This document shows positions 1 through 45,975 of a DNA stretch of 45,975 nt, piece by piece. Origin of the DNA: Elusimicrobia bacterium GWC2_61_19. Lineage in GTDB: Bacteria; Elusimicrobiota; Elusimicrobia; Elusimicrobiales; UBA9959. The DNA lies in contig MGUD01000015.1 of assembly GCA_001799795.1 (NCBI GenBank), positions 1-45,975 of the forward strand, written 5' to 3'. The notes beneath the pieces were generated by a model that did no database searches, was not told where the DNA came from, and saw only the letters and a program-made list of their open reading frames with translations. Both the position numbers and the translations under genes were made by a program. Position 1 is the stretch's first letter. Every line of letters starts with the position of its first letter.

Positions 1-120
1 AAGGGGGCCCCGCCATCAAAGTAAGGCGGGGGGAACCGACGCAAGGGTTCCCTCTTCCCGGGTGCGCAGGGTATACCCCCTGGCCGCCCCCGACTTCACA
101 TCTTGAGAATACGGCTAATT
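1..120. repeat. GC-rich hairpin block, partial dispersed element
   Basis: No gene is visible here. Two consecutive hairpins can be drawn: CCCCGCC (8-14) with GGCGGGG (25-31), and GGGAACC (31-37) with GGTTCCC (46-52). Next comes CTTCCC, GGGTGCGC and a GGGTATACCC palindrome (54-79), then GGCCGCCCC. The order 'hairpin, CTTCCC, GGGTGCGC, short G/C palindrome, GGCC-GCCCC' is also seen at 11929-12000, so this looks like the right end of a related element cut by the window edge. The similarity was judged by eye. Confidence 0.45.
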
Positions 121-210
121 GTGTCGCTTCGCTCCACCCGCGGACCTTTGCTAAATATTTTCAGCCCAGGAAACATGGATGTAACGTTGTTACTTTATAA
201 TTGTATTGGT

Positions 211-264
211 GAAAGTTGGCCGTCTGGGGCGCATAGCGCTTTGATACGGCACAAACGCATGTTT
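211..264 (+). repeat. Structured dispersed element, copy 1
   Basis: Three nested or consecutive stems: outer GCCGT (219-223) with ACGGC (246-250), inner GCGC (229-232) with GCGC (236-239) closing an ATA loop, and a third hairpin AAAC (253-256) with GTTT (261-264). The copy at 11869-11916 keeps the outer stem unchanged. It changes the inner stem to GAGC/GCTC and the third to GGGC/GCCC, so pairing is preserved while sequence differs. The third hairpin overlaps the -35 box proposed for clpC. It could be a leader RNA or a mobile palindromic repeat. No known RNA family was recognised. Confidence 0.55.
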
Positions 265-291
265 GAAAACAGTCGCTCTTTGTGTCATAAT
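263..291 (+). promoter_or_regulatory. Candidate clpC promoter
   Basis: TTGAAA (263-268), 17-nt spacer, CATAAT (286-291), preceded by TGT as an extended -10. The predicted start near 298 gives clpC a leader of about 73 nt. A second TATAAT at 196-201 has no good -35 box. Confidence 0.5.
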
Positions 292-298
292 ATAACTT

Positions 299-327
299 CG
301 GCATAGTCTAAAATGCCGCGGTTTTTT
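299..327 (+). terminator. Terminator-like hairpin in the clpC leader
   Basis: CGGCAT (299-304) pairs with ATGCCG (313-318) around an 8-nt loop. CGG and six T follow (322-327). It could stop transcripts entering from the structured element upstream, or act as an attenuator for clpC. The stem is short. Confidence 0.45.
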
Positions 328-370
328 ATTTGTTTTAACGGATTTTCGGGTCTACTACGGAGGAACTTAC

Positions 371-2839
371 ATGGGAACTAGATTTACCGACAGGGCGCAG
401 CGCGTTATACTCATAGCGCAGGAAGAGGCCAAACGCCTCAACCATGACTACGTGGGCACCGAGCATATCCTGCTGGGCCTCATCGCCCTTTCCGAGGGCG
501 TGGCCAGCCAGGTTTTCCAGAACCTGGGGATAGACCTGCGCAAAGTGCGCGCCGAGATAGAAAAGATCGTCGGCACCGGCGACAACATGATGCTGCTGGG
601 CGAGATCCCCTTTACCCCGCGCGCCAAGAAAGTGCTGGAATACGCCGTGGAAGAAGCCCAGCACATGAGCCACTCTTATATCGGCACCGAGCACATCCTG
701 CTCGGCCTCATCCGCGAGGAAGAGGGCGTCGCCGCCCGCGTGCTGGAGAACCTGGGGCTCAAGCTCGAGACCGTCCGCGAGGAAGTGCTCAGCATCCTCG
801 GCGAGATGGAGCAGAAAGACGCCCCCAAGGAATCCCCGGCCCCCAAAAGCCACGCCGCCCACGCCGGCCCCAAGGGCAAGACCAAGACCCCCATTCTCGA
901 CGAATTCGCCCGCGACCTCACCCAAATGGCCAGGGACGGCAAGCTGGACCCCGTGATAGGCCGCTCCAACGAGATCGACCGCCTGATCCAGGTGCTCGGC
1001 CGCCGCACCAAGAACAACCCGGTGCTGGTGGGCGAACCCGGCGTGGGCAAGACCGCCATCGTGGAGGGCCTCGCCCAGAAGATAGTGAACGGCGAGATCT
1101 CCGACACCCTGACGGGCAAGCGCCTGCTGTCGCTGGACCTGGCGTCGATAGTCGCCGGCACCAAGTACCGCGGCGAATTCGAACAGCGCCTCAAGGGCAT
1201 CATCGAGGAGATCCGCAAGGCCAAGAATAATATCATCATGTTCATCGACGAGCTGCACACCGTCATAGGCGCCGGCGCCGCCGAGGGCGCCATCGACGCC
1301 TCCAACATGCTCAAGCCCGCGCTCGCGCGCGGCGAGCTGCAGTGCATCGGCGCCACCACCTTCGACGAGTACCGCAAGCATATCGAGCACGATCCCGCCC
1401 TGGAGCGCCGTTTCCAGATGGTGATAGTGGAGCCCCCCAGCGTGGCCGAGACCATAGAAATATTGAAGGGTCTGCAGGACAAATACGAGTCCCACCATAA
1501 GTGCAAATACACGGACCCGTCCATCTTCGCGGCGGCCCAGCTGTCGGATAAATATATCACCGACCGCGCCCTCCCCGACAAGGCCATCGACCTGCTCGAC
1601 GAGGCCGGCAGCCGCGCCCGCCTGAAACTCTCCGTGGCGCCCGCGGAATTCAAGGAAAAAGAGACCGAGATAGAAGAGGCCGCCAAGGAAAAGAACGCCG
1701 CCATCTACGGCCAGGAATATGAGAAGGCCGCCAAACTGCGCGACCGCGAGAAGGAACTGAAGAAAGCCCTGGAGGACGCCCGCAAGAAATGGCGCGAAGG
1801 CCGCGACAAGGTTTTCCCCGAAGTGACGGAAGAAGATATAGCCGGCATAGCGTCCAAATGGACCGGCATCCCGGTCACCCGCATGACCGAGACCGAGACC
1901 CAGAAGCTGCAGCACATGGAAGCCGAGATCCACAAGCGCCTGATCGGCCAGGAAGAGGCCGTTACCATAGTTTCCCAGGCCATAAAGCGCAGCCGCACCG
2001 GCATGAAGGACCCCAAGCGGCCCATCGGTAATTTCATCTTTCTCGGCCCCACCGGAGTGGGCAAGACGGAGCTGGCGCGCGTGCTGGCGGATTTCCTGTT
2101 CGGCAACGAGGACGCGATGGTGCGCATCGACATGTCCGAGTACATGGAGAAGTTCTCCGTGTCGCGGCTGATCGGCGCGCCTCCCGGCTACGTCGGCTAC
2201 GAGGAAGGCGGCAAGCTCACCGAGATCGTCCGCCGCAAGCCTTACTGCGTGGTGGTTCTCGACGAAATAGAAAAAGCCCACCCCGACGTTTTCAATATCC
2301 TGCTCCAGATCATGGACGAAGGCGTGCTGTCGGACAGCCTGGGCCACAAGGTCAGCTTCAAGAATACCATCCTTATCATGACCTCCAACGTCGGCGCCCG
2401 CCTTATTTCCAAGGGCAAGACGCTGGGCTTTATGCCCGCCGACGACAAGGAGAAGGATTACCGCGAGATGAAGGATACCGTGATGGACGAGGTTAAACGC
2501 GTCTTCAATCCGGAATTCATCAACCGCATAGACGAGGTCATCGTGTTCCGCCCCCTTACCGAAGCGGACACCGGGAAGATCCTGGAGATCAGCCTGGTGA
2601 AGGTGACCAAGAAGCTGGAAGCCAAAGGCATCAAGTTCGACATCACCCAGGCGGCCAAGACCTTCCTGGTCAAGAAAGGCTTCGATCCCAACTACGGCGC
2701 CCGCCCGCTTATCCGCACCGTGCAGAAGTACCTGGAGGACCCTATGTCCGAGTTCCTCCTGAACAGCACGATGAAGCAGGGCGACGTCCTCAAGGTGGAT
2801 TATAAGGGCGAAGGCGAAGCGCTGGACCTGAAAATTTAA
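371..2839 (+). CDS. clpC: ATP-dependent Clp protease ATP-binding subunit ClpC
   Basis: AAA+ unfoldase that feeds proteins into ClpP in the cytoplasm. The 822-residue length is normal for ClpC. In order it has two Clp_N repeats (about 1-145, each with [10 protein letters not shown]), a first AAA+ domain with Walker A GEPGVGKT (about 221-228), a UVR-type coiled segment around 449 ([14 protein letters not shown]), and a second AAA+ domain with GPTGVGKT (about 559). A C-terminal D2-small domain follows ([16 protein letters not shown]). An LGF tripeptide near residue 685 is in the right place for the ClpP-docking loop. The ATG is preceded by GGAGG at 359-363. The usual Firmicutes partners ctsR, mcsA and mcsB are absent here, and so is clpP. 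The next gene starts 21 bp downstream, suggesting cotranscription. Confidence 0.97.
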
Positions 2840-2860
2840 CGGCGCCGCCGGAGTTACAGC

Positions 2861-3904
2861 TTGCACCAGCATCACGACATTCACCGCCACAGCGCCCCGG
2901 CGCCGGTCAATAAGCCGGCCCGGAGCGTTTTTGGCGGCCTGGCGCGCAAGTTCCTGCTGGCGCTGCTGCTGGTGGGGGGCGGTTTCGCGCTTTATTACGG
3001 GGGCGCCAACCTGAAATTCCTGCTCGTTCCGGCGGTGGACGAGAAGAAACAGGTGGAGTTCCCCATACGGGACGACGAATGGACCGCGATGACGGGGGGG
3101 CTTGAAAAAGTTTCCGACGCCTACCGGGGGCGGGTGGGGATCTATATAAAAGACCTGCACACGGGCAAGGTCTGGGAATACAACGCCGACCGGCTTTTCC
3201 CCTCGGCCAGCCTGGTGAAAGTGCCTATCATGGTTTCGGTCCTTGATAAGATAAAGCTGGGCACCATAACGCTGGACACCCAGATACGGCTGACGCGCAG
3301 GGAGCGCGTGGGCGGGTCCGGGTCCCTTAAGTGGGTGCGCGACGGCACGTCGCTCTCGGTGATGGAGATCATCTACAAGATGATAACCGAAAGCGACAAC
3401 ACCGCCACCCGCATGCTGATAGACTACGTGGGCATGGATTACCTGGAGGATAATTTTAAAAGGCTCGGCCTGGTCGAGACCAATATCTGCCAGGAAGGGA
3501 TGAGCCTGACCTCGGGCCGGCTGAAGAAGGATAATTACACCACGGCGCGCGAGATGGCCGGGCTGATGGAAAAGATCTACGACGGGGAAATGGTGAACCG
3601 CGAAGCCAGCGAGTTTATGCTGGACGTGCTCAAGCATAACAAGAGCCGCAGCCGCCTGCGCCGGGGCCTGCCGCTGGGCTGGGAGATAGGCCATAAGACC
3701 GGCCTGCTCAGGCGCTCCTGCCACGACGTGGGCATAGTGTTCTCCCCGCGCGGCGACTTCGTGCTGGCCGTGCTTACCACCGAGGTGCCGGATTATACCA
3801 GCGCCAAGAATTTCATAACAAAGGTCGCCAAGCTCACCTACGCGTATTACAACATAGACGCCGGTTTCGCCGAGAATCCGGACGCCGCCCCAAAGGCGCT
3901 CTGA
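2861..3904 (+). CDS. Membrane-anchored class A beta-lactamase-fold serine hydrolase
   Basis: 347 residues starting at TTG, with GGAG 8 nt upstream. A short basic N-terminus leads into one membrane segment (about 29-46), so the catalytic domain should lie outside the cytoplasmic membrane. All three active-site motifs of the penicillin-recognising fold are visible: S117-L-V-K120, S178-D-N180 and K279-T-G281. The general-base Glu of true class A beta-lactamases (E166 region, ExxLN) is not recognisable, which fits the Beta-lactamase2 (PF13354-type) group of uncertain substrate. Cell-wall hydrolysis or D-peptide processing is more likely than antibiotic resistance; this is inferred. It lies between clpC and a membrane protein whose ATG starts 1 nt after this stop. 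Confidence 0.85.
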   Translation: MHQHHDIHRHSAPAPVNKPARSVFGGLARKFLLALLLVGGGFALYYGGANLKFLLVPAVDEKKQVEFPIRDDEWTAMTGGLEKVSDAYRGRVGIYIKDLHTGKVWEYNADRLFPSASLVKVPIMVSVLDKIKLGTITLDTQIRLTRRERVGGSGSLKWVRDGTSLSVMEIIYKMITESDNTATRMLIDYVGMDYLEDNFKRLGLVETNICQEGMSLTSGRLKKDNYTTAREMAGLMEKIYDGEMVNREASEFMLDVLKHNKSRSRLRRGLPLGWEIGHKTGLLRRSCHDVGIVFSPRGDFVLAVLTTEVPDYTSAKNFITKVAKLTYAYYNIDAGFAENPDAAPKAL

Positions 3905-3905
3905 A

Positions 3906-4580
3906 ATGCGGCAGCGTCCGGCCCGCAAACTGGTCCGCCTGGTGCTGCTGCTGCGCGCCGCCTGGCTGGTGCCGGTAACGCTTATGGCGCTGGCCTACGC
4001 CGTTTACAGCGTGTTCACGCTGGGCCACCTGATGCGTTATCCCGCGGCTTCGGCCCTGCTGGAGATCTTCGAAGCCTTCTTCGGCGTAGGGCTCGGGGCG
4101 GCCTTCCTCTTTTTTGTGGGGCGCATGTGGCGGAAAACCTGGGACCTGCTGCTCGACCGTATTTACCCGGAGCCCTCCGCCGTGGTCTGGCAGGCGGGGT
4201 GGATAGCGCTGGCGGTAGTGCTGCCTTTCATGGTGATTTGGCCCAAGGTGAAAGACCTGCTGCGTTATGCCGGCGAGGGCGCCAATAAGGGCGCTTTGGC
4301 GCAGCTGAGGCTGGCGGCGGAGGAGTATAAGAACGCCAGGGGCTTTTATCCGGCCAACCTGGCCGACCTGGAGGCCGCGGGGCTGGTGCGCAAACTGCCG
4401 GTCCTGTGGGACAAGCGCGGGGCCGGTTTCCCGCACGGGCCCGCGTCCGGAGTTTCCGACGGGGCCGAAGCGCGCGATACCGGCGGCTGGGCATATTCGG
4501 CGGCCGGCGGCGGGACGCCTGTTATTTTTATAGACTGCACACATAAGGATTCGCGGGGCAACCCCTGGTCGTCGTACTGA
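3906..4580 (+). CDS. Membrane protein with pseudopilin-like C-terminal domain
   Basis: 224 residues, starting 1 nt after the previous stop. The N-terminal half is hydrophobic with about three membrane segments (about 15-40, 54-75, 97-118). The C-terminal half (about 128-224) reads like the globular part of a GspG/PilA-type pseudopilin: an amphipathic helix (LAQLRLAAEEYKNARGFYP), then ADLEAAGLV, then GGWAYSAAG and an ending with ID-CTHKDSRGNPWSSY. The usual prepilin leader (G-F-T-L-I-E) is missing. It is therefore not a normal pilin but a polytopic membrane protein carrying that domain outside. No function can be assigned. Coupling to the serine hydrolase suggests a shared envelope role. Confidence 0.65.
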   Translation: MRQRPARKLVRLVLLLRAAWLVPVTLMALAYAVYSVFTLGHLMRYPAASALLEIFEAFFGVGLGAAFLFFVGRMWRKTWDLLLDRIYPEPSAVVWQAGWIALAVVLPFMVIWPKVKDLLRYAGEGANKGALAQLRLAAEEYKNARGFYPANLADLEAAGLVRKLPVLWDKRGAGFPHGPASGVSDGAEARDTGGWAYSAAGGGTPVIFIDCTHKDSRGNPWSSY

Positions 4581-4597
4581 ACAATTAGGCCGTAATT

Positions 4598-6418
4598 ATG
4601 AATAAAAAAACTCTTGAACTCCTGGCCCCGGCCAAAGACCTGGTCACCGGGCTGGACGCGCTCAGCTGCGGCGCGGACGCCGTTTATATAGGCGCGGAGC
4701 GTTTCGGCGCGCGCGCCGCCGCCGGCAATAGCGTGGCCGATATAGAAAAACTGGCCGCCCGCGCGCACAGGTACCGCGCCAAGGTCTACGCCGCGGTCAA
4801 CACCATCCTCACCGACGAGGAAATGCCGCTCGCCCAGAAGCTGGTCTTCCAGCTCTGGGAGGCCGGCGTGGACGGGGTGATCATCCAGGACATGGGCCTG
4901 CTGGAGGGCAGCCTGCCGCCGATCCCGCTCATAGCCAGCACGCAGGCACACAACGCCACGCCGGAGAAAGTGCTGTTCCTGGAGAAGGCCGGCTTTAAGC
5001 GGGTGATACTCGCCCGCGAGCTCACGCTGGAGGAGATAAAGGCGATAAGGGCCAAAACCTCCGTGGAACTGGAATTCTTCGTGCACGGGGCGCTGTGTGT
5101 TTCCTACAGCGGCCAGTGCTACCTGAGCTACGCCATGGGCGGCCGCAGCGGCAACCGCGGTGAATGCGCCCAGCCCTGCCGCAAGCTTTACACGCTGAAG
5201 GACGCCGCCGGAGAGGTTATAGCCGGCAACAAACACCTGCTTTCGCTGAAAGACCTGAACCTGGGTAGGCGCCTGGGCCACCTGGCCGACGCCGGCATCA
5301 CCTCTTTCAAGATAGAGGGCCGCCTGAAGGACAGGGATTATGTGCGCAACATCGTCTCTTATTACCGCAGGGAACTGGACAAGGTGATGGCTAAAAGGGG
5401 CTTCGACCGCCCCTCGCTGGGCAAAAGCCTGGCCGCTTTCAACCCGGACCCGGCTAAGACCTTTAACCGCGGCTACAGCGACTATTTCCTGGACGGCAAC
5501 CCGGTGGATATCGCCTCGCCCGATACCCCGAAGTTCGTCGGTGAACTGATGGGGCGTGCGTCGGACCTGAAGCCCGGCTCTTTCCGGATCCAGGGGGCCG
5601 ACAGGTTCCACCCCGGCGACGGCATCACCTATTTCGACAAGGACGGCACGCTGGCCGGTTCGCTGGTGAACGGCGTGAAGGACGGCCGCGTGCGCGCCGA
5701 TAACCTTAAGGGCATGGATAACGGCACCACCATTTACCGCAACCTGGACAAGGATTTCCTGCGGGCCCTGGAGAAGGACGGCGCCCAGCGCAGGTTCGCG
5801 CTGAAGCTGCAGTTCTCCGATTACGAGGGCGGGTTCCTGCTGAAAGCCGCCGACGAGCGGGGCGCTTCCGCCGAGGCCAGGTTCCGGGGCGTGAAGGCCG
5901 CCGCGGAGAAGCCGGAGGCCGCGCTGGAGACCATTAAAAAGCAGCTTTCGAAACTGGGCGAGACCGAATTTTACCTGGAAGCCCTGGAGATAAAACTCGC
6001 AAAGCCGTATTTTATCCCCGTGTCCGTCCTCAACGAACTGCGGCGCGAGGCCCTGGCGGCGCTGGAGAATACCGTGCCCGCCGCGGCGCGCGAGGAGATA
6101 AAACTGGTCCCTAACGACTCCCCTTACCCGCAGACCGCGCTGGACTATACGGCCAACGTGATTAACGCCAAAGCGGCCCGCTTCTACAAACGCCACGGCG
6201 TCACGGAGATCGGCGCTGCGGCCGAAGGCGGGGCGGACCTGGCCGGCAAGCCGCTGATGACCACCCGCTTCTGCATCCGGCGCCGCCTGGGCCTCTGCAA
6301 AAAAGGCAAGGAGGTGGAGCCGCTGCGCCTGGAGGACGGTGAAGGCCGCCGCTACCGCCTGGAGTTCGACTGCGCCGCCTGCCGCATGAAGCTCTATCTC
6401 GACGACGCGGAAAAATGA
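4598..6418 (+). CDS. U32 family peptidase / RNA hydroxylation enzyme
   Basis: 606 residues. The N-terminal TIM-barrel-like region has the U32 signature at about 159-177: E-F-F-V-H-G-A-L-C with GQC and YLS following. A CAQPCR cysteine pair lies just downstream. The C-terminus has MTTRFCIRRRLGLC and then FDCAACRMKL, the cysteine pattern of long U32 proteins with a DUF3656 middle region. In E. coli these long members include RlhA, which hydroxylates 23S rRNA C2501, and the related TrhP acts in tRNA 5-hydroxyuridine synthesis using prephenate. An RNA-modifying role is therefore more likely than proteolysis, but which RNA is unknown. The shift from 'peptidase' to RNA enzyme is family knowledge. 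Confidence 0.85.
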   Translation: MNKKTLELLAPAKDLVTGLDALSCGADAVYIGAERFGARAAAGNSVADIEKLAARAHRYRAKVYAAVNTILTDEEMPLAQKLVFQLWEAGVDGVIIQDMGLLEGSLPPIPLIASTQAHNATPEKVLFLEKAGFKRVILARELTLEEIKAIRAKTSVELEFFVHGALCVSYSGQCYLSYAMGGRSGNRGECAQPCRKLYTLKDAAGEVIAGNKHLLSLKDLNLGRRLGHLADAGITSFKIEGRLKDRDYVRNIVSYYRRELDKVMAKRGFDRPSLGKSLAAFNPDPAKTFNRGYSDYFLDGNPVDIASPDTPKFVGELMGRASDLKPGSFRIQGADRFHPGDGITYFDKDGTLAGSLVNGVKDGRVRADNLKGMDNGTTIYRNLDKDFLRALEKDGAQRRFALKLQFSDYEGGFLLKAADERGASAEARFRGVKAAAEKPEAALETIKKQLSKLGETEFYLEALEIKLAKPYFIPVSVLNELRREALAALENTVPAAAREEIKLVPNDSPYPQTALDYTANVINAKAARFYKRHGVTEIGAAAEGGADLAGKPLMTTRFCIRRRLGLCKKGKEVEPLRLEDGEGRRYRLEFDCAACRMKLYLDDAEK

Positions 6419-7404
6419 AAAAGTTACCCAACTACGCCCCCCTGGTAATGGCGCTGCTGCTGGCGGCCGCCCAGGGCTGCGGGCGCAAGCCCGGGACCCT
6501 GCCGCCCGGCGCCCGGCTTGAGACCTACTCTTTCAATGTCGCCACGTCCTTGGAAGACCGGATAATCCCGGTCCCCGCCGCCCTGCTCGAGTATTTCAGG
6601 AAAGAGGATAAAAAACCGGGCTACGCCGCCTATGTGCCCACGCCGGAGGATAAGGCCCTGGTAGTGGCGTACCTGCGCCTTTTGCCGCCGGTCTATGAGA
6701 GGATCCTCGCGGAGCGCTGCGTGGGCATCTATTTCATCGAAGGCCTTATCGGCAACGGCGTTACCAGCTGGGTGATAGGCCCCGGGGACGAAGTTTATTT
6801 TTACATCGTCCTTAACCCGGCCGGGCTCAGGGACGGGCTTTCCGTAACGCTTACCGAAAGAGAGCGGAGCTGTTTCGTTCCGCGGGCCGGCTGGGACGTG
6901 CTGGTGGACGGCGGAACTAAATATAAAGGCCTGCTCTATTCGCTTTTCCACGAGGCGACGCACGGCCTGGATTATGCCGAAGGCATCTCGCCTTATACCG
7001 ACGACACGATGCCCCACGCTTACTGGCCGGAGAGGGGGATCTCGGACGACTTCTTTTTTAATACCTGGAACGACTATTCTAAACCCCGGGAAGGGGCCGG
7101 TTTCCCCGGCCGCGACAGGATAACCTTTTACGGCCTGGGCGGCGGGCCCAAACTGGATATCACCGAGGCGCCGGCGCTTTATAAAGGGCTGGGCGGGAGC
7201 GGCTTCGCCTCGCTTTACGGCGCGCGTACCTGGGCCGAGGACCTGGCCGAACTGGCGACTTTCGACGTCCTCACCCGGAAACTGGGACAGCCGTACCTTA
7301 TCTTTATTCAGACACCGGCTGGCGTGTCCCCGCTGGAACCTATGCGCGGCACCGCCGGCGTCCGGGCCGCCGAGGTTATGGAATACCTGGAGGAAATTAA
7401 ATGA
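6415..7404 (+). CDS. Putative lipoprotein with HExxH zinc-protease motif
   Basis: 329 residues. The ATG overlaps the upstream stop (ATGA), so translation is probably coupled. The N-terminus is a lipoprotein-type signal ending AAAQGC, with Cys22 as the probable lipidated residue. The motif H179-E-A-T-H183 followed by GLDYAEG looks like a zincin active site. A later acidic helix (AEDLAELATFDVL, about 280) could give the third ligand, but I cannot prove it. I do not recognise the family. It would sit on a membrane facing the periplasm. A second exported HExxH protein lies 1.2 kb away on the other strand, without obvious overall similarity. Confidence 0.65.
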   Translation: MKKLPNYAPLVMALLLAAAQGCGRKPGTLPPGARLETYSFNVATSLEDRIIPVPAALLEYFRKEDKKPGYAAYVPTPEDKALVVAYLRLLPPVYERILAERCVGIYFIEGLIGNGVTSWVIGPGDEVYFYIVLNPAGLRDGLSVTLTERERSCFVPRAGWDVLVDGGTKYKGLLYSLFHEATHGLDYAEGISPYTDDTMPHAYWPERGISDDFFFNTWNDYSKPREGAGFPGRDRITFYGLGGGPKLDITEAPALYKGLGGSGFASLYGARTWAEDLAELATFDVLTRKLGQPYLIFIQTPAGVSPLEPMRGTAGVRAAEVMEYLEEIK

Positions 7405-7925
7405 CGGTGCGCTGCGAACTGAACGTTAACGGCAAGACCAGGCGCGTGCTGGTGGTGGCCAAGGAAGAGGAAACCCCGGAGCACGTGGCGCTGCGCCTGA
7501 CCGCCGCCATTCTTTTTTTCGACGGGGAACCGGCCCTGGACGTGAGCCCTTCGGACCCGATGCTGGAGGATATCGGCTTTGTGCCGGACCTGCTGGTGCC
7601 GGACGGCGTGGGCGGCATTGCGGCGTGGATCGAGTGCGGCAACGTGGCCGAGAATAAAATGACCAAGGTGGCGCGCCGCATAAAAGAGGGGCGGTTCGTG
7701 ATACTTAAGGAGAACCCGGAGGGGGGCAGGCGGCTGCGCGAGGTCATAAAAAAAGAAGTAAGGAACGGCGAGTTCATAGAGGTCCTGGCCTGGCCCCGCG
7801 CGGAGTTCGCCCGGTGGACCGCCGCCATTAAAGAATCCAGTTATGTCTACGGCGAGGCGTCCGGCCATTCCCTGAACCTGGTCCTCAACGAGGCCGTCTT
7901 CGACGTGCAGCTGATCTCCTGTTAG
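7401..7925 (+). CDS. yaeQ: YaeQ family protein
   Basis: 174 residues, close to the roughly 180 of E. coli YaeQ. The start overlaps the upstream stop as ATGA. The central stretch AAWIECGNVAENKMTKV matches the YaeQ pattern in which a W-I-E-x-G is followed by a lysine-rich helix. YaeQ has a PD-(D/E)XK nuclease-like fold of unknown biological role (family knowledge). The N-terminus (VRCELNVNGKTRRVLVVAKEEETPEHVALRLTAAI broken as two strands and a helix) also fits. It closes the operon begun at clpC or at the U32 gene. A long palindrome starts 1 nt after its stop codon. Confidence 0.65.
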   Translation: MTVRCELNVNGKTRRVLVVAKEEETPEHVALRLTAAILFFDGEPALDVSPSDPMLEDIGFVPDLLVPDGVGGIAAWIECGNVAENKMTKVARRIKEGRFVILKENPEGGRRLREVIKKEVRNGEFIEVLAWPRAEFARWTAAIKESSYVYGEASGHSLNLVLNEAVFDVQLISC

Positions 7926-7926
7926 A

Positions 7927-7988
7927 GGGGACGCTCTTAGTTAATTAGTTTTTGCATCGACAAAAACTAATTAACTAAGAGCGTCCCC
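7927..7988. repeat. Perfect 28-bp-arm palindrome, GGGGACGC type
   Basis: Left arm 7927-7954 starts GGGGACGCTCTTAG. Its exact reverse complement is at 7961-7988, with the 6-nt loop CATCGA. The core is AT-rich and the ends are GC-rich, unlike neighbouring sequence. It shares the first nine bases (GGGGACGCT) with the palindrome at 19108. No U-run follows, so it is not a standard terminator. It resembles elements mobilised by REP-associated tyrosine (RAYT/Y1) transposases; this is inferred. Confidence 0.85.
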
Positions 7989-8022
7989 ATTAAAAAAGCC
8001 GTCATGCGACGGCTTTTTTAAT
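7989..8022. terminator. Bidirectional intrinsic terminator
   Basis: GCCGTC-ATGC-GACGGC hairpin flanked by six A on the left and six T on the right, so it works for yaeQ (plus) and for the exported protein gene at 8041 (minus). Confidence 0.9.
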
Positions 8023-8040
8023 TTCACACGCGGCCCGGGG

Positions 8041-8607
8041 TCAGTACTTAGGCCGGAAGGACTTCACCACCGCTTCGAACTGGGGCAGCAGCGCCTTGGC
8101 GCCGCTGAACGGGGCGGAGAACATGAGCAGGTAGAACCCGTCCCCCGCCCGCACCACCAGGTGCCGCTCGAACATCGCCGTTTTGGTCGCGGGCACGGTG
8201 CGCGGCTTGTCGTATTCGAAGTATTTCCGCTCGAAGCGCTGCGCTTTTTTGCCCGCCACCCTGGCGGCCATCACGGAGCTGTATTGTTCGCCTTCCTCCG
8301 GGTCGCCTATGGGGTGCGCGTTCAGCTGGATGTAGATGTCCGGCGTTTTGAACAGCGTGTTGCCTTTGGCGAAGTACTTTACGGTTATGGACGGCGCGGG
8401 GGCCTTGCCCTCGGCGGCACCCAGCAGGTCCACGCCGTAGATCTTCTTGGCGGAGGCCGGCTGGCCCGTGGGGGGGATCTTGGTCCAGCCCGCGGGTACG
8501 ATTATGGAAAAGTAGCCGCCCTCGCAGACGTAGGGAGGGTTTGCGCCGCCGCCGGCGTTGGCGGACAGGGCGCAGAAGAAGAGCGTGGTCAAGGTTAATT
8601 TGATCAT
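8041..8607 (-). CDS. Exported protein, PsbP/DUF1795-like
   Basis: 188 residues with a cleavable signal peptide (MIKLTLTTLFFCALSANA, cleavage about 18/19). The mature part starts with a strand pair typical of PsbP-like/DUF1795 domains (GGYFSIIVPAGWTKIPP) and ends with FEAVVKSFRP, the usual closing helix of that fold (LxxxxxSF). The domain is found in periplasmic or surface proteins without a known enzymatic role. The ATG overlaps the stop of the upstream metalloprotease gene (ATGA), so the two are cotranscribed and probably coupled. The product may be an accessory of that protease; this is inferred from position only. Confidence 0.65.
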   Translation of the reverse strand: MIKLTLTTLFFCALSANAGGGANPPYVCEGGYFSIIVPAGWTKIPPTGQPASAKKIYGVDLLGAAEGKAPAPSITVKYFAKGNTLFKTPDIYIQLNAHPIGDPEEGEQYSSVMAARVAGKKAQRFERKYFEYDKPRTVPATKTAMFERHLVVRAGDGFYLLMFSAPFSGAKALLPQFEAVVKSFRPKY

Positions 8608-10475
8608 GGGTTTAGCAGGGTCGGTACCGGGTTCTCCTTTATAGTTCTGTTTCCTGAGATCTTTTGGCGGATACCTTGCCGCCAGCCGTTTATCTTATCT
8701 TCGGCTTCCACAGAGTCGTTCATAGTGATGTCATACCATTTGAACGTCGAGCCCATCTTCAGTTTCAGGTTCTGCATGTCGGCCTTTTCGGCGTCGGTCA
8801 GGGAGCCGGGCTCGGCCGCGGCCTTGGTCTGCAGCGCCTCCAGGCGCATGGCCGTGCTCTTGGCCATCACGAACTGCTTGGCGGCCTCTCCGTCCAGGGA
8901 ATCCTTGGTGGAGTACGCCTTGTGGTTGGAAAGCCGTATGCCGTCCACGCCCTGTTTCAGGAACACTTCCATATTGGATTTGTCGAAAGGGTCCAGCCTC
9001 GCGGTGTAGGCCTTGCCGCGCGCGGCGAATTTCTCGGCGGTAAAGCTGGCGTCCATGGAGAAAGCTTCGGTTTCTTTCTCCATCTGGTAGAACGAGTTGG
9101 ACTTGCCGCCGTATTTGAAGAGGTCTATGCCCTCGCGCTTGTCCTTGGCCGTCTGGCGCTGGTGGGTAGACTCGTGCACCAGGGTGGGGGCCAGGTATTC
9201 GGAAAGGCCGGCCAGGTGCTTGTTGGTGGCCGGGTCGCCCTTGAACAGCATGTCCGGGGTGACCTTGTTCTTCTGCATCCAGTCGTTGACGAGTTCGCTG
9301 TTGAGCTTGATGTCCTCGTTAACCCAGTTCCAGCCGCCGAACAGCCCCTTCCTCATCGGTTCGAAGCCGAAAACCAGTTTGTTCGTGCCCGCTTTCTTGA
9401 AGTTCTTGTCCTTGTAGAAGGCCAGGATCTCGTCGCCGGATTTGGTGCCCTTTATCTCTTTGGCCAGGGGGCCGGACAGCGAGCCGTCCTCTTTCTGGGT
9501 GAGCAGGCGGCCGCCCAGTTTATCGATGTCGTCCTGCGAGAGCGGCTTGTAGGTGTATTTGGCCGTGGAGGCGCCTTTTTTGCCGAGCGTCGGCTCTCCT
9601 TTGCGGTGGCCTGTGCCGTTAAAGAAATCGTCCAGTTTGCCGGCCTGGTCGTCCGCGCTCATGCCCTTCAGGGCTTTGGCGTCGGCCTCGGCTTTGGCCA
9701 CTTTGGCCGCGGTGGCTTTTTTGGACGCGCTGGCCGCGGCGGAGGCTTCGGTCTTCACCGGTTTTACGCCGGCGGCTTTAAGATATTCTCCCAGCTTCGT
9801 CTTTGTGGCCCCGTCGTAAACGTCATCCTGCAGGATAGGCACCAGCTTCGCCAGGCTCTCCTTGTCGGGGTAGTCCTTGGCCGGGACCAGCATGATCTGG
9901 GCGGCAAGTTCCCTCGACCAGAAGGCCAGGGCCTTGTAGCGGGTAAGGTAGTCCTTCGCGTTCCAGGAATCTTTCGTATGCCCTTTTTCCAGCAGCAAGG
10001 GGGTGCGTACGGGGCCCAGGGCGTCCCAGCTCCTCGCCGAGAACTTGAAGTCGGCCGCGGCGCCGGCAGGGAGGTTCTTGTCGGCCCACTCGAACGATTG
10101 CTCCGGCTTGGGCCCGAGATCCAGGTCGCAGAGCGGGCACGGTTCGCTATTCATGATCCGGTCGTACTGGCTGTAAAGGTCCAGGTCTTTATAGGAGGAA
10201 ATGAGCTTCTTGTAGTCCTTAAGCGCGGAATTATAGGCCAGGATTTCGGCGGCGTCGGCCGGATAATCCTCTTTGAGCTTGGCGAGCATGGCGGGGTTGT
10301 CGTGGAAAGTCTTGATGCAGCTTTCCGCCGTTTTCGCGGAGAGCTGGTCTTTATCTATATTGGCGCGGCAGTCTTGTATGACTTTATAATCGCCATCGTC
10401 CTGAGCCGGGGCGGGAATAGATAGCGCCGCCGTAGCCAGCGGCAGCAGCAGAAGGAGTTTTATATATCTGGTCAT
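8604..10475 (-). CDS. Secreted HExxH metalloprotease-like protein
   Basis: 623 residues. Signal peptide about 1-24 (LSIPAPA, cleavage before QDD). The first 230 mature residues contain a CPLC pair. A low-complexity Ala/Lys linker follows (about 240-270). The C-terminal third carries H434-E-S-T-H438 and, about 35 residues later, KETEAFSMDASF, which supplies a plausible third zinc ligand as in gluzincins. I do not recognise a named family. Promoter evidence fixes the start: TTGACA, 17 nt, TAGACT, 6 nt, ATG, with no Shine-Dalgarno, implying a leaderless mRNA. The PsbP-like gene follows in the same transcript. Confidence 0.7.
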   Translation of the reverse strand: MTRYIKLLLLLPLATAALSIPAPAQDDGDYKVIQDCRANIDKDQLSAKTAESCIKTFHDNPAMLAKLKEDYPADAAEILAYNSALKDYKKLISSYKDLDLYSQYDRIMNSEPCPLCDLDLGPKPEQSFEWADKNLPAGAAADFKFSARSWDALGPVRTPLLLEKGHTKDSWNAKDYLTRYKALAFWSRELAAQIMLVPAKDYPDKESLAKLVPILQDDVYDGATKTKLGEYLKAAGVKPVKTEASAAASASKKATAAKVAKAEADAKALKGMSADDQAGKLDDFFNGTGHRKGEPTLGKKGASTAKYTYKPLSQDDIDKLGGRLLTQKEDGSLSGPLAKEIKGTKSGDEILAFYKDKNFKKAGTNKLVFGFEPMRKGLFGGWNWVNEDIKLNSELVNDWMQKNKVTPDMLFKGDPATNKHLAGLSEYLAPTLVHESTHQRQTAKDKREGIDLFKYGGKSNSFYQMEKETEAFSMDASFTAEKFAARGKAYTARLDPFDKSNMEVFLKQGVDGIRLSNHKAYSTKDSLDGEAAKQFVMAKSTAMRLEALQTKAAAEPGSLTDAEKADMQNLKLKMGSTFKWYDITMNDSVEAEDKINGWRQGIRQKISGNRTIKENPVPTLLNP

Positions 10476-10481
10476 ATCCCT

Positions 10482-10510
10482 AGTCTAACAGCGGGAACCG
10501 GAATTGTCAA
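10482..10510 (-). promoter_or_regulatory. Promoter of the secreted metalloprotease gene
   Basis: On the minus strand: TTGACA (10505-10510), 17-nt spacer, TAGACT (10482-10487), then AGGGAT and the ATG at 10475. Transcription is expected to start at or next to the A of ATG. Confidence 0.8.
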
Positions 10511-10522
10511 GAGTCTCCAGGG

Positions 10523-11782
10523 CTATTCCGGTTCTTCTTTTATAGCCGTCTGGCCGACAGGTTTTTTATTGTCTTCCTTGAGGAACCTGCGCGAGAGCAG
10601 CAGGGTGGCCGCGGCGTAGCAGGTGATGGTTATAAGGAAGGGGAGGGTAAAGCCGAAATCCATCTGCAGGCGGCCGCTCAGGCGGGCGGAGGCGGCGTTG
10701 GCCAGGTTCCAGCCGGCGGTATAGAGGGCGCTGGCGGCCTGGTGCTGCGGCGCCGGGAAATGGCTGAGCATGAAGACGCTGTAGACCGGCCAGCTGGCGT
10801 TCATCAGCAGGGTGCGGGTGAAGGCGGCCAGCACGGTGGGCAGCAGCAGGCCGGAAAAACCCATGGTGGCGAGAAAGGGGATGGACAGGGACTGAAAGGT
10901 TATCATGGCCCGGACGCGCCCTATTCTGGTGACCAGCCAGGGGCCCACCAGGCCGCCGGCCGCCATGGCCAGCGGCATCAGCGACATGAAGAAGCCCAGG
11001 CTGGAGATGTGCAGGTCGAACCCGGACTTGAAGAAGATGTTAAGGTAGGGCATTATCATGCCGGCGCCGAAAGCTATTATCAGCTGCGGCGCCAGTACCA
11101 GCAGGGCCGGACCCAGGGCTATGCCGGACAGGGCCGCGCCCCCGGCGCCGGCCGCGGCGGCCGGTTCTTCCTTTATCTTCAGGGCGGGCAGGCCGGCCGC
11201 CAGCAGCAGGCCGCAGGCGACCAGCATGGTGGCGCGGTAGGCCAGGGCGCTCTCGTCGCCGGCGGAGAAGGCGGAGGCCCAGAACCCGGTGGCCCAGCCC
11301 GAAACCAGATTGCCCGCGAAAGCCGCGGTCATGGACACGGCGAACTGGAAACTGAACAGGTGCTGGCGTTCTTTTTCCGTCGAGCTGCGGGCCATCAGCG
11401 GCATGGCGGTAATGGCGAACAGCGCCCCGGCGGCGCCGGAGACCAGGGAGAAGAGCATCAGCGGCGCGCGGCCGGTGAACAGGGCCATGCCGGCCATGGC
11501 GGCGAAGCTCAGCGCCAGCGAGGCCAGCAGGCTTTTGCGGGCCGGGAAGGCGGAGCAGAAGACGGCCAGCGGGATGGCGAGCGCGGCGACGGTGAGGCTG
11601 GGGATGGACCCGAGGGTGCCGAGGAAGTCGCGGGTGTAGCCGAGTTTGAGAATATAGAGGTTGAAGACCAGCCCGAAGATGCTCTGGGCGAAGGACATAA
11701 GGAAGGTGAGCAGCAGGAAATTCCTGGCGTTGCCGCTGAAAGCCCTGAACCCGGCAATATAATTTTTAATAATGTCACGCAT
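10523..11782 (-). CDS. Major facilitator superfamily transporter
   Basis: 419 residues from the ATG at 11782 (MRDIIKNYI). About twelve hydrophobic segments are present in two halves separated by a polar loop near LKIKEEPAAA. The second half has the loop LVTRIGRVRAM, a motif-A-like sequence after a GG-containing helix. The frame stays open upstream to 11911, but that extension crosses the palindromic element at 11821-12003 and codes Arg/Pro-rich, non-membrane sequence, so I reject it. There is no clear Shine-Dalgarno at 11782. Substrate unknown; the overall look is of efflux-type MFS proteins. Confidence 0.8.
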   Translation of the reverse strand: MRDIIKNYIAGFRAFSGNARNFLLLTFLMSFAQSIFGLVFNLYILKLGYTRDFLGTLGSIPSLTVAALAIPLAVFCSAFPARKSLLASLALSFAAMAGMALFTGRAPLMLFSLVSGAAGALFAITAMPLMARSSTEKERQHLFSFQFAVSMTAAFAGNLVSGWATGFWASAFSAGDESALAYRATMLVACGLLLAAGLPALKIKEEPAAAAGAGGAALSGIALGPALLVLAPQLIIAFGAGMIMPYLNIFFKSGFDLHISSLGFFMSLMPLAMAAGGLVGPWLVTRIGRVRAMITFQSLSIPFLATMGFSGLLLPTVLAAFTRTLLMNASWPVYSVFMLSHFPAPQHQAASALYTAGWNLANAASARLSGRLQMDFGFTLPFLITITCYAAATLLLSRRFLKEDNKKPVGQTAIKEEPE

Positions 11783-11820
11783 GATGTTAGATTTAGTTAT
11801 CGGACCGCAAGGATGCTCAG

Positions 11821-12003
11821 GCGGGGCCGTCCGGGGTTTTGCCCCGCGCACCCTGGAAGATGGAAACCGTTGGCCGTCTGACGAGCATAGCTCTCGATAC
11901 GGCACGGGCATAGCCCAGCGCGGTTTCCCCCCAGCCGGGATAATTAGGCTGGGGCCCCCCCTTCCCCAAAGGGTGCGCGGGGCAAAACCCCGGCCAGCCC
12001 CTC
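11821..12003. repeat. Large inverted-repeat element, copy 2
   Basis: Perfect 24-bp arms (11831-11854 and 11970-11993) extend imperfectly to 11821 and 12003. Inside, in order: GGAAACCG (11862-11869) pairs with CGGTTTCC (11921-11928) and encloses GCCGT/ACGGC (11873-11877, 11899-11903), GAGC-ATA-GCTC (11883-11893) and GGGC-ATA-GCCC (11906-11916). A separate hairpin CCCCAGCC/GGCTGGGG lies at 11929-11954. The inner part matches 215-264 and the right part matches 54-90. It fills the gap between the ChaN-like gene and the MFS gene. I see no protein-coding content. Confidence 0.75.
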
Positions 12004-12040
12004 CGCTAAAATTAGCTGGTTATGATTGGCTGGGGGGGGG

Positions 12041-13084
12041 TTACTTGCCGGTTGTTGTGGCTGTGCCGGTTGTCAGCGCGGTCTGGGGCGTAGCGGTTAA
12101 AGCGGGCATGACCGCCGGAGCGGCGGCGGCCGGCTCGGCTTTCGCGGGGTGGTTTATGTACCACACGTAATTAGCCATGTCCTTGTGGTCTTTATTCATC
12201 TTCTCCGGGCAGGCGCCGTCCTCGGTGTAGAAAGAGGCCTGGCGCACGCCCTTCACCCGCCCCTTCACGGACGCCGGAATGGCGGCGTTGTAGATCACGT
12301 GCCCGTTGCCGGCGATCACCAGCACCGAATACCCGGGGTTCGCGTTAAGGAATTCCGCAATTTTATTGCCCATCCCCTCGTTCCAGGCCGCCATGGAGGC
12401 CAGATAGTTCTCGATAGTGAACATCTTGGCCATGGGGGAGTCTTCGTGGCCCGCGAAAGAGGCCTTAAGGAACTCGTTATATTTTTTGTGCTGCGTGATC
12501 TCCACCTTCTCCGGCAGGAACTGCTTCTCCTCCGGTGTCAGGCTGTCCAGACCCGTGCGGGCGATCTTGCCCACCACTTTTTTGGGCACGTTAATCGCCA
12601 GGCCGCGCAGCTTGTTGGCGACGATAAAATCGAACAGCGGCTTGTACATATTGAAATCGAAGCCCCATTCTTTTTTCCAGTCCGCCTTGCTCAAGAATTC
12701 CTCTTCCGTGATCCTGCCGGCGGCATAATCGTCCATGATCGGCTGCAAGGTCTGGTTCAGCATCTCGAACCCCACCGCTATTTTGGACCCGCGGGCTATG
12801 CGCATAGCCTTAAGGGCTTCGAACTGGGCCTCGTGGTCCAGCGGCTGGTCGTGCGTCTCACCCACGTAGACCACGTCGTTCTTCCAGACCACGGTGTTAA
12901 AGGCCGCCTGCGTATTGAAAACCTTGCCCGACTGGGCGCCGAAAATGCAGAATCTGGGGTCCGGCTTGGCCTGCGCGGCCGCTTCGGCGGTAAGGGGCCG
13001 TTTTTCCACGTTCGCCTGGGGTTTTTTTACGGATTTGGCCGATAAAGGGGCGGTTAAAACAAGTAAAAGAATTAAGGTTCTCAT
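12041..13084 (-). CDS. ChaN-family (haem-binding, Tiki/EreA-like fold) exported protein
   Basis: 347 residues with a signal peptide (about 1-16, cleavage after LSA). The domain starts VVYVGETHDQPLDHEAQ, the signature of ChaN/DUF399 proteins, where GE-x-H and following residues line the metal or haem site. Later come VGFEMLNQ and VIAGNGHVIYN, the other conserved blocks. ChaN of Campylobacter binds haem and is linked to iron uptake (family knowledge). The related Tiki proteins are metalloproteases, so the activity here is open. The last 35 residues are a low-complexity Ala/Pro/Thr tail. A -10 box ends 6 nt before the ATG. Confidence 0.8.
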   Translation of the reverse strand: MRTLILLLVLTAPLSAKSVKKPQANVEKRPLTAEAAAQAKPDPRFCIFGAQSGKVFNTQAAFNTVVWKNDVVYVGETHDQPLDHEAQFEALKAMRIARGSKIAVGFEMLNQTLQPIMDDYAAGRITEEEFLSKADWKKEWGFDFNMYKPLFDFIVANKLRGLAINVPKKVVGKIARTGLDSLTPEEKQFLPEKVEITQHKKYNEFLKASFAGHEDSPMAKMFTIENYLASMAAWNEGMGNKIAEFLNANPGYSVLVIAGNGHVIYNAAIPASVKGRVKGVRQASFYTEDGACPEKMNKDHKDMANYVWYINHPAKAEPAAAAPAVMPALTATPQTALTTGTATTTGK

Positions 13085-13096
13085 AAATTTATTATA
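13085..13096 (-). promoter_or_regulatory. Extended -10 promoter, ChaN-like gene
   Basis: On the minus strand: TG-T-TATAAT (-10 at 13091-13096), AAATTT, then ATG. There is no good -35 box, but the TGn extension compensates. The spacing predicts a leaderless transcript. Confidence 0.65.
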
Positions 13097-13133
13097 ACAT
13101 AAGGCCCTTAATGCCCGGATATGAAGCGCGCGG

Positions 13134-13790
13134 TTAGCGTTTGATGACCGCGACGGCTTTGCCGCTGATCAGGAAGTCGTCGTCGGGGTGCAGGTAGATG
13201 GGGTCGTAATCGTAGGAGGAATCCGCTTTCAGGATCACCTGGCCGTTCTTGCGGTCGTCGATAAAGCGCTTGATGGTGGCCTTGTTGTCGATGATGGCCA
13301 GCACAATGTCGTTGTCGCGCACGTCCTTGCGGTTGCTGTCGATGATCACGTAGTCGCCGTCCTCTATCATCTTGCCGGCTATCTCGGCGCGGTTCATGGA
13401 GGTGCCGTTGGTCTTTATCCCGTAAAGGCCCTTAGGGGTGGCCCTGCCCAGCAGCCGCCCCGACACGCGCAGGAAGCCCTGGAAATTTTCTTCTGCGAAG
13501 ATAGTGGCCGGCCCGCAGCTGGCCGTGCCTACTATAGGTATAGAGAAAAGCGAGGAAGCGGTTTTCAGCAGGCCGTTGGCCCAGCCGGGGATCAAAGAGG
13601 TCTTCTCCATCAGGCCCTTATCGCGGTCGATGGTGAAGAAACCTTTTTTCTCAAGCTGCTGCAGGTGGTGCTTAATTTTCTGCGGAGATTCGTCGGGCAG
13701 GCCTATAGCCTTGGCCATTTCGCGCAGGCTCACCTGGGCCAGGTTCCGCTCTTTGGAAAGATGCAGGAGCTTCTCTTGTATAGGGTGCAT
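13134..13790 (-). CDS. lexA: LexA-type SOS repressor/autoprotease
   Basis: 218 residues. N-terminal winged-helix region (about 1-60) with LREMAKAIGLPDESPQKIKHH; it is divergent from the classical LexA helix. The C-terminal S24 peptidase domain has Ser131 in GTSM and Lys174 in ATIKRF as the catalytic dyad. The self-cleavage site is Cys92-Gly93 (GTASCGPA), as in UmuD, where most LexA proteins have Ala-Gly. On DNA damage RecA filaments would stimulate cleavage and derepress the regulon. It is divergent from recA across 206 bp, a natural place for self-control. It could be called a LexA-like S24 regulator, but the position beside recA favours LexA. Confidence 0.9.
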   Translation of the reverse strand: MHPIQEKLLHLSKERNLAQVSLREMAKAIGLPDESPQKIKHHLQQLEKKGFFTIDRDKGLMEKTSLIPGWANGLLKTASSLFSIPIVGTASCGPATIFAEENFQGFLRVSGRLLGRATPKGLYGIKTNGTSMNRAEIAGKMIEDGDYVIIDSNRKDVRDNDIVLAIIDNKATIKRFIDDRKNGQVILKADSSYDYDPIYLHPDDDFLISGKAVAVIKR

Positions 13791-13796
13791 GGTTAA

Positions 13797-13825
13797 ATCA
13801 TAGCATACAATACCGGTAAAGGCAA
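13797..13825 (-). promoter_or_regulatory. lexA promoter with possible operator
   Basis: On the minus strand: TTGCCT (13820-13825), 17-nt spacer, TATGAT (13797-13802) with TGC before it, 6 nt, ATG. The spacer holds the palindrome TACCGGTA (13811-13818). A related string CCGGxATxGTxT also lies before the recA -10 box, so it may be the LexA site; this is weak evidence. Confidence 0.65.
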
Positions 13826-13839
13826 TATCTCCTTAATAC

Positions 13840-13868
13840 TTGACACTTGGGCCGGGATGGTGTATACT
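13840..13868 (+). promoter_or_regulatory. recA promoter
   Basis: TTGACA (13840-13845), 17-nt spacer, TATACT (13863-13868): a near-consensus sigma-70 promoter. Expected start is near 13875, giving a leader of about 120 nt. Confidence 0.88.
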
Positions 13869-13923
13869 GATTAGGCGGTTGATGTGGGTATTGTTCTTTG
13901 TAAAGCACAGATTTTGCGGAAAA

Positions 13924-13949
13924 CAACCCGACACTACGCTGTCGGGTTG
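13924..13949 (+). promoter_or_regulatory. Hairpin in the recA leader
   Basis: CAACCCGACA (13924-13933) pairs perfectly with TGTCGGGTTG (13940-13949) around a 6-nt loop. No T-run follows, so it is not a terminator. It may stabilise the recA mRNA or control it. Confidence 0.6.
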
Positions 13950-13996
13950 GTGATGTAGACTATCAGGGTAGGAAAATTTAACGGAGGTCACATATT

Positions 13997-15097
13997 ATGG
14001 CTAATGACGAAAAGAACAGGGCGCTGGAAGCGGCGCTGGCGCAGATAGAGAAGAGCTACGGCAAAGAAGCGATCATGAAACTGGGTGAGCGCTCGGGCCG
14101 CATGAAGATCGAGACCATTCCCACCGGCGCGCTGTCGCTGGACCTGGCGCTGGGCGTGGGCGGGCTGCCCCGCGGCCGCGTGATCGAGATCTACGGGCCG
14201 GAATCCTCGGGCAAGACCACGCTTACGCTGCACGTGATAGCGGAAGCGCAGAAAAAAGGCGGCATGGCGGCCTTCATAGACGCCGAGCACGCGCTGGACC
14301 CCGTATACGCGCAGAAGCTGGGCGTGGACGTGGATAACCTGCTTATCTCCCAGCCCGACAGCGGCGAGCAGGCGCTGGAGATCTGCGAAAAACTGGTGCG
14401 CTCCGGCGCGCTGGACATTATCGTCATAGACTCCGTGGCCGCGCTGGTCCCGAAGGCCGAGATAGAAGGCGAGATGGGCGACATGCACGTGGGCCTGCAG
14501 GCCCGGCTGATGAGCCAGGCGCTCAGGAAGCTCACCTCTATAGTGGCGTCCACCAAAACTTCCGTAATGTTCATCAACCAGCTCCGCCACAAGATCGGTG
14601 TGATGTTCGGCAACCCAGAGACCACGCCCGGCGGCCTGGCGCTGAAGTTCTACTCCTCCGTCCGCCTGGACATCCGCAAGATCGAGACCATCAAAACGGC
14701 CGACGTAGTGACCGGCGCGCGCATCCGCGTGAAAGTGGTAAAGAACAAAGTCGCGCCCCCCTACCGCCAGGCCGAGTTCGAAATGGTCAACGGCGAAGGC
14801 ATCTCCACCGAGGGCTGCCTGCTGGATATGGGTGTGGAAACGGGCCTGCTGGAAAAATCAGGCACCTGGTTTATTTACAACGGCGACCGCATGGGCCAGG
14901 GCCGCGAGAACGCCAAGACCTACCTTAAAACCAACAAGGACAAGGCCGCCGAGATAGAAAAAGAGCTACGCAGCCGCTTTCTGCTGCCGGGCATGAAGCC
15001 CACCCCCGGTTCGGAGAAGGTTGCCGCCGAGAAGGCGGCCGAAAAAGCCGCCGACAAAGCTTACGCCGAAAAGAAGGAAAAAGCGGTCAAGAAGTAA
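13997..15097 (+). CDS. recA: Recombinase A
   Basis: 366 residues, start supported by GGAGG at 13983-13987. ATP-dependent strand-exchange protein and co-protease of LexA. Walker A is GPESSGKT (67-74). [10 protein letters not shown], the Walker B region [10 protein letters not shown], the L1/L2 region with EGEMGD and the [23 protein letters not shown] block are intact. The last 30 residues are an Ala/Lys/Glu-rich tail, more basic than the acidic tail of E. coli RecA, so tail-mediated control may differ. It has its own strong promoter and a terminator after the stop, so it is monocistronic. Confidence 0.99.
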
Positions 15098-15110
15098 ACG
15101 CAACCGCGGA

Positions 15111-15154
15111 AAGGCGCAACAGGCAAAAGCCCTCTTTTTGCCGTTGCGCCTTTT
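15111..15154 (+). terminator. recA terminator
   Basis: AAGGCGCAAC (15111-15120) pairs with GTTGCGCCTT (15143-15152). An inner stem GGCAAAA/TTTTGCC extends the hairpin and a short T-run ends it. Confidence 0.85.
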
Positions 15155-15198
15155 GTGCGTCTATGCGGCCGAACCCTGAAGTGGTAATATATGGATAA

Positions 15199-16086
15199 AT
15201 GCGTCCATTAGCGGCTGACTTTTCGCGGCACCTCGGCATGGAGCGGGGCCTGGCGCGCAACACGTGCCTGGCCTACGCCGGGGACACGGACGCTTTCCTG
15301 GTCTATTGCGAAACCAGGAAGACCGATCCGGCCCGGGCCGAGGCGCCGTTCCTTGAGGCGTATCTGTGGTCTTTAAAGAAAGAGAAGGGGCTGGGGCCGG
15401 CGTCCATCTTCCGCAAGACCGAAGCCCTGCGCGCTTTTTACCGCTACCTGCGCCTGGAGGGAAAGGCGGCCAAGGACCCGACGGCCAATTTCAGGGCGCC
15501 CAAGCTGCCGCGCAGGGTGCCGCGCTTCCTGGCCCTGCGGGACATGGAAAAGCTCCTGGGCTACCCGTCCGGCGAGGCCTTCGCCAAAATGCGGGCCGCG
15601 GCCGCCATCGAGCTGCTTTACGCCTCGGGTATCAGGGTGTCGGAGCTGCTGGGCCTGCGGCTCGAATCCGTTAATTTCCAGCAGGGCTGGCTGCGGGTGT
15701 TCGGCAAAGGCTCCAAAGAGCGGATGGTGCCCGTTAACGCCGCGGCCCTGGTCCGCCTTAAAGATTATCTTTCCGCCAGGCAGCAGAAATTCGGTGGGGT
15801 TGCGGTGGCGGACGAGCTGTTCCTTAACCGCTCCGGCAAAAAGCTCAGCCGCGTGCAGATGTGGAAAGATATAGTGACGTACGGCCGCGAGGCGGGGGTG
15901 GAGATAAAACCGCATCCGCATTTGTTCAGGCATACCTTCGCCAGCCACCTGGTGCAGGGCGGCGCGGACCTCAGGTCCGTGCAGGAGATGCTGGGCCACG
16001 CCAGCCTCAATACCACGCAGATCTACGCGCACATAGACAAGGGAGACGTTAAACGGGCGCACGAGAAATTCCACCCGGATAAATGA
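15199..16086 (+). CDS. xerD: Tyrosine recombinase XerD/XerC-like
   Basis: 295 residues, typical for Xer proteins. The N-terminal SAM-like DNA-binding domain (about 1-95) has RGLARNTCLAYAGD. The catalytic domain keeps every active residue: Arg146, Lys170, His241, Arg244 (HLFRHTFASH), His267 (LGHAS) and nucleophile Tyr276. Xer recombinases resolve chromosome dimers at dif during division. Only one Xer gene is visible, so it could be the sole XerH/XerD-like enzyme or one of a pair, and I see no dif site. No integron or phage genes adjoin it, which argues against an integrase. No clear Shine-Dalgarno precedes the ATG. Confidence 0.9.
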   Translation: MRPLAADFSRHLGMERGLARNTCLAYAGDTDAFLVYCETRKTDPARAEAPFLEAYLWSLKKEKGLGPASIFRKTEALRAFYRYLRLEGKAAKDPTANFRAPKLPRRVPRFLALRDMEKLLGYPSGEAFAKMRAAAAIELLYASGIRVSELLGLRLESVNFQQGWLRVFGKGSKERMVPVNAAALVRLKDYLSARQQKFGGVAVADELFLNRSGKKLSRVQMWKDIVTYGREAGVEIKPHPHLFRHTFASHLVQGGADLRSVQEMLGHASLNTTQIYAHIDKGDVKRAHEKFHPDK

Positions 16087-16095
16087 ACGTAAACT

Positions 16096-17649
16096 ATGAT
16101 CGAAGACCAGAACGATATATTGGATTCCCGCATAAAACTGCACGACAGGCACCGCTTCGAGATAAAACTGGACATCGACCTGGACGCCGCGTCCAAGAGC
16201 TCCTACGAAGTGGAGACCTATTTCTTCGTGCCGCGCGCGCTCAACGTGGGCCCGCATAACTATAACAAGGAAAAGTTCTACAACTCCAGCCAGCGCTACA
16301 TCCGCTTCCGCACGCCCAAGATGAGCCTGGGCAAGATCTGCGACCCGGCCCTTAAGACGTCCCCGCTCAACCGGGTGCGCGAAGACCTCTCCAAGGTCCT
16401 TTCAGGCGCGGGGGAACAGGCGCTCACCGAAAACATCTGCAACGAACTGCGCCTGCTGGGCTGCATTATCCGCGGCGAGATCCGGGATTACGTCAAGGTC
16501 TTTGTGGAAGGCCTGGCCACGTACGACGCCGCCGTGCCGGCCGCGCAGCGCCGGCTGTTCGTGGGGGAGGGGCTGGAGAATTTCCTGGGCGACCTGAAAA
16601 ACCTGGAGACGGCCCTGGCTTCGCTGAAAGCCGAACTGTCCGACCCGGCCGTGCCGCTAAAGGTCAGGGAGACCGCGGCTTTCTTCGACGAGTACGTAAG
16701 TCTGATCCTCGAGGAATACCTGACCCTGCTGGTGGAGGCGCTGCGCAATAATCCCGCTGCGCGGGCGCGTTTCGAGGACGTGGAGCGGGGGCTGCTGGCC
16801 ATAGTGACCGCACAGAACCGCTACCGCCAGGCCATGAATTACCCGTCGGTGCTGGTGCCGGGTTCCTCCAACGAGGTGATAATCTACCGCCGTGGCGTGC
16901 TCAAAAAATTCATCTCCGGCGTGTTGTACCTGAAGGCCGAGTTCTCCGAATGGGAAGGGCTCACGCAGGTGTTCTTCGGGCTGGCCGCCGGCACGGCCAT
17001 GTTCTTTGCGGTGATGGTCACGTTCTTTGTGGGGCGACGCTACGCGGTGAACAGCATGCCGTTCGTGGTGGCCGTGGTGATCAGCTACATCTTTAAGGAC
17101 CGCATAAAGGACTGGCTGAAACTGCTGTTCTCCAAGAGCCTGACCCGGTGGATCAGTGACCGCAAAATAGACATCCTCGACTCCTCCGGCGGCGGCGCGC
17201 GCATAGGCCTGCTCAAAGAGGCCTTTACTTTTCTTTCCGACAAGGACCTGCCGCCCGACATCGCCCGCCTGCGCCGCATCGACAACATCACCTCGGTGGA
17301 CGAGGAAGGCAAGCCGGAGCGCGTCTTCAAGTACAAGAAGGAGATAATCCTTTACCCTGAGATCATCATAAAGAGCCATGAGCGCCGCCGCGACCTTAAC
17401 GACATCATGCGCTTTAATATCCGGGAGCTGGTAGCGCAGGCCGACGACTCGGCCGTGGACTATCCTTACGTGGACTCCGTCACCGGCGACGTGCGCGTGG
17501 CGGCCTGCTCGCGGGTGTATCACCTCAATATGGTGCTGAAATACACCTATTACGACCGCGAGGACCAGGTGACCATACATTACGAACGCATACGCATAGT
17601 GGTCAACAAGGACGGCATCGTGCGGCTCGAAGACGTGAAAGTGACGTGA
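16096..17649 (+). CDS. Unknown membrane protein with two central helices
   Basis: 517 residues, starting 9 nt after the recombinase stop, so probably the same transcript. The first 285 residues are soluble and mixed alpha/beta (FEIKLDIDLDAASKSSYEVE, YFFVPRAL). Two membrane segments lie at about 290-312 (FFGLAAGTAMFFAVMVTFFV) and 318-335, followed by a basic stretch. The C-terminal 170 residues are again soluble and strand-rich. No catalytic motif is visible and I do not recognise the family. The layout suggests two cytoplasmic domains joined by a membrane hairpin. The function is unknown. Confidence 0.8.
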   Translation: MIEDQNDILDSRIKLHDRHRFEIKLDIDLDAASKSSYEVETYFFVPRALNVGPHNYNKEKFYNSSQRYIRFRTPKMSLGKICDPALKTSPLNRVREDLSKVLSGAGEQALTENICNELRLLGCIIRGEIRDYVKVFVEGLATYDAAVPAAQRRLFVGEGLENFLGDLKNLETALASLKAELSDPAVPLKVRETAAFFDEYVSLILEEYLTLLVEALRNNPAARARFEDVERGLLAIVTAQNRYRQAMNYPSVLVPGSSNEVIIYRRGVLKKFISGVLYLKAEFSEWEGLTQVFFGLAAGTAMFFAVMVTFFVGRRYAVNSMPFVVAVVISYIFKDRIKDWLKLLFSKSLTRWISDRKIDILDSSGGGARIGLLKEAFTFLSDKDLPPDIARLRRIDNITSVDEEGKPERVFKYKKEIILYPEIIIKSHERRRDLNDIMRFNIRELVAQADDSAVDYPYVDSVTGDVRVAACSRVYHLNMVLKYTYYDREDQVTIHYERIRIVVNKDGIVRLEDVKVT

Positions 17650-17678
17650 TCTAATACCCGTTCAAGGAGTTTTCAGAA

Positions 17679-18788
17679 ATGGAAATACAGGCTATAGGTA
17701 TAATGGGAGCCGACACCACGGGCGCGGGGGCGGCCGAGATATTCCTCAAGCACGGCTTCCAGGTGCGGCTTTACGACGATTTCAAGGACAGTCTCAACGT
17801 GGCGCTGGCCAAGATAAGCTGGTCCCTCAAGAAAGAAGGCAAAGAGGCGCTGCTCTCCAATATAGAGGGCATCCAGGACATGGCCAAGTTCAAGGGGGCC
17901 GACATCGTCATAGAGGCGGCCGCCAAATCCCCGGAGGAGCGCAGGGTTTATTTCTCCAAGCTCAAGGAGCATTTGGAGCCGGGCTGCGTGGTGGCGGCCC
18001 ACTGCGCGGTGCAGCCGCTCAAGGACATCGTCGGTTACACGGACCTGCCCAAAGAACGCACGCTGGGGCTTCACTTTATAGATCCGGTGCGCTCCAACGC
18101 CCTGGTGGAGATCGTGCGCACGGACACCGTGGCCGACGAATATATAGAAGCGGCCGCCAGCCTGCTGCGCAAGATAGGCAAGACCCCGATCATAGTCAAG
18201 GACAACCCCGGCCAGATAGTGGAGCGCCTTACCCGGCCCTTCATCCTGGCGGCTTTGCGCCTGCTCGACGCCGGCAAGGGCTGCCCGCACGAGATCGACG
18301 CGGCTTTTAAAGAGATGGCCGACGCGCCGATGGGGCCTTTCGAGGCCGCGGATTTCGCCGGGCTGGACGCGGACTACAACGCCTCGGAGTTCATTTATTC
18401 GGCGCTGGGCAAGCCGGAGCGGCTGGCGCCTTCGGCCACGCAGCTGCGGCTGGTGCAGTATGGCCAACTGGGCCGCAAGGCCACCATCGGTTTTTATATC
18501 TACGAGGATGGGCGTATCGTGGGGGAGAACCCGATACTGCCGAACCTGGTGAAATACCTGGGGCTGAAAAAGGTCGCCAAGGAAGAGATCTTCTCCGAGA
18601 TAATGCGGCCGGTGGTGGAAGAGGCCAAGGTCCTGGCGGCCGAGATCATGGCGTCGGAATACGACGTGGAGACGGCCATGAAGCTGGCGATGGGCTGGCC
18701 CAAGGGCCCCTTCGCCTACCTGCGCGACGCGGGTGCCTCCATGGAGAAGAAGACGGTGTCGGAATTCGACAAGCTGGATACTTTCTGA
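17679..18788 (+). CDS. 3-hydroxyacyl-CoA dehydrogenase family protein, atypical
   Basis: 369 residues. The N-terminal NAD-binding Rossmann domain starts GIMGADTTGAGAAE (7-20), and IVIEAAAKSPEERRVYFSKL is the usual helix. The catalytic His (His132 in LHFIDPV) and the LVEIV Glu are present. The Ser of the normal NTSxL block is replaced (AHCAVQPL, 107-114). The Asn of the normal PGFIVNR block is Glu182 (PGQIVER). The C-terminal 3HCDH domain is present in degenerate duplicate (MGPFEAADFAG, KGPFAYLRDAG). Typical members oxidise 3-hydroxybutyryl-CoA, but with these changes the substrate is uncertain. No fatty-acid oxidation partners are nearby. The 101-residue gene that follows overlaps its stop by one base. 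Confidence 0.85.
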   Translation: MEIQAIGIMGADTTGAGAAEIFLKHGFQVRLYDDFKDSLNVALAKISWSLKKEGKEALLSNIEGIQDMAKFKGADIVIEAAAKSPEERRVYFSKLKEHLEPGCVVAAHCAVQPLKDIVGYTDLPKERTLGLHFIDPVRSNALVEIVRTDTVADEYIEAAASLLRKIGKTPIIVKDNPGQIVERLTRPFILAALRLLDAGKGCPHEIDAAFKEMADAPMGPFEAADFAGLDADYNASEFIYSALGKPERLAPSATQLRLVQYGQLGRKATIGFYIYEDGRIVGENPILPNLVKYLGLKKVAKEEIFSEIMRPVVEEAKVLAAEIMASEYDVETAMKLAMGWPKGPFAYLRDAGASMEKKTVSEFDKLDTF

Positions 18789-19093
18789 TGGCCGGCAAGC
18801 CGCTGGGCCTCAGATTAGTCAACGGGTTCCTGGCCTTGTTCGGCGTGGTCGAACACGTCACCGTCGACGCCGTGGTCAAGAGCGTCTACGCTCCGGACGG
18901 CAAGCACCGCCTGGGCATTTACCACCGGACGGACAATACCTATATTTTCCAGGAAGAGGTCTTCAGCGAGAAGCTCCTGGACATGAGCTGGCAGCCGGCC
19001 CGCTCCGGCCCCGAAGACGGCTGCGCCACCCCCGAAGAAGCCCTGGCCCTCGCCCGCAAAACCCTCCCCTGGCTCTGGGAAATCCCCGAATAG
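18788..19093 (+). CDS. Small hypothetical protein
   Basis: 101 residues. The ATG shares its A with the previous TGA (TGATG), so translation is coupled to the dehydrogenase gene. It has a hydrophobic first 25 residues (LVNGFLALFGVVEHVTV), no clear signal peptide, and a strand-rich middle (HRLGIYHRTDNTYIFQEEV). It ends with EEALALARKTLPWLWEIP. No family recognised. Confidence 0.65.
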   Translation: MAGKPLGLRLVNGFLALFGVVEHVTVDAVVKSVYAPDGKHRLGIYHRTDNTYIFQEEVFSEKLLDMSWQPARSGPEDGCATPEEALALARKTLPWLWEIPE

Positions 19094-19107
19094 CAGCAAA
19101 GAGATTA

Positions 19108-19190
19108 GGGGACGCTGATGAATTGTTTCCTAATTGCTTGTGGGATTGGTCAGCCTAAAGGCAATTAGGAAACAATTCATCAGCGTCCCC
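19108..19190. repeat. Perfect 30-bp-arm palindrome, GGGGACGC type
   Basis: Left arm 19108-19137 begins GGGGACGCTGATGAATTG. The right arm at 19161-19190 is its exact reverse complement, with a 23-nt loop. The ends match the element at 7927, while the core (ATTGTTTCCTAATT) is different. It lies between convergent genes. RAYT-type palindromic element is the most likely identity. Confidence 0.85.
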
Positions 19191-19214
19191 TCCTTCCCCT
19201 CAAAGGGCCAACTG

Positions 19215-20276
19215 TTATTGTACGGGTTTGGCGGAGCGGAGGGCCCAGCGGAGTTTGGCGCAGGCGGAGCGGGGGTTGCTGTGGCGCTCTTCGACCGAGG
19301 GGCGGATGGGGGTGGGGGATACGCTGGCGTAGACGCCGGCTTCCTCTCCGCGCGCGAAGGATTTTTTGACGCGGCGGTCTTCTCCGGAGTGGAAGGTCAG
19401 GATGGCCACCCTGCCGCCCGGTTTCAGGCACCAGGGCAGGATGTCCAGCAAACGGTCCAGCACGCTCAACTCTTCGTTGACGGCTATGCGCAGCGCCATG
19501 AAGGTCCGCTGCAGCGACTTCCTTATAACTTCCTCGTCCAGTTTCGTGTGGGCTTCTTTAAGTCCCTCGCGTACGATACGCGCCAGTTCGGCCGTGGTCT
19601 TCACCGGCACGGCGCTTTCCTTGATGGCGCGCGCTATGGTCTTTGCGTGCGGCTCGTCGGCGTAATCGAAAAGTATCTTTTCAAGCGCGTCGGCCGTAAC
19701 CGCCTTCAGCAGTTCCGCTACCGGCCGGCCGCGTTCGGGGTTCAGCCGCAGGTCCAGCGGCCCGTCCGCTTTGTAGGTGAAGCCGCGCTCCGGGTTGTCC
19801 AGCTGCATGGACGAGACCCCCAGGTCCGCCAGTACACAGTCGAAACCGCCGCCGGCCTCGGCCGCCAGCGCCATGATCCCTGCGAAATTCATCTTGCGCG
19901 GTATAAAAACGTCCTCGCCGTAGCCCAGCGCCCGCAGCCGGGCGACGGTGCGCGGCAGTTCTATCGGGTCCACGTCCACCGCGAAAAGTTTTCCGCCTGG
20001 CAGTATCCTTGAGAGAATTTCTTTGGCGTGCCCGCCGTAGCCCAGCGTGGCGTCCAGGCAGATTGCACCCGGTTCCGGGCGCAGCAGCTCCATTATCTCT
20101 TTTACGCAGATAGGGCGGTGCGTGCCCGCCGGGGTCTGACCCTTGGCTATGATGTGCGCCGCGGCCTCCGCGTATTTTTCCGGGTCCAGTTCCTTGTACT
20201 TCTGCTCGAAGCGGCGCGGGTTCTTGCCGGAGTAGCGGACGCGGCGTTTATGCGGTTTGGGAGTTTCTTCCGTCAT
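19215..20276 (-). CDS. rsmH: 16S rRNA m4C1402 methyltransferase RsmH (MraW)
   Basis: 353 residues. It methylates N4 of C1402 in 16S rRNA using SAM. The conserved core starts at Gly51 (GTHRPICVKEIMELL), then the SAM loop DATLGYGGHA (75-84), DCVLADLGVSSMQLDNPERGF split across the active-site region, and LTFHSGEDRRVKK near the end. The first 50 residues are an extra basic extension (KPHKRRVRYSGKNPRRFEQK) not found in E. coli RsmH and possibly used for rRNA contact. In most bacteria it sits in the dcw division cluster after mraZ. Here it stands alone, divergent from glgB. Confidence 0.95.
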   Translation of the reverse strand: MTEETPKPHKRRVRYSGKNPRRFEQKYKELDPEKYAEAAAHIIAKGQTPAGTHRPICVKEIMELLRPEPGAICLDATLGYGGHAKEILSRILPGGKLFAVDVDPIELPRTVARLRALGYGEDVFIPRKMNFAGIMALAAEAGGGFDCVLADLGVSSMQLDNPERGFTYKADGPLDLRLNPERGRPVAELLKAVTADALEKILFDYADEPHAKTIARAIKESAVPVKTTAELARIVREGLKEAHTKLDEEVIRKSLQRTFMALRIAVNEELSVLDRLLDILPWCLKPGGRVAILTFHSGEDRRVKKSFARGEEAGVYASVSPTPIRPSVEERHSNPRSACAKLRWALRSAKPVQ

Positions 20277-20287
20277 AGGGTGAATAA

Positions 20288-20352
20288 ATAGTAGCCATAA
20301 TGACGTCGGCCGGTCAACCGCCTTTGACGGGCCGTTGCGGATTGTATATCCT
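20288..20352. promoter_or_regulatory. Back-to-back rsmH and glgB promoters
   Basis: Minus strand for rsmH: TTGACC (20312-20317), 18 nt, TACTAT (20288-20293), 11 nt to the ATG. Plus strand for glgB: TTGACG (20324-20329), 17 nt, TATCCT (20347-20352). The two -35 boxes are 6 bp apart and form a GGTCAA/TTGACG inverted pair, so the two polymerases should compete. Confidence 0.65.
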
Positions 20353-20374
20353 GTAAAGACACTAGAGCACCCTT

Positions 20375-22285
20375 ATGCTAAAACCTAACGACGCGCAGCT
20401 CATAACCGACCAGGACGTTTACCTCTTTAACGAGGGCAACCACCTGAGGCTGTATGAAAAGTTCGGCTCCCACCCCGCCGTAGTCGGCGGCAAAGAAGGT
20501 ACGAATTTCGCCGTCTGGGCGCCCAACGCCCGCGAAGTGTACGTGATGGGGGACTTCAACGCCTGGGACAAGGCCAAAGACGCCCTGCGCCAGCGCGGCA
20601 ATTCCGGCATCTGGGAGGGGTTCATCCCCGGCGTAAAACGGGGGCATAATTACAAATACCGCATAGTCTCGCGCTATAAAGGTTTTGTCGCTGAGAAAGC
20701 CGACCCCATGGCTTTTGCCGCGGAGGTTCCGCCTAAAACCGCGTCAGTGGTCGGTTCGCTGGATTATAAATGGGGAGACGGGGCCTGGATGAAGACGCGG
20801 GGGAGCGTAAACGGCCTTAAAAGCCCCGTTTCCATTTACGAAGTCCACCTGGGTTCCTGGCGGCGCGTGCCGGAAGAAGGTGACCGCCCCCTGACCTACC
20901 GGGAAATGGCGGAGCAGCTGCCGAAGTACGTTAAGCAGCTGGGCTTTTCCCATGTGGAGCTGATGCCGGTCACCGAGCATCCTTTTTACGGCTCGTGGGG
21001 CTACCAGACCACCGGCTACTTCGCGCCCACCAGCCGCTACGGCGGCCCGGAAGATTTTATGTTCCTGGTCGACCGCCTGCACCAGGCGGGCATAGGCGTG
21101 ATATTGGACTGGGTCCCGGCGCATTTCCCGTCCGACGCGCACGGCCTGGGTTTCTTCGACGGCACGCACCTTTACGAGCACGCCGACCCCCGGCAGGGCT
21201 TCCACCCGGACTGGGGCAGCGCCATCTTCAATTTCGGCCGCAATGAGGTAAAAAGTTTCCTGCTTTCCAGCGCCATGTTCTGGCTGGACAAGTACCACGC
21301 CGACGGCCTGCGCGTGGACGCCGTGGCCTCCATGCTTTACCTGGATTATTCGCGCAAGCCCGGCGAGTGGGTGCCCAACAAGCACGGCGGCAACGAGAAC
21401 CTGGAGGCCATCGCTTTCCTGAAGCAGTTCAACCGGGTGGTCTACGAGAATTATCCCGACGCGCAGACCTACGCCGAGGAATCTACCGCCTGGCCCATGG
21501 TGTCGCGCCCCACTTACATAGGCGGCCTGGGTTTCGGGCTCAAGTGGGATATGGGCTGGATGCACGACACGCTGGAGTATTTTTCGCGGGATCCGGTGTA
21601 CCGCAAATACCACCACAACAATCTCACCTTCCGCATGCTCTACGCGTTCGGTGAGAACTTCGTGCTGCCGTTCTCGCACGACGAGGTGGCTCACGGCAAG
21701 GGCTCCATGCTCACCAAGATGGCCGGGGACTCCTGGCAGAAGTTCGCCAACCTGCGGCTGCTCTACGGCAGCCTGTACGCACAGCCCGGGCAGAAGCTGA
21801 TGTTCATGGGCTGCGAGTTCGCGCAGTGGGACGAGTGGGACCACGACCGCAGCCTGGACTGGCACCTGGCCGGGCACGGGCCACATGAGGGCATGCAGAA
21901 ATGGGTGAGCGATCTGAACGCTTTCTACCGCGCCGAGCCGGCCATGCACGAGTTCAACTGTAATCCGGCGGGCTTCGAGTGGATAGATGCCAACGATTCC
22001 CAGCAGAGCGTGGTGGCTTTCCTGCGCAAGGGGGAGAAACCGGGCGACGCCATACTGGCGGTCTGTAATTTCACTTCCGTGCCGCGCCACGGCTACCGCG
22101 TGGGCGTGCCGCGCGGCGGCTTCTGGAAGGAGATCCTCAACAGCGACGCCGTGACCTACCGGGGCAGCGGCATGGGCAATATGGGCGGGATGCCGGCGGA
22201 AGCCGTGTCCGCGCACGGTCGCCCCCACTCGCTGCTGCTCACCCTGCCTCCGCTCTCCATAGTTTTCTTCAAGTGTAACGAGTAG
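20375..22285 (+). CDS. glgB: 1,4-alpha-glucan branching enzyme
   Basis: 636 residues, the short GlgB form with one CBM48 domain (about 30-120, [22 protein letters not shown] as strand pairs) rather than two. The GH13 barrel follows ([16 protein letters not shown]). Catalytic residues: nucleophile Asp315 (GLRVDAV) and acid Glu368 (YAEES), spaced 53 apart as in E. coli GlgB. A C-terminal all-beta domain ends the protein. It makes alpha-1,6 branches in glycogen. No other glycogen gene (glgA, glgC, glgP) is in the window, so control of storage must be coordinated at a distance. The Shine-Dalgarno is weak. Confidence 0.97.
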
Positions 22286-22302
22286 CCTGCGGGGCAGGAA
22301 TG

Positions 22303-22337
22303 AAAAAAGGGCTTCCCGGGTTAACGGGAAGCCCTTT
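22303..22337. terminator. Terminator between glgB and SWIB gene
   Basis: AAAGGGCTTCCCG (22306-22318) pairs with CGGGAAGCCCTTT (22325-22337). Six A at the left give a T-run on the minus strand, so it mainly ends the SWIB transcript. Confidence 0.85.
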
Positions 22338-22356
22338 GACTTTGCGGGACTGCCGC

Positions 22357-22602
22357 TTATTTTACGTGCTTGGAGATGATACCGGCCAGTTCGAACATCG
22401 TGACCTGGGGCTTTCCGAACAGCTTCAGCAGCTTTTCGTCGCCGTTGATGTTGCGCTTGTTGACCTTGTCCTGCAGGCCGTTGGCCTTTATATAATCCCA
22501 CATCTTCTTTATGATCTCGGTCCTGGGGATGGGGGTGCTGCCCACCACCGCCGCCAGGTCCGCGTCCGGCTGCACTGGTTTCATGAATTTAGGGTTCGCC
22601 AT
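22357..22602 (-). CDS. SWIB/MDM2 domain protein
   Basis: 81 residues, almost one complete SWIB domain. IPRTEIIKKMWDYIKANGLQD is the first helix pair. NKRNINGDEKLLKLFGK is the conserved loop, and the protein closes with MFELAGIISKHVK. AAGGAG lies upstream of the ATG. SWIB proteins are best known from eukaryotic chromatin remodelling, but stand-alone bacterial forms occur in Chlamydiae and several other phyla and are thought to act on DNA or topoisomerase. It is the last gene after agmatinase, 36 bp downstream, so it may share that transcript. Confidence 0.9.
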   Translation of the reverse strand: MANPKFMKPVQPDADLAAVVGSTPIPRTEIIKKMWDYIKANGLQDKVNKRNINGDEKLLKLFGKPQVTMFELAGIISKHVK

Positions 22603-22638
22603 TTTAGTTCTCCTTAGTTTTTTACCTTCTCAGATTCT

Positions 22639-23499
22639 TTAGCCGAGATACCCCATCAGGCGGTACATCAGCTTGGCCGCGTTGAACTCGGTGATGGGGG
22701 AGCCCTTTATAGGCGCCACCTCCACTACGTCCACCCCGACCACTTTCTTCCTGCTGCAGACGGCCTTGAACAACTTCAGGGCTTCGTGCCACTGAAAGCC
22801 GCCCGGCTGGGGGGTGCCGGTGCCCGGCATCACCGAGGGGTCGAAGCCGTCAACGTCTATGGTCAGGTACACAGTGTCCGTCAGTTCCCTCAGGATATCC
22901 CTCTCCAGTTTAGCAAAGTTCAGGTTTTCATGCATCAGGTGCGTTACGACATGGCCGGCATTATGGAACTGCCGCTCGTCCGCGCCCACGCTGCGTATGC
23001 CTATCTGGACCACCTTATTGGTGCGCGAGGCCGGGTAAACGGCGCAGGCGTGGCTGTGCCGCGAGCCTTCGTAGGACACGCGCAGGTCCGCGTGGGCGTC
23101 GAAATGGAGGATGGAGAGGTTCTTGTGGCGCTTTATAAAGGGCGGCAGCAGGGCCTGCGTCACGCTGTGTTCGCCGCCTAGGAAGAAAGGCAGGGCCTTG
23201 GAGGAGGCGAGGAGTTCTTCCACGGTCCGTTCCAGGGCGGGGAAGAATTTGTTCTCCGGCAGGGCGCAGTTCACCGGCGCGGCCGTGAAAATGCCTTTTT
23301 TCCAGGTTTCGGTCCCGGTCTCCTCGTCCCACAGTTCCAGCTGCCAGGAGGCGTCTATGACCGCGGCCGGCCCGCGCCTGGTGCCCTGGCCGTAGGAAGT
23401 GGTTTTTTCGTACGGAACCGGGACCACCGCGAAGGCGGCGTCCTTTAGCTCTATCCGTTTGCGTAGAACAAACTGCTTTTTTGCCGGTTTGAATGGCAT
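22639..23499 (-). CDS. speB: Agmatinase (ureohydrolase family)
   Basis: 286 residues. It hydrolyses agmatine to putrescine and urea. The binuclear manganese ligands are all present: His111 (GGEHS), Asp134, His136 and Asp138 (FDAHADLR), Asp215 and Asp217 (TIDVDGFDPS). A typical N-terminal PVPYEKTTSYGQGT and the late Glu in VDVVEVAPIKGSP support agmatinase rather than arginase. The gene begins 42 bp after the arginine decarboxylase stop. Together the two give arginine to agmatine to putrescine. The closest alternative is another guanidino hydrolase of the family, such as guanidinobutyrase. Confidence 0.92.
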   Translation of the reverse strand: MPFKPAKKQFVLRKRIELKDAAFAVVPVPYEKTTSYGQGTRRGPAAVIDASWQLELWDEETGTETWKKGIFTAAPVNCALPENKFFPALERTVEELLASSKALPFFLGGEHSVTQALLPPFIKRHKNLSILHFDAHADLRVSYEGSRHSHACAVYPASRTNKVVQIGIRSVGADERQFHNAGHVVTHLMHENLNFAKLERDILRELTDTVYLTIDVDGFDPSVMPGTGTPQPGGFQWHEALKLFKAVCSRKKVVGVDVVEVAPIKGSPITEFNAAKLMYRLMGYLG

Positions 23500-23541
23500 A
23501 AGTCCCTTGTTAAAGCTGCGTATAAAAGATCCGGGCCCGGG

Positions 23542-24093
23542 TTAGAACAGGAAAACGGCCGCAGCCACCGTGGTGGTCCAGACGCCTTCCATGCCTATGG
23601 CGGACTGGGTGATATTGGCGGCCCTTACTATTTTGCCGCTGAGCTTCCAGATCTCTTCCTTCTGGTCCCAGGTGGTCTCGCCGCCGAATTCCACGCCCTG
23701 AATGGTGGATAACATCAGCGCGGCCAGGTCTTCGGCGTAGTCGCCTGTCTTTTCGTCCGTTTCGCCGTAAGTGTGATGCTCGGAAATATAGCCGTAATGC
23801 GAGCGGTCCTTGGGGATGGCCAGGCCCACCGAGGAGGCGATCAGGCGGTGGTTCTCGTTGATGGCGTTGCGGCTCAGCACGCAGTGCAGGATCTGGCCGT
23901 CGTTCAGTTTTTCAATGCCTTTCTGCCTGGGGATCACCTTGCAGTGGGGCGGGAAGATGCTGGAGACGTGGACCAGGTTGTACTTGGCTATCTTGGCGTC
24001 CCGCAGGGCTTCCTCGAAGCTCGCCAGCTTCTCTTTGTGGCGGCCGAGGCCCTTGGTAAGGAAGACTTCTTTGGGAACGAGGTGTATTGACAT
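23542..24093 (-). CDS. pdaD: Pyruvoyl-dependent arginine decarboxylase
   Basis: 183 residues. The Ser44-Ser45 pair in VHVSSIFPP is the self-cleavage site that generates the pyruvoyl cofactor. Conserved neighbours include GLGRHKEKLASFEEAL, LVHVSSIFPPHCK and, near the end, GGETTWDQKEE. It converts arginine to agmatine without PLP. This enzyme type is common in archaea and found in Chlamydiae and some other bacteria. The gene has its own -10 box 6 nt before the ATG and a terminator upstream, so it is likely transcribed apart from the decarboxylase at 24180. Agmatinase follows, fixing its role in putrescine synthesis. Confidence 0.95.
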   Translation of the reverse strand: MSIHLVPKEVFLTKGLGRHKEKLASFEEALRDAKIAKYNLVHVSSIFPPHCKVIPRQKGIEKLNDGQILHCVLSRNAINENHRLIASSVGLAIPKDRSHYGYISEHHTYGETDEKTGDYAEDLAALMLSTIQGVEFGGETTWDQKEEIWKLSGKIVRAANITQSAIGMEGVWTTTVAAAVFLF

Positions 24094-24099
24094 GCGATA

Positions 24100-24105
24100 A
24101 TTATA
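24100..24105 (-). promoter_or_regulatory. -10 box of the arginine decarboxylase gene
   Basis: TATAAT on the minus strand, then TATCGC and the ATG at 24093. The -35 region is weak. There is no Shine-Dalgarno, and the spacing predicts a leaderless mRNA. Confidence 0.6.
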
Positions 24106-24128
24106 ATAAATTAGGGGGTAGCGGCCAT

Positions 24129-24159
24129 AAAAAAAGGCCGCCGGCGAAAGCCGGCGGCC
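24129..24159 (-). terminator. Intrinsic terminator after the PLP decarboxylase
   Basis: GGCCGCCGGC and GCCGGCGGCC form a perfect 10-bp stem with a 4-base loop (24136-24159). A seven-A run (24129-24135) is a U-run in the minus-strand transcript. Confidence 0.92.
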
Positions 24160-24179
24160 CAGTTTCGCCTTTTAAGGGG

Positions 24180-25328
24180 CTATTTGTTGATGTGTATCAC
24201 CTTCGCGGGCGGGAAGCCGTTGAACCAGGTGGACGAGGCGTGGCTGTAAGCGCCCATGTTGGTGCTGTACATCAGCTCGCCGAGTTCCAGGTCGGTAGGC
24301 AGGCTCATCGCCGAGGAGATCACGTCCAGCGCGTCGCACGTGGGGCCGAACACACTGCAGTTCTCCACTTTCTTGCCTTTGCGGAAGGAGAACATGTTGC
24401 AGTGCTGGTGGTCGAAGATGATGCCGGAGTAGGTATGGTAGGCGCCGTCGTCGACGTAGTAGCAGGTCTTGCCGTCGCGCACGGTCTTGCCGTTGATGCG
24501 CACCACCGAGGTGCCGGCGGTCGCTATCATGAAGCGGCCGGGCTCGGCCAGGATCTCTATCCTGGGGTCCGGGAACAGGCGCTCCAGCTCGGAGTTGATC
24601 TTCTTGGCCAGCTCCTGGAAGGGCTTGACGGAAGCGTCGTACGGGGCCGGGAAGCCGCCGCCGATGTCGAGCAGGTTCATCTTGTCGTAGCCGCGCTCTT
24701 TGGCTTCCTTGAAGATGTCGGCGGCCAGGTTGATGGCCTGCACGTAATTCTCGAAGTTGGTGGTCTGGCTGCCCACGTGGAAGCTGAGGCCCTCGACCCC
24801 GAGGCCCTGCTTTACGGCCTCCAGGATCAGGTCCACGGCTTCGCCGGGGGACGCGCCGAACTTGGAGCTAAGCTCCACCACGGCGCCGGTGTTGGGCACC
24901 CTGATGCGCAGCACCATGCCGGCGTGCGGGGCGTACTTCTTGACCTTGCGGATCTCTTCCAGGTTGTCGAACGTGACGAGGGGCCGGTACTGGTCCAGCT
25001 CTTTCAGCGTCTCGTTGGGCTTTATAGGATTAGCGTATATGATCTTGTCCCAGATCCAGGCCAGCCGTTTCTTGTCCGGCATGTTCTTTATGTACTCATG
25101 CACGATCATGAACTCGGGCATGGAGGCCACGTCGAAGCTGGCGCCCGCCTTATAGAGAGTCCTCACTATCTCCGGCATCGGCTCGGCCTTTACCGCGTAG
25201 TAGGCCTGCACGCGCGGCAGGTACTTCTTGAACTGCGCGTAGTTCTTGCGGATCTCATCGTGGTCTACGATGAAAAGGGGCGTCCCGTGCTTCTTGGCGA
25301 GGTCCTGCATCTGTTTCTTTGTGATCAT
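24180..25328 (-). CDS. PLP fold-III ornithine decarboxylase-like enzyme
   Basis: 382 residues. The PLP lysine is Lys47 (YYAVKAEP). His184 (FHVGSQ) stacks on the cofactor, GGG 223-225 and EPGR 262-265 bind phosphate, and Cys331-Asp332 (FGPTCDALD) are the active-site residues contributed by the partner subunit. The length and short helix region fit eukaryotic-type ornithine or ornithine/lysine decarboxylase. Diaminopimelate decarboxylase normally has a longer chain and an extra RxxEP pattern. The product would be putrescine (or cadaverine). Carboxynorspermidine decarboxylase is the chief alternative, but the neighbour is homospermidine synthase, which uses putrescine directly. GGAGGAG lies upstream. 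Confidence 0.88.
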   Translation of the reverse strand: MITKKQMQDLAKKHGTPLFIVDHDEIRKNYAQFKKYLPRVQAYYAVKAEPMPEIVRTLYKAGASFDVASMPEFMIVHEYIKNMPDKKRLAWIWDKIIYANPIKPNETLKELDQYRPLVTFDNLEEIRKVKKYAPHAGMVLRIRVPNTGAVVELSSKFGASPGEAVDLILEAVKQGLGVEGLSFHVGSQTTNFENYVQAINLAADIFKEAKERGYDKMNLLDIGGGFPAPYDASVKPFQELAKKINSELERLFPDPRIEILAEPGRFMIATAGTSVVRINGKTVRDGKTCYYVDDGAYHTYSGIIFDHQHCNMFSFRKGKKVENCSVFGPTCDALDVISSAMSLPTDLELGELMYSTNMGAYSHASSTWFNGFPPAKVIHINK

Positions 25329-25388
25329 ATTTCTGTTCTTCTTCTCCTCCGGTTTCCCGTTTTTATTTGATTTTTACCAAACCTTGTT

Positions 25389-26846
25389 CTAGTCGGAGTC
25401 CGTGATCAGGAAGTTCTTGAACTGCCAGGGGTCCTTCTTGTCGATGTAGGGGTTGTTGTAGCCCTTAAAGGCGTTGGTGTAGTGCTTGAGCGGCGTCCAG
25501 TCGGACTTGGCCGAGTGCAGTTTGCCCAGCCAGGGCTTGGCGATCTTAAGCACGTACTCGTGCGGCAGGTCGTCGGGCACGTTGAGGCCCCGCTCCGGGT
25601 TGTCCATCATCCACATGGCGGCCGCCAGCACGCCGATGGCCACCTGGATGGTGGTGGCGTTCTGGTGCGGGATCAGCTTGCGGGACTCGTCGATGCCCAG
25701 GATGGTGCCGGTCCACCAGGCGTTGTAATCGTGGCCCATCAGCAGGGCGCCCAGCGTGTCGTAGCCGCTCGTGATCTCGTCGCCGAGGATGCGGAGCTTC
25801 GGCTGCAGGGCGTAGTCGTAACCGCGCAGCTCGTTCAGGGAGGCTATGGCCGAGTCGGACGGGCAGTAGGCGTAGTGCACGGTGGGGCGGTACACGGCTT
25901 TGCCGTTCTTCCACACGGTCAGCTTGTCGGACAGCGTGAAGGCCTCGCCGTGGCGGACCAGCATGCCATGGATGCAGTAATCCGGGACCCAGGTGGAGAT
26001 CCAGGTGTTCATGCCCATGCGGGCGATGCAGATCTGGTTCTTGGGGCCGTTCTTGTGCTGGCAGGCCATGGGGGGGAGGGTCTTCTCGTGCGTGCCCCAG
26101 CCCAGTTCGGCCGGCGCCACGCCTTCCTCGCGGAAGCCTTCCACGCTCCAGGTGTTGACGAATTCGTCGACCAGCTTGGGCTTGTCGGTGATCTGCGTGT
26201 CGCGCTCGCTGACGTGGATCACTTTTACGCCCAGCTCTTTGGAGAGCACGTTGAAAGTCTGGTCTTTCACCAGCTGGCGCAGTTTCTCGGCCTTGGCGCC
26301 CTTTACTTTCCTGTCGGCGAGGAGGCTGGTGGCGATGTCGATCAGGCCCTTCTTGGCGAAGTGGGAGATCAGGCCCGGGTTGGCGCCGTGCTCGATGACG
26401 GCCGTCGGGCCGGGGGTCTTCCACTTGGCTACCATCTTGCGCATGGCCATGTGGCGGACGTAAAGGGTGCGTTCCGTCGGGTGCTTGTCCACGGCGTTCT
26501 TGTAGGGGTCCCACAGTTCGGTGGAGGTGTTGATGTAAAGCACGCCGCGGTCGTGGCACCACTGCAGGATCTCGGTTGCGTCTATGTTCCAGGCCAGGTC
26601 TATCAGCAGGTCCCCGGCGGAGAGGTATTTGCCGAGGAGGGCGCCCATGTTCTTTTTCTCGATCTTGGCGCGCACGTATTTCACGCCTTTGGCCAGCATG
26701 GGCTTGAGCGCGGCCCGCTTGTCCTCGAAATCCATAACGGTTATGTTGCCGGCCGGGACCTTTAACAGTTTAAACAACATAGGCAGGGCGCACTGCGCCA
26801 CGGAGCCGTAGCCCACGAAAAGTATTTTCTTGTTGAATTCTCTCAT
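25389..26846 (-). CDS. hss: Homospermidine synthase
   Basis: 485 residues, matching bacterial homospermidine synthase (about 480). The N-terminal Rossmann segment is ILFVGYGSVAQCALPML. The body (DLAWNIDATEILQWCHDRG, INTSTELWDPY, IEHGANPGLISHF) follows the saccharopine-dehydrogenase-like family that bacterial Hss belongs to. It uses NAD to join two putrescines to sym-homospermidine, with ammonia released. Its place at the head of the polyamine set means that putrescine from ornithine and from arginine could both feed it. A simple saccharopine dehydrogenase is possible but less likely in this setting. Confidence 0.92.
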   Translation of the reverse strand: MREFNKKILFVGYGSVAQCALPMLFKLLKVPAGNITVMDFEDKRAALKPMLAKGVKYVRAKIEKKNMGALLGKYLSAGDLLIDLAWNIDATEILQWCHDRGVLYINTSTELWDPYKNAVDKHPTERTLYVRHMAMRKMVAKWKTPGPTAVIEHGANPGLISHFAKKGLIDIATSLLADRKVKGAKAEKLRQLVKDQTFNVLSKELGVKVIHVSERDTQITDKPKLVDEFVNTWSVEGFREEGVAPAELGWGTHEKTLPPMACQHKNGPKNQICIARMGMNTWISTWVPDYCIHGMLVRHGEAFTLSDKLTVWKNGKAVYRPTVHYAYCPSDSAIASLNELRGYDYALQPKLRILGDEITSGYDTLGALLMGHDYNAWWTGTILGIDESRKLIPHQNATTIQVAIGVLAAAMWMMDNPERGLNVPDDLPHEYVLKIAKPWLGKLHSAKSDWTPLKHYTNAFKGYNNPYIDKKDPWQFKNFLITDSD

Positions 26847-27053
26847 TATGTGTCCACCGCCTTTGCGAAAGTAGGGGCCGCGCCCTTTGCCGTCAGCGCT
26901 GAAGTCGCCGCGCTTTCTAACGTTAAAATTATATACAAATATTTCCGAAAATAAAATAATTACGACGGAGGTTCTCCGCGGGGCCGGCGGTCAGGTTTTT
27001 TTGGTGGTTCCCGCGGCGCGCCGCGGGAGGGGGGCGGTTCTTTCGCGGCGCTT
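26847..27053 (-). promoter_or_regulatory. hss upstream region
   Basis: No gene. An AT-rich island holds a minus-strand TATAAT (26928-26933), which would give a leader of about 75 nt that is GC-rich. An 18-bp perfect palindrome (CCCGCGGCGCGCCGCGGG, 27010-27027) follows the end of the coiled-coil gene. It lacks a T-run, so it is at best a weak terminator. Confidence 0.4.
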
Positions 27054-29954
27054 TCAGCCGAGGCCTTTGAGCTTGTCCTGGTAATCTTTTTCCAGGCGCT
27101 CGCGGGCTTCCTTGAAGCGTCTGGCCAGGTCCGCTTCGCGGGCCGCGTAGTTCTCCTGCAGCGCGGCCTCGCGCTTCTGCAGGTCGCTCACCAGCTGCTG
27201 TTCCTGGTCGAGCACGGTCTTGAGTTTGGCGCGCTCGGCCTCCAGCTGCAGCGCGCGCATGCGCTGGCTGTCTTCCAGTTCTTTTTTGCGGGCCTCGAAT
27301 TCGCCGCGCAGTTTCGCTTCCAGTTCCTCCAGGCGGGTGTTGTAGGAGGCGATGGTTTCCCTGAGCTGGGAATTCTTGTGTTCCAGCTCCTCCTTGAGGC
27401 GGTTGACGTTGTCGGCCAGCGAGCGGTCCACGTCCACGCGTTCCGATTTTTCCGAGAGCATGGCCTGGTAGCTGCTCTCCAGCTGGGCCTGCCTGGCCTC
27501 CAGGGCCTTTTCCTTCACCTTGTAGGCGTCGCCCTGGGCCGCCGTAACGTTGCGCTCCCGCTCGAGGTAGGCGGCCTCCAGGTCCTTGGACTGGGCGGCC
27601 AGCCGCGCGTCGAAATCGTCCTTCAGGAACTGCAGTTTGCGGAAATATTCGTCCTGGTCGGCTTTTCTCGCCTCGTCCGAGCGTTTGGCCAGCGTGGTGA
27701 TCTGGCCCAGGTAGTTCTGCTCGATATCTTTGAGCCTGTCCAGGAACTCTTTCTCCAGCGTCTGGCGCAGGTCGCGGGCTTTGGTCAGGTTCTCCTGGAT
27801 CAGTTTCTGCCTTTCGCGCTCGCTTTCGTCCAGCCTGGCGGTGAGTAGTTCCAGTTCGCCGCGGGCGGCGGACAGCGCGCCCGTAGCCGCGGCGCTTTCG
27901 GCCGCGGTTTTGGTCAGGCCTTCCTCTAGGGCCTTCATGCGGGCCGTGAGGTCCTGTTCCTTCAGGTGGAAAGTCTCTTCCAGGTGCCTGGCCGCGGCGG
28001 CGGCCGCCTCTTCGGCGGCGGCGCGGAGGTCCCGCTCCCTGTTCTCATAAAAAACTTTAAGCTCCGCCTGGCCGCGCGCCGCTTTCTCCTGCTCCTCCGC
28101 GCGCGCAGCGGCTTCCCGCTCCTCGGCTTCCGCCGTCCTGGCCGCGCGCTCGGCTTCCCACTCGCGGCGCGCCGTTGCGGCCTGGGCTTTCAGCGTTTCG
28201 GCGTTGCGTTTGAAATTTTCGGTGACTTCGGCTTCCCTGGCGCGCAGGGTTTCAAGGAACCCGGCCTCCAGTTCGGCCGTCCGCTTGTTAAGGCTCTCGC
28301 GTTCTTTTTCTACGGCCGCTTCCTTTATGGCCAACTGGGCGGCCAGGCGGCCGCTTTCCGCGTGCAGGCGTTCCGTATAGGCCGCTTTAAGGGCCTGTTC
28401 GTGTTCCTGCGCCTCGGCTTTGAGCCGCGCCTCCTTGGCCTGTAGCTCGGTTTCCAGCCGCGCCCGTTCTTCCTCGAGCCGCGCCCGTTCGGATTCCATG
28501 ACGCCGTGCGCCTGGGAGTCGCGGGCAAGCAGCGCGTCCTTGAGACGCTTGTTCTCGTCGGCCAGGGCGTTGCCGCGGGCCATGGCGGCGTCTTTCTGCG
28601 CCGTCAGCGCCGAGCGCTGGTGCTCCATGTCCTCGTATTTTTTGGCCAGGCTTATCTCTTTGATCCTGAAAGACTCTTCCAGCGACTGGCGCAGCAGCGA
28701 ATTGCGTTCTTCGAAAGTTTTTTCCAGCTCCGCCTGCTTCTGGGTCAGCAGGGCGCTAATCTGGGCGCGCAGGGCGGCCAGCTCCTGGCGTTCGGCGGCC
28801 GTCTTCGCCTCCCGTTCCTCCATGGCGCGCACGCGCCGCTCGGCCTCGGCGGCGAAGTCCGCCAGGTTGGCGGCGAAATGCTGTTCCAGGTCCTTCTCTT
28901 TCCTGGCAAGGGCGTCTTTTCTGCGGACCGCCTCGTCCCGCAGCTCCGCGGTCAGGGCTTCCTGCTTCTGGGCAAGTTCCTTTTCGCGTTCCAGCTGGCG
29001 CGACTGGAGCTCGCGCGAGGCTTTTTCGAGAGCGGCTTCTTTTTCGGTATAAAATCTTTTCAGCTCGGCGTATTTTTCTTCCCAGACCTTGCCCCTGGCC
29101 GCCAGTTCTTCGCGGGTCTTGGCCAGGCTTTCCTCCAGGCGGGCGGTGCGGTCTTTGTACTCGCCCTGCGACGCTTCCAGCCGGCGGGAGGCCTTCTCGT
29201 CCAGCAGCTTCTTGTTCTCCTCCAGCCAGGCCGCGTAGTGCGCGTAAAGGTCCTGTTCGCGTTTGGTGAACTCGGCGTTGAGGCGGTCGTTCAAGGTCTT
29301 GAGCTCGTCCACCCGCTCGCGGCGCATCTGGCTGCGGATCTCTTCGGCGGCCATAGCTTCGCGGCTCTGGTACTCCGCCTCCTGCTGGCTGAGTTTCTGG
29401 CGCCAGAGTTCTTCCATCTGGCGGGCGCGCTCGATGGCCTCTTTCTGGGCCGTGGCGCGGCCCAGTTTAAGTTCCCCTATGAAGGTTTCGCGTTCCGTCT
29501 TGAAATCTGCTTCGCGCTCCTCCTCCCATTTGTGGAACAGCGCTTCCATTTCTACGCGGAGGTTCTTTTTCTGGGCGGCCAGCTCGCCTTCCTTCTTTTC
29601 TATATCCGCCTTGAGCAGGGCGCGCTGCGCCTCGAAATCCTCGCGCTGGCGGTTGACGGCGTCGTCGAGCATGGCCTGGTACTTCTGCCAGAGCGCGGAT
29701 TCCTTCTCCACCAGCAGGCGGGCCAGGCTCTGCTCGCGCTTGGCTATGCGTTCTTCCTGGGCGCGCATCAGGGCCTCGTATTCCTCTTCCTTGGCCTTGT
29801 TGTTGCGCTGCACTTCGTCGAAGCTGCGGGACCGCGTGGAGGCCACCTCCAGCTCCTTCTCGCGGAGCTCGGAGGTAAGGCGCAGGATCATCTTGGCCGA
29901 ATCCAGTTCGGTCTCTTTAAGGATGTCCTCGAAGTCGTGTCCCGAAGCGGGCAT
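27054..29954 (-). CDS. Giant coiled-coil protein B
   Basis: 966 residues, almost entirely heptad-like helix rich in Glu, Ala, Lys, Arg and Leu. There is no signal peptide, membrane segment or nucleotide-binding motif, so it is probably a cytoplasmic rod. The first 40 residues (HDFEDILKETELDSAKMILRL) are less repetitive and may be a cap. Trp and Tyr recur at intervals (LWQKYQAML, LWRQKLSQQ, VWEEKYAEL), as in degenerate long repeats. It starts 1 nt after the stop of the 1003-residue coiled-coil gene, so the two are translated together. No SMC or Rad50 head is visible. A filament, scaffold or size-ruler role is inference. Confidence 0.85.
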   Translation of the reverse strand: MPASGHDFEDILKETELDSAKMILRLTSELREKELEVASTRSRSFDEVQRNNKAKEEEYEALMRAQEERIAKREQSLARLLVEKESALWQKYQAMLDDAVNRQREDFEAQRALLKADIEKKEGELAAQKKNLRVEMEALFHKWEEEREADFKTERETFIGELKLGRATAQKEAIERARQMEELWRQKLSQQEAEYQSREAMAAEEIRSQMRRERVDELKTLNDRLNAEFTKREQDLYAHYAAWLEENKKLLDEKASRRLEASQGEYKDRTARLEESLAKTREELAARGKVWEEKYAELKRFYTEKEAALEKASRELQSRQLEREKELAQKQEALTAELRDEAVRRKDALARKEKDLEQHFAANLADFAAEAERRVRAMEEREAKTAAERQELAALRAQISALLTQKQAELEKTFEERNSLLRQSLEESFRIKEISLAKKYEDMEHQRSALTAQKDAAMARGNALADENKRLKDALLARDSQAHGVMESERARLEEERARLETELQAKEARLKAEAQEHEQALKAAYTERLHAESGRLAAQLAIKEAAVEKERESLNKRTAELEAGFLETLRAREAEVTENFKRNAETLKAQAATARREWEAERAARTAEAEEREAAARAEEQEKAARGQAELKVFYENRERDLRAAAEEAAAAAARHLEETFHLKEQDLTARMKALEEGLTKTAAESAAATGALSAARGELELLTARLDESERERQKLIQENLTKARDLRQTLEKEFLDRLKDIEQNYLGQITTLAKRSDEARKADQDEYFRKLQFLKDDFDARLAAQSKDLEAAYLERERNVTAAQGDAYKVKEKALEARQAQLESSYQAMLSEKSERVDVDRSLADNVNRLKEELEHKNSQLRETIASYNTRLEELEAKLRGEFEARKKELEDSQRMRALQLEAERAKLKTVLDQEQQLVSDLQKREAALQENYAAREADLARRFKEARERLEKDYQDKLKGLG

Positions 29955-29955
29955 A

Positions 29956-32900
29956 TCAGCGGGTCTCTCCCTTGCCGTCCCCGCGGGCGGCCAGGCGGTT
30001 CTTTTCCTCTTCCAGCTCGCGGAATTTAACCGCCAGATTGGCTTCCAGCTCGGCGCGCAGTTTATCCAGGGCGGCCCGGCTGCGTTCCAGTTCCGCGTAG
30101 TAATTCTTTTCCAGCTCGTCCTTCCTGGCCGAGAACTCCTCTTCGCGGCGCATCCTGTCGGCGCGGTGCTTGGCCAGTTCCTCGTCGAATTTCTGGTTCA
30201 GCACGGCTTCTTTTTTCTCGAAGTCGGCCCTGAGGGCCTGGCGCTCGGAGTTCAGGAGCTCCAGTTTCTTGCTTTCCCACAAGGCCCTGTCGGCTTGGAG
30301 CTGGGTGTAAAGTTTTTCGGAGAGTTCCGCGTACTTGCGGTCCAGGTCCTTTTCCCTGCGGCCCATGGCGGTTTCCAGTTCCTGGCGGCGCTTCTCCAGG
30401 GCTTTATCGGCGGCGGCCATGGCGGCCTTTTCCCTGGCCATGAACTCGGCTTCCAGTTTTGCCTGCCGGTCCGAGACGGAGGCGGCCAGCGTCTGCTCCC
30501 TGGTCTTGATCTTGCTTTCCAGCAAGGTCTTGCGGCCTTCCAGTTCCAGCTCCAGTTTCTCCATTTCGTCCTGCAGGCGATGTTTCATGGCGGTTTCGGC
30601 GGCTTTGAACTTCACGTCGAAACGCTCCTGCAGCTGCAGCTCCTTGTCCCTCAGGCCCGAGAGCCGCTCTTCGTACTCGCGGTCGAGCACCTCGCGGTGC
30701 GCGTTGAGGGCCTTATACATCTCTTCTTTGGCGGCGGACAGCTTGCCGAAGAGCTCGTGCTCCTTGGCCTGGGTCTCGCGCTGGAGTTTCAGCTTAAGTT
30801 CGCCGTGATGCTGCTCAAGGGTGTTCCTGTGCCTGTCCAGGTCGGCCTCGCGCTCGGCCAGCCGCAGTTCCGCCTCGCGGATGACGGTCTCGGCCCTGGC
30901 GCGCTCCCGGCCGGCGCGCTCTTCCGCGGCCTGTTCCAGGGCGCGGACCTTTTCGGCGTGCAGGGCTTCCAGCGCGGCCGTCTCTTCCACCGCGGCGAGC
31001 CGCGCCCGCTCGGCGTCGGCGATCCGCTCGGCGTGTTCCGCCGCCAGGGCGGCGCGTTCGGCGGCGACCCGGTCGTTAAAAACTTTCTCGGCGTCTTCCA
31101 GCCGAGCGCGCTGGCCGGCTTTAAGTTCTTCTTCGCGTTTGAGGAATTTGGCTTCCAGAACTTTGGCGCCGGCTTCGGCTTCGGCCCTGAGGCCGGCCGC
31201 TTTGGCTTCCAGTTCCCGCTGGCCGGCCGCCGCGGTTTCGCGCAGGCGCGCCTTCTCGTCCTCGAGCTCCTTCTTTAACTGCGCGGTTTTGTCCGCCAGG
31301 ACGGCCTTGGCGGCGGCCTCCGCTTCGGATTCCTTTTGGGCGTACTTCAGGTTGAGCTCGTCCTCGAAATGGGACAGCTTTTTGTGGAGGAGGGCGCGGT
31401 GGCCCTCGAATTCGGTTTTAAGTTTTTCTTTTTCCTCGTGCAGCGCCGCTTCCTTTTCCAGGCGCCATTCGTCCTCGCGCGCCAGCCATTCGGCTTTCAG
31501 CCTGCGCTGGACCGAGGCGACGCGCGTCTCGAGGGCCTTTTCCTTCATCGTGTAAGCTTCTTCCAGGCCGGCCCGCAGGCTTTCCAGCCTTTCGGTGTGG
31601 CTGGCTTCCAGCGCCTTCCTGGCCTCTTCGGTCGCGGCCTGCTGGCGGGCCATCCAGGCGTTCTGCTCTTCCAGGAGGTTCGCGCGCAGCGCTTCCTCGC
31701 GGCCGCTCAGTTCGCTTTCCACTTTGGCGCGGAAAACCTTGAATTCCGCGTCTTTGGCGGCGGCCAGTCCGGCCTCGCGTTCCTTGAACTCCGCCTCCAG
31801 GCGGGCGGCGGTCCTGAGGGCGGCTCCGTCGGCCTGCGCGCGGCTTTCCGTCGCGGCGCGTTCCCAGCCGCCGCGGGCCTCTTCAAGGGCCTTCTCGTAA
31901 CGGGCGCGGGTCTCTTCTTCGCGCTTCTTCACCAGCGCCACCAACTGGCCTTCCATCTCCAGGCGCAGGTCCACGTATTCCTGCTCCCGTTTCTCCACGT
32001 AAGTCTTCATGCGGCCGCGCAGCGCGTCCAGCTCTTTTTCGGAGCCGGCCTTGTAGGCGGCGATCTCGGCCTGCTTATCCTGCTCGGCGCGCGTAAGGCG
32101 CTCGGCGAAATCTTTTTCCAGGGCCGCCTGCCTGGCTTCGAAGGCGGCCTGGCGCCCGGCCAGGCGGGCTTCGGCGGCCGCGGTGGCCGTAGTTTCAAGG
32201 CGGGCGGCGGACCCTTCCAGCTCGGCCCGGCGGGTCTCCAGTTCTTTGGCAGCTTCGGCTTTGAGCGCTTCCAGCTTCTCGAAACGTTCGTCGTCCAGCT
32301 GTTTGCGGAACTTTTCCAGCTGGGCTTCTTTCTGTTCGTGCAGTTTGGCCAGTTCGGCCGCGCGGGCCTCGTAGCGGTCGCGCAGGGCCAGTTCTTCCTG
32401 CTCGGCGCGCAGGCGCGAGGTTTCCAGCAGTTCCCGCTCGAGGCGCTCGTATTTCTCGTGCAGGGCGGCCTCGCGGCCGGCCAGGTTGTCCTGGTGCTTG
32501 GTGAGCAAAGTGTTGAGTTCGGCCTCTTTGACCTCGGAGGCTTTTCTCATTTCGTCTATCAGGGTGAGCTTTATGCGGCCTATCTCGGATTCTTTGGAGG
32601 AAAGTTCGTTCTTGAGGGCGAGCACTTCTTTTTCCAGCTGGGCGCGGGCGGACCTCCAGTTGGCGGTCTCCTCGTTGAGGATCTGGTCGCGCAGCTTGGC
32701 CTTCAGGTCCGCTTCCATGGCGGTCTGGGTCTTCCAGTTCTCTTCCCAGGTCTTTATGGTGCCCTGCCATTTCTTGAGGACTTCCGTTTTCTGGTCCACC
32801 TGTTCGGTGAGGGAGCGGTTAATGCCGGTCTTGGTCCGGTTGTCCTCGCGCAGGCGGCCGACCTCTTCCTGCAGGCCGTGGATCTTCTCCACCGCCCAGC

Positions 32901-32967
32901 GCAGCGCCAGCTTGGCTGTTTCCACGTCCGTGATCGTGGACGGGTCTAGTTTAGGTTCCTGCTCCAT
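29956..32967 (-). CDS. Giant coiled-coil protein A
   Basis: 1003 residues from the ATG at 32967, chosen because GGAGG lies 8 nt upstream. A start nine codons further up has no ribosome site. It opens with a short acidic head (DPSTITDVETAKLALRWAVEKIHGLQEEV). Unbroken coiled coil follows to the end, with local repeats of A-ALE-K-FAERL and EREAxLxA type. No membrane, signal or ATPase motifs are seen. Coupled with protein B, it would form a two-component rod set with a combined length of about 2,000 residues. BLAST-type searches would mainly hit other coiled coils. Function unknown. Confidence 0.85.
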   Translation of the reverse strand: MEQEPKLDPSTITDVETAKLALRWAVEKIHGLQEEVGRLREDNRTKTGINRSLTEQVDQKTEVLKKWQGTIKTWEENWKTQTAMEADLKAKLRDQILNEETANWRSARAQLEKEVLALKNELSSKESEIGRIKLTLIDEMRKASEVKEAELNTLLTKHQDNLAGREAALHEKYERLERELLETSRLRAEQEELALRDRYEARAAELAKLHEQKEAQLEKFRKQLDDERFEKLEALKAEAAKELETRRAELEGSAARLETTATAAAEARLAGRQAAFEARQAALEKDFAERLTRAEQDKQAEIAAYKAGSEKELDALRGRMKTYVEKREQEYVDLRLEMEGQLVALVKKREEETRARYEKALEEARGGWERAATESRAQADGAALRTAARLEAEFKEREAGLAAAKDAEFKVFRAKVESELSGREEALRANLLEEQNAWMARQQAATEEARKALEASHTERLESLRAGLEEAYTMKEKALETRVASVQRRLKAEWLAREDEWRLEKEAALHEEKEKLKTEFEGHRALLHKKLSHFEDELNLKYAQKESEAEAAAKAVLADKTAQLKKELEDEKARLRETAAAGQRELEAKAAGLRAEAEAGAKVLEAKFLKREEELKAGQRARLEDAEKVFNDRVAAERAALAAEHAERIADAERARLAAVEETAALEALHAEKVRALEQAAEERAGRERARAETVIREAELRLAEREADLDRHRNTLEQHHGELKLKLQRETQAKEHELFGKLSAAKEEMYKALNAHREVLDREYEERLSGLRDKELQLQERFDVKFKAAETAMKHRLQDEMEKLELELEGRKTLLESKIKTREQTLAASVSDRQAKLEAEFMAREKAAMAAADKALEKRRQELETAMGRREKDLDRKYAELSEKLYTQLQADRALWESKKLELLNSERQALRADFEKKEAVLNQKFDEELAKHRADRMRREEEFSARKDELEKNYYAELERSRAALDKLRAELEANLAVKFRELEEEKNRLAARGDGKGETR

Positions 32968-33191
32968 CTTGAGGCCTCCGGCTGAATTCCGCAAATCTCA
33001 TTGCGCCGCGAAATATGGAAATCAGGGAAATTTATATAAAATCCCTTGTTACATTAAGGAAATTATACAAAAGGCTTGTTTATAAAATATTAAATTCTTG
33101 TTGCCGGGTTATTGGGGGCGGCGCCAATACAAATAACTCAGGCCGCCCCGCCTGGGCGGCCTTGATAGAAACCAGAAAAGTCCTGCCGGGA
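32968..33191 (-). promoter_or_regulatory. AT-rich region upstream of the coiled-coil operon
   Basis: An AT-rich stretch at 33020-33105 contains a minus-strand TATAAT (33062-33067) but no good -35 box. A hairpin GGCCGCCC/GGGCGGCC (33141-33161) lies after the rpmB stop and may end that transcript. Confidence 0.4.
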
Positions 33192-33386
33192 TTATTTAAG
33201 CGCGCGTACAGCTTTGCCGCTCTTTATGCAGACGGTGCAGACGTAGACGGACTGCGTCTTGCCGTTCAGCGCCACTTTCTGTTTCTGAAGGTTGGGCTTG
33301 AAGATCCGTTTGGTAGCCCTGTTGGAATGGCTGTAGGAATTACCGGAAACGGGCTTCTTGCCGCAAAGTTCGCATTTGTAAGACAT
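33192..33386 (-). CDS. rpmB: 50S ribosomal protein L28
   Basis: 64 residues. It begins MSYKCELCGKKPVSGN and has the second cysteine pair in VCTVCIKSG, so this is the zinc-binding (C+) form of L28. SHSNRATKRIFKPNLQKQ is the rRNA-contact segment. A TATAAT box with TGG before it lies 6 nt upstream of the ATG and there is no Shine-Dalgarno, so the mRNA is probably leaderless. It is not with rpmG, unlike in many bacteria. Confidence 0.96.
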   Translation of the reverse strand: MSYKCELCGKKPVSGNSYSHSNRATKRIFKPNLQKQKVALNGKTQSVYVCTVCIKSGKAVRALK

Positions 33387-33392
33387 GGTTTT

Positions 33393-33398
33393 ATTATA
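33393..33398 (-). promoter_or_regulatory. rpmB extended -10 box
   Basis: On the minus strand: TGG-TATAAT, then AAAACC and the ATG at 33386. A weak TTTCCA sits 17 nt upstream. Confidence 0.65.
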
Positions 33399-33464
33399 CC
33401 AAATCGCGCGTTAGGTGGAAAGTTTGTAGAATAATCTTTCCCGTTAAGGTTTAAAGGGGGCAAA

Positions 33465-33881
33465 ATGAGATCCCATACGGCTTACCTGACTTTTAATACT
33501 CCCGAGCGCTGCGCCATTGTCAATATAAATTCGCAAGTGGAGGCCGAACTGGCCAAAAGCGGCATAAAAGAGGGGCTGTGCCTGGTGAACGCCATGCACA
33601 TCACCTCCAGCGTGTTCATAAACGACAACGAGCCCGGCCTGCACCAGGACTTCCTGGGCTGGGTGGAAAAACTGGCGCCTTACGCGCCCGAGGGCTACAG
33701 GCACAACCTCACCGGCGAGGACAACGGCGACGCCCACCTGAAGCGCACCCTCATGGGGCGCGAGGTGGTGGTGGCCGTGACGGAGGGGGAGCTGGATTTC
33801 GGCCCGTGGGAGCGCATCTTCTACGGCGAGTTCGACGGCCAGCGCGACAAGCGCGTGCTGGTAAAGATCATAGGGGACTGA
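33465..33881 (+). CDS. yjbQ: YjbQ/UPF0047 family protein
   Basis: 138 residues, the whole of the small UPF0047 fold. The conserved motifs are present: [35 protein letters not shown] and the end region [13 protein letters not shown]. The three histidines (in AMH, H-N and AHLK) form the family's metal site. Members have been called secondary thiamine-phosphate synthase because E. coli YjbQ suppresses a thiE mutant, but the real function is unsettled. A GGGGGC ribosome site precedes the ATG. The thioesterase gene starts 9 nt after the stop, so the two form an operon. Confidence 0.92.
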
Positions 33882-33890
33882 GGCGGAAAA

Positions 33891-34274
33891 ATGAAACGGC
33901 GCGTTTACTACTACGATACGGACTGCAGCGGCGCGGTTTACCACGCCAACTACCTGAAATTCCTGGAAGAGGCCCGCTCCGAATACCTGGAGGCGCGCGG
34001 CCTCACCGTCAAAGGTCTGCTCGACCAGGGCGTCGGTTTCGCCATCCGGCGGCAGGAAATGGAATACAAATACCCCGCGTTTTACGGCGATACGCTCGAC
34101 ATCGCGACTTCGGTAAAAGAATATACCCCGTACCGGATAGTTTTTGCCTACACGCTGAGCAACCAGGACGGCCGCCTTATAGGAAAAGCGGAGACCGACC
34201 TGGTCTGCGTGGGCAAGGACCTGAAACTGATAGAATTGCCGCCGGCCGTTAAAGAACGGCTGCACGCGGCCTGA
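33891..34274 (+). CDS. ybgC: YbgC/FadM-type acyl-CoA thioesterase
   Basis: 127 residues, one hotdog domain. The catalytic Asp lies in YYYDTDCSGAVYHANYLKF, the D-x-x-G-x-V-x-N pattern of the YbgC group. Other signatures are EEARSEYLEARG and GDTLDI. It hydrolyses acyl-CoA or acyl-ACP; in E. coli YbgC is linked to the Tol-Pal envelope system. No tol genes are present here. The stop lies 5 bp from the end of the radical SAM gene, with no room for a terminator. Confidence 0.92.
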   Translation: MKRRVYYYDTDCSGAVYHANYLKFLEEARSEYLEARGLTVKGLLDQGVGFAIRRQEMEYKYPAFYGDTLDIATSVKEYTPYRIVFAYTLSNQDGRLIGKAETDLVCVGKDLKLIELPPAVKERLHAA

Positions 34275-34279
34275 CCGGG

Positions 34280-35692
34280 TTATTTGAAGGCGATGCCGAG
34301 GATGAATTTTAGGCCGTCGTAGTAGGCCTTCAGGTCGCTGAACTTCCTCACGGTCCTGAGCCTGCCCCATACGTAGGAAAACCGCAGGTAGAACTTCCTG
34401 TAGGCGTAGCGCACCATCTTTTCCACTTCTTCCGCCGAAGCGTAGCCATCGGGCACGTAGGCCGCCCTGGTGCGGCCCTTGTACTCCAGGCCGCGCGTTA
34501 TCTTCCCCTCTTTAAGGGCCTGCTCGTAAAGCACGGTGCCGTACTCCGGGTAGGTGGGCAGGAACTGCACGTAATCCGGGTCCAGCTGTATGGCGAAAGC
34601 TATGGTCTGCCTGGCCATCTCCGGGGTCTCCCCCGGCAGGGCCAGCATGAAGGAGGCGCGTATCTGCAGGCCGGCGCGGCGGGCCCACTTGGTGGCGGCC
34701 ACGCACTGCTCTATGGTGGTGCCTTTCTGTATGAGGTCCAGCATCTTCTGGCTGCCGGTCTCATAGCCGTAGAAAATATTCCAGCAGCCGGCGCCGGCCA
34801 TGAGTTTCAGCATCTTTTCGGACACGGTGTTGACCCGGCCGTAGCAGGACCAGGGCAGCCGCACTTTCGCCTTCAGCCCGGCGCAGAACGTCTCCATCCA
34901 GTCGATGTTCATGGCGAAGGTATCGTCCCAGAACATCACTTCCCGTATGCCGAAATTCTTGTAGAGATTCTCGATCTCGCTCACGATGCGCTGCGGGCTG
35001 TGCCTGCGGTACCTGGCGGATTTGTTGCCGGCCTGGAAACAGAAAGTGCAGCGGTAGGGGCAGCCGCGGGAGGTTATCAGCGGGGCTACCGGAAAAGCCC
35101 TGTTCTGGCCCGGCAGGGAACGGTACAGCGAAAAATCGTAAAGGTGCCACGCCGGGGAGGGGATGGAGTCCAGGTCGGCGATAGACTCGCCCAGCTTGTT
35201 CCTCACCACGTTTCCGTTTTCGTCGCGGTAGCAGATGCCGTCCACTCCGGCCAGGGACCCTTTGTCCGCGAGCCAGCCGTTCAGCGCCGCCATTACCGTT
35301 TCGCCCTCGCCGAAAACGCTGATATCCACCGCCGGGCAGTCCGCCAGGACTTTCTCCGGAAAGCAGACGCTGTGCGGGCCGCCCATTATTATGGGCATGG
35401 GCGAAGCGGCCCTGAGGGCCGAGGCCACGGAATAGGCCGAGTCGGCGGAGGCGGTCATGGCGGAAATGCCGGCCGCTTCGGCGCCCCAGGCCAGCGTTTC
35501 CCGCACTACGTCGTCGTCGAAGCAGCCCCGCGCCGGGGCGTCAATTATTTTAACGTCGTGCCCCAGCTGCAGCAGCACCGCGGCTATGTAGCCTATGCCC
35601 AGCGGCGGCATGTGGCCGTATTTTATTTTGGCCTTGGTGCCGTAACCGCGGCCCATGAGGTCGTAAGGGGGGGCGATAAGGATTATTTTCAT
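34280..35692 (-). CDS. B12-binding radical SAM enzyme
   Basis: 470 residues. The N-terminal cobalamin-binding Rossmann domain (about 1-140) includes MPPLGIGYIAAVL and GGPHSVCFP. The radical SAM domain has the 4Fe-4S motif CPYRCTFC (about 209-216) and later GYETGSQKMLDLIQKG. The C-terminal helices (YRKFYLRFSYVWGRL) resemble those of proteins that modify lipid or sugar-lipid substrates, but many members of this class are unassigned. The product is cytoplasmic, using SAM and probably methyl-cobalamin. The start overlaps the stop of the GT39-type gene (ATGA), so they are coupled. Confidence 0.9.
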   Translation of the reverse strand: MKIILIAPPYDLMGRGYGTKAKIKYGHMPPLGIGYIAAVLLQLGHDVKIIDAPARGCFDDDVVRETLAWGAEAAGISAMTASADSAYSVASALRAASPMPIIMGGPHSVCFPEKVLADCPAVDISVFGEGETVMAALNGWLADKGSLAGVDGICYRDENGNVVRNKLGESIADLDSIPSPAWHLYDFSLYRSLPGQNRAFPVAPLITSRGCPYRCTFCFQAGNKSARYRRHSPQRIVSEIENLYKNFGIREVMFWDDTFAMNIDWMETFCAGLKAKVRLPWSCYGRVNTVSEKMLKLMAGAGCWNIFYGYETGSQKMLDLIQKGTTIEQCVAATKWARRAGLQIRASFMLALPGETPEMARQTIAFAIQLDPDYVQFLPTYPEYGTVLYEQALKEGKITRGLEYKGRTRAAYVPDGYASAEEVEKMVRYAYRKFYLRFSYVWGRLRTVRKFSDLKAYYDGLKFILGIAFK

Positions 35693-36948
35693 GCTGTTTT
35701 TCCGCGCCTTCCGATGAGGTCCGCCAGGCCGGCGGCCGCGAAGATCAATATGCAGGGCATCACCGGCAGATGGTACCTGGGAACGAAATCGAAGAGCACG
35801 TGGCCGGTAAAGAAGACCGGCAGCGCTATAAGCGGGGCGGTCTCGCGCCAGTTCTTCCGCCGGAACCAGATACCGGCCGCCGCCAGGGCCAGCAGCGCGG
35901 CCTGCAGGCCCAGCAGGCCCAGCCTTACGGCCACCGGAAGGAAATTCTTTTCCCTCAGATATTCGCCGAGGCTCCTATCCACGCCGAAGACGCTGGAGTG
36001 GCTGGTGAACCAGAACGGCGGCAGGCGCCGCAGCGCTATTTTCATGAAGGCGGCGGGATTAGCCTTGAGCAGGGCGTTGCCCTCGGTCTGCAGTTCGCCC
36101 TCCAGGACCATGGCCGCGGCGGGCGCGCCCGGGACGAAGGTCCTGGGCTCGGGATGGGCGTTTAACTTATCCAGGTACTTCCTGAAGCTCTCGTCGAAAG
36201 AAAGCCCCGCCGCCATGTTGCCCGTAACGAAAAAGCCGTAGCCGGTGCCGACGCTGCAGGGCTTGAGCGTGCCCCAGAGGCGGTAGTTGCGGGCGGACCA
36301 GGGCGCAAGCACGAAAAGAAAGGTCAGCAGGAAGATCAGCCACCTGGCCGCGAGGCCGCGGTTGAAAATGACGGAGGAGAACAGCAGGACCACCGGGAAG
36401 ATCAGCGTAACGGGGCGCGTGAGCGTGGCCAGGCCAAGGAAGAATCCCGCCAGGACGAAATCCCAGCGGTTGCGGCGGCCTACGCCGTACACCCAGAACA
36501 TCATCGCCGCCGTCAGCAGGAAAGTGAACAGGGTTTCCGACAGCAGCAGGCCTGTATAGACGATCAGCACCGGGTAAAGGGCCAGCAGCCAGCCCGCCAG
36601 GGCCGCGGCGCGCTCCCCGAAAAGCCGCTCCGCGGTCCGGTAGGCCGCGGCGCAGGTCAGCGCGCCCAGCAGGGCCTGCAGTACCGCCGCCGCCGCGTAG
36701 GAATGGCCGAAGACCGAATAGACCAGCGCCAGGAGGAACGGAAGGCCGGGCGCCCGTTTGGGGGTGGGGACGTCCGGGTTGATGGAGAAACCGTGGCCGG
36801 AGACCAGGTTGACGGCGATAGTGTCGTAGTCCGTCGCGTCGGCCACGGGCGGCGCCGGCGGGAGGAACAGCAGGAAGCCCAGCCGCAGCGTCAGCGCGGC
36901 GGCGAAGATGACCAGCAGACGGTTCTTGGCGATATTGGGGAAGTTCAT
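35689..36948 (-). CDS. GT39/ArnT-type membrane glycosyltransferase
   Basis: 419 residues with about ten membrane segments. The first external loop holds ADATDYDTIAVNLVSGHGF, whose acidic pair is the catalytic signature of PMT/ArnT-type enzymes. PTPKRAPGLPFLLALVYS matches their conserved second block. They take a sugar from a polyprenyl-phosphate carrier and put it on lipid or protein. The gene encoding a dolichol-phosphate-mannose-synthase-like enzyme, which makes such a donor, is in the same operon, so the two probably work in sequence. The acceptor is unknown. Confidence 0.88.
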   Translation of the reverse strand: MNFPNIAKNRLLVIFAAALTLRLGFLLFLPPAPPVADATDYDTIAVNLVSGHGFSINPDVPTPKRAPGLPFLLALVYSVFGHSYAAAAVLQALLGALTCAAAYRTAERLFGERAAALAGWLLALYPVLIVYTGLLLSETLFTFLLTAAMMFWVYGVGRRNRWDFVLAGFFLGLATLTRPVTLIFPVVLLFSSVIFNRGLAARWLIFLLTFLFVLAPWSARNYRLWGTLKPCSVGTGYGFFVTGNMAAGLSFDESFRKYLDKLNAHPEPRTFVPGAPAAAMVLEGELQTEGNALLKANPAAFMKIALRRLPPFWFTSHSSVFGVDRSLGEYLREKNFLPVAVRLGLLGLQAALLALAAAGIWFRRKNWRETAPLIALPVFFTGHVLFDFVPRYHLPVMPCILIFAAAGLADLIGRRGKTA

Positions 36949-36962
36949 GGGCGTTCGGGGCG

Positions 36963-37682
36963 TCAGGCGCCGGTCTTTTCCCCAATGTAGAAGAGTTGGC
37001 AGCCCGAGGAAGAGAGGTTAGCGTAAAAAAGCAGGTAGAACAGGTTTGAAACCGCTTTCTGGAGCGGGCCGTACTTGGGCCGGCCGAAAGTGCCGGTAAC
37101 GCCGCCGGGAAAAAGGTCCAGCAGGGTCCGGTAGAAAGAATGGAAAGGGAAGCCCCAGGCGAAGCAGGCGACGGTCCTGAAGCCGTGGCGTTCGGCCAGG
37201 GCCCGGAGGGTCTCTTCGGTGTAATGCCTCAGGTGGCCCATCGGCACATCGGTGCTGCGTATCGGCCCCGCCGGCACCGTCAACAGCAAATGCCCGGAGG
37301 TCATCCTGGCGAGATTGGCCATCGCCGCGGAATCGTCCCTGGTATGCTCCAGCACTTCCGTCATCACCACCAGGTCGAATTTTTCCGGCAGGCAGGAGGT
37401 TTCTATGTTGAAAGAATGAAAACCGCTGAGCAGGCCCTTGAGCCGTTCCGGGGCGGAACTTTTATTGAGTTCGATGCCGTATATTTTCGCCCCGAATTCC
37501 GCCTGAAGGTTTTCCAGGAGGCGTCCGTCGCCGCAGCCGACGTCCAGTATCGAGCGCGCTTGCGGGCAGTTCTTCCGTATCAGGGACTTTATTATCCGCC
37601 GCCTGTGGCGCGAGGCCGGGTTGTAGACGAAGAAGTCGTCCCAGGAGGAATGGGTGTCCTTGATGGAGGTCGTTTCCTGCAT
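36963..37682 (-). CDS. SAM-dependent methyltransferase
   Basis: 239 residues. Class I Rossmann methyltransferase: motif I ILDVGCGDGRLLENL (about 44-58), then IYGIELN, then DLVVMTEVLEHT as motif IV, and LLLTVPAG. The C-terminal part has a hydrophobic stretch (LQKAVSNLFYLLFYANLSSSG) that may contact the membrane. The motif arrangement is like UbiE/Coq5- or sugar-lipid-type enzymes. The substrate is unknown; the glycosyltransferase neighbours suggest a glycan or its lipid carrier. The gap to the next gene is 14 bp. Confidence 0.9.
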   Translation of the reverse strand: MQETTSIKDTHSSWDDFFVYNPASRHRRRIIKSLIRKNCPQARSILDVGCGDGRLLENLQAEFGAKIYGIELNKSSAPERLKGLLSGFHSFNIETSCLPEKFDLVVMTEVLEHTRDDSAAMANLARMTSGHLLLTVPAGPIRSTDVPMGHLRHYTEETLRALAERHGFRTVACFAWGFPFHSFYRTLLDLFPGGVTGTFGRPKYGPLQKAVSNLFYLLFYANLSSSGCQLFYIGEKTGA

Positions 37683-37689
37683 ATCGGGC

Positions 37690-38571
37690 TTATTTCCTGC
37701 TGTGCAGCCTGAAAGATTCTATTACGCAGCCCATCAGGAAGATCAGTACCGAGCCCAGCGTCATGGCGGCTACGGCCAGCCAGCGGATATCCGCTGGCGG
37801 GAAAAAGAAGAACTTGACCGTGAGGACGAACGTGGCCAGCAGCGGCAGCAGGGTTATCACCGCGGCGAACTTCATCGGGTTGAAATAAAGTATCACCTGC
37901 GTCATTATCTGCAGGGTGCGCAGTATGTCGCGCACCGGCTTCACCTTGGAATGGCCTACGCGCTCGACGAACTTTATCGGTTCGAACCTTACGAACCGGC
38001 CGGCGTTCAGGAACGACAGCGTCATGGTGGTGGTAAAAGAGTAGCCGTAGCAGGTGACCGGCATGGAAGTGGTGACGGCCTCTTTCCTGAATATCCTCAG
38101 CCCGGAATTGGCGTCGGGAATGGGCTCCCCGGCCACGAACCTGGCGATGCTCAGGTAGATGAAGCGCATCAGCGCCTTGCCCGGGGTGCCCCAGAAGAGG
38201 GACCCTTCCCTGGCCCCGACCACCATGTCGAAGGCCGGGACGTGCGGCAGGAGCTTGGCTATTTCCCCGGGAGGGTAGGAGCCGTCCGCGTCTATTATCA
38301 GGATCCACTCGTGGGCGGACGCTTCTATGCCGCTGAGCAGGGAGCGGCCGTAGCCCCGGTTGACCGGGTGGCGTATCACGCGCGAGCCGGCGGCCTCGGC
38401 CGCCGCCGCGGTGGCGTCGGAGGACCCGTCGTCCACCGTGATTATCTCGAATTTAAGCCCGGCCGCCGCCAGGGCCGCGCCGGCCCCTTTTATGGTGGGG
38501 GTTATCGCGCCCTCCTCGTTGTAGGCGGGGATGACTACGGTTATTTCCGGTTTGTTCGAGAACAGTCCCAT
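37690..38571 (-). CDS. DPM1-like glycosyltransferase 2 with C-terminal membrane helices
   Basis: 293 residues. The GT-A domain has VVIPAYNEEGAI (11-22), VDDGSSDAT and IIDADGSYPP as the DxD-type metal site. NRGYGRSLLSGI and DANSGLRIFRK are hallmarks of dolichol/polyprenol-phosphate mannose or glucose synthases. Two membrane helices at the C-terminus (about 233-252 and 262-285) anchor it. It should charge polyprenyl phosphate with a sugar for the GT39-type enzyme downstream. The ATG directly follows the stop of the M16 gene. Confidence 0.92.
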   Translation of the reverse strand: MGLFSNKPEITVVIPAYNEEGAITPTIKGAGAALAAAGLKFEIITVDDGSSDATAAAAEAAGSRVIRHPVNRGYGRSLLSGIEASAHEWILIIDADGSYPPGEIAKLLPHVPAFDMVVGAREGSLFWGTPGKALMRFIYLSIARFVAGEPIPDANSGLRIFRKEAVTTSMPVTCYGYSFTTTMTLSFLNAGRFVRFEPIKFVERVGHSKVKPVRDILRTLQIMTQVILYFNPMKFAAVITLLPLLATFVLTVKFFFFPPADIRWLAVAAMTLGSVLIFLMGCVIESFRLHSRK

Positions 38572-39975
38572 TTAATCTTCCTTCAGTTCGGTCACCGGCC
38601 CGAACCCGGAGAGCGGTTTGTCGAACTTCTTGGAGTTGCCGATGACGAAGATCAGCGCGTCTTCGGGTTTGAATAATTTCTGCGCGGTGTCCAGCACGGC
38701 TTTGGGGTCGGTTTTGGCCAGGTTCTCCACGTAGTTGTCCAGGTAATCGGCCGGGTAGCCGTAGTATTCGTAGGAGGCGCGCTCCGTGATCAGTTCGAAC
38801 GGGGTAGGGAATCTGAACACGAAGGAGTTGATGATGGCGTCCTTGGCCCGCGTTACTTCCTCGGCGGGCGCGGCCTCTTTCTTCATAAGGTCGAACTGGG
38901 CGACCAGTTCGGAGAGCGCCTGGGAGTAGGTTTCCGGCTTGGTGCCGCAATAGGCCAGGATGTAGCCGTAATCCGGCTTCTTGGCGAAGTAGCTGTAGAC
39001 GCTGTAGGCCAGGCCCTTGCGCGAGCGGATCTCGGAGGCCAGGCGGGAGGACAGGCCGCCGCCGAGCATCTCGTTGGCGACGGTGAGCGGGTACTCGACG
39101 GGGTCGTGGCGCTTCACGCCTTTCTGCAGCATCACTATGAACGCCTGGGAGATGTCCCGGTCTATAAAGTAGACCTGGCGCGCGCCTTTTATCTCCACCG
39201 GGGGGATGACGGGGAAGTTCACTTCGCCGCGGGGCCAGGCGCCGAAGCGCGCCTTCAGCCTGGCCAGCATCTCCTCGTCGGAGCCGAAATCGCCGGCCGC
39301 CACCAGGATGACGTTGTTGGGCTTGTAATAGTTGGCGTGGTAGGCCTTCATGTCGCCGATGGTCACGGCGTTCACCGTGGCTTCCTCGCTGCGCCAGCCG
39401 TAGGGGTGGCCGGCGCCGTAGAAGGCGCGCACGGCTTCGCGCACGGCCTCGCGGGAGGGGTCGTCGTTGCGGCGGCGGATCATCTCAAGGACCTCGTCGC
39501 GCTTGAGCTTCACCTTGTCCTCGGCGAAAGCGGGGTGCATCAGCACGTCCGCGTAGATATCCAGCACGGCGTCGAGGTCTTTCTTCAGCACGGTCATGTC
39601 CGCGCGCGCCTCTTCGTTGCCCAGGGAGCTTTCCACCGAGGCGGCCAGGTATTCCAGGGTCTTGTCTATCTCTTCCGGCTTGTATTTCAGCGTGCCGCCG
39701 TCCTTGAGCAGCCCGGCGGTCAGTTCGCCCAGGCCTATCTTGGCGGCGGGGTCGTTGATCTTGCCGGTGCGGATATAGGCCGTCATGTGCACCACGGGCA
39801 GCGTGGCGTCCTTCATCAGGTAGACCACCAGGCCGTTCTCCAGCACGTAGCGGTCGCCCTTCGGCGGTTTGAAGTTGACGGCGTCGAGTTTTGGCAGGTT
39901 CGGCGGCATGGCGAACAGAGGGGCGGCGCTTAAAAGTGTCATGAGTACGGCTCCAGTTAGGGTTGATTTTTTCAT
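38572..39975 (-). CDS. M16 peptidase-like protein, probably non-catalytic
   Basis: 467 residues with a signal peptide (cleavage about after LFAM/PP). The M16 fold is complete: YVLENGLVVYLMKD, then the place where HXXEH should be reads GLGELTAGLLKDGGT, without His or the catalytic Glu pattern. The second half keeps the substrate-binding Arg/Tyr region (GGGLSSRLASEIRSRKGLAYSVYSYF). This is the usual layout of the inactive partner in bacterial M16 heterodimers, such as the SPH2681/SPH2682 pair. It would act with the catalytic M16 gene 17 bp upstream. Confidence 0.9.
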   Translation of the reverse strand: MKKSTLTGAVLMTLLSAAPLFAMPPNLPKLDAVNFKPPKGDRYVLENGLVVYLMKDATLPVVHMTAYIRTGKINDPAAKIGLGELTAGLLKDGGTLKYKPEEIDKTLEYLAASVESSLGNEEARADMTVLKKDLDAVLDIYADVLMHPAFAEDKVKLKRDEVLEMIRRRNDDPSREAVREAVRAFYGAGHPYGWRSEEATVNAVTIGDMKAYHANYYKPNNVILVAAGDFGSDEEMLARLKARFGAWPRGEVNFPVIPPVEIKGARQVYFIDRDISQAFIVMLQKGVKRHDPVEYPLTVANEMLGGGLSSRLASEIRSRKGLAYSVYSYFAKKPDYGYILAYCGTKPETYSQALSELVAQFDLMKKEAAPAEEVTRAKDAIINSFVFRFPTPFELITERASYEYYGYPADYLDNYVENLAKTDPKAVLDTAQKLFKPEDALIFVIGNSKKFDKPLSGFGPVTELKED

Positions 39976-39992
39976 GGGATGGTCCTCGTCCT

Positions 39993-41513
39993 TTATTTCA
40001 GCGGTTCCCTGAGAAAGACAGCGGTGCGGTTGTCGCGGGTGAGGTACTTGGCGGCTATTCTGGAGATATCCTCGGGCGTCACCTTGCGCAGTTCCTCGCC
40101 GGTCTTCCAGTCGTATTTCCAGTCTCCCATGATCTCCTGGTTATGGGCCAGGTTCATGCCCAGGCCGGAGTTGGACTCCAGCTGCTTGATCATTTCGGCT
40201 TCGTAGTTGTTGAGGATCTTGTCCAGCTCCCAGCGGGTGGGGGGAGTTTTCTTGAGGAGTTCTATCTCTTCCAGGATGGCGGAGTCCAGTTCCTCCACCG
40301 TGTGCGGCGCCTTGGGCGCGGCCGAGATCACGAACAGCGACGGATAGCGGTTGCCCGGGGTGGAGTGGTAGGAGTTGGCGTACAGGGCGAGTTCGCGGCC
40401 TTCCACCAGGTTCTTGTAGAAGCGGCCGGTCTTGCCGTTGGAGAGCACTTCGCTGACCATCAGCAGCCCGTAGATGTCGGCATTGTCCGGGCCGGGGTTA
40501 TGGTAGCCGATGCGCAGGGCCGGTTTGGCCTTGAAGAAGACGTTGATGACCTTTTCCGCTTTCTGCTGCGGTTCCCTGGTATAGACGCGGTCGGGGATGT
40601 CGGCGCTCTTCCAGGCGCCGAAATACTTCTCGGCCAGCGCTATGACCTCGGCGGGGCTGACGTCGCCTACCACGGCCAGCGTGGCGTTGTTGGGCACGTA
40701 GAACTGCTTGTAGAACTGCTCGGCGTCGGTGCGGGTCAGGCGCTTCAGGTCGTCCATCCAGCCGATGGTGGGGTTATGGTAGGGGTGCGCGACGAAGGCG
40801 TCGGAGAACAGGCTCTGCCACATCACGCGGTTGGGGTCGGCCTCGCCCATGCGCAGCTCCTCCATCACCACGTTGCGCTCGCGGTAGAACTCGCGCAGCA
40901 CGGGGTTCCTGAAGCGGTCGGATTCTATGGTCATCCAGGCTTCCAGCCGGTTCGACGGCAGCGACACCACGTAGCCGGTATAGTCGGTGGAGGTCATGGC
41001 GTTCATGCCGGATTCGCCCAGGGTGTTGTAAAGCTTCCAGTACTCGTCCTTCACTATGAGCTTGTCGGCCTCTTTCTCGGCCGCGTCCAGGGCCTTGCGC
41101 AGCGTCTCCAGTTTCTTCATGTCCGGGGCGCCGGCGGATTCCTCGGCGATAAGCGCCTTGGCCGCTTTTTCAACGGTCTCCAGCGCCACCTTCTCTTTCT
41201 CGTAGCCGGCGGAGTTTATGGTCCTGGTGCCCTTGAAGGCCATGTGCTCCATCAGGTGGGCCAGGCCGGTCTTGCCCTGCTGGCCGTCCACGTTCCCGGC
41301 CTTGAACAGCATGGTGAAGGAGACCGTGGGGACGAAGCGCTTTTCCAGGATCAGCAGCCGCAGCCCGTTCTTCAGGGTGTAGGAGACCACGGGCGGGTAC
41401 TTCGGGTCGGTTTCCACCGCCGCGCCCTCGGGCAGGGCGGCGCCGGGCGCGGCCTTGGCCAGGGACGGCTGGCAGAACAGCAGCAGGCAGGGGAGAAAAT
41501 GGGAAAGCTTCAT
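39993..41513 (-). CDS. M16 family zinc peptidase, catalytic subunit
   Basis: 506 residues from the ATG at 41513, which has GGAGG 5 nt upstream. A start 12 codons further up lacks a site. Signal peptide about 1-22. The inverted zinc motif is H86-L-M-E-H90 (GLAHLMEHMAF), with the distal Glu in the NVVMEELRMGE region. The Arg/Tyr pair of the C-terminal half is less clear than in the partner, as expected when the two halves complement each other. It should degrade peptides outside the cytoplasmic membrane. It heads the operon with the sugar genes; no reason for that link is visible. Confidence 0.92.
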   Translation of the reverse strand: MKLSHFLPCLLLFCQPSLAKAAPGAALPEGAAVETDPKYPPVVSYTLKNGLRLLILEKRFVPTVSFTMLFKAGNVDGQQGKTGLAHLMEHMAFKGTRTINSAGYEKEKVALETVEKAAKALIAEESAGAPDMKKLETLRKALDAAEKEADKLIVKDEYWKLYNTLGESGMNAMTSTDYTGYVVSLPSNRLEAWMTIESDRFRNPVLREFYRERNVVMEELRMGEADPNRVMWQSLFSDAFVAHPYHNPTIGWMDDLKRLTRTDAEQFYKQFYVPNNATLAVVGDVSPAEVIALAEKYFGAWKSADIPDRVYTREPQQKAEKVINVFFKAKPALRIGYHNPGPDNADIYGLLMVSEVLSNGKTGRFYKNLVEGRELALYANSYHSTPGNRYPSLFVISAAPKAPHTVEELDSAILEEIELLKKTPPTRWELDKILNNYEAEMIKQLESNSGLGMNLAHNQEIMGDWKYDWKTGEELRKVTPEDISRIAAKYLTRDNRTAVFLREPLK

Positions 41514-41584
41514 GATATCCTCCGGGGAAAGGGGCTGGGTAGTTAACACGGAATTATTATACTAAATGACTTCAATATAAAATT

Positions 41585-41612
41585 AAGAAGGGCGCGTCGC
41601 CGCGCCCTTCTT
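41585..41612 (-). terminator. Terminator of the M20 peptidase gene
   Basis: AAGAAGGGCGCG (41585-41596) and CGCGCCCTTCTT (41601-41612) form a 12-bp stem. On the minus strand the downstream sequence is AT-rich (AATTTTATATTG). Confidence 0.8.
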
Positions 41613-41639
41613 ACCAGGACCGCCGTGAGGCGGCCGGGG

Positions 41640-42878
41640 CTACTTCTTTTCGCAGAGCAGCAGGGTGGTGACGGCGAAGACTTTGGCGTCGCCCATCATG
41701 TGGTCGATCACGCAGTATTCGTTGGGCATATGCGCGGACTCGTTGATGCGCGAATACACCACCACCGGCAGTTTGAGGCGCCTGAAGAAGGCCGCCACGG
41801 TGCCGCCGCCTATGCCGTAGGCCTTGGCGTCCACGTGCAGAACTTCTTTTATGGCCTTCTTGAGGGCCGTTACTATGGGCGCGTTCGGGTCTGTGGGGGG
41901 CGCGGCCTGGGCTTCCTGCTGCGGCTCGAAGGCGATCTTCACGCCGTGTTTCTTTTCCACCTCGTCGGCGAGGCGCCGCATTTCGGCCTTCACGTCGGCC
42001 AGCTGGTAGACCGGCATCACGCGGCAGTCCATGTAGAACACGTCCTCGCCGGGCAGGGTGTTGACGTTGGGCACGTTGGCCTCTTTCTTGGTGGGCTCGA
42101 AGGTGCTTATGGGGGGCTCGTAGAGGGTGTCCTTGTGGGGGAATTTCTCGTAGAGGCCCTGGTATTTCACCACCAGTTCGCTGGCGGCCTTGAAGGCGTT
42201 GATGCCCAGCGAAGGCCGGCTGGCGTGGCACTGTTTGCCGTGCGTGGTCACTTTCATCCACATTATCGATTTCTCGGCCACTTCTATCATGGAGCCGTCC
42301 TCCGTGCCGGAATCCGGCACGAAGAAGACGTCGTCTTTCCCGAAAATTTCCGGCTTGTTGTCGGAGATGTAGTCGGCGCCGAAGCCCGAGCCCGTTTCCT
42401 CGTCGGCGCAGAACAGCAGGGCGATGTCGTAAGCCGGCCGGTAATCCAGTTCCATCATGGCTTTCACCACCATGATGCTGGAGACGATGGCCTGCTGGTT
42501 ATCCTCCACGCCGCGGCCCACCAGTTTGCGGCCCTGTACTTCCATCTTATAGGGGTCGGATTTCCACAGCTTGGCCTCGCCGGGGGGCACTACGTCCAGG
42601 TGGGCCATGAACCAGATGGTCTTGGCCGAGCTTAACCCCTTATAGCGGGCGATGACGTTGGGGCGGATGCCGTTCTTGGCCAATTCCTGCGGGGCGTTTA
42701 TCCACTCTATGGAGTCGAATTTAAGTTTCTTCAGTTCGCCTTCCAGCCACTTGGCCTTGTCGTACTCGCCGGTGCCGCCGCTGGACGGGGCCAGCGCCGG
42801 GATGGCGGTAAGGCCGCGCTGCAGCTCTACGGCGTAATTTTCGTAAGATTCTATTTTCCTGAGGATTTGGTCTTTCAT
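41640..42878 (-). CDS. M20 family metallopeptidase (ArgE/DapE/CPG2 type)
   Basis: 412 residues from the ATG at 42878, preceded by AGGAG. The open frame further up has no ribosome site. Metal ligands in order: AHLDVVP (His and Asp), GVEDNQQA (Asp), CADEETGSG (Glu-Glu, with catalytic Glu first), DSGTEDGS, and the late GGGTVAAFFRR and HMPNEY (His). The family cleaves N-acyl amino acids or dipeptides in the cytoplasm, and there is no signal peptide. Peptide salvage after the exported M16 pair is possible but speculative. It is divergent from the EamA gene. Confidence 0.92.
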   Translation of the reverse strand: MKDQILRKIESYENYAVELQRGLTAIPALAPSSGGTGEYDKAKWLEGELKKLKFDSIEWINAPQELAKNGIRPNVIARYKGLSSAKTIWFMAHLDVVPPGEAKLWKSDPYKMEVQGRKLVGRGVEDNQQAIVSSIMVVKAMMELDYRPAYDIALLFCADEETGSGFGADYISDNKPEIFGKDDVFFVPDSGTEDGSMIEVAEKSIMWMKVTTHGKQCHASRPSLGINAFKAASELVVKYQGLYEKFPHKDTLYEPPISTFEPTKKEANVPNVNTLPGEDVFYMDCRVMPVYQLADVKAEMRRLADEVEKKHGVKIAFEPQQEAQAAPPTDPNAPIVTALKKAIKEVLHVDAKAYGIGGGTVAAFFRRLKLPVVVYSRINESAHMPNEYCVIDHMMGDAKVFAVTTLLLCEKK

Positions 42879-42963
42879 GGGGTTCTCCTGTGGCTTCCGG
42901 ACATAAAAAGTATACCTAGTTGGGCCGTGCCAAAGCAATGCGCCGGCGCGCGGCGCAGTAATG

Positions 42964-42969
42964 TATAAT
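42964..42969 (+). promoter_or_regulatory. EamA gene -10 box
   Basis: TATAAT, then TTCAGC and the ATG at 42976. The -35 region is not recognisable. The box lies between two possible ATG codons and favours the second. Confidence 0.6.
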
Positions 42970-42975
42970 TTCAGC

Positions 42976-43872
42976 ATGAATAAGCCCTCAGGCCGCGGCG
43001 TCTGGTCCGACATCGGCCTGTTCTATTGCGCGGCCATCTGGGGCTCGACGTTCATCGTCACCAAGGGCGCGCTGGACTTCGTGGACCCGGCGGTGATGGT
43101 GGGCATCCGCTTCTTTATCTCGGCCGCCCTGCTGCTGCCCTGGGTACTGAAGCGCAAGAACAGAACGGCGCATATGCGCGAGGGTTTCTACCTCTCGATC
43201 TTTCTGGCCGCGCTCTACCTGACGCAGACCACCGGCCTGCTCTATACCACGGCCTCCAACTCCGGCTTCATCACGGGCCTGTTCATAATCTTCATCCCCG
43301 TCTTCATGTACCTGTTCCGCCGCGAGAAACCCACCGCGCTGCAGGGGCTGTCCGCCCTGCTGGCCATAGGCGGCATGTGGCTGCTCACCGGCGGCGCCGG
43401 CGGTTTCAACCTGGGCGACGCCCTTACCCTGGTGGCCGCGGCCGCCTATTCCGCGCATTTGATCTTCACCGATAAATACGTGAAAGCCGAGGCGGACACC
43501 GTGCTGCTGGCCTTCCACCAGTTCTGGATGGTGTCGGCCATTGCTTTCATCATGGCGCTGTTCAAGGGGGCCTCGCTGGCCGTGGCCGGAGTGAACGCCT
43601 GGGGCGTGATAATTTTCCTGGCGGTCTTCCCCACGCTCACCGCTTTCTTTATCCAGATGCTGGCGCAGCGGCATTCCGAGCCGTTCAAGGTGGGCATCAT
43701 CTTCACGCTGGAGCCGGTGTTCGCCGCCCTCTTCGCCTGGACCTGGGGCGGGGAGGAATTCGTGGCGGTCAAGGCCGCCGGCGGCCTGCTGATAGTGTCC
43801 GGCATGCTCATAGGCGAACTGGCCAAATTCAATCTTAGAAGAGCGGTAAAAAAAGAAGTGCTGCCGGTCTGA
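42976..43872 (+). CDS. EamA/DMT-family transporter
   Basis: 298 residues with about ten membrane helices in two EamA repeats. The first repeat opens with FYCAAIWGSTFIVTKGAL and has GLLYTTASNSGFITGLFIIF. The second starts near NLGDALTLVAAAAYSAHLIF and ends with the usual EPVFAALFAW and GGLLIVSGMLIGEL. The start at 42976 rather than 42961 is chosen because a TATAAT box lies exactly between the two ATGs. Substrates of this family are amino acids, nucleotides or drugs; none can be chosen here. The phospholipase-like gene follows after 26 bp. Confidence 0.92.
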   Translation: MNKPSGRGVWSDIGLFYCAAIWGSTFIVTKGALDFVDPAVMVGIRFFISAALLLPWVLKRKNRTAHMREGFYLSIFLAALYLTQTTGLLYTTASNSGFITGLFIIFIPVFMYLFRREKPTALQGLSALLAIGGMWLLTGGAGGFNLGDALTLVAAAAYSAHLIFTDKYVKAEADTVLLAFHQFWMVSAIAFIMALFKGASLAVAGVNAWGVIIFLAVFPTLTAFFIQMLAQRHSEPFKVGIIFTLEPVFAALFAWTWGGEEFVAVKAAGGLLIVSGMLIGELAKFNLRRAVKKEVLPV

Positions 43873-43898
43873 CAAGGCGGCGCAACGGGAGAGAGAAT

Positions 43899-45098
43899 AT
43901 GAAAAAAATATTATTGGTCCTGGTCTTCGCCGCGGCGCTGCCGCTCAAGGCGGCCGAGCTGCGGCTGGCGGAGAGCGTCCCGGCCGAAACCGTGTACGGC
44001 TCTACCATGACCGCCCGCCCCCAGGCCGTGTGGCTGGAGATGATCGCCTCGGCCAAAAAGACCCTGGATATCGAGCAGTTCTACATAGCCGACCAGGCCG
44101 GCGAAGTCCTGGAGCCGGTGCTCGCCGCCGTAAAAGACGCGGCCAAGCGGGGCGTAAAAGTGCGCTTTCTGGTGGACAAGGTAATGCTGAAAGAAAGCGA
44201 AAAGTCCCTGCCCGCCCTTAAAGAGGCCGGCATAGAGACCCGCGTTATAGATTTCAAAAAAACCGGCGGCGGGGTGCAGCACGCCAAATTCTTTATTGTC
44301 GACGGCGCCGAGATCTATGTCGGCAGCCAGAACTTCGACTGGCGCTCGCTTAAACATATCCACGAACTGGGCCTGAGCATTAAGAGCGCGAAAGCCGCCT
44401 CCGATCTTTCCAACGTCTTCGAGGCCGACTGGGCCCTGGCCGGCGGCGCCGAACCCAGGAAAATGTTCACCAAAGCGAAGAAGCCCCTGGTAACCTCCGC
44501 CAAGCCGGAGAAGGCCGCGCTCGACGGAGGAGAAGTCTCCTACTCGCTGGCCTACAGCCCCGTGAATTTCGTCCCCAAGGGCGCCGACACGGAAATAAAG
44601 GAATTGCTCGATCTCCTGAATAAAGCCAAACATACGGTGCGCGGCCAGGTGATGACCTACGCCCTGGAAGAGCACGGCTCCAAGCGCTGGGCCGACCTGG
44701 ATTCGGCCTTCAGGAAAGCCGCCGCGCGCGGCGTTAAGGTGGAACTGGTCTTCGCCGACTGGGCCATGGGCGGCAAAGCCGACCGCGACATAAAAGCCCT
44801 GGCCAGGACCGAGAACATACAGGTGAAGATCTCCGTCCTGCCGCAGCACAGCTCCGGCATGATCCCCTTCGCGCGGGTGGAGCACCTCAAGTACCTCTCC
44901 ATCGACGGAGAAACCGCTTACATCACCACCTCCAACTGGGGCCCCGGTTACTTCCTCACGTCGCGCGGCGTCGCCGTCTTCATAAAAGGCCGCCCCGCCG
45001 CCGCCGTCCTGGAGGATATCTTCAACAGGACCTGGACCGGTCCCTACGCCCAGCCCGTGGACATGCTGAAGGAGTATAAACCGGTAAAGAGGGTTTAA
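43899..45098 (+). CDS. Exported phospholipase D-like protein
   Basis: 399 residues with a signal peptide (MKKILLVLVFAAALPLKA, cleavage about 19). Two HKD motifs are intact: HAKFFIVD followed by GSQNFD, and HLKYLSID followed by TTSNW. This arrangement, with short spacing and a W after the second S-N, is like eukaryotic PLD3/PLD4 and poxvirus K4, which have nuclease activity. The bacterial protein could act on phospholipids or nucleic acids in the periplasm. GGGAG lies before the ATG. It ends with a strong terminator hairpin at 45136. Confidence 0.9.
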   Translation: MKKILLVLVFAAALPLKAAELRLAESVPAETVYGSTMTARPQAVWLEMIASAKKTLDIEQFYIADQAGEVLEPVLAAVKDAAKRGVKVRFLVDKVMLKESEKSLPALKEAGIETRVIDFKKTGGGVQHAKFFIVDGAEIYVGSQNFDWRSLKHIHELGLSIKSAKAASDLSNVFEADWALAGGAEPRKMFTKAKKPLVTSAKPEKAALDGGEVSYSLAYSPVNFVPKGADTEIKELLDLLNKAKHTVRGQVMTYALEEHGSKRWADLDSAFRKAAARGVKVELVFADWAMGGKADRDIKALARTENIQVKISVLPQHSSGMIPFARVEHLKYLSIDGETAYITTSNWGPGYFLTSRGVAVFIKGRPAAAVLEDIFNRTWTGPYAQPVDMLKEYKPVKRV

Positions 45099-45135
45099 CG
45101 GCGGGCGGCCCGCTGAAAGACAGGCGTGGACCGAT

Positions 45136-45169
45136 AACAATAACCTCCCGCCGGGAGGTTATTGTTTTT
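45136..45169 (+). terminator. Terminator after the PLD-like gene
   Basis: AACAATAACCTCCC (45136-45149) and GGGAGGTTATTGTT (45153-45166) form a 14-bp stem with a 3-nt loop, followed by T. Its right part belongs to a 41-bp repeat. Confidence 0.9.
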
Positions 45170-45291
45170 GCGGGAGCTCGGGGAAAATGGGGTCAGGTCT
45201 TGCAATTTAGCATAAAATGCTAAATTGCAAGACCTGACCCCAATATTGCTATAACCTCCCCTAGGGAGGTTATTGTTTTTGCGGGAGCTCG
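45140..45291. repeat. 41-bp direct repeat flanking the third palindrome
   Basis: 45140-45180 and 45251-45291 differ only at the three bases in the hairpin loop (GCC against CTA). Each copy holds the hairpin ATAACCTCCC/GGGAGGTTAT and then TTGCGGGAGCTCG. The right copy contains the stop and last six codons of prfC, so the left copy is a duplicate of the prfC tail. The palindrome at 45189 lies between them. Confidence 0.9.
45189..45241. repeat. Perfect palindrome, GGGGTCAGG type
   Basis: Left arm starts GGGGTCAGGTCTTGC at 45189. The right arm ends in GACCTGACCCC at 45241, with a 3-nt loop in AT-rich sequence. Ends differ from the GGGGACGC pair, so it may belong to another subfamily. Similar GGGGTCAGG palindromes are associated with RAYT/Y1 transposases in several phyla (from memory). 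Confidence 0.85.
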
Positions 45292-45975
45292 TAGAGGGCT
45301 ATTTTCTTATTGGTATCGCCGAAATATCTCAGTGCCCACGGGGTGGGAAAAAATATAACAGGATTGCCGGCCGGGTCCGCGCCCAGGCGCACGTTGTCGC
45401 CCAGGTGCACGCTGCCGCCGTTCAACGTTTCGGCGCCTTCCTTGTCCAGCCAGCGCACGAACTGCCACGGCGCCGGTTCCAGTTTGGACTGCACGCCGTA
45501 TTCCGCTTCCAGCCGGTACTGCGTCACCTCGAACTGCAGCGGGCCCACCGCCGCCAGCAGCGGGGTGGAGGGGGGCGCGTCTTTCACCGTGAACTGCTGC
45601 ACCACGCCTTCCAGGATCAGCTGCTCCAGGCCCAGCCGGAAGGGCTTGAACTTGGAGGGCACGGGGTTATAAAGGTACGTGAAGCATTCCGGCGGAAAGC
45701 GCGGGATCTCGTCGAAAACTATGGCCGGGTTCTCGGTCAGCGTGTCGCCTATCTTGAATTCCTGGTGGCCCACCAGGCCCACGATGTCGCCGGGCCAGGC
45801 CTCGTCCACCGTCTCGCGCTCCTGGCCGAAAAGCTTGTTGGAATTGGACAGCCGCACTTTCTTGTCGGCGCCGGCCAGGAACACGCTCATGTCGCGCGTG
45901 AACTTGCCCGAGCACACCCGCACAAAGGCCACCTTGTCGCGGTGGCGCGGGTTCATATTGCCCTGTATTTTAAAA
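45270..45975 (-). CDS. prfC: Peptide chain release factor 3, C-terminal part
   Basis: Partial: the frame continues across the right edge, since the residues before Met45956 read FKIQGN, which is the RF3 pattern FKIQANM. 235 codons are visible. RF3 is the GTPase that removes RF1/RF2 from the ribosome after termination. Features of its domains II and III: PRHRDKVAFVRVCSGKF, the SNSNKLFGQERETVDEAWPGD block, and the EVTQYRLEAEYGV region. The GTPase domain is outside the window. The last residues ELPQKQ and the stop lie in the 41-bp repeat. An internal Met should not be taken as the start. Confidence 0.95.
   Translation of the reverse strand, partial: FKIQGNMNPRHRDKVAFVRVCSGKFTRDMSVFLAGADKKVRLSNSNKLFGQERETVDEAWPGDIVGLVGHQEFKIGDTLTENPAIVFDEIPRFPPECFTYLYNPVPSKFKPFRLGLEQLILEGVVQQFTVKDAPPSTPLLAAVGPLQFEVTQYRLEAEYGVQSKLEPAPWQFVRWLDKEGAETLNGGSVHLGDNVRLGADPAGNPVIFFPTPWALRYFGDTNKKIALYELPQKQ

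Follow-up and report, generated by a model that had tools for sequence, protein, structure and literature searches.

In Deinococcus-Thermus, as described in passages of one study, a TANNNT motif about 6-7 bp ahead of an open reading frame is a promoter -10 element that yields leaderless mRNA, a -35 element is optional, and the arrangement coexists with Shine-Dalgarno genes (PMC12340547). The same passages place the motif at nearly one third of the genes of D. radiodurans, with TACACT as its commonest form, and report that it was tested by experiment (PMC12340547). The genes called TA-led in passages of Zheng et al. 2011, which carry TANNNT about 12 bp upstream and are significant against dinucleotide shuffles, were likewise read as leaderless; in the 'Other Bacteria' row of that study 8 of 20 genomes are positive, a set that might include E. 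minutum, and the string 'Elusimicrob' is absent from its main text (PMC3160421). A leaderless route that uses IF2 and initiator tRNA is known elsewhere, and the part of the source concerned with anti-Shine-Dalgarno types has Elusimicrobia in its table, where they are not called leaderless (PMC10783764). Our search of mainly non-subscription literature found no report of leaderless genes for Elusimicrobiota. In the leaderless transcriptome of Mycobacterium tuberculosis, a -10 TANNNT reportedly makes the initial nucleotide of the start codon the transcription start site; transcription start sites were mapped there, whereas the evidence presented here is that of sequence.

We analyzed a 45,975-nt stretch of DNA (the window) on contig C15 of a metagenome-assembled genome (MAG) of 1.36 Mb whose completeness is 66%. 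The nearest named relatives of its pyruvoyl-dependent arginine decarboxylase (ADC) come from the Elusimicrobia MAGs UBA11697 (97% identity) and GWA2_61_42 (95%), which places the organism in the Elusimicrobiota. According to a preliminary description of this DNA, six genes carry TATAAT, TATGAT or TAGACT exactly 6 nt upstream of ATG, and direct reading with rechecked coordinates bore this out for all six. On the minus strand, the -10 boxes are TAGACT-AGGGAT-ATG (10482..10487, ATG at 10475) for a putative secreted-protease gene (8604-10475) without a Pfam or NCBIfam match, TATAAT-AAATTT-ATG (13091..13096, ATG at 13084) for a ChaN-like gene (PF04187), TATGAT-TTAACC-ATG (13797..13802, ATG at 13790) for lexA, TATAAT-TATCGC-ATG (24100..24105, ATG at 24093) for ADC (PF01862), and TATAAT-AAAACC-ATG (33393..33398, ATG at 33386) for ribosomal protein L28 (PF00830). 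On the plus strand, an EamA transporter gene has TATAAT-TTCAGC-ATG (42964..42969, ATG at 42976). A seventh box, absent from the preliminary description, precedes a gene for an M16 peptidase on the minus strand (TATAAT-AATTCC-GTG, 41556..41561, GTG at 41549). The TTGACA that had been noted 17 nt above the TAGACT box of the protease gene is there (10505..10510, minus strand), as is the TACTAT 11 nt upstream of the ATG of rsmH, the gene at 20276 on the minus strand being MraW/rsmH. Of the genes said to have GGAGG instead, the clpC-like gene and recA do carry it and the M20 gene has AGGAG. A tRNA scan of the window found none.

The preliminary description had proposed plotting the distance between box and ATG genome-wide, with a sharp peak at 6 nt as support, and the sampled part of the genome showed such a peak. 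Outside the window, a held-out sample of the same genome was taken (20 further stretches, 380,874 bases, 317 genes), with gene starts from a simple hexamer caller of our own rather than a published one. TANNAT stood at gaps of 5, 6, 7, 8 and 9 nt in 2, 16, 3, 8 and 7 of the 317 genes, against a background of 2.3, the mean per offset over gaps 12 to 45. The excess at 6 nt has a Poisson probability of 4e-9, and 30 dinucleotide shuffles gave at most 5 genes at this gap. Three relatives showed the same pattern: the motif lies at 6 nt in 12/333 genes of a genome of the same genus (G019), in 13/317 of one of the same order (G034) and, against a background of 0.3, in 9/250 of one of the same class with 69% GC (G195), so that all four class genomes sampled have their highest count at exactly 6 nt. 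At in-frame internal Met codons of these four genomes there was no peak (0.00 to 0.66 per gene-equivalent). Held-out genes carry a -10-like TANNNT about 12 nt ahead of the start codon more often than expected by chance, whether judged against shuffles, internal Met codons or other gaps. With the same caller, E. coli K-12 (200 kb) gave 0/157 genes at 6 nt and no peak, and plasmid MP1 of D. radiodurans (150 kb) gave TANNNT at 6 nt in 5/114 genes against 0.47. In a genome of another class (G101, 109 genes), 3 genes at 6 nt against 1.35 was not significant; a further sample (G048; 46,780 bases), with only 19 genes, held too few to serve as a control. Histograms of the ADC loci also peak at 6 nt and were left out as evidence because they count the same genes many times. 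Among genes called first in their transcription unit, the excess at exactly 6 nt came to 6.6% in the window's own genome, 5.1% in G019, 4.9% in G034 and 3.3% in G195. This operon picture is crude, since genes called operon-internal also carry the box at 6 nt (6/176, 2/157, 2/129 and 3/62, respectively).

We pooled the 50 genes of the four class members that have the box at 6 nt (box-6 genes) and compared them with the 1167 others. An extended -10 TG lies upstream of the box in 17/50 box-6 genes, as opposed to 51/1167 others (p 1.6e-10), and the start codon is ATG in 47/50 versus 828/1167. A Shine-Dalgarno 4-mer, present in 35% of the genes of the window's own genome, was seen in 5/50 box-6 genes and 431/1167 others, a depletion that is partly automatic because the box fills some of the Shine-Dalgarno position; the coexistence of two initiation modes, as the preliminary description had it, is supported by these counts. 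The best -35 match (TTGACA-like, at 15-19 nt) was slightly better than in controls, with a mean of 3.14 of 6 versus 2.71. Five or six matches occurred in 5/50 box-6 genes versus about 1% of controls, and a perfect TTGACA in 3/50; lexA and the putative protease gene have good -35 elements. A pyrimidine at -1, as in a YR initiator at -1/+1, showed a trend that was not significant (37/50 versus 729/1167, p 0.10). Two candidate features were rejected: a strong -35 ahead of every box was not found among the 50 genes, and early codons are not AT-rich, codons 2-7 of box-6 genes being GC-richer than those of Shine-Dalgarno-led genes in three of the four genomes.

In these features the arrangement is like that of Deinococcus-Thermus, as far as the passages cited describe it, in that a predicted -10 element adjoins the open reading frame, a -35 element would be optional and Shine-Dalgarno genes occur alongside (PMC12340547). 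It is unlike that of D. radiodurans in its TATAAT-like box, in the TG extension of about one third of the boxes and in an exact-gap excess of a few percent, and also in being recognized here from sequence (PMC12340547). The likeness extends to the TA-led genes in the passages of Zheng et al. 2011, with TANNNT about 12 bp upstream and above shuffles (PMC3160421).

In most sets of orthologues, the box stays 6 nt from the start. The orthologues and genomes are related, so the tallies that follow are not independent; loci too close to an end, or without a match, were left out of the TANNNT scan, which used 31/32 of the ADC loci L021-L052, 31/32 of L069-L100, 20/22 for M16, 18/19 for EamA and 22/23 for the protease. 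For lexA, genus orthologues have TANNNT-6-ATG in 13/14, usually with TTGMCT 17 nt above, and the stricter TANRAT is at 6 nt in only 4/15. In the window, the lexA -35 is TTGCCT (13820..13825, minus strand), 17 nt above the box, where many relatives have TTGACT. The nearest TANRAT box lies at 6 nt in 17/22 ChaN-like and 12/19 EamA genus orthologues, with three at 7 nt in each set, and in 30/80 ADC loci; 6 nt is the commonest nearest-box distance in all three, and distances of 7, 9 or 11 nt also occur. Among M16 genus orthologues, 4/20 have TATAAT-6-GTG, a fifth has TAATAT-6-ATG and two more have TATAAT-7-GTG. For the protease, the motif was found in 2/22, and one clear orthologue, the closest (L237), has TAAACT-6-ATG, while most remoter homologues are without it. 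Words at other gaps score high too, which weakens the orthologue scan as a test of spacing: TANNNT is found at gap 9 in 25/31 ADC and 16/23 ChaN loci, at gap 11 in 13/14 LexA loci and at gap 4 in 9/18 EamA loci. Read by eye, these other-gap words mostly overlap the box (TATTATAAT, TACTATAAT, TATAATTT).

The ADC and L28 genes show the arrangement changing among relatives. Close relatives of the window's ADC (L021-L052) have TANNNT at exactly 6 nt in 26/31 loci, remoter ones (L053-L068) in 6/16 and L069-L100, whose titles are largely those of animal gut samples, in 0/31; many loci of this last group are leadered and carry AAGGAG- or GAGG-like sites. Two of the close relatives, L031 and L035, start one codon further on, and there the box has shifted along with the ATG and keeps its 6-nt gap. 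L28 was matched in 75 other genomes, and of the 29 of these given as loci, drawn from across the class, 5 have the box at 6 nt. The L28 loci of one family of the order, f2, are leadered, with AAGGAAG-like sites, and AAGGA-type leadered forms of L28 and ADC occur in many relatives.

The lexA and recA genes of the window are divergent, with their -35 elements 14 nt apart. The predicted recA promoter reads TTGACA-17-TATACT and ends 128 nt upstream of the ATG, leaving a long leader with ACGGAGG. By the position of its box lexA looks leaderless, in contrast to the leadered recA.

To delimit the signal within the phylum, every TATAAT-Nk-ATG site with k set to 6, 5 or 8 was counted in 245 Elusimicrobiota genomes. 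The comparison of k values is a spacing control internal to each genome, although the 245 genomes themselves are not independent. The 160 genomes of the window's own class gave 6617, 2319 and 3364 sites for k6, k5 and k8. By rank, the counts were 793, 199 and 390 in the 18 genomes of the same genus (binomial p < 1e-3 in 12/18), 1168, 716 and 916 in 21 genomes of other genera of the family, where the signal is weaker (5/21), 3529, 1035 and 1388 in 73 genomes from the rest of the order (62/73), and 1127, 369 and 670 in 48 from the rest of the class (17/48). The 85 genomes of other classes of the phylum gave 3852, 4019 and 4077, with p < 1e-3 in 0/85; k6 topped both k5 and k8 in 29/85 of them, close to the third that chance would give. 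The box at 6 nt is widespread in the window's class. To judge from the named ADC loci, this class would be Elusimicrobia and family f2 would be Elusimicrobiaceae.

Transcription by sigma-70 polymerase begins about 7 nt downstream of the -10 element, which would put +1 at the A of ATG. The leaderless reading offered in the preliminary description gains support from the 6-nt peak in held-out genes and three relatives, from orthologue spacing and from the extended -10 TG. We hold it very probable that the boxes belong to sigma-70-type promoters fused to the start codon, from which RNA synthesis begins at the A of ATG or no more than a few bases away, and that the resulting leaderless mRNAs coexist with those of Shine-Dalgarno genes. 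RNA polymerase would engage the -10 box at positions -12 through -7, in many cases with help from the extended -10 TG and only at times from a -35. Such an mRNA would lack a Shine-Dalgarno site and all or nearly all of a 5' leader, and a 70S ribosome, or a 30S subunit with initiator tRNA and IF2, would initiate at the AUG of its 5' end. Shine-Dalgarno initiation would serve many other genes instead, especially those inside operons, and beside it box-6 initiation is a minority mode. Gaps of 7 to 9 nt would give some transcripts with leaders of a few bases.

An overlapping explanation, which we regard as possible though doubtful, is that the boxes are real -10 elements but that transcription begins 1 to 5 nt to either side of the A. 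The mRNAs would then have a very short leader or a 5' end within the codon, and would be near-leaderless in function though not strictly leaderless. It would account for the own-genome counts at gaps of 8 and 9 nt (8 and 7 genes, above the background of 2.3), for nearest-box distances of 7 or 9 nt among ADC, ChaN and EamA orthologues and of 7 nt in M16, and for the k8 counts of the class, which exceed k5. It fits less well with a count that is highest at exactly 6 nt in the four sampled class genomes, or with 6 nt as the commonest nearest distance in the ADC, ChaN and EamA orthologues, and the 9-nt signal consists in part of TATTATAAT-like words that match at both 9 and 6 nt. Because we infer the +1 position, and because gaps of 7 to 9 nt occur, it is safer to speak of mRNAs with either no leader or one of a few nt.

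Far less probable is that the box serves a different start and that the true start is a later, Shine-Dalgarno-led codon rather than the ATG. Start codons are predicted, and for two genes of the window the automatic caller chose another one: 13009 for the ChaN-like gene and, for EamA, a further in-frame ATG at 42961 that adjoins the box. Orthologues back the starts of the preliminary description for both genes. Against a later start, the LexA residues right after the ATG (MHPIQEKLL) are identical in the genus members shown, the ADC and L28 codons past the ATG are alike among relatives, and internal Met codons show no peak.

The choice of starts also bears on how far the window by itself speaks against chance, which the preliminary description had judged unlikely. 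TANNNT has a background of about 1.9% per gene at one fixed offset. With the starts of the preliminary description, 7/36 genes have it at 6 nt (a fixed-gap P of about 5e-6, which becomes 2e-4 when multiplied by 40 offsets). Automatic starts alone give 5/36 (P 6e-4, and 0.024 with the same correction), so the window is suggestive without being decisive, and it is the held-out genes of the same genome that settle the matter. AT-rich upstream regions do make TATAAT-like words commoner, but an origin of the boxes in chance or AT-rich intergenic composition, as functionless words near ATG, is scarcely credible and is contradicted by the offset-specific peak over dinucleotide shuffles in held-out genes, by internal Met codons and other gaps, by the spacing-specific genome counts and the extended -10 TG, and by the other classes and the E. 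coli sample, which have no such excess.

Loss of ribosomal protein bS21 has been proposed as a reason for leaderless use. We found bS21 in 150/158 genomes, on both sides of the class boundary; the eight without a match comprise three of other classes and five of the window's own, the incomplete G000 being among these five. Its loss is therefore unsupported as the cause and does not explain the class difference. With somewhat less confidence than we have in the promoters themselves, we favor the view that the whole class Elusimicrobia, from groundwater members to the Elusimicrobiaceae of the gut, has a second initiation mode that its sister classes lack, with -10 promoters that are fused to the start codon and in many cases extended by TG. 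On this account the mode would have been gained or lost near the class boundary, orthologues of ADC and L28 would switch between leaderless and Shine-Dalgarno initiation, and bS21 loss would be no explanation. Passages of two studies describe promoter boxes directly ahead of start codons for Deinococcus-Thermus and many other groups (PMC12340547, PMC3160421). The class-level boundary would be what is new here. A class boundary of this kind inside a phylum sets the present result apart from the passages of Zheng et al. 2011 (PMC3160421).

These results would add Elusimicrobia, of a little-studied phylum, to the lineages in which leaderless genes are in use. With a signal that ends at a class boundary and single genes that change mode between relatives, the group is suited to testing whether leaderless initiation is a survival from ancient times or a trait that lineages gain and lose. 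A TANNNT-6-start model could also improve start-codon and promoter calls in these mostly uncultured genomes.

The divergent region between lexA and recA (13790-13997) carries two promoters back to back, with 14 nt between their -35 elements. The core that these elements flank, CTCCTTAATACTTGACA on the plus strand, is invariant in all 15 sequences compared (the window's own and those of 14 genus members). Here lexA looks leaderless and recA leadered. Within the recA leader (13925-13996), AACCCGACA...TGTCGGGTT forms an inverted repeat, after which comes TGTAGACTAT; this arrangement may represent an additional promoter and its operator. Upstream of this repeat, 10 of the 15 sequences have the palindrome ATGTTAACAT, which is absent from the window; both the repeat and the palindrome are candidate operators.

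The gene at 8604-10475 (minus strand), called a secreted protease in the preliminary description, encodes a 623-aa product with no match in Pfam or NCBIfam. Matches to it, some of them weak, were found in 23 of 25 genus genomes (one to three each, E up to 0.001).

At the start of the EamA transporter gene (42961-42976; ATG at 42976, plus strand), a second in-frame ATG at 42961 lies immediately 5' of the -10 box, so the automatically annotated protein may be five residues too long.

Orthologues of arginine decarboxylase and ribosomal protein L28 (loci L069-L100 and L211-L235) have AAGGA-like sites and a leader in many Elusimicrobiaceae-type genomes, whereas those in close relatives of the window appear leaderless, which suggests that initiation mode switches within orthologues of both genes.
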